Assembly: GCA_017882285.1 (NCBI GenBank)
Contig: JADGPS010000021.1
Location: 1-40,920, forward strand
From: Paludibacter sp.
GTDB lineage: Bacteria; Bacteroidota; Bacteroidia; Bacteroidales; Paludibacteraceae
Length of the DNA: 40,920 nucleotides
Reading direction: 5' to 3'
Position numbers and translations under genes: made by a program
Notes under the pieces: generated by a model
What the model saw: the letters and a program-made list of their open reading frames with translations, nothing else
Databases searched by the model: none
Told to the model about the DNA's origin: nothing
Part shown: positions 1 through 40,920 of the stretch, piece after piece
Layout: each line of letters starts with the position of its first letter
Numbering within the stretch: position 1 is the first letter of the stretch

Positions 1-284
1 GTCGTGAGACAGTTCGGTCCCTATCTGTTGTGGGCGCAGGAAATTTGCGAAGGTCTGACACTAGTACGAGAGGACCGTGTTGGACGAACCTCTGGTCTAT
101 GGGTTGTTCCGCCAGGAGCACTGCCCAGTAGCTACGTTCGGTTTGGATAAGTGCTGAAAGCATCTAAGCACGAAGCCATCTTCAAGATTAGATTTCCATT
201 GAGGGTCGTCGAAGACTACGACGTTGATAGGTTACAGGTGTATAACAGAAATGTAGAGCCGAGTAATACTAATTGCCCGATAGC
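1..284 (+). rRNA. 23S ribosomal RNA, 3' end (partial)
   Basis: The window opens inside a 23S rRNA gene. The universally conserved sarcin-ricin loop (AGTACGAGAGGACC) is at 64-77 and is followed by the usual domain VI sequence. The 5' part lies outside the window. The 3' end is estimated from where conserved sequence gives way to a T-rich spacer, so it may be off by several bases. It is transcribed towards the 5S gene, as in a normal rrn operon. Confidence 0.97.
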
Positions 285-376
285 TTTTTTTAGACCTTAT
301 GGTATGGTATAGCTATTTTTATGAACTATTTTCTCTCTTTTTCAATGTCAAACCTATACAGAGGTAAGAGGCAAGA

Positions 377-439
377 AAGTAAGAGGTAAGGAATATGCGC
401 AAGCAAGTTACTTACTCCTTAGACACTTACTTCTTACTT
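377..439 (+). repeat. Inverted repeat in the 23S-5S spacer
   Basis: Within the 23S-5S spacer, AAGTAAGAGGTAAG (377-390) faces CTTACTTCTTACTT (426-439). The 14-base arms pair fully if one G-U pair is allowed, with a 35-base loop. The arms are built from GTAAG/GCAAG motifs starting at 364, 371, 379 and 386, so alternately 7 and 8 bases apart. It could be a processing stem for 5S maturation or a copy of a dispersed intergenic repeat; the sequence alone does not decide. Confidence 0.6.
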
Positions 440-452
440 ACTGCAACCTAAT

Positions 453-561
<109 letters not shown>

Positions 562-567
562 TTTTTT

Positions 568-605
568 AAAGCCTCATGTAAAGTAATTTACTTGAGGCTT
601 TTTTG
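568..605 (+). terminator. Intrinsic terminator of the rrn operon
   Basis: AAGCCTCA (569-576) pairs with TGAGGCTT (593-600). An inner helix GTAAA/TTTAC continues it after one T-T mismatch, closing a GTAA loop. A T-run follows at 599-604. It ends transcription coming from the 23S-5S genes. Confidence 0.9.
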
Positions 606-633
606 TTGGGATGAAATCAAGTGAACAAGGATT

Positions 634-667
634 AAAAAAAACTGCCTCAAATTTTATTTTGAGACAG
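634..667 (-). terminator. Intrinsic terminator behind the 59-residue gene
   Basis: On the minus strand CTGTCTCAAA pairs with TTTGAGGCAG (one mismatch) and runs into eight T residues. It stands about 10 bases after the stop of the small gene and faces the rrn terminator, so the two convergent units are well separated. Confidence 0.8.
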
Positions 668-677
668 CATCTTTTGT

Positions 678-857
678 TTAATTTAAAAACCATTCAACGA
701 ACTGATTGTCTTTAATTTGCGTAATCCGATAAGTGGAAGCAAATTGTATAATCTTTTGTAATGTTTCTGTTTTAGGTTGAAATTGTTGACCGTCTTCAAG
801 CCATTGTTTTACAGAAATTAAATCAGTTTTGGTTAGCGGAGTAGAAAATTTTTGCAT
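678..857 (-). CDS. Small uncharacterised protein (59 aa) behind the sigma factor gene
   Basis: An open frame of 60 codons including stop, beginning MQKFSTPLTKTDLI and ending QFVEWFLN. I do not recognise a family with certainty. It is soluble in character, with no signal peptide, membrane segment or cysteine; residues 12-42 look helical. Support for it being real comes from context: it lies 75 bases behind the sigma factor gene on the same strand, its reading frame fills the gap, and a good intrinsic terminator follows right after its stop. It is therefore probably the second gene of a two-gene unit. A role linked to the sigma factor is conceivable but there is no anti-sigma motif to support it. 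Confidence 0.6.
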   Translation of the reverse strand: MQKFSTPLTKTDLISVKQWLEDGQQFQPKTETLQKIIQFASTYRITQIKDNQFVEWFLN

Positions 858-932
858 AGGCTTCTTTAAAATTTTAGAAGTATATTACTAAAACGAAAGT
901 GAATGCAAAATAGTATATTTTCTTTTAAAAAA

Positions 933-1526
933 TTATTTCAGTTCCAGATAAACATCTTTCTCGGCAGCTATTCGGCGCATATTCAATAAAGCATAACGCA
1001 TACGACCAAGAGCAGTATTAATGCTTACATCAGTTTTTTCAGCAATTTCTTTAAAACTCATATCTTCGAAAAAGCGCATACGAATTACTTTTTGTTGCGA
1101 TGGAGGCAGTAAATCAATCAAGTGTATAACATCAGCTAACACTTGTTCGTTAGACATTGTATCTTCCACACTTTTTTCAGAAAGCTTGGCGTTGTTCACA
1201 ATATCGTAATCCACCGCATCGGCCGAGAACGTATTTTCATTCTTTTCGCGACGGAAATGGTCGATAATCAAATTGTGTGCAATCCGGTTAATCCAGGCCA
1301 AAAACTTACCTGATTCGACGTAACGCCCCAATTGAATGGTTGCAATTGCTTTAATAAAGGTGTCTTGAAAAATATCTTCGGTGAGATCCCTATTACGAAC
1401 AATCAAATAAATATAAGTATAAACTTTTGATTTGTATCGCAATAATAGAATTTCAAACGCCTTATTATTTCCTGTTTCATACAATTTTACCAATTCGTCA
1501 TCGGTTAATTGATCCACATTTTTCAT
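933..1526 (-). CDS. RNA polymerase sigma factor, sigma-70 family, ECF type
   Basis: A 197-residue protein with the two-domain layout of extracytoplasmic-function sigma factors. Region 2 spans about residues 20-90 (core-binding and -10 recognition, including LTEDIFQDTFIKAI and FLAWINRIAHNLIIDHFRR). A linker follows, then region 4 at about 130-185 with the helix-turn-helix FKEIAEKTDVSINTALGRMR, which binds the -35-like box. It would direct RNA polymerase to a set of promoters. There is no anti-sigma gene next to it; only a 59-residue protein follows. A TAnnTTTG box about 80 bases upstream suggests it is made from the ordinary housekeeping promoter class. The regulon cannot be told from the sequence. 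Confidence 0.93.
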   Translation of the reverse strand: MKNVDQLTDDELVKLYETGNNKAFEILLLRYKSKVYTYIYLIVRNRDLTEDIFQDTFIKAIATIQLGRYVESGKFLAWINRIAHNLIIDHFRREKNENTFSADAVDYDIVNNAKLSEKSVEDTMSNEQVLADVIHLIDLLPPSQQKVIRMRFFEDMSFKEIAEKTDVSINTALGRMRYALLNMRRIAAEKDVYLELK

Positions 1527-1605
1527 TACTTTTAATTTTGAGGTTCAAAGTAATTCTCGGCAATAGGCGTTTAAACTTTAGAGGTTAATAGAAATATTTG
1601 GACTG

Positions 1606-1613
1606 CAAATATA
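1606..1613 (-). promoter_or_regulatory. -7 box of the sigma factor gene
   Basis: The minus strand reads TATATTTG, a full match to the Bacteroidota -7 consensus TAnnTTTG, about 80 bases before the start codon. No clear TTTG -33 box is seen at the expected distance. Confidence 0.5.
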
Positions 1614-1753
1614 AGAAATGTATTTTAAAGAAAAAACTTTTATGTAGTTTTTTTGCAAAATAAGGAATATTAATTCAATATTGTCGTTAAATAAAACAAA
1701 ATATTAACTGTAAGTAGTAATTAAGTTATTGAATATCAATTAAATAAAATTTA

Positions 1754-2680
1754 TCACTCTTTACTTTTTAAAACCTCGATATTTTGTTTCAATTTAACAA
1801 ATCCGGCTCGTTTAATGGCTGAATGTTTGAAAGTTAGACTGAAATTTTCATCCGTAAGTTGTTTCCATGCTTCCGAATTCCAATTTAACATATCAAAAGC
1901 AGGAATTAATTCAGTATGGACATTTTGTTTTGCCCATTTTTTATTCCAGGGACAAACATCGGCACAAATATCGCAACCAAAAGCACATCCTGAAAGTTTT
2001 GATTGAAATTCAGTTGGGATGTCATTTTTATTTTCGATTGTAAGATATGAAATACAACGACGCGCATCTAATGAACTGTCTTCTAAAGCTTTGGTTGGAC
2101 AAGAAACAATACATTTTGTACAAGTTCCGCATCGTGCAGGAATTACTGAATCATATTCTAATTCTATATTAAGCATTAAAATACCAATAAAAGTATATGA
2201 CCCTAAGTCCGGATGAATTAATTGGGTGTGTTTGCCAATCCAACCTAAACCGGCACGCTGAGCCCAACGGCGTTCAAGTACCGGCGCAGAATCAACAAAC
2301 GAATGTTGATAATCGGACGAAATACAATTTGAACCAAATAATTCACAGATTTTCTTTTCAAGCTCGCTTAACTTTGCCTTTAGAACTGTGTGGTAATCTA
2401 TCGCAGAATAAGCATATTTGGCAATTTGTGGAGCGGAGGAAATTTGTTTTTGATCAGGAAAATAGTTCATTAAAACAACAATTACCGATTTGCATCCGGG
2501 AACTAATTTTCGTGGATCAATTCGTTTCTCAAAATTACGCTCCAGATAATGCATATCAGCATGATGACTGTTAGCCAGCCATTGTATCATAAATTCGGCA
2601 TCCTCAGTTAATGCTTCAGCTTTTGCTATTCCACATGCATCAAAACCTACTGAAAGTGCCGCTTGTTTAATGGATAACAT
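1754..2680 (-). CDS. queG: Epoxyqueuosine reductase QueG
   Basis: The cobalamin-dependent enzyme that reduces epoxyqueuosine to queuosine in tRNA, the last step of queuosine synthesis. Two [4Fe-4S] ligand sets are complete: C184, C187, C190, C194 (CGTCTKCIVSCP) and C232/C236/C239/C243 (CDICADVCPWN). The conserved catalytic Asp is D130 in VDSAPVLER, followed by GLGWIGKHT. At 308 residues it matches the short form that lacks the C-terminal HEAT-like extension of the E. coli enzyme. It is the last gene of the minus-strand housekeeping run, 87 bases behind the thioredoxin-fold lipoprotein gene. Cytoplasmic. Confidence 0.95.
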   Translation of the reverse strand: MLSIKQAALSVGFDACGIAKAEALTEDAEFMIQWLANSHHADMHYLERNFEKRIDPRKLVPGCKSVIVVLMNYFPDQKQISSAPQIAKYAYSAIDYHTVLKAKLSELEKKICELFGSNCISSDYQHSFVDSAPVLERRWAQRAGLGWIGKHTQLIHPDLGSYTFIGILMLNIELEYDSVIPARCGTCTKCIVSCPTKALEDSSLDARRCISYLTIENKNDIPTEFQSKLSGCAFGCDICADVCPWNKKWAKQNVHTELIPAFDMLNWNSEAWKQLTDENFSLTFKHSAIKRAGFVKLKQNIEVLKSKE

Positions 2681-2767
2681 AATTTACATTGATTTTAAAC
2701 ATGCTTTGTCAGAAAATCAATTTTATTTTAGATAGTTAATACCGAAAATTTTTCAACTTAGATTATG

Positions 2768-3910
2768 CTATCGTAAATTCTTTTCGATTTCTTGAGGAAG
2801 TTGGTCAAACCCATAATCTCGACCTATAATTGTTCCTTTTCTGTCCATCAAGAAAGTAGTAGGAATGGAAGAGATGTTATATGAAGCTATATATTTTGTG
2901 TTTGGACCGTTTTCGTCACGAACGCAAATCCAGGGAATATTTTCAACAGATTGTTGCCAAAGTAATTTGTTTTGATCCACCGAAATCTGGTAAATTTCAA
3001 AACCACGACTATGATATTTTGTATATAATTCTCTCAGAGCAAAAGTATAATCAATGCTTCCTTTCATTTCGTAAGCCGAAAAGTCGATTAAAATAACTTT
3101 ACCTTCCAATGATGAAAGCTTTTTCTCAACGTTATTTTTATCAGGTAAAATAATATTGATATAACCGGCTCCGGCTTTTGCCAGGATTTCATTCCATGCT
3201 TCTTTATCTATTTGTTTTCGTTCAGTCTTGATGGCATCCATTACTAAACTATAAAGGTTTTTAGTTCGCTCATATTCCGGCATATAAACGTTAAATGACG
3301 TTGCAACTGCTGCACAGTAAGGTTTATCAGCTTTAACATAAGGTGAAAACATATAAGTGTCATTTATCTTCTGATAAAGAGCAAAATATGAGGCTATTGA
3401 ACGTGGATTTTGAAGAATTAATTTTCGAGCCATTTCTTTATGTATTTCAATATCTTTCTCAATATCAGCAATTTTTACATTCTGAACAGTAACACTCATA
3501 GCAGGGGAAATATCATTAACTTTTCGTTGAATATCCATGACTGATTTTCGCAGTTTCTGAATTTGCAATGAAGTTTCGGAACCGGTCAACAAGTATTCGG
3601 TGGCAAAATTGTCAGATTTGGCTTCAATTGATATATCTTCACAAGAATCAACGGCAAAAGTGATGATTTTATCGGCTAATCGTAATCGATAAAAATCAGG
3701 ATAAGTCGGTCTTGCAGATTTAAATGTGAATTCTCCATTTGCATTTAGCTTTACCGAATCCAGAACCGTGGTTTTCATTAGTCCGGCGTGTTCGAAATAA
3801 AGCATTTCACCTTTTGCATCATTTACTTTTCCACTGATATGAAATTTATCATGTTGTTTGCAGGAATACAGTACAGATAATATAAGCAATAAAATGAGTA
3901 TCTTTTTCAT
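2768..3910 (-). CDS. Thioredoxin-fold lipoprotein (DUF4369-like plus TlpA-like) lacking the CxxC site
   Basis: A 380-residue exported lipoprotein: residues 1-17 form a signal peptide ending in the lipobox LYSC, so Cys17 would be lipidated. Residues about 25-115 resemble the DUF4369 beta domain common in Bacteroidota TlpA-like proteins, about 115-245 are helical, and about 252-378 form a thioredoxin fold. The fold is clear from VILIDFSAY, the cis-proline loop SSIPTTFLMDRKG (Pro350) and the strand FEIYQISVD. Where redox members carry WCxxC, this protein has SAYEMKGS (279-285), so both catalytic cysteines are missing. It is therefore unlikely to be a thiol oxidoreductase and may bind a partner or ligand. 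It sits 11 bases behind purE. Confidence 0.85.
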   Translation of the reverse strand: MKKILILLLILSVLYSCKQHDKFHISGKVNDAKGEMLYFEHAGLMKTTVLDSVKLNANGEFTFKSARPTYPDFYRLRLADKIITFAVDSCEDISIEAKSDNFATEYLLTGSETSLQIQKLRKSVMDIQRKVNDISPAMSVTVQNVKIADIEKDIEIHKEMARKLILQNPRSIASYFALYQKINDTYMFSPYVKADKPYCAAVATSFNVYMPEYERTKNLYSLVMDAIKTERKQIDKEAWNEILAKAGAGYINIILPDKNNVEKKLSSLEGKVILIDFSAYEMKGSIDYTFALRELYTKYHSRGFEIYQISVDQNKLLWQQSVENIPWICVRDENGPNTKYIASYNISSIPTTFLMDRKGTIIGRDYGFDQLPQEIEKNLR

Positions 3911-3921
3911 TGATAGAAAGC

Positions 3922-4428
3922 TTAGTTCGTTTTAAACTTGTAATTCACTTGAGCCAATTGTTCATTTGCTTCAACAATTTTTTTTTTCAAATTTTCTTTA
4001 TATTGAACTAATTTATGTTGCAACTTTTCATCAGTAAGAGCTAACATCTGTACTGCTAAAATGGCCGCATTCAATGAGGCATTAATTCCAACAGTTGCAA
4101 CCGGAATTCCGGGAGGCATCTGAACGATAGCCAGCAATGCATCTATTCCGTCGAGAGAAGCATTTATAGGCACACCAATCACGGGAATGATTGTCATAGA
4201 CGCAATTACACCGGGTAAGTGAGCCGCCATTCCTGCTGCCGCGATAATTACTTCAATACCATTCTCCCGAGCTTGGGTTGCAAATTTTTCAACTTCACGC
4301 GGAGTTCGGTGTGCCGAAAGAGCATTAATTTCGAAAGGAATTTCAAACTCATCAAGTATAGCAGCTGCTTTTTCCATAACGGGTAAATCGGACGTGCTGC
4401 CCATAATAATGCTTACTCTGGGTTTCAT
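3922..4428 (-). CDS. purE: N5-carboxyaminoimidazole ribonucleotide mutase PurE
   Basis: Class I PurE of purine synthesis: moves the carboxyl group of N5-CAIR to give 4-carboxy-AIR. The signature residues are present: GSTSDLP (Ser11, Asp14), SAHRTP (His40) and the AGMAAHLPGV loop. I place the start at the ATG giving MKPRVSIIMGS, which yields 168 residues, the usual length. A longer frame with a TTG start exists but would overlap gcvH and add 23 residues of no PurE character. Lies 58 bases behind gcvH and 11 bases before the lipoprotein gene, same strand. Cytoplasmic; no partner PurK is in view. Confidence 0.95.
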   Translation of the reverse strand: MKPRVSIIMGSTSDLPVMEKAAAILDEFEIPFEINALSAHRTPREVEKFATQARENGIEVIIAAAGMAAHLPGVIASMTIIPVIGVPINASLDGIDALLAIVQMPPGIPVATVGINASLNAAILAVQMLALTDEKLQHKLVQYKENLKKKIVEANEQLAQVNYKFKTN

Positions 4429-4486
4429 AGAAGTGTAATTGTTTAATTGATTGACTGATAAAAAGACTCTTTTCTTAATTTTTAAA

Positions 4487-4867
4487 TTAAGTTCCAATCA
4501 ATATTTCATAATCGGCTGCCGAAAGTAATGAATTGAGTTGAACTGCATCAGAAATTTCAATTTTTACCATCCAACCTTTGCCATACGGATCGTCATTAAC
4601 TAATTCAGGATTAGATTCTAATTCTTCATTGAATTCCAAAACTGTGCTATCAACCGGTAAATAGAGATCTGAAACCGTTTTAACAGCTTCAACAGTTCCA
4701 AACACATCGCCTTCTTTTAGGGATTCACCAACAGTTTCAACTTCTACGAAAACAATTTCTCCCAATTCGCTTTGTGCATAATCGGTAATTCCTACAAAAG
4801 CTGAATTGCCTTCGACTCGAATCCATTCATGTTCTTTTGTGTACTTTAAATTTACTGGTACGTTCAT
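4487..4867 (-). CDS. gcvH: Glycine cleavage system H protein
   Basis: The lipoyl carrier of the glycine cleavage complex, which shuttles the aminomethyl group between the P, T and L proteins. The lipoylated lysine is K63 in [15 protein letters not shown]. The opening KYTKEHEWI and the closing YGKGWMVKI are typical, and the 126-residue length is normal. The P and T genes are not in the window, which is common because gcvH is often unlinked in this phylum. It lies between the EEP-family gene (24 bases upstream) and purE, in one transcription direction. Confidence 0.96.
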
Positions 4868-4891
4868 AATAATAAGACTTTAAATTTTGAG

Positions 4892-5998
4892 TTATATTTT
4901 GTTGATATTAAGTTGACATAAAACCGGATAATGATCAGAATAATTCACTTTGTCAGTTTTAAATTGAATAGATGTGAATGCGCTTGAGTCATAAAGCACA
5001 TAATCGATACGAAATCCATAAAATGACTCTTTGAATGTCCACCCGAATCCGTTTCCGGTTTCAGAAAATGCATCTTTTAGATTTCCTTTAACTTTAGTAT
5101 AAGCATAAGAAGCAGGAACATCATTAAAATCGCCACATACAATTACTTTATGAGGTGACTCGGCAATTAATTTAGCAACAATGTCGGCTTGATGTGCTCT
5201 GAGTTTATAAGTTGCGCCGAGTTTGTGAGAAAAATATTGTGTCATTTCGGCTAAACTATCAGCATCAAATTTATTTTTTAAGCGGATAGGCTTTGATTTA
5301 TCTGATTCTGTTATTCCATTGGATTCCAAATGGTTGTTGAATAAACGAATAATTGTTCCATTTACATTGATGTCGGTATAAATTGATAAATTTGAGATAG
5401 ATGGATATTCAATCCGATGTCTGCTAACAATTGGATACATTGAAAAAGTAGCAATTCCATAAAAAATATTGCTTACTTTTCCTTTATATTCAATATGTTT
5501 ATACGGGTATTTGCTGAAAATGCGTATTATATCTTTAAGAGTAAGAAATTGTTTATCTGTGCTTACTTCAAATTCTTGCAGACAAACTATATCGGCATTT
5601 GATTCAATAACATATTGCATTACATTATTATGCTTTCGGGGAGTGTCTTTTACTAAATCTCCGCTCACCTTCGTATTATAAGTCAGTAAATGTAAAGGGT
5701 TTGTGGATTTGATGGGTTCGGTTTTACCAAAATGTACCGGAAAATTATTGCTGATTTCGTTTGCCGATAAGAGCATAAGACTTAGCGAAAGTAGAAAAGT
5801 CCATTTTCGTGTTATCAGCCAGAATAAAACAAACCCTAAGTTTATAATTATAATAATTGGATAGATAAGAGCAAAGTAGGCGGGAAAAAGCAATTTTTCA
5901 GGACTTACAACAGTTCCTATCAAAGTTAACAACAAGAAAAAAGCTGCAACAATATTTGTCACAAGCATTATCCATTTTACTAATTTCTTGCCAAACAT
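4892..5998 (-). CDS. Membrane-anchored endonuclease/exonuclease/phosphatase (EEP) family protein
   Basis: A 368-residue protein with about three N-terminal membrane helices (residues 9-30, 35-62 and 67-85) followed by an EEP catalytic domain facing the periplasm. Active-site motifs in order: LLTYNTK, DIVCLQEFE (metal-binding Glu), NNHLES, VIVCGDFNDVPASYAY (Asp/Asn pair), RIDYVLYDS and YSDHYPVLCQL (catalytic Asp-His). The family covers nucleases, phosphodiesterases and sphingomyelinase- or inositol-phosphatase-like enzymes, so the substrate cannot be named. In transcription order it follows two rhomboid genes and precedes gcvH. Confidence 0.9.
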   Translation of the reverse strand: MFGKKLVKWIMLVTNIVAAFFLLLTLIGTVVSPEKLLFPAYFALIYPIIIIINLGFVLFWLITRKWTFLLSLSLMLLSANEISNNFPVHFGKTEPIKSTNPLHLLTYNTKVSGDLVKDTPRKHNNVMQYVIESNADIVCLQEFEVSTDKQFLTLKDIIRIFSKYPYKHIEYKGKVSNIFYGIATFSMYPIVSRHRIEYPSISNLSIYTDINVNGTIIRLFNNHLESNGITESDKSKPIRLKNKFDADSLAEMTQYFSHKLGATYKLRAHQADIVAKLIAESPHKVIVCGDFNDVPASYAYTKVKGNLKDAFSETGNGFGWTFKESFYGFRIDYVLYDSSAFTSIQFKTDKVNYSDHYPVLCQLNINKI

Positions 5999-6014
5999 AA
6001 ACTTGATTCATTCA

Positions 6015-6047
6015 TAATTTGTAATTCAAATTATGAATTACAAATTA
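6015..6047 (-). repeat. AT-rich hairpin between the rhomboid and EEP genes
   Basis: TAATTTGTAATTC (6015-6027) and GAATTACAAATTA (6035-6047) form a perfect 13-base stem with a 7-base loop. The stem begins in the stop codon of the rhomboid gene. There is no T-run behind it on the minus strand, so it looks more like an mRNA-stabilising or processing hairpin than a terminator. Confidence 0.5.
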
Positions 6048-6935
6048 GTTTTTATTTCCCTGTTCAAATAATCTTTTCTTTTCTTCGACAGATAGACTTT
6101 CGTATCCGGAAGTTTTGATTTTGTCTAGAATTTTGTCAATTTCAGCTATTGTACGGGCTTTATTCACATTGAATTCGGCGTCGGTCATAGGTGCTTTACT
6201 CCTATTTTTATTACGCTTTACTTTTAATTTCCGTGGTCTGAAAATATTATTAATGGCATCCAAAATGTAGTTTAACCCTCGAGTCAAATCTTTACCTTGT
6301 CGCAAAGATACAACAAATAAATAACCTGCCAAAGCTCCTCCTAAATGTGCAAGTTCACCACCTCCATTGCTGGATGTTATGCCAAAAAAACTTGTCAGAA
6401 TTGCCACTAATGCTATATATTTGAGTTTTACACCACCAATAAACATCAATTGCATTTCCATGTTCGGCGAACAAAAAGCTGTAGCTACAATGATAGCCAT
6501 GATAGAGCCGGAAGCTCCTAATAATAAGCTTTGGTGAAAAATTGGGGAATAGTATGGAAACAGATTGAAAGCTGCAACATAAAACAAAGCAGCAACCAGT
6601 CCACCCAACAAATAAAGTCCTACTAATTGTTTTTCAGAATAAAACATCAGGAATATTTTACCAAACCAAAAAAGAGTCAGCATATTGAAGAAAATATGCA
6701 TAAAGCCTTCGTGTAAAAACATATAAGTTATTGGAGTCCAGACGCGATAAAGTAATTGACTTAAATCTGCCGGAATTGCCAGATAAGACAATATAAAACT
6801 ACCTGAAATGTTGAATAGTAAAAGTAGTATTATAACTAATTTCAACAAAATAAATACACTTACATTGATATAAATCAGTTTAATAACTGAATTCCCCTGT
6901 TTGAATGTCAGACTGATATTTTCCAAAAAGTTCAT
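6045..6935 (-). CDS. Rhomboid family intramembrane serine protease (second of pair)
   Basis: A 296-residue multi-pass protein with the rhomboid catalytic dyad: Ser142 in LLLGASGSIMAII and His197 in GGGELAHLGGALAGY. The helix 2 motif HEGFMHIFFNM supplies His80 and Asn84, which stabilise the oxyanion. Members cut transmembrane proteins inside the lipid bilayer. A basic cytoplasmic tail (about 228-296, rich in Lys/Arg) is unlike the shorter sister protein encoded just upstream. The two rhomboid genes are 11 bases apart, so they are co-transcribed and probably arose by duplication with later divergence. Substrate unknown. Confidence 0.93.
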   Translation of the reverse strand: MNFLENISLTFKQGNSVIKLIYINVSVFILLKLVIILLLLFNISGSFILSYLAIPADLSQLLYRVWTPITYMFLHEGFMHIFFNMLTLFWFGKIFLMFYSEKQLVGLYLLGGLVAALFYVAAFNLFPYYSPIFHQSLLLGASGSIMAIIVATAFCSPNMEMQLMFIGGVKLKYIALVAILTSFFGITSSNGGGELAHLGGALAGYLFVVSLRQGKDLTRGLNYILDAINNIFRPRKLKVKRNKNRSKAPMTDAEFNVNKARTIAEIDKILDKIKTSGYESLSVEEKKRLFEQGNKN

Positions 6936-6946
6936 ATAAAATCGAC

Positions 6947-7738
6947 TTAAAGAGTACTTTTTCTTTTCCAGTATAAAATTAAAATTGCACCAAATAACAT
7001 TCCGCCTAAATGAGCGAAATGAGCAACACTATCGCCCGAAAATTGAGCTACACCGAGAAATAGCTCGGCTACACCATAAATTAGAACAAATATTCTGGCT
7101 TTAATAGGAATTGGGAGGAATAATAACATGAGTTTAGCTTCGGGGAAAAGCCATCCAAAAGCCAACAACAACCCAAAAACAGCCCCAGAAGCTCCAACTG
7201 TTATTGGTAAATTAAGAAACATTCGTTTCATTTCTATTAACGCAGGGGCATCTAACGAACCAATATTTTCCAATCTGAAATAATGGCTTAAAATATCTTG
7301 ATGGTTTAGTAAAGCATTGACTGAATTAGTTGAAATTGCTTCATTTAAAGCTGTTACTACCGACTGATATTCAATTGTCCAAAAAAGTTGCTGAACAATT
7401 CCGGCTCCAATGCCTGTAAGTAAATAATAAAACAAAAAACGCTTGGTTCCCCATAAATTTTCCAAAACCCCTCCAAACATATATAAAGCAAACATATTAA
7501 AGAAAATATGCTCAAAACCACCGTGCATAAACATGTATGTAACAAGTTGAGCCGGATTAAATTTAGAAGATGCCCAATAGTGCATTCCTAAGATATCAGT
7601 CAGATCGACATTTACTCCCATGCGACTAAATAATCCGGGAGTAATACTGCTTGCTAACCACAATATAATATTAATTGCAATTAAATTTTTCACTACCGGT
7701 GGTATCGAACTCAGAAAAGATGATTTATAGTTGTTCAT
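6947..7738 (-). CDS. Rhomboid family intramembrane serine protease (first of pair)
   Basis: A 263-residue membrane protease. The dyad is Ser184 in VGASGAVFGLLLAF and His243 in SVAHFAHLGGMLFG; HGGFEHIFFNMFALYMFGG provides His77 and Asn81. About six membrane helices are visible, with a long polar loop at about 120-175 between the helix 3 and helix 4 regions. First gene of the minus-strand run that continues through EEP, gcvH, purE and on to queG. A TAnnTTTG box about 160 bases upstream may start this transcript. Confidence 0.94.
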   Translation of the reverse strand: MNNYKSSFLSSIPPVVKNLIAINIILWLASSITPGLFSRMGVNVDLTDILGMHYWASSKFNPAQLVTYMFMHGGFEHIFFNMFALYMFGGVLENLWGTKRFLFYYLLTGIGAGIVQQLFWTIEYQSVVTALNEAISTNSVNALLNHQDILSHYFRLENIGSLDAPALIEMKRMFLNLPITVGASGAVFGLLLAFGWLFPEAKLMLLFLPIPIKARIFVLIYGVAELFLGVAQFSGDSVAHFAHLGGMLFGAILILYWKRKSTL

Positions 7739-7894
7739 ATTTAAAATTTAAGAAAAATAAAATGAATAAATAACATATTCTTGGTGGCAGTTTTTCAACC
7801 TTTGAATCAAAAATCTAAAAAATTTCTTGAATTCAAATAAGGATAATATTTAAAAATTAAGCTCAGAATGCTTTAAAGACAGTATTTTGTCGGA

Positions 7895-7902
7895 CAAAAG
7901 TA
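7895..7902 (-). promoter_or_regulatory. Possible -7 box of the rhomboid operon
   Basis: The minus strand reads TACTTTTG, matching TAnnTTTG. It overlaps the right arm of the inverted repeat at 7885-7899, which could be an operator. No good -33 box is found at 19 bases. Confidence 0.4.
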
Positions 7903-7983
7903 GTAAAAATCACCTCAAAAACATGTTTTCTAACATATTTTTCGAAAAGATGTAAAATAAACTGTTTTTTTTTAATTTAAACG

Positions 7984-8014
7984 CTTGTATATTATATACA
8001 AACCACTACATTTG
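7984..8014 (+). promoter_or_regulatory. Promoter of the HU gene
   Basis: A -7 box TACATTTG (8007-8014) is preceded, after exactly 19 bases, by CTTG (7984-7987), close to the -33 consensus TTTG. The -33 region is the left part of a palindrome with 7-base arms (7985-8001). The start codon is 50 bases downstream of the -7 box. Confidence 0.7.
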
Positions 8015-8064
8015 CAAAATCAAAATCTATGTTTTTATAGTTTCTAATAAAAAATCAAAATCTT

Positions 8065-8337
8065 ATGAACAAAGCAGAATTAATCAATGCCATCGCTGCT
8101 GAAGCAAATCTTAGCAAAGTTGATGCAAAAAAAGCTCTTGACGCAGTAGTTAAAAGTGTATCTAACGCCCTCGTTGCAGGCGACAAAGTAAGTTTAGTTG
8201 GCTTCGGAACTTTCTCAGTTGCAGTTCGTGCAGCTCGTCCGGGGATTAACCCAGCTACAAAACAACCCATTAAAATTGCAGCTAAAAAAGTTGCTAAATT
8301 CAAAGCTGGAGCTGAATTAACAGCATCTGTTAATTAA
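8065..8337 (+). CDS. HU family DNA-binding protein
   Basis: A 90-residue histone-like protein that bends and packages DNA as a dimer. The body (MNKAELINAIAAEANLSK, VSLVGFGTFSV) and the DNA-binding arm with the RPGINPATKQPIKI motif are complete, including the intercalating proline in NPATKQP. Length equals that of typical HU proteins. It has its own promoter and a strong terminator, so it is a single-gene unit, in line with high expression of this protein. Confidence 0.97.
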   Translation: MNKAELINAIAAEANLSKVDAKKALDAVVKSVSNALVAGDKVSLVGFGTFSVAVRAARPGINPATKQPIKIAAKKVAKFKAGAELTASVN

Positions 8338-8358
8338 GATTTAGTGCATTGAAATTAC

Positions 8359-8392
8359 AAGAAAGGAATATGTAATCATATTCCTTTCTTTT
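8359..8392. terminator. Bidirectional intrinsic terminator between HU and the DJ-1-like gene
   Basis: AAGAAAGGAATATG (8359-8372) and CATATTCCTTTCTT (8377-8390) form a perfect 14-base stem with loop TAAT, followed by Ts on the plus strand. It serves the HU gene and may also serve the convergent DJ-1-like gene. Confidence 0.85.
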
Positions 8393-8415
8393 AGTACAGA
8401 ATAAAGAAAATTAAT

Positions 8416-8958
8416 TTATAAATAAATTGATTCGGCAATTTTATCGGCAGTTTGTTTCCCTTTTAAATCTTCCACTAATTTTAAAGCAAACTGTAAGGCA
8501 ACTCCTGCTCCTTTAGCTGTGCTGATAAAAGTAGATTTTACTAATTTCTCTTTCGACAGAATTGCTCCAGTCAATTGATTCTCAAATCCGGGATAACAAA
8601 TTGCCTCTTTCCCATTTAATAATCCCATTTTACCCAAAATAGAAGGAGCTGCGCATATTGCAGCAATATTTTTATTTTTGTTTGCTTGGTTTTGCAACAA
8701 TTTTTTCAATCCTTCGTGATTATCCAGATTTTTAGTTCCCGGCATACCACCTGGTAAATACAATAAATCATTTTCAGAAAAATCGGTTTCAGAAAACAAT
8801 TTATCGGCGAAAACGGAAATATTGTGAGTTCCCGTAACTAATTTTTGGTCTGAAATAGAGATAGTTGTAACATCAATATTGGCTCGTCTAAATATATCAA
8901 TTGGTGCTATGGCTTCAATTTCTTCAAATCCATCTGCCAAAAATACAAATACTTTCAT
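8416..8958 (-). CDS. DJ-1/PfpI family protein
   Basis: A 180-residue protein of the DJ-1/YajL branch of the DJ-1/ThiJ/PfpI superfamily. The nucleophile elbow AAICAAPSILGKMGLL carries the reactive cysteine, and Glu in GFEEIEAIAPIDIFRR is the conserved partner residue near the N-terminus. Family members act on glyoxal-modified molecules or sense oxidative stress; which applies here is not visible. It lies 15 bases behind tonB on the same strand and is probably co-transcribed. Cytoplasmic. Confidence 0.92.
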   Translation of the reverse strand: MKVFVFLADGFEEIEAIAPIDIFRRANIDVTTISISDQKLVTGTHNISVFADKLFSETDFSENDLLYLPGGMPGTKNLDNHEGLKKLLQNQANKNKNIAAICAAPSILGKMGLLNGKEAICYPGFENQLTGAILSKEKLVKSTFISTAKGAGVALQFALKLVEDLKGKQTADKIAESIYL

Positions 8959-8973
8959 GTGTTTGGTTTTGTT

Positions 8974-9795
8974 TTATTGTAATTTGTAATTATAAGTAAT
9001 ATAGCCAGTTTCAATCCTTTTGCCGGAAGTAAAGCGCGTCTTATTTGCAGCTGAAATGGCATCTTTCCGCATTTCTGAGTCCGAAATGGTTGTTGGTGAA
9101 CCGATTGATGCACTTGTAACATTTCCGCTTTCATCAACTCTGATATTGACAGTAATTTTGCCTTCAATGTCTTTCGGGTAATTTGGTTTTACAGGATCAC
9201 CATAATAGTTCCTTGTCCCAAGTTTCAAAGTGAACCCAACTCCTGAATTCCCTTTTCCGGCAGGATTTCCCTGAATTCCATTGCCCGATCCGGAGCCGGT
9301 ACCTTTTCCTGTACCTGTGCCGTTTCCGCTTCCTGTTCCGCCTCCCGAGCCGTTATTCCCGAATAAACCATTTACAGCATTTGCTCTATTGATGGCTATC
9401 TGTTCTTTTCTTTTTTGTTCGCCAATTCGTTTATTGGTTTCGAATTGTTGAACTCGGATTGCTTCTTGTTCCTTACTAACACGCTCTTTCTCTTTTTGTT
9501 CTGCAATAGAAACAGAATTTTCTTTTTGAGTAAAAATGTTTTGATTTGAAGGTTTTGATTCTGTGACAGTTGCTTTTGTTCTTGAAACAGCAATTTCATT
9601 CGTTTTTGTTTTTACGCTTGCAGTAGCTACTTCATTGCCACCTCCACCCGCATCGAAACTATCACCGAAACTGACCAGGAAACCTTCATTTTCAGTTGAA
9701 CTCGGTACTGATAAAACAACGAGCCATAAAACAAGGAATAAAATTGAGCTGGATAAAGTGGAGCCAATTAGACCATATAATTTTGATTTCTTCAC
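8974..9795 (-). CDS. TonB family energy transducer
   Basis: A 273-residue periplasm-spanning protein. A single N-terminal membrane helix (residues about 8-31) is followed by a charged Gln/Glu/Lys-rich stretch (about 80-140), a Gly/Ser/Thr linker (about 146-186) and a C-terminal TonB domain (about 195-273) with EGKITVNIRVDESGNV. TonB passes energy from the proton gradient to outer-membrane SusC-like channels, including potentially the SusC encoded later in this window. The linker is glycine-rich rather than proline-rich. exbB and exbD genes are not adjacent: pdxJ is the next gene upstream. Confidence 0.9.
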   Translation of the reverse strand: MKKSKLYGLIGSTLSSSILFLVLWLVVLSVPSSTENEGFLVSFGDSFDAGGGGNEVATASVKTKTNEIAVSRTKATVTESKPSNQNIFTQKENSVSIAEQKEKERVSKEQEAIRVQQFETNKRIGEQKRKEQIAINRANAVNGLFGNNGSGGGTGSGNGTGTGKGTGSGSGNGIQGNPAGKGNSGVGFTLKLGTRNYYGDPVKPNYPKDIEGKITVNIRVDESGNVTSASIGSPTTISDSEMRKDAISAANKTRFTSGKRIETGYITYNYKLQ

Positions 9796-9890
9796 GCTGC
9801 TTTTTTTGGCTTATTTGAATAGGTTTTAATATTTCAGAAATTTCTCAAGAGAATTATCAAACTTCGTACCGTTTTTTTTAAAATTTATAA

Positions 9891-10604
9891 TTACTCTAAC
9901 TGTTTTTTGTACCGTTTTATTGTTTCTTCGAGTCCAAAATAGATTGCATCGGTAATAAGAGCATGACCGATTGATACTTCATCTAACCAGGGTATTAAAG
10001 TATGGAGGTAGGCAAGATTTTGTAGACTTAAATCGTGTCCGGCATTCAAACCTAATCCAAGTTTTTTCGCCAGTTTGGCAGCTTCAACAAAGGGTGCCAC
10101 CGCCTTCTCTCTATCTTTCGGATAGTTAGTAGCGAAAGGTTCTGTATATAGTTCCACCCTGTCAGTACCGGTTTTAGCAGCAAATTCGATGTTTTTCAAG
10201 TCGGTATCAATAAAAATGGAAACACGAATTCCAACGCTTTGAAAATCAGCAACAACATCTTTCAAAAAATCGAAATTCTTCAAGGTATCCCAACCCGCAC
10301 TGGATGTGATAGCTTCCGGTGAATCAGGAACTAAAGTTACCTGATGCGGTTTAACCGATTTTACCAATTTGATAAATTCAGGCGAAGGATAACCTTCTAT
10401 ATTAAATTCGGTTTTCAGAATCAGGCGTAAATCCCAAACATCCTGATACCGAATATGGCGTTCATCCGGCCGAGGGTGAACTGTAATTCCTTGTGCTCCA
10501 AATCGCTCACAATCCAAAGCTACCTGACAAACATTGGGAATATTACCTCCCCGCGCATTACGTAATGTGGCTATTTTGTTTATATTTACACTTAATTGTG
10601 TCAT
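9891..10604 (-). CDS. pdxJ: Pyridoxine 5'-phosphate synthase PdxJ
   Basis: The enzyme that joins 1-deoxyxylulose 5-phosphate and 3-amino-2-oxopropyl phosphate to make pyridoxine 5'-phosphate (vitamin B6, DXP-dependent route). TIM-barrel hallmarks are visible: [16 protein letters not shown] at the N-terminus, [13 protein letters not shown], and [13 protein letters not shown] near the phosphate site. At 237 residues it is of normal length. It is divergent from nadK with a 280-base gap, and lies 95 bases upstream of tonB on the same strand. Cytoplasmic, acts as an octamer in known members. Confidence 0.96.
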
Positions 10605-10884
10605 TATTTTAACTATTGAGTTGAAAATTTATTTTCCTTTTTTTTTGCCACTAAAAATCAAGCTTGTAACTCTACATTAAAAAACTTGCATGTTCCATTT
10701 TCATTTAGTTCCTTTGCAATAGATTATTACAACAAAATAATTTAGTTGGCAAAAATAATTAAAAAAACCCGATGCCTGATAGTAGTTGCTTATCTTTCAA
10801 TTATTTTTATACTTTGAATGTCGGAAATTAATGTTAATATGGAGTTTTTCTTTAAGGATTTAACAATTAAAATTTGAAATTTAT

Positions 10885-11757
10885 ATGAGAATAGCTGTTT
10901 TTGGAAATATATATCGTAGCGTTTTGCTTTCACATATTTTGATTTTATTTGAATATTTCAAAGACAAAGAAGTTAAACTTCTCCTTGACAAAGAATTGTT
11001 CGAATTAGTTCGAGATCATGGAAATTGTAGTATGGACTCTACTGAGATTATTGAAGACGATGATTTTCAGGCTGATATTGCACTAAGTATTGGTGGCGAT
11101 GGAACTTTTTTGAATACAGCTGCAAGGATTGGGCGAAAGGGAATTCCAATTTTAGGAATCAATACAGGACGTTTAGGTTTTTTGGCCGACGTTCCAAATG
11201 ATGAGATTATTCCGGCTTTAAATGCGATCATGTCTAATAAATTCAGCATTGAAGAAAGAGCATTACTTTTTGCCGAAACATCTGATGGAACAACTTTTAA
11301 ATATCCTTTTGCGTTAAACGAAGTTTCTGTATTAAAACAGGATAGTTCGTCGATGATAAGCATTACAGCCAGTGTAAATGGTCAGATGGTTCACACGTAT
11401 CATGCTGATGGTTTAATTCTTTCAACACCTACAGGATCAACTGCTTATTCGATGAGTGTAGGTGGTCCGTTAGTAATTCCGCAAACTCAGAATTTTATTT
11501 TGTCACCCATTGCTTCTCATAGTTTGAATGTTCGTCCTTTGATAATTCCCGACTCATGGACTATAGAACTGGAAGTTCATAGTCGAAGTTCGTGTTATTT
11601 GGTAGCATTGGACGGTCGATCGAAAATTTTGGATCAAAAAACGAAATTACAAATTACTAAAGCCGATTTCTCAATAAAAATCATTAAAGAACTGAACCAT
11701 ACCTTTTTTGATACTTTGAAAAACAAGTTAATGTGGGGAGTGGATAAGAGAAATTAG
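10885..11757 (+). CDS. nadK: NAD kinase
   Basis: Phosphorylates NAD to NADP. The 290-residue protein shows the kinase motifs GGDGTFLNTA (catalytic Asp72), NTGRLGFLAD and the NAD-binding loop TPTGSTAYSMSVGGP. Length and motif order are standard. It is transcribed divergently from pdxJ, a neighbourhood I know from other Bacteroidota. A near-consensus TTTG-type box lies in the 80 bases before the start but is not a clean match. fmt follows on the same strand. Confidence 0.96.
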   Translation: MRIAVFGNIYRSVLLSHILILFEYFKDKEVKLLLDKELFELVRDHGNCSMDSTEIIEDDDFQADIALSIGGDGTFLNTAARIGRKGIPILGINTGRLGFLADVPNDEIIPALNAIMSNKFSIEERALLFAETSDGTTFKYPFALNEVSVLKQDSSSMISITASVNGQMVHTYHADGLILSTPTGSTAYSMSVGGPLVIPQTQNFILSPIASHSLNVRPLIIPDSWTIELEVHSRSSCYLVALDGRSKILDQKTKLQITKADFSIKIIKELNHTFFDTLKNKLMWGVDKRN

Positions 11758-11764
11758 ATAATCG

Positions 11765-11804
11765 GTTAATTAGTTAATTGGTTGATTTGTAGAATAGTTA
11801 ATAA
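11765..11804 (+). repeat. Degenerate 8-base tandem array between nadK and fmt
   Basis: Five octamers in strict register at 11765, 11773, 11781, 11789 and 11797; the first three and the fifth fit GTTNATNN, the fourth (GTAGAATA) is decayed. The 24 bases at 11764-11787 recur without change at 38050-38073. Since 8 is not a multiple of 3, it is not a coding repeat. Confidence 0.7.
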
Positions 11805-11820
11805 ATTAGAAGTTGATAGA

Positions 11821-12759
11821 ATGAGAATTGTGTTTATGGGAACACCGAATTTTGCGGTGGAAAGCCTAAAAATATTGATTAAAAATAAATATAATGTTGT
11901 TGGCGTAATTACTATGCCTGACAAACCTGCCGGACGAGGTTATAAAGTACAGTTTTCGCCTGTAAAACAATATGCTTTGGATCAAAACTTACGACTTTTA
12001 CAGCCTGAAAAACTTAAAGATGAATTTTTTTTGAATGAATTAAGGAGTTTAAAAGCTGATTTACAAATTGTAGTTGCTTTCCGCATGTTACCGGAAGTTG
12101 TCTGGGATATGCCACGATTTGGAACATTTAATCTACATGCCTCATTATTACCTCAATACCGTGGAGCTGCACCCATCAATTGGGCAATTATTAACGGTGA
12201 AAAAGAAACCGGAGCAACCACATTTTTTCTCACTCACGAAATTGATACAGGAAAAATTATTCTACAAGAAAAGTTGCCAATATCTGAAACAGACAATGCC
12301 GGAACTGTGCACGACAGACTGATGGAAATGGGTGCGAAACTGATAAAGAAAACGGTTGATTTATTGATTGCCGGTGAAATAAATGCCATCGATCAATCGC
12401 AATTTATTCATTCAGAATCAGAATTGAAACCAGCTCCAAAAATCTTCAAAGAAACCTGCGAAATTGATCTGAATCAGGATGTTGAAGCGGTTTATGATTT
12501 TGTACGTGGAATGTCTCCATATCCGACTGCATGGCTTGAAATTCAATTTCCGAATCAATCCGATAAAACTGTTTTAAAGATTTTCGAAACTGAAAAAGAC
12601 TTTGAAAATCACGAATTGCCAATCGGAACATTCGTTACCGATGGAAGGAAATTCGCCAAAATAGCTCTGAAAGACGGATTTATATTACTTAAATCAGTTC
12701 AGTTACCCGGTAAAAAACGGATGGAAATAGGCGAATTATTGAGGGGAATGCGGTTCTGA
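11821..12759 (+). CDS. fmt: Methionyl-tRNA formyltransferase
   Basis: Adds a formyl group from 10-formyl-tetrahydrofolate to initiator Met-tRNA. The catalytic triad is present: Asn104 and His106 in FNLHASLLPQYRGAAPINW and Asp142 in THEIDTGKI. A C-terminal OB-fold-like domain (about 205-312) matches the tRNA-binding part. I choose the ATG giving MRIVFMGTPNFAV (312 residues, normal length). An upstream TTG would add 13 residues that come from an octamer repeat region and have no family likeness. Confidence 0.96.
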   Translation: MRIVFMGTPNFAVESLKILIKNKYNVVGVITMPDKPAGRGYKVQFSPVKQYALDQNLRLLQPEKLKDEFFLNELRSLKADLQIVVAFRMLPEVVWDMPRFGTFNLHASLLPQYRGAAPINWAIINGEKETGATTFFLTHEIDTGKIILQEKLPISETDNAGTVHDRLMEMGAKLIKKTVDLLIAGEINAIDQSQFIHSESELKPAPKIFKETCEIDLNQDVEAVYDFVRGMSPYPTAWLEIQFPNQSDKTVLKIFETEKDFENHELPIGTFVTDGRKFAKIALKDGFILLKSVQLPGKKRMEIGELLRGMRF

Positions 12760-12772
12760 TATGTCAATAAAA

Positions 12773-12846
12773 TAATATGCTAATGTGCTAATGGAAGACA
12801 AATTCTGTCTTTCCATTGGCACATTGTCGTATTGGCACATTGATTT
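12773..12846. repeat. Octamer-based inverted repeat between fmt and ridA
   Basis: The left arm has octamers TAATATGC, TAATGTGC and TAATGGAA (from 12773), the right arm ATTGGCAC, ATTGTCGT, ATTGGCAC and ATTGATTT (from 12815). 12782-12800 pairs with 12806-12825 with one bulge and one G-U, closing a five-base loop. As it lies between convergent genes it may also act as a transcription stop, though no T-run follows. Confidence 0.65.
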
Positions 12847-12847
12847 A

Positions 12848-13225
12848 TTATTTTGCTGCAATCGTTTCTATTTCCACCAGCGCTCCCAGTGGCAAAGCTT
12901 TTACCGCAAATGCTGAACGAGCCGGACATTCGATTTGATAAACCTTTTGATAAACTTCATTCATTCCTGCAAAATCGGCAATATCCGATAAAAATACGGT
13001 TGATTTAACTACATCTGCAAAAGTATAACCTGCTTTTTTTAAAATTGCATTGATATTTGCGAACACTTGTTCAGTTTGTGAAGTAATGTCAGTAGCTTCA
13101 ATTTTTCCAACACTTGGGTTGATCGGCAATTGACCTGAAATATACAAAGTTCCATTCGCTTCAACTGCTTGACTATATGGCCCTATCGCAGCTGGCGCAT
13201 TTTGAGTATTTATTATGCGTTTCAT
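12848..13225 (-). CDS. ridA: RidA family enamine/imine deaminase
   Basis: A 125-residue protein of the YjgF/YER057c/UK114 family, which hydrolyses reactive 2-aminoacrylate and related enamines made by PLP enzymes. The signature CPARSAFAVKALPLGALVEIE contains the substrate-binding arginine, and the N-terminal stretch AIGPYSQAVEANGTLYISGQ is typical. Trimeric and cytoplasmic in known members. It is convergent with fmt and has its own -7 box about 25 bases before the start codon. Confidence 0.95.
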   Translation of the reverse strand: MKRIINTQNAPAAIGPYSQAVEANGTLYISGQLPINPSVGKIEATDITSQTEQVFANINAILKKAGYTFADVVKSTVFLSDIADFAGMNEVYQKVYQIECPARSAFAVKALPLGALVEIETIAAK

Positions 13226-13247
13226 TCTATATTTAATTTTACTGGTG

Positions 13248-13255
13248 CAAAGATA
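13248..13255 (-). promoter_or_regulatory. -7 box of ridA
   Basis: The minus strand reads TATCTTTG, a full TAnnTTTG match, 22 bases before the ridA start codon. A clear -33 box at 19 bases is missing. Confidence 0.55.
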
Positions 13256-13389
13256 ATGATAATTTGCAAATTGTAAACCTCGTCAGAATATCAGTTGTTT
13301 TTGGAAACGTTTTAATAAAATTATAAAAATAATTTTGCAATATATTGATTTGATATGTTTTAAGGCTGCTATAAATATTGTACTGAAAA

Positions 13390-13422
13390 CAAAAAAGAGG
13401 AGACATAAGATTGTCTCCTCTT
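13390..13422 (-). terminator. Intrinsic terminator at the end of the polysaccharide utilisation locus
   Basis: GAGGAGACA (13397-13405) and TGTCTCCTC (13412-13420) form a perfect 9-base, GC-rich stem with a 6-base loop. On the minus strand it runs straight into TTTTTT. It ends the 18-kb minus-strand gene run that starts at susC. Confidence 0.9.
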
Positions 13423-13448
13423 AATTTAAATCATTAATTTTTAATTGA

Positions 13449-15926
13449 TTAATTCCCGAGATTGCAAAAAGCAGTTGGAATCTTATCACATTTCACACTG
13501 GCAATACTCGAACCGGCATTTAATTTTACACGAATTATAGCTCTGCCATTTTGCAATTCTACCACGCGGGAACCGGATGCAGTGCCAAGATTATCCATCA
13601 GTTTGCCATCGCCTGCCAATCCAAATGTTACCACATTTTTTGCATCGAGACACATTACTTTATTGGCATCAAACAATTTCACTTCAATCGTGGCGATATC
13701 GCCTGTCTGGGCAATTTTAGCCAGCGTCATTTGAACCGATTTTCCCCATTTGTCGGTTTGGTAACTTTGTTTTATTTCGTCGGTAACGGTAGTTTTTCCT
13801 TTGTGTGCAATGACTTTCAACTTATTTTCACCAGACGAATAAACGACATTCCAACGTAACCCTGCGGCAGGAAAATCCTGAGAATTGCGTTTTTTTACAC
13901 CCTGACTTTTTCCGTTAAAAATCAATTCTGCTTCATCGCAATTGGAATATACTTTTACCATTTTTTCTTCACCTTCATTTCCCCAACGAACAGGCCAGCT
14001 ATGTCCGTAAATATGAGCCATTGGCTTTTCTGTCCACCAGGACTGGAAAACATAATAAGCTTCTTTCTTCGTATCATCCCGCTCTACTACTCCTTTTTGG
14101 TTCACATAAGGAATGGGATTATCCGGCCGAACTGGCGTGGAAAAATCTTTAAAAGTCCAGAAAGCAGCTCCGGTAAGATTAGGCATGGTTTCCTGTTCTT
14201 TTAAATGCCATTCGAAGAGGTTGCAGATATACGATTCACTCCAGTCACCATCTTTCGAAACACGGGCAGCTCCGCCAAAACGCGCTGCATCTCCGTTACG
14301 TTCGTCAACTCCATCGCCTGTTTTTATAAGACTCAACGCACTGTCGGGAGTTTCTGAATGACGACCGGCATGACTGTCACCTCCCCATTCGGCATGGAAA
14401 AAATGTTTTACGGTTTTCATTTCTTTTTCAGTCATCTCTTTGTATTCGGTATAAATACCCCGATACCAGCCTGCCCAAACGGAAGGCGAATATACATCGG
14501 GAATATCTTTGGCAAAATCGCATCGACGAATGGACGTTTTACGTGACGGATCGAGTTGATGTGCCAGATTATTCAACTCTGTCATAAAATTCCTTACTTC
14601 TTTTTTATCGTAGGTTGGAAAATCGCCGGGCCAATCGTTTTCATTACCCAATCCCCATAAAATAATAGCAGGATGATTACGGTGTTGTGTAATCATGTTG
14701 GTCATCATGCTGTATGCTTGATTTTTATAGCGTTCACCACCAACACCACCACGACACCACGGAATTTCTTCCCAGGCCATAATTCCAAGAGTGTCGCATA
14801 AATTAAGCGTAATCCGTGATTGTTGATAATGACCCAACCGGATAAAGTTAGCACCCATTTCTTTTATCAGAATCATTTCGTCTCGAATTTGCTTTTCGGT
14901 CATAGCTGCAGCCACACCGGCATGGTCTTCGTGTTTGTGGGTTCCACGAATGAGTAAACGGGTTCCATTCAGCATAAACGGTCCGTTATCGGTAAATTCA
15001 TAATTCCGGAACCCAAAATGTTCAATAACTGTTTGTGTTCCGGCTTCGGTACTCAACGTTACTTTACAGGTATAAAGGTTTGGTTGTGCCGGCGACCAGA
15101 GCATTGGTTTCTTTAACAGGGAACTATAAACGGTTTTTTCGGTATCATCCGCTCCAATTTCCTGATTGTTGGTTACAATCGGTTTCCCTTTTGAATCCAA
15201 TACTTCGATTTTCAAATTTGCTTTCGATAATGTTGATTTATTGTTTGTTTTCAAAACTATATCATATTTTCCGGCAATACCTTTTGAATCCACTTCGGAG
15301 TTTATGTTTACTCTTTCAATAGATAAAGCAGGAACATATACCAGATTCAAATAGCGATATATTCCGCCGTAAATATTGAAATCAGCCAAACTGGACGGAA
15401 TCATTTCATTATCACGTGAGTTATCGCAACGGATGGAAAGAGGTACTGTTCCTTTGAAACGTTCCAATTCTGATTTATTTTGCAAAAATGCATTCACGGC
15501 ATCGGTAATATCCACGGTCCATTCGTCGTAACCACCAATATGTGAACCGACTTTTGTAGTATAAACATAAACCTCGGTTTTTTGTCCTGCACCTTCGAAA
15601 TGCAACAACGTTCTACCTAAATTAAACGGATTTTTAATTTCGAGTTGGGTTTTATACCATCCCGGTCCCTGATAATAATTTCCATTGGAATCAACTCCAT
15701 CGCTTGCATTGAAACAATGAGGCAACGTTATATCTTCCCACACAGGAACACATTCGGGATTTCCAGGTTTTACGATTGGACGAACTGCTTCCCAGGGACT
15801 GCCCATATCACTTTTCAGGAATTTCCAGTTTTCGTTCAGTCGAATTTTGTTCTCAGTTTGGGCATTTAAGCATCCTGAAATGCTCAGGATAATGATTATC
15901 AGGTTATGAATGATGCGTTTTCTCAT
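13449..15926 (-). CDS. Glycoside hydrolase family 2 enzyme (beta-glucuronidase or beta-galactosidase type)
   Basis: An exo-acting retaining beta-glycosidase of GH2. From the chosen start, signal peptide 1-23 is followed by the sugar-binding jelly roll (about 30-205), an Ig-like domain (about 210-310), the TIM barrel (about 310-600) and a C-terminal Ig-like part. The acid/base is Glu429 in WGLGNENDW and the nucleophile Glu513 in FFHAEWGGDSHAGRH. The ISGC motif could be a lipobox; cleavage after LNAQ is the alternative. I prefer the ATG giving MRKRIIHN; an ATG eight codons upstream is possible. Last gene of the locus, 37 bases behind the jelly-roll protein gene. It may remove terminal uronic acid or galactose units; family alone does not settle this. 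Confidence 0.88.
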   Translation of the reverse strand: MRKRIIHNLIIIILSISGCLNAQTENKIRLNENWKFLKSDMGSPWEAVRPIVKPGNPECVPVWEDITLPHCFNASDGVDSNGNYYQGPGWYKTQLEIKNPFNLGRTLLHFEGAGQKTEVYVYTTKVGSHIGGYDEWTVDITDAVNAFLQNKSELERFKGTVPLSIRCDNSRDNEMIPSSLADFNIYGGIYRYLNLVYVPALSIERVNINSEVDSKGIAGKYDIVLKTNNKSTLSKANLKIEVLDSKGKPIVTNNQEIGADDTEKTVYSSLLKKPMLWSPAQPNLYTCKVTLSTEAGTQTVIEHFGFRNYEFTDNGPFMLNGTRLLIRGTHKHEDHAGVAAAMTEKQIRDEMILIKEMGANFIRLGHYQQSRITLNLCDTLGIMAWEEIPWCRGGVGGERYKNQAYSMMTNMITQHRNHPAIILWGLGNENDWPGDFPTYDKKEVRNFMTELNNLAHQLDPSRKTSIRRCDFAKDIPDVYSPSVWAGWYRGIYTEYKEMTEKEMKTVKHFFHAEWGGDSHAGRHSETPDSALSLIKTGDGVDERNGDAARFGGAARVSKDGDWSESYICNLFEWHLKEQETMPNLTGAAFWTFKDFSTPVRPDNPIPYVNQKGVVERDDTKKEAYYVFQSWWTEKPMAHIYGHSWPVRWGNEGEEKMVKVYSNCDEAELIFNGKSQGVKKRNSQDFPAAGLRWNVVYSSGENKLKVIAHKGKTTVTDEIKQSYQTDKWGKSVQMTLAKIAQTGDIATIEVKLFDANKVMCLDAKNVVTFGLAGDGKLMDNLGTASGSRVVELQNGRAIIRVKLNAGSSIASVKCDKIPTAFCNLGN

Positions 15927-15963
15927 AATTTTTGAGTAATTAATGTTCATTTATGATGGATTT

Positions 15964-17064
15964 TTATAATATTAATTTGATCGTTTTTTCTGATTTTGTA
16001 GTTTTTAGTTGAATAAAATAAATTCCGTTTTTCAAACACGAAGTATCCACCTGTTTCTGATATTTTCCACTTTCCAAACTTTCATTTTGAATCAGGGTTT
16101 TGACTTTTTGACCGCCTAAATTATAAATATCAATTCCAACTGTTTCTTTTTCAGGTATATAATATTCAATTTTCAATGTTTTAGCAGTTGAATTTGGAGT
16201 TGCTTTAAATTTATTTTCATCATTCATTGAATAGGAATCTACCTTTGTCGGCGGTACTTCGTAAATTGAGAAACTATTAAACCGAACGGCTTCATCGCGC
16301 AAATCAGACGAATTCAATAAACTTCGGTAAATTCCCCATTTTGGTCTGATAAATGAATTATCGGAACGAATTGTAAGTAAATTGTTATTTGTATAGCTCA
16401 ATACCGTTGTTCCATCGCTCACTTTCTTAATTGTTATTGAATAAGTGCCTCCAACATTATTTACTTTGATACGTTCGGTGGCTTCGACCCATGTATTTTC
16501 GAATAATGATAAATTTACTGAGGTAAATTTAACGGAACTCAGACTTGAACTTTCATAATAATTTAGTTCCAGCTTGTTTGGAGTTCCTTTACGTGCTGTC
16601 AATACAAAAAGTGGATCAGATTCATCTCCTCCAACTGCTTTTACTTGATGAAGGTGCGTAAAACTTGCCGATGGTTGAAAACCAGAAGGTACTTTAAATC
16701 GCCATTTATATACAACAGTTTCGCCGGAAGTGCCTTTTAAATAAGCCGGTGAAGCATCGTATGTTTTTATTTCAACCCGTTGCCGGTCGAAATTGATACA
16801 ACGGTCATTATCAGGCGTAACATGAATGTAAAATTCAAATACATATTGACCTAAATCAGCATCCCAAACTTCTGCAATATGTCTTCCAAATAAGGGATGA
16901 ATACATTCCGGATTTTCAACCACATCGCCACCGGTTGGTGCTAAAACGCTGTTTATCAGCTCGTAGGTATTTCCGAGTCCATCGGCTTCAAGTAAAACTT
17001 GCGAAAACCCACACACTGGAAACAAAAGAAACAACAGGGCAATTGAAATTTTAATAATTCTCAT
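15964..17064 (-). CDS. Secreted jelly-roll protein with T9SS tail, candidate polysaccharide lyase
   Basis: A 366-residue protein with signal peptide (1-21, ending GFSQ), a beta-rich domain (about 25-270) and a T9SS type A sorting domain (about 285-366, with IYNLGGQKVKTLI and KNGIYFIQLK). I cannot assign a family. The domain has traits of concanavalin-A-like lyases: FDRQRVEIKTYD (Arg96, Glu98), FTHLHQVKAV (His137, His139, Gln140) and RPKWGIYRS (Tyr246) fall in the order of the RxExR, QIH and YFKAGxY motifs of PL7. These could be the catalytic and subsite residues. It lies 9 bases after the PL7 gene. Alternatives are members of other jelly-roll lyase families (PL13, PL14, PL20, PL28 types) or a non-catalytic binding protein. 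Confidence 0.6.
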   Translation of the reverse strand: MRIIKISIALLFLLFPVCGFSQVLLEADGLGNTYELINSVLAPTGGDVVENPECIHPLFGRHIAEVWDADLGQYVFEFYIHVTPDNDRCINFDRQRVEIKTYDASPAYLKGTSGETVVYKWRFKVPSGFQPSASFTHLHQVKAVGGDESDPLFVLTARKGTPNKLELNYYESSSLSSVKFTSVNLSLFENTWVEATERIKVNNVGGTYSITIKKVSDGTTVLSYTNNNLLTIRSDNSFIRPKWGIYRSLLNSSDLRDEAVRFNSFSIYEVPPTKVDSYSMNDENKFKATPNSTAKTLKIEYYIPEKETVGIDIYNLGGQKVKTLIQNESLESGKYQKQVDTSCLKNGIYFIQLKTTKSEKTIKLIL

Positions 17065-17073
17065 TTTTTATAT

Positions 17074-18132
17074 TTATTTGATAACTAACAACTTGGTAGT
17101 TTTTGAAAAAGTTTGAGATTTTAATTTGGCAAAATAAACTCCACTTGATAAATCTGAAATATCAAAAGATTGATTATAGTTATCGGCGTTTTGATATTCG
17201 TTTGAAATCAGGTTTTTAATCATTTTTCCGCTCCAATCGTAAACTTGAAGACTGACATTCGACACCGATGAAAGTTGGTAACTGACTTGTAATTTATCTT
17301 TTGCAGGATTTGGATAAATTGTAAATTGATTGATATCGAAAATTGATGAAACTTCTGTAGTTGATTTTATCAATGACAATTTGTAAAACTGATTTTGCCC
17401 GTAAATTACGGTTGGATTAGGTGGAGAAACTGAGTTTGGATTATATTGCAAATAATCGCCGGCTTTAAAGTAGTACGCATCGGTCAATGTCCAAACATCC
17501 GGTGTGTACGTTTGAGAACCGGTTGTGCCATTCACCGTGCAAGTTATGGTTCCGTTTTTCATGGTAATCGTGTATGTAATTAAATCGCCCAACGACAAAT
17601 TGTTGGCCAGCGTCACGCCATATTCAGACATATTGGTATCATTTGTTTTAAAACGCGCTTCGATATAACATTGTCCGGTTTTATAACCGGTCCAACGCAA
17701 TTTAATCATTTCCGAAACGGTGTTACTTCCATGAATTTGACCGATAATGGTTTGCGGTTTTGCCTGAGCAACAGCCAACACTTTGCATTGCGCCGTCATG
17801 TAATGTTCGGTTGGATCATTTAAAATCCAATTTGCACCTCCGGTCATTTGCCGGAATTCAACTCGTGGATACGTTGAACCGCTGGTTGTGCCTCCATTGC
17901 TGGGAACTTTACAAACAATTGAACCATCAGTCGCATCAGTGTAAAACAAATTACTTGTATAGCCATTGGTTAAATCGGTTGCCATTATTTCTTTGAAATT
18001 ATTGTTTGCATCAATTGTCTGCAATTTCCACGCACTCAAATCGAAATTTGAACCGGGAGTTAGCAATGGATTTAATGCTACTAATTTTAAACTCAGGAGC
18101 AAAATGGACGATATCAAAATTTGTTTTTTCAT
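17074..18132 (-). CDS. Polysaccharide lyase family 7 (alginate lyase type) with T9SS tail
   Basis: A 352-residue secreted lyase. Signal peptide 1-20; PL7 jelly roll about 25-255; T9SS type A sorting domain 268-352 (FTIYPNPAKDKL, SSGVYFAKLKS). The three PL7 motifs are all present: YPRVEFRQ (Arg90, Glu92, Arg94), IIGQIHG (Gln132, His134) and AYYFKAGDYLQ (Tyr221, Lys223, Tyr227). His134 and Tyr221 or Tyr227 would act in beta-elimination. QIH rather than QVH is often linked with poly-G or mixed cutting, but some PL7 members cut glucuronan, so the substrate stays open. The T9SS tail means it is released or fixed on the cell surface, so it probably makes the first cuts. Confidence 0.92.
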   Translation of the reverse strand: MKKQILISSILLLSLKLVALNPLLTPGSNFDLSAWKLQTIDANNNFKEIMATDLTNGYTSNLFYTDATDGSIVCKVPSNGGTTSGSTYPRVEFRQMTGGANWILNDPTEHYMTAQCKVLAVAQAKPQTIIGQIHGSNTVSEMIKLRWTGYKTGQCYIEARFKTNDTNMSEYGVTLANNLSLGDLITYTITMKNGTITCTVNGTTGSQTYTPDVWTLTDAYYFKAGDYLQYNPNSVSPPNPTVIYGQNQFYKLSLIKSTTEVSSIFDINQFTIYPNPAKDKLQVSYQLSSVSNVSLQVYDWSGKMIKNLISNEYQNADNYNQSFDISDLSSGVYFAKLKSQTFSKTTKLLVIK

Positions 18133-18203
18133 TTAAATTCTTGATTGATAATGAATTTACGTGAATCAAATTAAATTGTTATTCATTGTACAGTTGAAAT
18201 TAA

Positions 18204-19439
18204 CTACAATTTAAAGGATTTAGCCCAACTCATCACATTCGCTGGTACACGTTTAAAGAACAATTCATTGGCCATAAATTCCATATAAGGTTGAGTATGT
18301 TTCCAAAATGTATAATAACCTTCACACAAATAATTTAATCCCGATTCGCCGTTCGATGTTTTGATAATTCTGTTTTTAGGACATTCGCCATTACAAAGTT
18401 TCTTAAACTCGCACTGACGGCATTGTATTGGTAAAGTATCTCGCTTGTTTGCTCCAAAACGAAGTTGTTTTTGGGAAAAAACCATTTCGTAAATAGTATG
18501 CGTTTTAATGTTTCCGATTTTATATTCCGGAAAAACAAAATGATCGCATGCATACACATCTCCGTTAAACTCCATTACCGTTGCATGACCACAGGTCTCG
18601 CCAAAAATACACACTCCGGGCATTTGACCTACTGTGCCTGCTAAAGCGGCATCAAAAAGCTGAATATAATACTTACCGACATCATTTTTTATCCATTCAT
18701 CAAAAATAGTTATATAAAATTCTCCGAATTTCTTTGCATTAACGGTCATTGGTGATAAAACTGCATCGTCACTTCCGTCGGGTGGCAATAGTGTCAATCC
18801 GTCGGTTCTGGTTTTTGAAACCTGTTCCACAATAGGAGAAAACTGCATATAAGCAGTACCAATTTCCTTGAAAAAGTTATAAATTTCAAGCGGATAATCT
18901 ACATTATAGCTGTTAATTACAGAAAGCGTATTAAACTCAACTTCATGTTTTTGCAATAATTCTATGCCATGCATTACTTGTTCGAAAGTACCTTTACCTC
19001 CTTTGTTTTTACGGTAAACATCGTGACAATGTTCCGGTCCATCAATGGAAATGCCAATCAGGAAATTATTTTCTTTGAAAAACTTACACCACTCGTCATT
19101 AAGTAAAGTTCCATTGGTTTGCAAGGTATTATCAATTTTTCTGCCTCGACCGTATTTTCTCTGAAAGTTAAGCACCTTACGAAAAAAAGATAAATCCCGC
19201 AACAGAGGTTCGCCACCATGCCATGTAAACAAAACTTCGGGGACAGGTTGAACCTGGATATAACTTTCAATATATTTTTCAAGCGTTTCATCGCTCATTT
19301 GTAGGCTTTTGCGATTTCCATAAAGCTTTTCCTTCTCTAAATAATAACAATACGAACAATTCAAATTGCAACTCGAACCGATTGGTTTTGCCATAACATA
19401 AGTTGGCATGGAAAGTGGGTTGAATGCAATAGTCTTCAT
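18204..19439 (-). CDS. Anaerobic sulfatase-maturating enzyme (radical SAM, SPASM domain)
   Basis: A 411-residue cytoplasmic enzyme that turns the active-site Ser or Cys of sulfatases into formylglycine without oxygen. The radical SAM motif CNLNCSYC (Cys24, Cys28, Cys31) binds the first [4Fe-4S] cluster. The C-terminal SPASM part has the cysteines of two more clusters, including CGHATVMEFNGDVYACDHF, CRQCEFKKLCNGECPKNR and a late Cys in YLCEGYY. The same protein type was named ChuR in Bacteroides. Its position next to a serine-type sulfatase fits its role, since Ser-type sulfatases can only be matured by this route. It is separated from the sulfatase by 145 bases. Confidence 0.95.
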   Translation of the reverse strand: MKTIAFNPLSMPTYVMAKPIGSSCNLNCSYCYYLEKEKLYGNRKSLQMSDETLEKYIESYIQVQPVPEVLFTWHGGEPLLRDLSFFRKVLNFQRKYGRGRKIDNTLQTNGTLLNDEWCKFFKENNFLIGISIDGPEHCHDVYRKNKGGKGTFEQVMHGIELLQKHEVEFNTLSVINSYNVDYPLEIYNFFKEIGTAYMQFSPIVEQVSKTRTDGLTLLPPDGSDDAVLSPMTVNAKKFGEFYITIFDEWIKNDVGKYYIQLFDAALAGTVGQMPGVCIFGETCGHATVMEFNGDVYACDHFVFPEYKIGNIKTHTIYEMVFSQKQLRFGANKRDTLPIQCRQCEFKKLCNGECPKNRIIKTSNGESGLNYLCEGYYTFWKHTQPYMEFMANELFFKRVPANVMSWAKSFKL

Positions 19440-19584
19440 GTTTAAAATTTATTGCTTGTATAATGTTCCAAGTTTATAAAAATCGAGTTTTAATTTTGAA
19501 TTAAGTTAATGTCAGTTTCGAATTTTAACTCTTTAATACAATCATTTTAGAATAATTTCCAACCAAAATCCTATTGAAACTTTA

Positions 19585-20943
19585 TTATTCGGCCAACTTT
19601 TTATTTTTTTTTGCTTCTTTTTTTGCTTTTTTTGCATGTCTGCCATCACCACCTCCTTCGTCATGATATCCGGCAGCCGGATTCAATCTGTCCATTTCAG
19701 CCTGTAGCGTTTTGCGTGCTTCAATGGCAGCGGGATTTTTGGTATCAGCGGTGACAAGAATTTCTTCGAAAGGAGCTTTGCTCATATCAAACAATTCACC
19801 CGATTGATTCAGTTTCCAACCGGCATTTCGCACCCAATAATTGTTGGCAAGTTGTACAAAAACCGAAGTGCGCGGATTCCCTTTTTCACCATGAATTTGG
19901 GCATTAAAGCTTTGACCATCCAGCATTTTATCTTTCGGAAGTGTTGTACCGGTAATTTCAGCAAAAGTGGGAAGAAAATCGGATGAACTAATCAAATCGT
20001 GCGAAACTTTTCCAACTGGTGTTACGCCCGGCCAATAAACAATTAACGGTTCAAGACTGCCACCTTCCTCCATTTTACCTTTTTGCCCGATAAGTCGGCG
20101 ACCACCAATGGTAGCCCAATCTGCTTTTCCACCAGCAGTTCCGTTATCACTGAAAAAAACCAGAATGGTTTTGTCACTCAATCTTAATTTTTCAAGTTCT
20201 TTTCTTAATTTTCCAACCAATTTATCCATATAGTTGATGTTATCTTTATAAATGGTTTTGAGGTCAAAATTGTTAATTGGGTTGCTGTCGGGAGTTGGCA
20301 GAATTTTTTCGTGAACTTCCGACAAGGAATAATACACAAAAAACGGTTTGTTTTTGTTTTTAGCTAAAAACTCAACCAAATGTTTGTGCATTAAATCCGG
20401 CATGTATTCGTGGTCATTCAGGACTAATTTTTCACCATTTAACACATAGGTTTTGCCATTTGCCTGTGTGTTCCAGTAAATTCCACTTCCGGTAAATCGT
20501 AGGTAATCATCAAATCCAAACTCAGCAGGTCCGAGCGGTAATTGTCCCCATTTTCCAATTGATGCTGAAGCGTAACCGGCTTGTTTTAAATAAGTTGGAA
20601 TAAATGTTTCAATATCCGGACTCATTTTTCCGGTGGCATCCTGATTGGTTGCTCCGGTGCGGAAAGCATATCTGCCCGACATAATTACTGCCCGCGATGG
20701 ACCGCTCAACGGAGCTGCATAAGCATTTGTAAAACGAAGTCCTTGTGACGCAAGTTTGTCAATGTTTGGAGTTTTATAATTATCTGATCCATTGCAACTT
20801 ATTTCTGGATAACCTAAATCGTCAGCCAAAATGAAAATGATGTTTGGTTTTTCCGAAGTTTTTTTCTCAGTTTGTGAAAAACATGACAATGAAACAATAC
20901 TTGCCAAAGTCAGGTTTAAACATTTAAATATTTTTTGTATCAT
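19585..20943 (-). CDS. Serine-type sulfatase, S1 family
   Basis: A 452-residue exported sulfatase of the formylglycine type. N-terminal signal (1-24; Cys21 may be a lipidation site, though the lipobox is not canonical). Metal ligands: Asp41/Asp42 in ILADDLGY and the later VFFSDNGTAGGK. The modified residue is Ser80 in LSGPSRAVIMSGR, a Ser-x-Pro-Ser-Arg motif needing the anaerobic maturase encoded next to it. GKWG stands where many S1 enzymes have GKWH. The C-terminal 25 residues are His/Gly then Lys-rich (HAKKAKKEAKKNKK), an unusual basic tail. It would remove a sulfate ester from the glycan or its fragments; position and sugar cannot be told. Confidence 0.92.
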   Translation of the reverse strand: MIQKIFKCLNLTLASIVSLSCFSQTEKKTSEKPNIIFILADDLGYPEISCNGSDNYKTPNIDKLASQGLRFTNAYAAPLSGPSRAVIMSGRYAFRTGATNQDATGKMSPDIETFIPTYLKQAGYASASIGKWGQLPLGPAEFGFDDYLRFTGSGIYWNTQANGKTYVLNGEKLVLNDHEYMPDLMHKHLVEFLAKNKNKPFFVYYSLSEVHEKILPTPDSNPINNFDLKTIYKDNINYMDKLVGKLRKELEKLRLSDKTILVFFSDNGTAGGKADWATIGGRRLIGQKGKMEEGGSLEPLIVYWPGVTPVGKVSHDLISSSDFLPTFAEITGTTLPKDKMLDGQSFNAQIHGEKGNPRTSVFVQLANNYWVRNAGWKLNQSGELFDMSKAPFEEILVTADTKNPAAIEARKTLQAEMDRLNPAAGYHDEGGGDGRHAKKAKKEAKKNKKLAE

Positions 20944-20967
20944 GATTTTATGTTGTTTGACTGATAT

Positions 20968-22167
20968 TTAGTTATAAACAGTTATTCCTTTCACTTTCAT
21001 ATACCGTACCAATGCTTCGAGATAATAATAATCGGCATAATTAATCGGCACATCAATTTCTGATTTATTTGGCCAGTTACCGGTGGAATGTTTTAAAATA
21101 AATAATCCATTCTCACCTTTTGGAACCAAATATTCGTCTGAAGATAAATTTTTAAGTATAAGTTCGGCAGTATTAAAATATTCTTTTCCAATTTTGACAT
21201 AACCACTTAATTCAATCAACGCTGATGCAACAATTGCAGCGGCTGAAGCATCACGCGGCTCATTCGGAATATTAGGAGCATTATAATCCCAATAAGGTAT
21301 TTTATCTTTGGGTAAATTCGGATTATTTAAAATAAATGTCGCAATTTTTTTTGCTTGTTCGAGGTATTTTGGATTTTTCGTTTCGCGGTACATCATGGTA
21401 AATCCATAAAGTCCCCAAGCTTGACCTCGTGCCCACGATGAACTATCGGCATAACCTTGTGCTGTTTGTTTATGAAGTACTTGTCCTGTAATGCTATCAT
21501 AATCAATGACATGAAAACTGCTGTTGTCTGAACGATAATGATTTTTCATAGTTTTGTCTGCATGCAAAATACAAATTTCTTTCAATGATTTATCACCGGT
21601 AATTTTAGAAACTTCACAAAGAAATTCGAGGTTCATCATGTTGTCGATAATTACCGGATATTGCCATTCTTTGCGATTATCCCACGATTTAATTAATCCA
21701 ACTTTTGGATGAAAACGCGTCATCAATGAATTTGCTCCGGTAATTAAAACCGATTTATAGGTCTGATTTCCAGTGATTCTGTAACCGTTTCCATAACTGC
21801 AATTCAACATAAAGCCGACATCGTGTGTGTTTGTTCTATTCTGAACCGATTCCAACAATCCGGTATAATATTCAGCCTCGGTTTTAAAATGTTCATTCTT
21901 AGTAAGTTCAAACATATACCACAACGATCCGGGAAAAAAGCCGCAGGTCCAATCTTTTGGACTTGCAAAAATAACCTTTCCTTTATCGAAAGTTCTTGGA
22001 TTTTTTTGAGTGGTTTTATAGGCTTCAGATGCAGCAAGAAGTTGTTCCTGAGACCGGTCAATAGCGGTTTTAAGCCATTTAATATCTTTATAATTTGTGG
22101 CAGAAATGAAAGTTGTTGCAAACAAAATTAAGGCAAGTACAATTGAAAATTTTAAATTTTTGGTCAT
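20968..22167 (-). CDS. Glycoside hydrolase family 88, unsaturated glucuronyl hydrolase
   Basis: A 399-residue (alpha/alpha)6-barrel enzyme with signal peptide (1-23). It hydrates the double bond of unsaturated uronic acids at the non-reducing end of lyase products, releasing the sugar. Catalytic Asp116 in NTHDVGFML and Asp175 in PVIIDNMMNLE match the two essential aspartates of known UGLs. The aromatic-rich WTCGFFPGSLWYM and the late SSSWARGQAWGLYGF motif are family features. It links the lyases of this locus with a glucuronic-acid-type product, which classic alginate degradation does not need. It lies 24 bases upstream of the sulfatase and 59 bases behind the PF05426 lyase gene. Confidence 0.93.
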   Translation of the reverse strand: MTKNLKFSIVLALILFATTFISATNYKDIKWLKTAIDRSQEQLLAASEAYKTTQKNPRTFDKGKVIFASPKDWTCGFFPGSLWYMFELTKNEHFKTEAEYYTGLLESVQNRTNTHDVGFMLNCSYGNGYRITGNQTYKSVLITGANSLMTRFHPKVGLIKSWDNRKEWQYPVIIDNMMNLEFLCEVSKITGDKSLKEICILHADKTMKNHYRSDNSSFHVIDYDSITGQVLHKQTAQGYADSSSWARGQAWGLYGFTMMYRETKNPKYLEQAKKIATFILNNPNLPKDKIPYWDYNAPNIPNEPRDASAAAIVASALIELSGYVKIGKEYFNTAELILKNLSSDEYLVPKGENGLFILKHSTGNWPNKSEIDVPINYADYYYLEALVRYMKVKGITVYN

Positions 22168-22226
22168 TTTTTTATATTGATAAATTTGTAATTATATTAT
22201 TGAAATTCAACTCATTTCAAGCATTT

Positions 22227-23444
22227 CTATTTAATTGGGCTTGTCAAACCTAACCAAAGAACAGGGTTTTTCAGGGGCATATTCCGTTTGCTCTCGTCGC
22301 TTGGAAAGTCGGCACTGCATTTTTCCCAAATCGAAATCCATTCGGGTTGTTGCTGAATAATGGCGGCAAAAAACATAAACGGCCGGCGTCCGGGTTGTTC
22401 TTCCCAATGTGAAATGTCTTTTTTGAACGGCCAGTTGTTTTTGTCAATCACATATGGTTTTATGTAATCTACGCCTTTTTGTATGCCACGTCCGTCAGCC
22501 AAGGTGAAATTCCAGCCATTAAATTCATTGTCAGTCAAAAGCCAGGTCAATGTAGCAAAACCATCCAAACAAAAAAGCGAATAAGAATAAGGTTTTGTAC
22601 GCTCAATTTCGAGCGGCAAACTTCCATCCTGCGCCATTTGAGTTGGCAATAAAATTTCCACATAATGCTTCCTGCATTTTTCCAGAATGGTTTTATCGTC
22701 GACAAAACTGGCATAAGCCGCCACCTGCGCATGCCACCAGGTTCCATGATTATTTTTGGCATTCATTTCGTCAATGCCATATTGGTGCGTGTTCAGCCAG
22801 GTCATAAAAGCGGTAAACCACTGGTGAATGGTTTCACTATCATTTTTCGACAAAAATGGTGATTTTTCCAGAATCTGAACTGATTTTGTAACTTCTATAA
22901 ATGGAATTCCATCAATAATTCCAATTCCACGACCGGTATTCACGCCTTTAATTGCCTGAGCATAAAGGAAATTTGGATTCATAATCGTTTCCGGATTCAC
23001 AAACCATGCTTTCAAATGTTTCACGGCTGTTTCGGCATAAATGGTTTTTCCGGTCAATAAATAGGCTGAAGTCAACGTGCCCACAACCCAAGAAAACTGA
23101 CTGATGGCCTGACGGTGAAAATCAAAATTAGCGGGATTATTCAGTCCATCTTTGCGAATATACGGACCGGTTGGATTTGCCGGATCGGGCCACCAATAAG
23201 TGGCTTCGGAATAATAATCGTGAATGCCACCGGCACTTCTGGGGCAAGTAAATGAAGTGACCGTAACCGGTTTTTCAAGTAAAAAACTATCGGCCAAACG
23301 AATAATTCGTTGTTTTTCAGTCTGAATTATGTTCTGTTTGATTGAATTAAGCGAAGTTTGTTTATTTTCTTTTTTCGAAAAAGCAGATGTAGAAAATCCA
23401 AAGGCAATAAGTAATGTAAGTGTCAGTATTTTAGTGCTTTTCAT
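22227..23444 (-). CDS. Alginate lyase superfamily protein (PF05426 type, PL38-like)
   Basis: A 405-residue periplasmic protein with signal peptide (1-23, ending SAFS) and an (alpha/alpha)-barrel. The superfamily motif NNHGTWW (Asn231/Asn232, His233) is complete, as is the N-terminal TCPRSAGGIHDYYSEATYWWPDP block, and ERTKPYSYSLFCLDGF near 285-300 supplies tyrosines expected in the active site. I compare it with PL38, whose members cut alginate or beta-1,4-glucuronan, but a PL5-related group is also possible. In the operon it stands between PL6 and GH88, so it would act on imported oligouronates. Confidence 0.82.
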   Translation of the reverse strand: MKSTKILTLTLLIAFGFSTSAFSKKENKQTSLNSIKQNIIQTEKQRIIRLADSFLLEKPVTVTSFTCPRSAGGIHDYYSEATYWWPDPANPTGPYIRKDGLNNPANFDFHRQAISQFSWVVGTLTSAYLLTGKTIYAETAVKHLKAWFVNPETIMNPNFLYAQAIKGVNTGRGIGIIDGIPFIEVTKSVQILEKSPFLSKNDSETIHQWFTAFMTWLNTHQYGIDEMNAKNNHGTWWHAQVAAYASFVDDKTILEKCRKHYVEILLPTQMAQDGSLPLEIERTKPYSYSLFCLDGFATLTWLLTDNEFNGWNFTLADGRGIQKGVDYIKPYVIDKNNWPFKKDISHWEEQPGRRPFMFFAAIIQQQPEWISIWEKCSADFPSDESKRNMPLKNPVLWLGLTSPIK

Positions 23445-23474
23445 GATTTAAATTCGTTGAAAATTGCTGATTTG

Positions 23475-25868
23475 TTATTTTCTCAATCCGATGTTTGAGC
23501 CGTCAACTGCTTTACCTGTTAAAGGCGAATTGCCTGAAAGTGAATAAGTTTTTGGTTCAAAAAGCGGATTTTCAAAAGTTGGATTGGTCAATCTGGCACC
23601 TTTGATTAATTCAGGTTTTGGGCAATTATATAAGCAGCATCTTGACATTTTATCGTATAAACCCCAAAGTAAAACAGTAGATTTTGCCGTAGAATTTGAA
23701 AAAATGGAATTGTTGATTTTTACGAATATAATTCGTGACAATTTCAAAATCGATTCTTTTGCCATATTTCCAACCGAATCAAAAACGCAATGATTGATTA
23801 AAAGTGAACCACCAATGGTCGATTCGTCAAAACCGCCACGGTAATAATCGAGCGCATAATCCGATAAATTTGCAAAAACAGAATTACTAAAAATCACTGT
23901 TTCAGCATTGTACCGGCCATCTTCTTTTTCTTTATGAAGATTAATTCCGCTGTACGAATCGCGAATCACTGAATTTTTAATTACAATTGAATCCGCCATT
24001 GTGCAGTACAAACTATTAAAGACTGAACCACCGGCAACGCTAAAATCATAAATATCACAATTGTCGATGAACAACGAATAACCAAGCGCATGTTCGCCGG
24101 TTGCAAAAACATATTTCGGAGTTTTTGCCAGTTTATTATCGCCTTCGCCATCAATTTTCACACCTTTAAACCGGACGTAAACATCCGAAGTCAATTCAAA
24201 TAAAGGATCTTCAACATTTTCTGATTTCATTTTAATCACCGGTTTAGTAGCTGATTTTGAAGAAGATGTGATGGTTAGGCTTTTAGTGAAAACAATTTTT
24301 TTAGTCAGAATATGTTCGCCTTCGCCCAACATCAAAATATCACCTGCTTCGGCTTTATTAACCGCTTCGAACAAATTATCAGTTCCGGCTTCTACTTTTA
24401 TGGTTTTACCTTTTGCAAATTCTTTTTTAACAGGAGTTGTGTCGGGTTTGTACCATCTTGGACCGCAATTATTAGCACTCGCCATTTCAGTTTTAGCTTT
24501 TTCATCTTTATCCTGAAATGCACCAACAACAGGGTTTGTACGCGGTTGTCCCATAATGTCGGTTTTGATAAATGGAACTTTTTGAGCCGGTGTATTTGCA
24601 TAAACCATTTCGATATCAGGCATCTGTGATTTCAAAATTTCACCCGAAATAACACCTTTGTCAGAAGTCAATCCTTTTTTACTAATCATTAAATTATTCC
24701 CGAACGTAATTCCATCTGTTTTATCGTAACTTTTAATTAAAGCCGTATCATTTGGGCAATAAACTATATTATTGATAATCTGCGTGTTTTGTGGAGTTAC
24801 AATTCGGTTTCGTTCGGAAACACCGACGCAGAAATTCCATGGTAAAGTGCAATCGACAAACGTATTGTTGGCAAGAATTACATTTTTTACAGGTGCATAA
24901 CCGCTCGCAGGTGAATTGGGAATACCGTTCATAATGGTTAATGGCGAACGGAATTCATCGCCACGAAGTTTGTAGAAAAAGTTATTGTAAATCTGGTGGC
25001 CTTCGTTGATAACGCGTACACCACCGGTAAATGGCAATCCATTGCCAATAAACCAGTTTCCGGAAACAGTGGCACGATTTCCATGGCGAAGAACCAAACT
25101 ACCTTCCGATTCGAAAATAGTATTATTTATAAATTTGTTGTCACTTGATTTGTTTGATATAATTTCAACTTCTCCATTACAACGTTCAAAAAAATTTCCT
25201 TCAACAACTGTTTCGGAACTAAAAGTGCAAACTTCGCTGGTTCCAAGACGCATTGATTCACCGCCATTTGAACCCAAGCGTGGACGAGGACCGAAATAAT
25301 TGCGGTGAATCCAATGTTTATTGTGAATGCTGTTCGAGTCATTCGGGCAAATAATCAAGGTGGTTCCTTCATTCGTTTTTCCTCCAAAATAGCAATATTC
25401 CACCGTGTTGTGCTGTCCCCATAAAGCCACCCAATTGTCAGAGGTTTCCCGGTAAGGCTGATTAAATTTGTCGATGACGCAATTCTTTACAACACAATTA
25501 TATGCATAATCGGTGTTCGAAGTTTTGAAATCGATGACAGTTTTTCCGGGAGTATACCCTTTTGTAAAAATTAAACCCGAAACCTGCAGCCAATTCCCTG
25601 AAATTGACAAGGATGATTCTCCTTCGATAAATACTTTTCCGGCAGTTTCAGCCTTCAGAAATATAAACTTTCCTTTTTGTCCTTTTCCGGTGAATACAAT
25701 CTGTGCATCTTTCCAAACTCCATTAGCCATAACGATACTGTCGCCGGGAAGAACAGTTTTTATTTTTTCGTTTAGTTGATTCATATTCAATACCTTATAG
25801 CCTTTAGCCACAAGCGTTGATGATGCAATTAATGCAAAGACGATTAGCAAATTCAATTTCATTTTCAT
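23475..25868 (-). CDS. Polysaccharide lyase family 6, two beta-helix domains
   Basis: A lyase of about 797 residues with signal peptide (about 1-21 from the chosen ATG, MKMKLNLLIVFALI). The first parallel beta-helix (about 25-460) carries the PL6/chondroitinase-B active site: Asn-Gly-Glu-x-Glu calcium ligands in RCNGEVEIISNK, then Lys240 and Arg261 (LVLRHGNR) 21 residues apart, the same spacing as in chondroitinase B and AlyGC. The second beta-helix (about 480-797) is the added domain seen in AlyGC-type exolytic alginate lyases. A GTG 30 codons upstream is open but gives a non-signal leader crossing the hairpin terminator, so I reject it. An ATG two codons later is equally good. Acts on alginate or, less likely, dermatan-like chains. 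Confidence 0.9.
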   Translation of the reverse strand: MKMKLNLLIVFALIASSTLVAKGYKVLNMNQLNEKIKTVLPGDSIVMANGVWKDAQIVFTGKGQKGKFIFLKAETAGKVFIEGESSLSISGNWLQVSGLIFTKGYTPGKTVIDFKTSNTDYAYNCVVKNCVIDKFNQPYRETSDNWVALWGQHNTVEYCYFGGKTNEGTTLIICPNDSNSIHNKHWIHRNYFGPRPRLGSNGGESMRLGTSEVCTFSSETVVEGNFFERCNGEVEIISNKSSDNKFINNTIFESEGSLVLRHGNRATVSGNWFIGNGLPFTGGVRVINEGHQIYNNFFYKLRGDEFRSPLTIMNGIPNSPASGYAPVKNVILANNTFVDCTLPWNFCVGVSERNRIVTPQNTQIINNIVYCPNDTALIKSYDKTDGITFGNNLMISKKGLTSDKGVISGEILKSQMPDIEMVYANTPAQKVPFIKTDIMGQPRTNPVVGAFQDKDEKAKTEMASANNCGPRWYKPDTTPVKKEFAKGKTIKVEAGTDNLFEAVNKAEAGDILMLGEGEHILTKKIVFTKSLTITSSSKSATKPVIKMKSENVEDPLFELTSDVYVRFKGVKIDGEGDNKLAKTPKYVFATGEHALGYSLFIDNCDIYDFSVAGGSVFNSLYCTMADSIVIKNSVIRDSYSGINLHKEKEDGRYNAETVIFSNSVFANLSDYALDYYRGGFDESTIGGSLLINHCVFDSVGNMAKESILKLSRIIFVKINNSIFSNSTAKSTVLLWGLYDKMSRCCLYNCPKPELIKGARLTNPTFENPLFEPKTYSLSGNSPLTGKAVDGSNIGLRK

Positions 25869-25913
25869 TGTTTTTTTAGAGAATATTGGATAAAGAAGTA
25901 ACTCTAATTGATG

Positions 25914-25950
25914 AAAAAAATCCACTGTTGAATAATCCTCCAACAGTGGA
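25914..25950 (-). terminator. Internal terminator/attenuator of the PUL operon
   Basis: TCCACTGTTG (25921-25930) and CAACAGTGGA (25941-25950) form a perfect 10-base stem with a 10-base loop; on the minus strand seven Ts follow immediately. It lies between the small lipoprotein gene and the PL6 gene, so it could let susC, susD and the lipoprotein be made in excess over the enzymes. Confidence 0.85.
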
Positions 25951-25963
25951 ATTCCCACTAAAT

Positions 25964-26569
25964 TTATTTAATGATTGCCGACTTAAACGTCGTTTTGGCA
26001 GCGGTCAATAAATCAATTGAGGTTTTAACCTGACGGTCAATAGTAGTTAAAGCGTCTCTGCTTGTTGTAGCAGTTGCAATTGCTGTGGTGAAAACAGTTT
26101 TTGCGTCTTGTCCAACATTTCCTACTGAAGTTCCTACCAATGTTGAACTATTCAAAGTAGTTGCTGCAACAATCGAATCGTTCAGTGGACGCCTGTCGGA
26201 AATATTAATTTTGCCCCAAAAAGCTTTACCAGGAGTGGCAAGATTCGTGTTAGCAACTATCAATTCGGCAATTGTAACACCCGGTTTAACAATTGCGGCA
26301 GAATCGGCTTTTAATGCAGTCAGATATGTAGCCTTGTAAGTTGCAAATGAAGTAGTTGACACAGGTGTAAAATTTCCTTTATCGTACCCAACTATGCAAT
26401 TATCAACTTTTGTTCTTTCGGAAGCAACAAATTGGCTAAACTGAAGTATATACTGATCTACTGTTTTTGGAGTTACAATAACCGGATCTTCTACTGTACA
26501 AGAGCTCAATCCAACTCCAAAAAAGATAGTTAGTAAAAACATCAGGAATATTTTTTCAATATATTTCAT
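25964..26569 (-). CDS. Small lipoprotein of the SusCD unit, possible glycan-binding protein
   Basis: A 201-residue lipoprotein with lipobox LSSC (Cys24). I do not recognise a family. Residues about 35-200 are predicted helical, rich in Ala, Thr and Ser, with a repeated pattern of short helices; the stretch LNDSIVAATTLNSSTLVGT recalls FIVAR-type helical bundles, a weak likeness. It sits directly behind susD (19 bases), the place where many PULs encode a surface glycan-binding protein, and before the internal terminator, so it belongs to the uptake module. Its lack of beta-sandwich (PKD or Ig-like) character is unusual for that place. Confidence 0.7.
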   Translation of the reverse strand: MKYIEKIFLMFLLTIFFGVGLSSCTVEDPVIVTPKTVDQYILQFSQFVASERTKVDNCIVGYDKGNFTPVSTTSFATYKATYLTALKADSAAIVKPGVTIAELIVANTNLATPGKAFWGKINISDRRPLNDSIVAATTLNSSTLVGTSVGNVGQDAKTVFTTAIATATTSRDALTTIDRQVKTSIDLLTAAKTTFKSAIIK

Positions 26570-26588
26570 AATTTCTATTTTTTAAAAA

Positions 26589-28142
26589 TTAATAACTTGT
26601 ATTTTGAGGAATTACTAAGTCGTTATTTGTGTCAATTTCCTGTTGAGGAATTGGTAACAAAAGACGATCTGTTGTAAAATTGCCTGATGTGGGAGGTAAA
26701 ATAGGGCTGTATAATGAATATAATAATGTCCAGTCAGTAACAAATATACTTGTTTTCAGTATATTGATTGCTTTTTCCGGATCTCCATAAGCTTTTCCCA
26801 TACGCAATAAATCGAACCAACGTTGATTCTCGAATGCAAGTTCCTTTCGACGTTCAGTATATACTGAATCTAACGCCTCTGTTTTTGAATCAAAGCTGAT
26901 ATATGGACTAACGCCCGCCCTCGATCTGATCAGATTTACTTCTTGTAAAGCTGCTGGAAAATTATTTTGTTGAGCAAGAACTTCTGCATAAAGCAATACT
27001 ATATCAGCATAGCGAATTTCAATCCAATCATTTTCGCCTTGTAAAGCTTGTGTCATATTTGGATCAATGTATTTGGATATATACTGAATGTTTGCAGTAG
27101 TTGATTTCTTCCATATTCTGAAACTAGCATCTGATCGGGTATCTTTTGGATCTGCACTTAACAGACTCATAATATCGGGAGTTGGATTATTGTTTCCAAT
27201 TGGTGTCCCGATTTTTAAGAACTGATTGGCAGAACCTTCCGGAGCAAATGTTCCCCAAAAGGGTGATCCAATACCTAAAGCTCCACCTTTATATCGAACA
27301 GCAAAAATGATTTCTTTATTCATCTCATTTGTTATATTGAAAACGTTCGCAAACGCGCTGGTCGAAGCTCCTTTATCGGTTAACAGTCCATGTTGTGGAG
27401 CAGCCAAAACTTCTTCCAATAAACCTTTCGCTAAGGTTAAATTAGCATCTCCTCCAATCATCATATATGTTTTTGCCAATAAACTTTTTGCAGCCCATTT
27501 GGTAATTCTACCTACATCATTAGTTGAATATGAAACAGGTAATTGATTTGCCGCTTTAATTAGATCAGGGATAATGATTTCGTTATAGATTTCTGAAACC
27601 GGAGAACGTGTAATCGTTTTCGCCTCAGTTGGTCCAATAACCTTAGTAACTTTGAACATATCACCCCAAAGATTTACCAATGTATAGTAATGAAAAGCTC
27701 TGATAAACAATAACTCACCTTCGTATTGTGCACGTTGCGTTTCTATAGAAACATACGTTTGACCGGAAGTTACAAAAGGCAATATGGCATTAACGTTGGA
27801 GATATTCTGAAAAAACTTATACCAGAAATCGCGAAGTCCTGTTTGACTTGGGGAAGTCCTGAAAAATTTCAAATCACAGATGTCGGCACGATCAGTTGTA
27901 CCCGTTCCAAAACTTGATACACAGGTGTTATCACTTCTTATTTCGGTAAATCTCCATTCATCATCTTTGATATTTGACATACCGGCATAACAACCCATTA
28001 TGCCTTGATTGATACGGGTTGGGGTTGTGTAGAAATCTACCTGAGTGAGTGCTGACTCCGGTTTGTTTGTAATTAAATCCTCACAAGCGGAGAAAGTAAT
28101 CAAGCCAAACAATGCTATTATAATTCCAATTTTATTTTTCAT
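26589..28142 (-). CDS. SusD/RagB family nutrient-binding lipoprotein
   Basis: A 517-residue outer-membrane lipoprotein (lipobox FSAC, Cys20) of the SusD/RagB family, which caps the SusC channel and captures oligosaccharides at the cell surface. The N-terminal TPR-rich part has FYTTPTRINQGIMGCYAGM and GELLFIRAFHYYTLVNLWG, the C-terminal part DWIEIRYADIVLLYAEVLAQ and ERRKELAFENQRWFDLLRMG, all SusD hallmarks. It is 77 bases behind susC. The ligand is presumably the uronic-acid oligosaccharide made by the secreted lyases. Confidence 0.95.
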   Translation of the reverse strand: MKNKIGIIIALFGLITFSACEDLITNKPESALTQVDFYTTPTRINQGIMGCYAGMSNIKDDEWRFTEIRSDNTCVSSFGTGTTDRADICDLKFFRTSPSQTGLRDFWYKFFQNISNVNAILPFVTSGQTYVSIETQRAQYEGELLFIRAFHYYTLVNLWGDMFKVTKVIGPTEAKTITRSPVSEIYNEIIIPDLIKAANQLPVSYSTNDVGRITKWAAKSLLAKTYMMIGGDANLTLAKGLLEEVLAAPQHGLLTDKGASTSAFANVFNITNEMNKEIIFAVRYKGGALGIGSPFWGTFAPEGSANQFLKIGTPIGNNNPTPDIMSLLSADPKDTRSDASFRIWKKSTTANIQYISKYIDPNMTQALQGENDWIEIRYADIVLLYAEVLAQQNNFPAALQEVNLIRSRAGVSPYISFDSKTEALDSVYTERRKELAFENQRWFDLLRMGKAYGDPEKAINILKTSIFVTDWTLLYSLYSPILPPTSGNFTTDRLLLPIPQQEIDTNNDLVIPQNTSY

Positions 28143-28219
28143 TTTTCATTTTATGTTTTAACCGTTTATTTAAAACTATTAAATTCCGATTGTTGTAACT
28201 TATTTTTCTAATTTAACGA

Positions 28220-31200
28220 CTAAAAGTTAATATCGACACCCAACGTAAATGTTCGGTTGAGCGGGAAAACACCCCGTTGGTAACCATCAACTAATGGATA
28301 TGCATTTGAATAGGGTCCACTTGTTCTACGAGCTTCAGGATTAACTCCTTTATAACCTGGTGACATTAAGTAGATTAGATTTTGTGCTGAAAAATAAGCC
28401 CTGAATTGATTGATTTTTAAAGATTTTACAATTTCCTGAGGAATTTTATATCCGAAAGTAAAATCACGTAAAGCTGCATAAGAGCCATCCTGAATTGCGT
28501 AGTCAGTCAGCAAAAGATCACTACCCGATGTGGTATTAGAATAAACAGTTTTACTATCACCCGGGAACATTGGACTTACGTAACGATTGTTTGTGTAGGC
28601 GGTATTATAACGTAAATTCTCATTATAATTTAAATTTCCGTCGATAAGTTGAACTCCTTGTACGCCTTGTATCAGGAAACTAAGATCAAAATCATTGTAT
28701 GTAAAGGTATTTGTAATCCCATAGGTGAAATCTGGAAATGGTTTCCCAATTACAACACGGTCACTTGGATCAATTTTATTATCGCCATTAGTATTTACTA
28801 CCTTCAATCCTCCTAATATTGGAGCAAATTTGGTATAGTTAAATAGAACGCCATTTGCATCGGTAAGTGCTTTTGCGGCAGCTACTTCTTCAAGCGTTGT
28901 ATAAACACCGGCTGATTTATATCCAAAAAATTGAATGGATGGTTGGCCTACAATTGCTCTGTAGACTTCACTTCTTTCACCAAAATTATCCTGATATTGT
29001 CTGTCACCGTAATTAAGAAGTGTGTTTTTATTCGTAGATAAATTACCGGTTGTTTTCCAGGTAAAACCTTTTGAATCAATATTTGTTGTAGTAAGTTCAA
29101 TTTCAACTCCCTGATTGTTTACTTTACCTATATTATTCCAAAAAGTTTGATGTCCGGTGATATACATTGCAGGTTGAAGAAGTAACAGTTGAATGGTGTT
29201 TGAATTGTAATATTCAACGGTAATATTCACTTTGCTGTTAAACAATCCAAAGTCTAAACCATAGTTTGCTTCTTCAGTTTGTTCCCATGTAATATCAGGA
29301 TTTCCTAAAAATGAATTGTTTGAAGCCATACCTGCAATAAGATTCCCATTACCAGAACCGGTATTGTAATTGGTCGTGTTAATAGTATTCATGTACGAAT
29401 ATTGAGGAATGTTATTATTCCCGGTCAATCCATAGCTGGCACGTATTTTAAGGTTTGATAGCCAATCAAACTTTTTCAGAAAACTTTCTTCGGATGCACG
29501 CCATCCGATTGAACCTGCCGGGAAAGTTCCCCATTTATGACCTTCCGCAAATTTTGAACTACCATCAGAACGTAAACTTCCTGATAATAAATATTTACCT
29601 TTATAAGCATAAGTCAGACGTCCAATAAATGATTCCATTGCCTCGGTATAATAAAACGAAGTGGTTCCGTTAATTGAAGGACTATCCATAATCAGAGCCG
29701 ATGCAAGATTGAATGAAAGCATTTGTTCATCAGGAAAACCTGTTGCAACAATTTGATTGAATTTATTGCCAGTCTGTTGCAAAGTAAAACCTATAATTGC
29801 TCCAATTTCATGATCACCAATTTTCTTGTTATAATTCAATGTGTTTTCTGACAATAATTCGGTGTGTAAAGTGGTTTGGCGTGTCAATTGATTTGGCACA
29901 CCGGCTTTATTTGCCGAAGTTTGTTCTTTTTTGTTATATTCTTTGTAGTCGGTATATGCTCCATTTGATGTTTTAAACTGGAGACCCGGCAATATATTAA
30001 TTGCAATGTAGGCATTACTTTGCATCCTGTAATCATCTGTAATTACACTTGTCCGTTGACGAATAGAAGTTGGTGTTTGATTGCTGGAACTAAATGGATT
30101 TACTGCTGTTACTTCCCAAGTTTCTCCGTTTAATCCTATTCCACTCATATTTAAGCCTAAGAAATCTGAGGCCTGGGCATAATCTCCGGCAATTTTTCCT
30201 GTTAATGCTGCAGTAGCTGCATTATGTCGAACCGGCAACCACGATGGATAACGGGTATAATCAGTTAAATCATTTACAGGCTTTTCTTGTCTGCTATATG
30301 TTGGTGCAATATTGATTCCAATAGTAACATTTTTCGATAAATTAATGTCCATTTTTGCTCGCAGTGTATATTTATCGTAATTACTATTTCTCATTATCCC
30401 ATCTTCGCTGCTATAATTCCCTGATAAAAAGTATTTTATGTTTTTATCCCCGCCTGCTGCACTTAACTGATAATTCTGAGACGAACCATTTTGACGTAAT
30501 CCTTCATCTAACCAGTTTGTTGGTTGGTCAACGTAATATTTCTGAATTAAATAGGCTGCCTGTTCACCGGTAGTAATCAGATTAAATTTCATCGTTGCAG
30601 CCGTTCCATCTACTGCAGGATCTTTAATACGTAAAGCAGCTTCATTATATAATAGTTGAGTATATTGATCGGTATTCATCATATCAGGAAGTTTTAATGC
30701 GGTACGAATTCCGGAGAACATTTTGAAATTGTATTTTGGTTTAGTGGCATTTCCACTTTTTGTAGTTACCAATATTACACCACCTGCAGCACGTGATCCG
30801 TACATAGCTGCAGAAGCAGCATCTTTAAGTACTTCAATTGATTCAACATCCCCCATACTTACTGATGATAAACCATCAGGAATTGGAAACCCATCAACAA
30901 CAATAAGTGGAGATATAGCTGCACTAATAGAACCCATACCACGAACACGAATTATGGGAGCTTCACCAGCTTCGGGATCAACATTTTGAATTTGAACGCC
31001 TGCCAACTTTCCTTGTAAAGCCTGACCAATACTGGAAACCGGGATTTCATCCAGTTTCTCTCCTTTAATAGAGGATACAGCTCCGGTCAAATGCGATTTC
31101 TTTTGTGTTCCATAAGCAACTACAACAACTTCATCAATGTTTTTAGTTTCTTCATCAAGTGATAAATTAATTTGCGTATTGGTTCCAACTGTTTTTTCAA

Positions 31201-31465
31201 CACTTTTATAACCGATATACGAAAAAACTAATGCCGATGTAGCATTCGGCACTTGAATAGTATATTTACCATTCGAATCGGAAATTGTTCCGGTCTTTTC
31301 TCCCGAAACTTTAATATTTACACCGATTAAGGGATCTTTGTTGCTGTCAGTGATACTGCCGCTTACTTTTATCTGGGCAAATACCCCTACAGTGTTCATG
31401 CATAGAAGAATGAACAACCAGGAAAAATTCCTTAGGAACTGTTTACTGTTTCTGTTTTTTTTCAT
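28220..31465 (-). CDS. SusC/RagA family TonB-linked outer-membrane channel
   Basis: A 1081-residue TonB-dependent transporter. Signal peptide 1-30 (ending GVFAQ); carboxypeptidase-D-like regulatory domain about 32-112 (VSGSITDSNKDPLIGVNIKV); plug about 115-230 (EVVVVAYGTQKKSHLTGAVS, RGMGSI, VVDGFPI, GSRAAGGVILVTTKSG); then a 22-strand barrel ending in TFTLGVDINF with the terminal Phe usual for outer-membrane insertion. It imports oligosaccharides with SusD as lid. No STN domain is present, which fits the absence of an anti-sigma partner. First gene of the locus; two palindromic sites about 195-225 bases upstream may control it. Confidence 0.96.
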   Translation of the reverse strand: MKKNRNSKQFLRNFSWLFILLCMNTVGVFAQIKVSGSITDSNKDPLIGVNIKVSGEKTGTISDSNGKYTIQVPNATSALVFSYIGYKSVEKTVGTNTQINLSLDEETKNIDEVVVVAYGTQKKSHLTGAVSSIKGEKLDEIPVSSIGQALQGKLAGVQIQNVDPEAGEAPIIRVRGMGSISAAISPLIVVDGFPIPDGLSSVSMGDVESIEVLKDAASAAMYGSRAAGGVILVTTKSGNATKPKYNFKMFSGIRTALKLPDMMNTDQYTQLLYNEAALRIKDPAVDGTAATMKFNLITTGEQAAYLIQKYYVDQPTNWLDEGLRQNGSSQNYQLSAAGGDKNIKYFLSGNYSSEDGIMRNSNYDKYTLRAKMDINLSKNVTIGINIAPTYSRQEKPVNDLTDYTRYPSWLPVRHNAATAALTGKIAGDYAQASDFLGLNMSGIGLNGETWEVTAVNPFSSSNQTPTSIRQRTSVITDDYRMQSNAYIAINILPGLQFKTSNGAYTDYKEYNKKEQTSANKAGVPNQLTRQTTLHTELLSENTLNYNKKIGDHEIGAIIGFTLQQTGNKFNQIVATGFPDEQMLSFNLASALIMDSPSINGTTSFYYTEAMESFIGRLTYAYKGKYLLSGSLRSDGSSKFAEGHKWGTFPAGSIGWRASEESFLKKFDWLSNLKIRASYGLTGNNNIPQYSYMNTINTTNYNTGSGNGNLIAGMASNNSFLGNPDITWEQTEEANYGLDFGLFNSKVNITVEYYNSNTIQLLLLQPAMYITGHQTFWNNIGKVNNQGVEIELTTTNIDSKGFTWKTTGNLSTNKNTLLNYGDRQYQDNFGERSEVYRAIVGQPSIQFFGYKSAGVYTTLEEVAAAKALTDANGVLFNYTKFAPILGGLKVVNTNGDNKIDPSDRVVIGKPFPDFTYGITNTFTYNDFDLSFLIQGVQGVQLIDGNLNYNENLRYNTAYTNNRYVSPMFPGDSKTVYSNTTSGSDLLLTDYAIQDGSYAALRDFTFGYKIPQEIVKSLKINQFRAYFSAQNLIYLMSPGYKGVNPEARRTSGPYSNAYPLVDGYQRGVFPLNRTFTLGVDINF

Positions 31466-31851
31466 GTACGTATTGATTTTTTTGTGAATTGAAATTTATT
31501 TTGGTTGATTTTTCCGCTTTAATATCCCTTTGTTGCTAAATCTAATTATGTATTAGATAGTTTTGTTGTAAATCCAAATTATTTAATTTATTAAAATAAT
31601 TCCCTGAAATAAAAATAACCAGCTGATTATCACATAATTTAAATATTAGAATTAAATAAATTGGTTTACCAATAATTTGGTCGACCAAAAATAGTACTAA
31701 GATTTAAATGCACAAAAGATTTTTTGCGTTATTTTTTCATTTCTGTTGTATAACATATTTTCGTGTTAAAAAACGTGCAACACAGAAACAAATTTATAAG
31801 GAAAGTAAGCTGTTCTAATAATAATAACTACCCTTTAGAGGTGACCAAATT
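31466..31851. other. Regulatory region upstream of susC
   Basis: A 386-base, very AT-rich stretch without a credible gene. Its main content is a pair of palindromes at 31660-31689. A 36-codon plus-strand frame from 31708 has no support. No perfect TAnnTTTG box is seen on the minus strand between the palindromes and susC, so the transcription start cannot be placed. The region ends at the MmcQ/YjbR gene, on the same strand. Confidence 0.6.
31660..31689. promoter_or_regulatory. Two palindromic operator-like sites upstream of susC
   Basis: ATTGGT-TT-ACCAAT (31660-31673) and TTTGGT-CG-ACCAAA (31676-31689) are each inverted repeats with 6-base arms and a 2-base centre. They share the core TTGGTnnACCAA and their centres are 16 bases apart. 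This resembles TGGTnnnACCA-like operators of GntR/FadR-type repressors, a class reported to control alginate genes in some Bacteroidota. No such regulator is encoded in the window. Confidence 0.65.
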
Positions 31852-32205
31852 TTAAGACTGAAGTTCTTCTCTCAATTTCTTGGGTAGTCCGGCAACAACT
31901 AACTGATAAGAATTATCTATCCATTCACAAATCAGTTTACGTGTCAAACGGTTGTCAATAAATACTGTATTCCAGTGCTTTTTATTGAAATGCCATGCGG
32001 GAACTACGGCAGAATATTCTTCACGTAAAGCGATGGCTTTTTCCGGATCGCACTTCAGGGCAATTTGCGTTTCAGGGTTGTCAAGCGGAATTAAAGCAAA
32101 CATTTTTCCCTGAACTTTAAGTACCAGAGAAAACTCATCAAAAGGAAAACTTTCGGTTGTTCCTTTCAGGCTTAAGCAATAATCACGGAGTTCTTCAACG
32201 TTCAT
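31852..32205 (-). CDS. MmcQ/YjbR family protein
   Basis: A 117-residue protein of the MmcQ/YjbR family (CyaY-like fold, often annotated as DNA-binding). Typical stretches: LRDYCLSLKGTTESFPFDE, FALIPLDNPETQIALKCDPEKA, AWHFNKKHWNTVFID and LICEWIDNSYQLVV. Biochemical role is unclear across the family. It lies 11 bases behind the COG4299 gene and is likely co-transcribed with it; nothing ties it to the PUL that follows. Confidence 0.9.
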   Translation of the reverse strand: MNVEELRDYCLSLKGTTESFPFDEFSLVLKVQGKMFALIPLDNPETQIALKCDPEKAIALREEYSAVVPAWHFNKKHWNTVFIDNRLTRKLICEWIDNSYQLVVAGLPKKLREELQS

Positions 32206-32216
32206 TTTTAAAGAAA

Positions 32217-33407
32217 TCAGAGTTTAATGTAAATTTTCTTTTTATATAAAATGTGTCCGATAAACCAGTTGATAGTCACAAAACTTAATGCAAACACCAA
32301 TGAACCTAAATAATCGCCAAAAACAGGTGACAGCCATTGTGTATAAACAAAACCTTTGAGTGAAAACCATTCTGCAAAATACGTAAACCCAATATTCCCT
32401 AAAAGTATGCTCAGAATTCCTGCAACCACATAAATAAACATTGGGTTTACACCAAATGATTCGAAAAAAATACTCCATTTTTTCTTGCCTTTTACATCAA
32501 TTATCCATAAAAGTAAAGCAAGTAACAAAGATGCCAACCCGCATGTAGCTAATACAAAACTTGAACTCCAGATTTTTTTATTGATAGGAAAACCGTAATT
32601 GAGTAAAAATCCAATAAACATAATGATGGTTCCAAAGATAAAGAGTTTCTGAATTCTCTGGTTATTGTCTTTCGATTCGGAAATTAATTTACCTGCTAAA
32701 AACCCAAGCAAAACATGTGCAATACAAGGCAAAGTGCTAAGAAGTCCTTCAGGATCGAAAACAACCTTAGATCCATCTGGCAAATTATCGGTATACATAT
32801 GTTTAACTCCCAAAACAGCATTATCGATAATAGAAACCAGACTACTATCATTTTCTGCATAACTTCCTGTTACAGCCATTAATATCCAGTAGAAAAGCAG
32901 AATGAAACCTATAAGCCAGGGAATACGTTTCGGTTTAACCGACAGAACAATGAACGAACCGAAGAAAGAAACTAAAGCCAAACGTTGCAAAACGCCAAGT
33001 ATTCGAAGGTGTTCGAAGCTGTTAGCTGATTGCAAAATTTTGTCGACCAATGACATGTCTTCTGCCCGAAGTCCATTTAAACCCCGACAAAAAAGTGAAA
33101 ACCAACCTATTGCCAATCCGATTAAAAATAATAAAACTGAACGCCGAAGTAATTTTGTGAATGTCTGTCCGGATAATTTGAAGTCAAACTTTTTATAGGA
33201 TAGATACATGGAAACCCCCATGATAAACATGAAAAAAGGAAATACAAGGTCTGTTGGAGTTAAACCATTCCATTGGGCATGTTCTAAAGGTGTATAAATA
33301 CTTCCCCAGCTTCCAGGATTGTTTACCATGATCATGCCGGCGATAGTGATGCCGCGTAATACATCGAGTGAAAGAAGTCGGGAAGGGTTTTTGATGGTAT
33401 TTGTCAT
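32217..33407 (-). CDS. COG4299/DUF5009 multi-pass acyltransferase-like membrane protein
   Basis: A 396-residue protein with about 10-11 membrane helices, related to heparan-alpha-glucosaminide N-acetyltransferase (HGSNAT) and bacterial NagX. The N-terminal signature RLLSLDVLRGITIAGMIMV, NNPGSW and HAQWNGLTPTDLVFPFFMF contains the conserved His expected to take part in acetyl transfer. In bacteria the family is linked to handling of amino sugars or cell-wall sugars, though the substrate here is unknown. It lies next to the PUL but has its own -7 box and is not part of it. Confidence 0.88.
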   Translation of the reverse strand: MTNTIKNPSRLLSLDVLRGITIAGMIMVNNPGSWGSIYTPLEHAQWNGLTPTDLVFPFFMFIMGVSMYLSYKKFDFKLSGQTFTKLLRRSVLLFLIGLAIGWFSLFCRGLNGLRAEDMSLVDKILQSANSFEHLRILGVLQRLALVSFFGSFIVLSVKPKRIPWLIGFILLFYWILMAVTGSYAENDSSLVSIIDNAVLGVKHMYTDNLPDGSKVVFDPEGLLSTLPCIAHVLLGFLAGKLISESKDNNQRIQKLFIFGTIIMFIGFLLNYGFPINKKIWSSSFVLATCGLASLLLALLLWIIDVKGKKKWSIFFESFGVNPMFIYVVAGILSILLGNIGFTYFAEWFSLKGFVYTQWLSPVFGDYLGSLVFALSFVTINWFIGHILYKKKIYIKL

Positions 33408-33449
33408 TTTTTCTTGAAATAAGGTAATTTAAATTGTAATTTTTCGGTG

Positions 33450-33457
33450 CAAATATA
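33450..33457 (-). promoter_or_regulatory. -7 box of the COG4299 gene
   Basis: The minus strand reads TATATTTG, a full match to TAnnTTTG, 43 bases before the start codon and directly behind the metG terminator. Confidence 0.6.
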
Positions 33458-33495
33458 CAAAAAAAAGCATCAACCGAAATATATTCGATTGATGC
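33458..33495 (-). terminator. Intrinsic terminator of metG
   Basis: GCATCAA (33467-33473) pairs with TTGATGC (33489-33495); after one mismatch four more pairs (CGAA/TTCG) close the loop. On the minus strand eight T residues follow. It stands 37 bases behind the metG stop codon. Confidence 0.85.
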
Positions 33496-33531
33496 AATCT
33501 TTAAGTTCCCTTCGGTTGATTTAGGGGGCTT

Positions 33532-35589
33532 TTATTTCACTTCAACACCGTCTGTTACTTTAGTACTTGGGCGAATAAGCACCAGTTTTCCATCAGTATC
33601 TTCGGCCGAAAGAATCATACCTTCGCTCATAATGCCACGAAGTTTGCGCGGTTCGAAGTTGGCAATAAAGCAAACTTGTGTGCCTATCAATTCTTCGGGA
33701 TTCGGGTAATGTTGTGCTATTCCTGAAAGAATCGTCTGCTCTTCGAGTCCGTCAGCAATCCGGAATTGCAACAATTTATCAGCTTTGGGTACACGTTCAC
33801 AATTAAGAACGGTTCCAACGCGAATATCCATTTTCATAAAATCTTCAATTGACACATTTTCTTTTACCGGCGATGCTTTGTAGGCGGCTGCTTCGTTGGT
33901 TTTCTTTGTATTCAGCAATTTTTGAACTTGTACTTCCACGGCTTCGTCTTCTATTTTTTCAAACAACAATTCTGGAGTCCCGAGTTGTGCTCCGGTTTTC
34001 AATAAATCAATTTTACCCAAATCTTTCCAGTTAAATGAAATAATGCCAAGCATAATGCGTAGTTTCTTCGACGTAAACGGCAAGAATGGTTCAAAAGCTA
34101 TGGCCAGATTTGCAGCAATTTGCAAACTCAAATGCATGATAGTTGCCACGCGATTCATATCGGTTTTAGCGACTTTCCATGGTTCAGTGTCAGCCAGGTA
34201 TTTATTGCCGATACGAGCCAAATTCATAGCTTCTTTTTGCGCATCGCGGAAACGGAAGTTGTTGAGCAATTTTTCTACATCGGCTTTAATGTTCACAAAT
34301 TCTTCGAGCGTTTGCTTGTCGTAATCGGTCAATTCGCCCAATGCCGGCACTTTACCGTCGTAGTATTTTTGAGTAAGCACCATTGCACGGTTAATGAAAT
34401 TACCAAAAATAGCTACCAACTCGTTGTTATTGCGAGCCTGAAAATCTTTCCAGGTAAAATCATTGTCTTTGGTTTCTGGAGCGTTTGCTGTCAAAACGTA
34501 ACGTAATACATCTTGTTTGCCTGGAAAATCAACAAGATATTCATGCAACCATACCGCCCAATTGCGCGAAGTGGAAATTTTGTCACCTTCAAGATTTAGA
34601 AATTCATTGGCAGGCACGTTGTCGGGCAAAATATACGATCCTTCGGCTTTCAATACCGATGGGAAAACGATGCAGTGAAACACGATATTGTCCTTGCCTA
34701 TAAAATGCAACAAGCGCGTATCTTCATCTTTCCACCATTTTTCCCATTTCCCATATTTCTCAGGTTGATTATCGCACAGTTCTTTGGTGTTGGAGATATA
34801 ACCAATCGGTGCATCGAACCACACATACAGCACTTTCCCTTCTGCTCCGGCAACAGGAACGGGAATTCCCCAGTCCAAATCACGACTCACGGCACGCGGT
34901 TGCAAACCCATGTCGAGCCAACTTTTGCATTGTCCGTACACGTTTGGTTTCCATTCTTTATGATCTTCCAAAATCCATTTGCGCAACCAGGCTTCATGTT
35001 GATCAAGCGGCAAATACCAGTGTTTGGTTTCGCGCATTACCGGTACATTCCCGCTAATGGCTGATTTAGGATTGATCAGGTCGGTTGGACTAAGCGATGT
35101 TCCACACGATTCGCATTGATCGCCATAGGCATTTTCGTTGCCACAATGGGGACATTTTCCGGTGATATAACGGTCGGCCAGGAATTGTTGGGCTGTTTCG
35201 TCGTAATATTGCTCGTTTGTTTTTTCAATAAAACCACCTTTACTTTCAATCGTTTTGAAAATATCCGAAGCCAGTTCGCGGTGCGTTTTGGAAGTTGTGC
35301 GAGAATAAATATCGAACGTTATTCCAAAATCTTCGAACGATTTTTTGATAATTCCGTGGTAACGATCCACGATATCCTGCGGCGTAACACCTTCTTTCTT
35401 AGCTTTGATGGTAATGGGTACACCATGTTCGTCGGAACCGCCGATAAATAGCACATCTTCGCCTTTCAAACGGAGGTAGCGCACATAAATATCGGCAGGA
35501 ACATAAACTCCGGCCAGATGACCGATATGCACGGGTCCATTGGCATAAGGCAACGCCGAAGTAACGGTGGTACGTTTAAAATTTGTCAT
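33532..35589 (-). CDS. metG: Methionyl-tRNA synthetase
   Basis: A class I aminoacyl-tRNA synthetase of 685 residues that charges tRNA-Met. Motifs: HIGH as [11 protein letters not shown] (residues 16-25), the zinc knuckle [18 protein letters not shown], the KMSKS loop in the variant form DKISTSRNW, and a C-terminal EMAP/Trbp111-like tRNA-binding domain (about 580-685, [24 protein letters not shown]) that makes it a dimer. Two zinc-type Cys pairs correspond to the E. coli-like form. Single gene between its own -7 box and a terminator. Cytoplasmic. Confidence 0.97.
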
Positions 35590-35592
35590 GTA

Positions 35593-35684
35593 GTTAATCT
35601 GTTGATTGGTTCATCAGTTGATTAGTTTATCGGTTAATTGGTTATTGCGACCAGATTAACCGATGAACCAGTTAACCAATTAAC
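35593..35684. repeat. Inverted octamer array upstream of metG
   Basis: Seven octamers in register from 35593 to 35648, each starting GTT, mostly fitting GTTNATNN, are followed after four bases by four octamers of the reverse pattern (AGATTAAC, CGATGAAC, CAGTTAAC, CAATTAAC) from 35653 to 35684. The two halves can fold into an imperfect hairpin or cruciform. It lies in the metG leader. Confidence 0.75.
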
Positions 35685-35704
35685 TTTATAACTAAACAGG
35701 AGTG

Positions 35705-35712
35705 CAAAGATA
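35705..35712 (-). promoter_or_regulatory. -7 box of metG
   Basis: The minus strand reads TATCTTTG (TAnnTTTG), about 115 bases before the metG start, which puts the whole octamer array into the transcribed leader. The -33 box is not clear. Confidence 0.5.
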
Positions 35713-35735
35713 CGGACAAAATCTCAAAATTTGCA

Positions 35736-35743
35736 TATATTTG
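35736..35743 (+). promoter_or_regulatory. -7 box of the 182-residue gene
   Basis: TATATTTG matches TAnnTTTG, 25 bases before the ATG, divergent from the metG box. A weak -33 is the only reservation. Confidence 0.5.
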
Positions 35744-35768
35744 CCAATCAAAAACCAAATGCACTCCT

Positions 35769-36317
35769 ATGCCCCGAGACAAAGCAATATTAAAAGAACA
35801 GGTTACCGAACTTTCCAAGAAAGAGTTGGTGGATATCGTGTTGAAGTTAGCCGCTAAACGTTATAATTACGAGTTTTTGCTGGTCAATTTTTTGGATAAA
35901 GATGGCGGTGAGCAAACTTTATTCGAAGAAGCCAAAGAAGATATTGATAAATTAATTCAAAAAGAATACAAAGGAAGAACGATTCAACATCGGCTGGTTA
36001 AGAAGCTAAATGCCTGTAGTAAAAGGATAACTGAATTTACCATTGAAACCAAAAGTAAAAAGCTGGAAGCTGATTTAGTGCTTTATGTGCTGGAATTGCA
36101 ATTTGCCAATCCGGCAAAGGTTTTTGGTGCTCGCTTTTCGGGTTACGATTATAAAGTTGGTTTACTGCTCAAACGTCTTATTACGCTCGTTACCAAAAAA
36201 CTTCATCCCGATTATCTGATAGATTATCAGGATAAAATCAATGAATATCTCACCAAATTGCACCATACTTCCAACCGCATCAATACCATCAAAGAGTTAC
36301 CTCAAATTATTGAATGA
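35769..36317 (+). CDS. Uncharacterised conserved-looking cytoplasmic protein (182 aa)
   Basis: I do not recognise the family. It is highly charged (many Lys, Glu, Asp), mostly helical by eye, with no signal peptide, membrane segment or cysteine cluster (one Cys, in KKLNACSKRI). It opens MPRDKAILKEQVTELSKKEL, which may form an N-terminal helix-hairpin, and has an aromatic motif GARFSGYDYKVGLLLKRLITLV near residues 120-140. Codon use is like the neighbours and it has its own -7 box, so it is probably a real, resident gene. Placed divergently from metG; function unknown. Confidence 0.8.
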   Translation: MPRDKAILKEQVTELSKKELVDIVLKLAAKRYNYEFLLVNFLDKDGGEQTLFEEAKEDIDKLIQKEYKGRTIQHRLVKKLNACSKRITEFTIETKSKKLEADLVLYVLELQFANPAKVFGARFSGYDYKVGLLLKRLITLVTKKLHPDYLIDYQDKINEYLTKLHHTSNRINTIKELPQIIE

Positions 36318-36443
36318 TATGGATGTTTGATAAGTCTGTGTTAAACAAGATATTAACACTACTCTTTCAGTTGTGTAATAAAAATATTGCTGATTAACCT
36401 AAAATAAATTAACCTGGGCAGTTAATATTTAATTGATATTATT

Positions 36444-36451
36444 TATCTTTG
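36444..36451 (+). promoter_or_regulatory. -7 box of the 152-residue gene
   Basis: TATCTTTG followed by TACTTTT, the same arrangement as in front of the transporter gene at 37114. The start codon is 55 bases downstream. Confidence 0.6.
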
Positions 36452-36506
36452 TACTTTTAAATTAAATTTATTCAAAAAAAAGTAATAACAATTTACAAGT
36501 AAATGT

Positions 36507-36965
36507 ATGAAAAAATTAATTTTTGCCACACTCTTATTAAGTATTTCACTTGGTTTGTTTTCCCAGGCAGTAGAAAATCAAGGCATTGAAAAAAAAAGTA
36601 GTTTAACAATCGGATTTTTGCAAGGCGGTGGATCTCTGGTTGGTGCCGATTTCGAAACACTTTTATCGGATAAATTCAGTATGCAGATTGGTGCCGGATT
36701 TGTCGGATTTGGAGCGGGCATAAACTATCATTTCCAACCATCGATTAGCAGTTCATTTATTTCGTTGCAATATTGGCATCAGGGTTTTGGAACAAGTTAC
36801 ACACAAAGTTTAATAGGACCGAATTTTGTTTTTAGGGCAAAAAAATGGTTTACTGCACAAATTGGGTTGGGTTATGTTCTCGGTTATGGACCGGCATGGC
36901 CATCAACAGCTGCAAAATCGCCAGTAATTCTAATGTATTCAATCGGAGTTTATTTCCCATTATAA
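36507..36965 (+). CDS. Small exported protein, probable outer-membrane beta-barrel (152 aa)
   Basis: Signal peptide 1-20 (MKKLIFATLLLSISLGLFSQ), then a chain of alternating hydrophobic/polar strands rich in Gly and aromatics (IGFLQGGGSLVGADFETLL, MQIGAGFVGFGAGINYHF, QIGLGYVLGYGPAW), ending in a phenylalanine-proline-leucine terminus YFPL. This fits a small eight-strand barrel or part of one, but I can name no family. It has its own promoter and a terminator, so it is a single-gene unit. Confidence 0.75.
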   Translation: MKKLIFATLLLSISLGLFSQAVENQGIEKKSSLTIGFLQGGGSLVGADFETLLSDKFSMQIGAGFVGFGAGINYHFQPSISSSFISLQYWHQGFGTSYTQSLIGPNFVFRAKKWFTAQIGLGYVLGYGPAWPSTAAKSPVILMYSIGVYFPL

Positions 36966-37000
36966 TAAGTTTAATTCTTACAGATTAAAGCTTTAATATT

Positions 37001-37075
37001 CCCCGCACATTTCGCTTATTTTCGCCGATATTATTCAGCGTCATTTTGCGAAATTTGCGGGAATTTTATTTTTTC
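37001..37075 (+). terminator. Intrinsic terminator behind the 152-residue gene
   Basis: CCCGCACATTTCGC (37002-37015) pairs with GCGAAATTTGCGGG (37048-37061) over 14 bases with one mismatch, closing a 32-base loop; AATTTTATTTTTT follows. It rules out a gene start inside this stretch. Confidence 0.75.
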
Positions 37076-37113
37076 GTTTCGAATAATCAAGCAGTTTTTC
37101 GCCCTAACGGATT

Positions 37114-37121
37114 TATCTTTG
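37114..37121 (+). promoter_or_regulatory. -7 box of the transporter gene
   Basis: TATCTTTG matches TAnnTTTG and is followed by TACTTTT, as at 36444. It lies 35 bases before the ATG at 37157 and inside a longer open frame that begins with TTG at 37046, so the longer start cannot be used from this promoter. Confidence 0.65.
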
Positions 37122-37156
37122 TACTTTTGCAACTAGAAATTGAAATTTTCCTACCA

Positions 37157-38047
37157 ATGCTGAAAAAGATTAAACCCTACATGATGCCTATTTCCATGGC
37201 TTTGGGTGCCATTTTTTATAAACCGTTCGGAGCTTTGTCGTTTCTGACGCCTTATCTGATTTTTATCATGTTATTTCTGACTTATTGTAACCTGAAGCTG
37301 AACGAAATTCGCTTGTCGTGGCTGCATTTTTGGTTGATTTTAATTCAGTTAGTTGGAAGCATGGCGGTTTTTTTGTTGTTAAATCCGATAAATACCGTTT
37401 TGGCACAAGGTGCTATGATTTGTGTGTTGGCTCCCACAGGAACAGCTGCACCGGTTGTTACAGGCATGTTGAAAGGAAATATTGCCGGAGTTACTGCTTA
37501 TAGTTTGTTAATCAATATATGTGTGGCGGTATCAGCACCGGTTATTTTTTCATTTATCGGGAATAACCGGTCTTTACCTTTTTTTGAATCATTTTTAGCA
37601 ATCGGACAACGTGTTTTTATTTTATTAATTCTTCCTTTTGCATTGGCATTACTTATGCGAAGATTCACACCCGCATTGACGACTAAAATCGGTTCCTATT
37701 CAGGATTTTCATTTTATGTATGGTCGTTTTCGCTGATTATTGTTACCGGACGCACAGTTGAATTTATTATGAAACAAAACAGAACCAGTTACGTGACCGA
37801 AATTATTATTGCCTTTGGGGCTATGATTATGTGTATCAGTCAGTTTTTGATTGGTCGAGGAATTGGAAAACAGTATGACGACACAGTCGCCGGCGGACAA
37901 GGACTGGGACAAAAAAATACTATTCTGGCCATCTGGATGGCACAAATGTATCTGAATCCGATTGCATCTATCGGGCCTGGTTCGTACGTGCTGTGGCAAA
38001 ATATTATCAATTCGTATCAGGTTTGGAGGAAAAGGAAGAGTTTGTGA
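37157..38047 (+). CDS. BASS-family-like transporter (bile acid:sodium symporter type)
   Basis: A 296-residue membrane protein with about nine to ten helices. The segment AQGAMICVLAPTGTAAPVVTGML with a broken helix, and the second inverted half with GQGLGQKNTILAIWMAQMYLNPIASIGPG, recall the two crossover motifs of the bile acid:sodium symporter fold. Substrate unknown; sodium-coupled organic anion import is the family norm. Start chosen at ATG 37157 (MLKKIKPYMM) because a terminator hairpin and a promoter both lie within the 111 bases that a TTG start at 37046 would add. Confidence 0.82.
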   Translation: MLKKIKPYMMPISMALGAIFYKPFGALSFLTPYLIFIMLFLTYCNLKLNEIRLSWLHFWLILIQLVGSMAVFLLLNPINTVLAQGAMICVLAPTGTAAPVVTGMLKGNIAGVTAYSLLINICVAVSAPVIFSFIGNNRSLPFFESFLAIGQRVFILLILPFALALLMRRFTPALTTKIGSYSGFSFYVWSFSLIIVTGRTVEFIMKQNRTSYVTEIIIAFGAMIMCISQFLIGRGIGKQYDDTVAGGQGLGQKNTILAIWMAQMYLNPIASIGPGSYVLWQNIINSYQVWRKRKSL

Positions 38048-38050
38048 TTG

Positions 38051-38090
38051 GTTAATTAGTTAATTGGTTGATTGGTTCATTTGTTGATTT
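38051..38090 (+). repeat. Degenerate 8-base tandem array between the transporter gene and lspA
   Basis: Five octamers in register, GTTAATTA, GTTAATTG, GTTGATTG, GTTCATTT, GTTGATTT, all fitting GTTNATTN. The first 24 bases (38050-38073) equal 11764-11787 exactly. Confidence 0.75.
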
Positions 38091-38132
38091 CTCACTCTTT
38101 GTTCTTTATTCTTTGCTCTAAAAAATAACTTT

Positions 38133-38627
38133 ATGAAACGAAAAAAGCAGATAATCCTTGTAATAGTTGTTTTGGCGATTAATTATTCGCTGGACCGGAT
38201 TACCAAAATGCTGGCTGAAAATTACTTGCAAGGAAGGGAAACGTTATCATATTTTTATAATACAATTGTGTTGGAATATGCCGAAAACAGAGGCGCTTTT
38301 CTCAGCGTCGGTTCCAACTGGCCTGATGCATTAAAATATGTCGTACTTTTGATTATTCCAATTTTGGCATGCCTGTACGGACTATATTATTGTGCTTATA
38401 AACAGAAAGATAAGAAATTGATTATTGCCATGGTTTGCATTATTGGTGGCGGACTTGGTAATTTAATAGACAGATTATTTAATGATTTTCGGGTGGTCGA
38501 TTTTATTAATTTTGGTATTGGTACTATGCGAACCGGCATTCTCAATGTGGCGGATATGTCGGTGACGTTTGGTGTGATTTTTCTCCTTTTTGATCAATTC
38601 AGAATTAACAGTATTAAACCGGAATAA
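38133..38627 (+). CDS. lspA: Lipoprotein signal peptidase (signal peptidase II)
   Basis: A 164-residue inner-membrane aspartic protease with four helices that removes signal peptides from lipoproteins after lipidation. Catalytic aspartates are Asp123 in FRVVDFINF and Asp141 in LNVADMSVTFG; Asn110 in GGGLGNLIDRLF and the early NYSLDRITK are conserved too. It would process the SusD-type and other lipoproteins encoded in this window. It follows the transporter gene by 85 bases on the same strand. Confidence 0.96.
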   Translation: MKRKKQIILVIVVLAINYSLDRITKMLAENYLQGRETLSYFYNTIVLEYAENRGAFLSVGSNWPDALKYVVLLIIPILACLYGLYYCAYKQKDKKLIIAMVCIIGGGLGNLIDRLFNDFRVVDFINFGIGTMRTGILNVADMSVTFGVIFLLFDQFRINSIKPE

Positions 38628-38720
38628 ATTGAAAGATGAAGGGATTTTCTACTTTGTCCGAACAAAACATCTCTCAAATCAGTTAGTTCATAGAATAATT
38701 ACACTCAAAAAATCAATAAT

Positions 38721-39677
38721 ATGAATTTACTGGAACAATTAAAAACCTATACCAAAGTTGTTGCCGATACAGGCGATTTTAATTCCATATCAGTTTACCA
38801 ACCGATTGATGCAACCACCAATCCATCACTTATTTACGCTGCGTCAATGGATCCAAAATACAGTTCGCTGATTGATGATGCAATTCAATATGCCAGAAAG
38901 ATTTCAGGTGACAAAGCTGTTCAACTGAGCAAAGCAATGGACAAGCTGGCAGTGAATTTCGGGTTGAAAATTCTGGATATTGTTCCGGGTCGGGTTTCTA
39001 CCGAAGTGGATGCACGTCTTTCGTTCGATACCGAAGCCTCCATTGCCAAAGCGCATGAATTAATTACACTTTATGAATCGAATGGCATATCGCGCGAACG
39101 GATTTTAATAAAAGTTGCTTCAACCTGGGAAGGAATTAATGCTGCGGAACAGCTTGAAAAAGAAGGGATTCACTGTAATCTGACTTTGCTTTTCTCCTTT
39201 GCACAAGCGGTACGATGTGCCGAAGTCGGTGTGACGCTGATTTCACCATTTGTTGGAAGAATACTGGATTGGTATAAAAAAGATCGTGGTGTTTCAGAAA
39301 TTCCGGGTGCTGATGATCCAGGTGTTAAATCAGTTACCGAGATTTACCATTACTATAAAAAATTTGGTTACAATACGATTATTATGGGAGCGAGTTTTCG
39401 CAATATTGGTGAAATTATCGAATTGGTTGGTTGCGATGCCTTAACCATTTCTCCGTCATTGTTGAAAGAACTTGAAAATACAGAAGCGGTTTTAGAAAAG
39501 AAATTAGATGCAATTAAATCCAAATCGTTGGATATTAAACAAATTCACATCAACGAAAAATCTTTTCGTTGGATGATGAATGAGGATGCTATGGCTACCG
39601 AAAAACTCGCGGAAGGAATTCGTAATTTTACCAAGGATTTGATAAAACTGGAGAATAAGATTTTTTCGTTACTTTAA
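38721..39677 (+). CDS. tal: Transaldolase
   Basis: A 318-residue class I aldolase-type enzyme of the non-oxidative pentose phosphate pathway, moving a dihydroxyacetone unit between sedoheptulose 7-phosphate and glyceraldehyde 3-phosphate. Schiff-base Lys131 ([13 protein letters not shown]), Asp17 (VVADTGDF) and the [12 protein letters not shown] block match the TalB form of about 317 residues. It lies 93 bases behind lspA and ends at a strong bidirectional terminator. Cytoplasmic. Confidence 0.97.
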
Positions 39678-39689
39678 ATTTCAAGCTTA

Positions 39690-39724
39690 AAACGGCTGAA
39701 TATATTATTTATATTCAGCCGTTT
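39690..39724. terminator. Bidirectional intrinsic terminator between tal and tRNA-Gln
   Basis: AAACGGCTGAATAT (39690-39703) and ATATTCAGCCGTTT (39711-39724) form a perfect 14-base stem with a 7-base loop. It lies 12 bases after the tal stop and 8 bases from the 3' end of the convergent tRNA gene. Confidence 0.9.
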
Positions 39725-39731
39725 ATCACTG

Positions 39732-39802
39732 TTGTCTTACTAAGATTCGAACTTAGACAGGCAGATCCAGAAACTGCAGTGCTACCATTACACCATAAGA
39801 CA
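39732..39802 (-). tRNA. tRNA-Gln (anticodon CTG)
   Basis: The minus strand folds as a full cloverleaf: acceptor TGTCTTA/TAAGACA (7 perfect pairs, with the U1-A72 pair usual for glutamine tRNAs), D arm GTGT/GCAC, anticodon arm GCAGT-TTCTGGA-TCTGC, T arm CTAAG-TTCGAAT-CTTAG. The anticodon CTG reads CAG. The pair at 31-39 is T-T, the only mismatch. The discriminator is A; CCA is not encoded. A near-perfect promoter precedes it. Confidence 0.95.
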
Positions 39803-39822
39803 TTTTTTAGCTTTCGTGGGGT

Positions 39823-39853
39823 CAAAATTACAAAATTATTTTATTATGACAAA
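39823..39853 (-). promoter_or_regulatory. Promoter of tRNA-Gln
   Basis: On the minus strand TTTG (39853-39850) is followed after exactly 19 bases by TAATTTTG (39830-39823), the full Bacteroidota housekeeping promoter consensus. The tRNA begins 20 bases downstream of the -7 box. Confidence 0.85.
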
Positions 39854-40055
39854 CTGATTCTTAAAAAAAGGTAGGAAACCGTATTATAATATTTCTGTTG
39901 TTGAGGTTTGTTGATTCACTTGAATACCGATTAAAACCATTTATATCTCTGATATTCAATTTCAAATAGGAATGATTTGTGAACTCCTGTGATTGACATT
40001 TAAAAAGTCAGTAACTATTTGCATAACAGACTTTTATATTTATATAAAGGAACTA

Positions 40056-40920
40056 TTAATTAAAAGAAGTAATTTCATAAAAACCCTTTTTCGGTTCCAA
40101 ATCCTGATTGAATAGAAAAGGATAATCTTTCCTGTTAGTGACAGGATAATTATCCAGCCAAGTATAATTATCGGCTAACCCCCCAAAACGTGACAGATGT
40201 GATTTTGCCTTTGTTTTGAAGAAAGATATCGAAGATTTGTTTGTATTGCTCGGCTTGTTCGTTTTCAACATAGGTGGTAAAAGGCTGTTTGGTCATTGTC
40301 TGATTTATTAATCTTGGTCCATGACGATAAATAGATAAATCGAGTTCAGTAATTTGAATCTCCAGTCCCAAAAATGCAAATAAATCGATAGTTTTCTGAA
40401 TTTCGGAAGGATTAAAATCTGGCATATTCCAGTGGCCTTGAATACCTATACCATTAAACGGAACTCCTTTTTTAAGCAATGCGCTAAGCATGTTGTATAC
40501 TTTTTGTCTTTTCACAGGATTCACCATATCATAGTCGTTGTAGAAAAGTTTCACATCCGGATTAATCTTATGAGCTAATCTGAATGCTTTTTCAACAAAA
40601 CCGGTACCACAGGTTTTATACCAGTCGGATTGGGTACAAAATGTTTCTGAATCTAAACCCGAAATTGCTTCATTCACCACATCCCAGCAATAAACATCCG
40701 GTTTGAAATGAGTTATCACTGCGGTCAGGTATTTCTCCAATCGCTTGTACATTATAGTGCTGTCTACTAAATTTCCCTTTTCGTTCCGAAAGAACTATTC
40801 AGGAGTTTGTTTATGCCAAACCAGACAATGATCGCGTAAGAACATTTTGTTTTCACGTGCAAAACGGACAATTTTATCGGCATTCCCCCAATTGTAAGAA
40901 CCATCTTTATTTATTAAAGC
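40056..40920 (-). pseudogene. GH10 endo-beta-1,4-xylanase, broken and cut by the window edge
   Basis: The minus strand encodes most of a GH10 catalytic domain in three pieces. The first (to 40798) includes FLRDHCLVWHKQTPE and meets a TAG at 40797-40795 where GH10 enzymes have Trp (QTPxWFF). The second (40794-40168) holds both catalytic glutamates, CWDVVNEA (acid/base) and IQITELDLSIY (nucleophile), plus IGIQGHWN. It shifts frame in a run of six G (40179-40184 as C on the plus strand) just after VTFWG; five would restore ADNYTWLDNYP, which continues in the next frame to the stop at 40056. Two separate lesions argue for a real pseudogene rather than one sequencing error. The N-terminus is outside the window. 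Confidence 0.85.

Follow-up and report, generated by a model that had tools for sequence, protein, structure and literature searches.

The 40,920-nucleotide stretch of Paludibacter sp. DNA analyzed here, referred to as the window, harbors a polysaccharide utilization locus (PUL) whose target is rather likely to be a polyuronate containing beta-linked glucuronate, most plausibly of the glucuronan (beta-1,4-polyglucuronate) type, with an added cassette for a sulfated form. The enzyme types involved are known; their combination was not found described in the open-licence PubMed Central literature searched, which agrees with the initial annotation, where the gene set was not recognized as a described one. 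No Bacteroidota PUL for glucuronan was found in that literature either, and glucuronan breakdown appears in it as single lyases only. If glucuronan or sulfated glucuronan is the target, the locus would outline a Bacteroidota pathway that extends from the transporter to KDG, and would also point to an uncharacterized sulfated polyuronate.

Organization of the locus

Genes for SusC, SusD, a PL6 lyase, a PL38-type lyase, GH88, an S1 sulfatase, a maturase, PL7 and GH2 lie in a single minus-strand run from 31465 to 13449, as had been annotated initially, and the ORF positions and Pfam/NCBIfam matches agree with that description. Each is an unbroken minus-strand ORF, and all have Pfam or NCBIfam backing. 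Two further genes of the run had been overlooked, a fourth lyase (15964-17064) and a lipoprotein (25964-26569). The adjacent susC/susD pair and the co-directional CAZyme genes identify the run as a PUL, and the gaps of 5-145 bases between its eleven adjacent ORFs make it operon-like. From susC onwards the genes are as follows.

28220..31465, minus strand: SusC-type TonB-dependent transporter
26589..28142, minus strand: SusD-type surface lipoprotein
25964..26569, minus strand: helical lipoprotein of 201 aa, accompanying SusD in 8 of the 38 loci compared
23475..25958, minus strand: PL6 lyase (Pfam)
22227..23444, minus strand: PF05426 lyase of PL38 type (Pfam)
20968..22167, minus strand: GH88 unsaturated glucuronyl hydrolase (Pfam)
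19585..20943, minus strand: S1 sulfatase of the serine type, SGPSR (PF00884)
18204..19439, minus strand: anaerobic sulfatase-maturating radical SAM enzyme (NCBIfam)
17074..18132, minus strand: PL7 lyase with a T9SS sorting tail
15964..17064, minus strand: PF14099-type polysaccharide lyase with a T9SS tail and a PL13/PL20/PL7-like fold
13449..15950, minus strand: GH2 of the beta-glucuronidase type, NQKG motif (Pfam, motif)

Two hairpins accompany these genes.

25921..25950, minus strand: possible partial terminator after the lipoprotein gene and before PL6, a 12-pair hairpin with a T-run behind it
13395..13422, minus strand: 11-pair hairpin with a T-run, directly after GH2; possible operon terminator

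Terminator-like sites number 16 against 14.0 expected, and these two are cited for their stem length and position only. Promoter matches are no higher than the shuffled level (70 against 69.1 expected). The listed PL6 ORF opens with GTG; the ATG at codon 31 (25868), which precedes a signal-peptide-like stretch, is the likely true start. A heparan acetyltransferase-like gene (32217-33407; Pfam 26.2 bits, cut-off 22) was set aside on account of its weak Pfam match and of its position, past the palindromes as seen from susC.

The SusC protein is 65-73% identical to close relatives and 42% identical to its counterpart in locus L066; the corresponding values for SusD are 59-80% and 35%. The 201-aa lipoprotein matches no Pfam family, no PDB entry matches its model at an E value of 0.001 or lower, and it may act as a glycan-binding accessory. 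No function is drawn from the weak matches of the model, which are small helical modules and CAMP factors.

Enzymes of the locus

Catalytic motifs, as we assign them, are intact in all six enzymes checked (GH2, GH88, PL38, PL7, PL6 and the sulfatase). GH88 scores 45.7 bits against a Pfam cut-off of 26.6, and the THD and IID motifs, which presumably provide the two catalytic Asp residues, are present in 10 of 10 aligned sequences. The GH2 retains NQKG and NEN in every one of ten aligned sequences (the window protein and 9 relatives at at least 50% identity) and matches 6d7j with 1161 bits; NxK, which we take to be the carboxylate motif of GH2 beta-glucuronidases, places it within that type. The sulfatase combines PF00884 with S-x-P-S-R, as expected for a serine-type S1 enzyme, and its best PDB matches are carrageenan sulfatases (147-158 bits). 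The maturase lies well above the equivalog cut-offs of both NF010308 (637 bits against 484) and TIGR03942 (502 against 349).

The fourth lyase scores 27.4 bits against PF14099, slightly below the curated cut-off of 29.9, although 28 of the 29 members of its lyase group match the family. A first search for its relatives mixed true relatives with T9SS-tail matches, and only matches to the catalytic region were followed; such lyases are encoded in loci from bins of Bacteroidota, Ignavibacteria and Neomarinimicrobiota. PL13 heparinase I is ranked first by its model, and the fold is common with that of the PL20 enzyme 2zzj. No sequence match to PL13 or PL20 was found among PDB structures, a profile search of the PDB at E 10 or better returned only two sequences, a T9SS-tail match and a chance match, and its profile showed no similarity to that of the window-type PL7 (probability 1.7%). 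It is thus Pfam and fold that link the protein to PL13/PL20/PL7, and the lyase group to which it belongs lacks a solved relative at the sequence level. Families PL38, PL7 and PL20 include glucuronan lyases.

Proposed pathway

With a glucuronan-type target, the T9SS-exported PL7 and PF14099-type lyases would cleave the polymer extracellularly, and SusC/SusD, perhaps together with the 201-aa lipoprotein, would take up the fragments. Imported fragments would be trimmed by PL6 and PL38, after which GH88 would take off the unsaturated terminal residue and the GH2 beta-glucuronidase the saturated glucuronate ends. The unsaturated monomer would pass through KduI to a KDG-kinase-like enzyme, and free glucuronate would enter via UxaC. 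A GntR/FCD regulator, encoded on contig C143 at 34619-35341, would act on TTGGTNNACCAA palindromes, and the sulfatase-maturase-PL7 cassette would widen the locus to the sulfated form of the polymer. Of this scheme, the genes present, their motifs, the insertion seen by comparison and the spread of the palindromes are observed, whereas substrates, localization and regulation, including binding of the palindromes by the GntR/FCD protein, are predictions. A bolder version, in which the locus serves the uptake and degradation of an undescribed natural sulfated polyglucuronate and the PF14099-type lyase founds a new glucuronan-specific PL family, is speculative and on balance unlikely.

Relative loci and the apparent sulfatase cassette

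Comparison was made with 38 loci, of which L081 and L083 fail the coverage rule; they are not independent genomes, the pairs L054/L056, L069/L083 and L073/L074 each coming from one genome. SusD and the lipoprotein are retained together in 8 relative loci, 7 of which also have PL6 and 4 GH88. The sulfatase, maturase and PL7 are found in none of these 8 loci over the available stretches, whose contigs often end early, so that the three genes, which lie between GH88 and the PF14099 lyase, look like an inserted cassette. In gene-by-gene G+C they do not stand out as foreign, at 0.363-0.393 compared with 0.346-0.408 in the other genes.

These observations bear on the sulfated target that had been proposed initially. 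Sulfation of the polymer is plausible, as the sulfatase is the sole PF00884 match in the whole genome and the maturase its sole protein above a maturase family cut-off. But the available stretches of the 8 loci that keep SusD and the lipoprotein show no sulfatase, maturase or PL7, so that sulfation looks more like an add-on of this variant than a property of the core target.

A probable uronate regulon

Two TTGGTNNACCAA palindromes are situated upstream of susC.

31677..31688, unstranded: likely operator formed by palindrome TTGGTCGACCAA, some 211 bases ahead of susC
31661..31672, unstranded: second likely operator formed by palindrome TTGGTTTACCAA, some 195 bases ahead of susC

The same site is found ahead of an alginate-type gene set (contig C106), ahead of kduI, and between uxaC and the KDG-kinase-like gene. 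This shared distribution makes the locus a probable member of a uronate regulon, a testable one that would tie several PULs to kduI. The genome has 12 such sites, of which three fall in a repeat (C48, C61, C83) and one within an ORF (C43); these four are probably not operators. The palindrome is absent in 9 of the 20 loci counted, which were chosen as PUL-bearing and lie on 19 contigs (L036 and L037 share one), gene starts being taken as the first ATG per ORF. In Zobellia, alginate genes are controlled by AusR, a GntR-family repressor (PMC8286568, in excerpt).

Alternative substrates and known systems

The strongest alternative, which we nevertheless consider unlikely, is that the locus supplies uptake for an alginate (or mixed mannuronate/guluronate/glucuronate) system, with the window SusC/SusD serving a set on C49 and C106, and GH88, GH2 and the sulfatase handling minor glucuronate or sulfated parts. 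That separate alginate-type set comprises PL38, PL38, PL6, PL17 and SDR genes; SDRs lie on C49 and C24; C106 and C49 likely join within one PL6 gene, to judge from profile coverage of 16-193 and 178-387. Neither C49 nor C106 carries any of the genome's 18 SusD matches, the window PL6, PL7 and PL38 find their best PDB matches in proteins named as alginate lyases, and alginate-type PL38 genes lie within a few genes after the core in L046, L049 and L079, the last also having a PL17 relative. Against this, the operon has neither PL17, despite its PL6, nor an SDR reductase, and the active-site signature of its PL38 differs from that of the C106 PL38-type lyases. Moreover, plain alginate should need neither GH88 nor a beta-glucuronidase-type GH2, and a GH2 of the window type recurs in 10 of the 38 loci. 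The GH2, the lack of PL17 in the operon and the alginate-type set elsewhere bear out the earlier view that the target is a polyuronate rich in glucuronate and not plain alginate, but the operator shared with the alginate-type set weakens a clean split. Bacteroidota alginate loci (PL6 with PL17, optionally PL7/PL38) likewise have a SusC/SusD operon with PL6, PL7 and PL38-type lyases; the window operon differs in adding GH88, GH2, the sulfatase, the maturase and the PF14099 lyase. Excerpts of PMC5966431 and PMC13377030 describe the PL6/PL17 pairing in alginate loci.

A glycosaminoglycan (GAG)-like polymer of the heparosan/heparan or hyaluronan type, from which lyases would release unsaturated disaccharides for GH88 to split while the sulfatase removes one sulfate, appears improbable. 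The PL13 rank of the PF14099 lyase model favors it, whereas the missing sequence match to PL13 structures and the lack of a sulfatase in the available stretches of the 8 relative loci do not; in addition, the genome's sole Hepar_II_III protein is the PL17-like one on C49. The lyases typical of GAG utilization loci are PL8, PL12 and PL21, none of which has a Pfam match in the operon, and the heparin/heparan and chondroitin PULs of Pedobacter heparinus and Bacteroides thetaiotaomicron employ PL8/PL12/PL13/PL21. GAG sulfatase subfamilies include S1_9, S1_11, S1_15 and S1_27. Also in favor of a GAG, the solved relative nearest to the window GH88 is 3wiw, which we take to be Phep_2830. As excerpted, PMC10154612 assigns Phep_2830 to the heparin/heparan pathway and describes PULs that resemble the window in using lyases and then GH88 and S1 sulfatases; each of two characterized heparin/heparan systems has three S1 sulfatases, whereas the window has one, together with PL6/PL7/PL38 lyases. 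Excerpts of PMC13027841 report GAG lyases also in PL35 and PL38, and a Roseihalotalea indica GAG PUL (PL8, PL35, PL38), likewise a Bacteroidota locus with a PL38 lyase; this PL38, which speaks for the GAG reading too, degrades hyaluronan and, weakly, chondroitin sulfate, and PL6, PL7 and GH88 are not mentioned in those excerpts. The missing hexosaminidase is uninformative, as GAG-type systems of this kind should need none.

Ulvan, glucuronomannan, fucoidan or another branched, sulfated heteropolysaccharide of algae is a very improbable target: a PUL type with alpha-glucuronomannan as its predicted substrate does combine sulfatases, GH88 and GH2 (PMC6298971, in excerpt), but no mannosidase, rhamnosidase, fucosidase or xylosidase match was found among the 11 operon ORFs or among 30 ORFs picked from other own-genome and relative loci (part of all those present). 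With no mannosidase match in the operon, the glucuronomannan suggested initially is not supported.

For the preferred glucuronan-type target, the closest known counterparts are glucuronan lyases from PL20 (Trichoderma reesei), PL7 (Trichoderma parareesei) and PL38 (CUL-I), which are single enzymes, unlike the window locus; the PF14099 lyase shares the PL20 fold of 2zzj, and the window PL7 matches 7nde.

The operon and its genomic setting

The minus-strand operon is a real polysaccharide utilization locus (PUL) of a known kind, with intact reading frames. Its gene combination is a variant for which no description was found in the open-licence PubMed Central literature. The predicted target is a glucuronate-containing polyuronate, with a cassette of sulfatase, maturase and PL7 genes predicted to deal with its sulfation. 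Within a draft genome of 3.18 Mb (143 contigs, 98.3% complete), of which the window forms one entire contig, eleven ORFs with intergenic gaps of 5-145 bases lie between two housekeeping genes:

11782-12759: formyltransferase, housekeeping gene flanking the operon
31465-13449, minus strand: operon, in the order SusC, SusD, 201-aa lipoprotein, PL6, PF05426 lyase (PL38), GH88, S1 sulfatase, anaerobic sulfatase maturase, PL7, PF14099-type lyase, GH2
33532-35589: methionyl-tRNA synthetase, housekeeping gene on the other flank

The genes that the initial annotation had named here are borne out by the ORF and family matches, and its inventory needs only to be completed by the lipoprotein and the PF14099-type lyase. 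The susC/susD/lipoprotein genes are set apart from the enzyme genes by a 12-pair hairpin and T-run (25921-25950), which may lower downstream expression. Close to the contig end, a GH10 fragment (40168-40752; profile positions 102-278 of 311) may represent a truncated or split xylanase gene.

Enzymes of the operon

The GH2 protein matches 6d7j, a named beta-glucuronidase, at 1161 bits (next entry 1072 bits), and its NQKG motif is present in all ten aligned sequences, the window protein and nine relatives; we take this N-x-K type motif to be a uronate-binding mark of beta-glucuronidases. The GH88 protein scores 421 bits against 3wiw, presumably Phep_2830, and at most 183 against the other seven chains matched. 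A review describes Phep_2830 as a GH88 that takes part in the heparin/heparan pathway (PMC10154612). From this kinship we infer a probable 1,4-linkage type for the window GH88, equally compatible with products of glucuronan and of heparosan.

The motifs of PL7, PL6 and PL38 are intact. The PL7 scores 97 bits against alginate lyase A1-II' versus 56 bits against glucuronan lyase 7nde. Among PL38 members, alginate lyases and glucuronan lyases number two each, alongside a single hyaluronan/chondroitin lyase (PMC13027841). In open-licence PubMed Central papers, PL38 and GH88 occur jointly in PMC13274419 and PMC9163818. The former concerns a Verrucomicrobiota alginate degrader with its lyase genes in no canonical PUL; there GH88 is given the role of acting on alginate oligomers, a reading that counts against GH88 as a mark of glucuronate. 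Within the same literature, PL38, PL6, GH88 and sulfatase were not found jointly, and sulfated glucuronan, with variants of the term, gave no match.

The sulfatase is the sole PF00884 match in the genome, and the adjacent maturase alone passes the TIGR03942 cut-off (349 bits), three weaker matches on contig C98 reaching at most 51 bits. It carries the serine motif SGPSR, and its best PDB matches, carrageenan sulfatases at 147-158 bits, are too weak to assign a subfamily. Four relatives were found outside the window, with serine at the motif position in loci L047 and L052, which were picked via the lyase and hence are not independent, and cysteine in L063 and L099, loci with four sulfatases each. 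Close relatives (72% identical, E 1e-100 or better) occur in 2 of 393 same-order genomes besides the source genome, both of one genus; L063 is one of the two loci. Since both adjoin PF14099-type lyase, PL38 and PL6 genes, the window sulfatase is tied to loci of this kind.

Comparison with related loci

When the species-genome collection was scanned by pattern, it yielded 38 loci with a PF14099-type lyase, nearly all from Bacteroidota metagenome bins, plus three bins of Ignavibacteria, one of Neomarinimicrobiota and a single named strain. With a gene scored as present at 30% identity or more across 40% or more of the window protein, the lyase passed in 36 loci, PL6 in 13, GH2 and SusD in 10 each, GH88 in 9, the lipoprotein in 8, PL38 and SusC in 7 each, sulfatase and PL7 in 3 each and the maturase in none; these counts are minima, as flanks reach no further than 10 kb and many of the contigs stop early.

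SusD and the lipoprotein occur together in eight loci (L049, L050, L051, L053, L056, L057, L064 and L079), accompanied by PL6 in seven, GH88 and PL38 in four each and GH2 in three; no sulfatase, maturase or PL7 was seen in these eight within the same flanks, again as minimum counts. L079 runs SusD, lipoprotein, PL6, PL6, PL38, GH88, PF14099 lyase, GH2, whereas in the window the three additional genes sit between GH88 and the PF14099 lyase. From this gene order, and from the eight loci that show none of them, sulfatase, maturase and PL7 look as if they had been inserted into the core. PL7 also adjoins the PF14099 lyase in L047 and L055 and lies close by in L074, GH2 coming a few genes later, so that the window unites parts of two arrangements.

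Esterases of the BD-FAE type (L046, L049, L050) and the SASA type (L046 and contig C106 of the source genome) are in line with O-acetylated polyuronates, and could equally reflect acetylated alginate. Clustering of 21 PF14099-lyase loci brought out a recurrent protein of about 600 aa, with 10 members in 8 of them (e.g. L046:4472-6385), a T9SS tail in all three scanned and otherwise no Pfam family; it may be an enzyme or a binding protein that has escaped recognition. Oversized PF14099 lyase and PL38 ORFs of 618-635 and 786-793 aa (L036:13533-15437, L064:9983, L065:9878, L064:7639, L065:2095) suggest extra domains. The bins that hold L068 and L064 bear the names Rhizobium sp. and Porphyromonas cangingivalis, and these labels, or the binning, may be wrong.

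Alginate-type genes elsewhere in the genome

A second set of lyase genes lies on two further contigs:

C106: SASA esterase, two PL38-type lyases, an unknown gene and one end of a PL6
C49: the other end of a PL6, then a PL17-like protein (PF05426 + Hepar_II_III), an MFS transporter and an SDR

Two papers treat the pairing of PL6 and PL17 as a mark of alginate loci (PMC5966431, PMC13377030). The active-site signature of the C106 PL38-type lyases is NNHGTAFDVQ versus NNHGTWWHAQ in the window clade. Because neither contig carries a SusD (18 matches across the genome), and because L079 joins both sets, with homologous PL38, PL6 and PL17 genes two genes beyond its core, the two sets may share one SusC/SusD, which would favour a mixed diet or a mixed polymer. 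Contig C63 holds a second SusC/SusD locus, including an 822-aa fusion of a 3-keto-disaccharide hydrolase domain and a PF05426 lyase-like domain (L096:6563-9028); a susC further along C63 has a TTGGTNNACCAA site.

A shared palindrome

Two TTGGTNNACCAA palindromes, which we take to resemble the UxuR/ExuR operator, lie about 195 and 211 bases upstream of the window susC, with 0.09 expected in the window and two or more in 1 of 100 shuffles. Genome-wide there are 12 sites, versus 3 for the reversed pattern:

Window operon: 2 upstream
C106 operon: 2 upstream
C24: upstream of 5-dehydro-4-deoxy-D-glucuronate isomerase, followed by an SDR
C130: between glucuronate isomerase and a sugar kinase (KDG kinase-like, under every cut-off)
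C63: 1 upstream of a SusC, 1 upstream of an unnamed ORF
Other: 3 in a repeat, 1 inside an ORF

The repeat-borne matches (C48:19897, C61:380, C83:6550; repeated element TGCCGCTTGGTTTACCAAGAA) are probably not operators. The place of the C24 isomerase in the predicted regulon favours, on chemical grounds, unsaturated ends of glucuronate type. Of 20 relative loci selected for comparison (345,622 bases), 11 have a site, with 34 sites versus none for the reversed pattern; all 34 lie at most 450 bases upstream of an ORF start, as a raw count uncorrected for gene density. A site is present at SusC in L037, L049, L051 and L057 and absent there in L056 and L064.

Alginate genes of Zobellia are under a GntR repressor (PMC8286568), so such regulation by itself does not tell glucuronan from alginate. 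In L037 a GntR/FCD regulator gene adjoins susC, and L049 has a relative at that position. The single match in the source genome, 72% identical, is on C143, distant from the operon. Among NCBIfam models it comes closest to NanR, GlcC and LldR, followed by UxuR and ExuR with weaker scores, all under cut-off.
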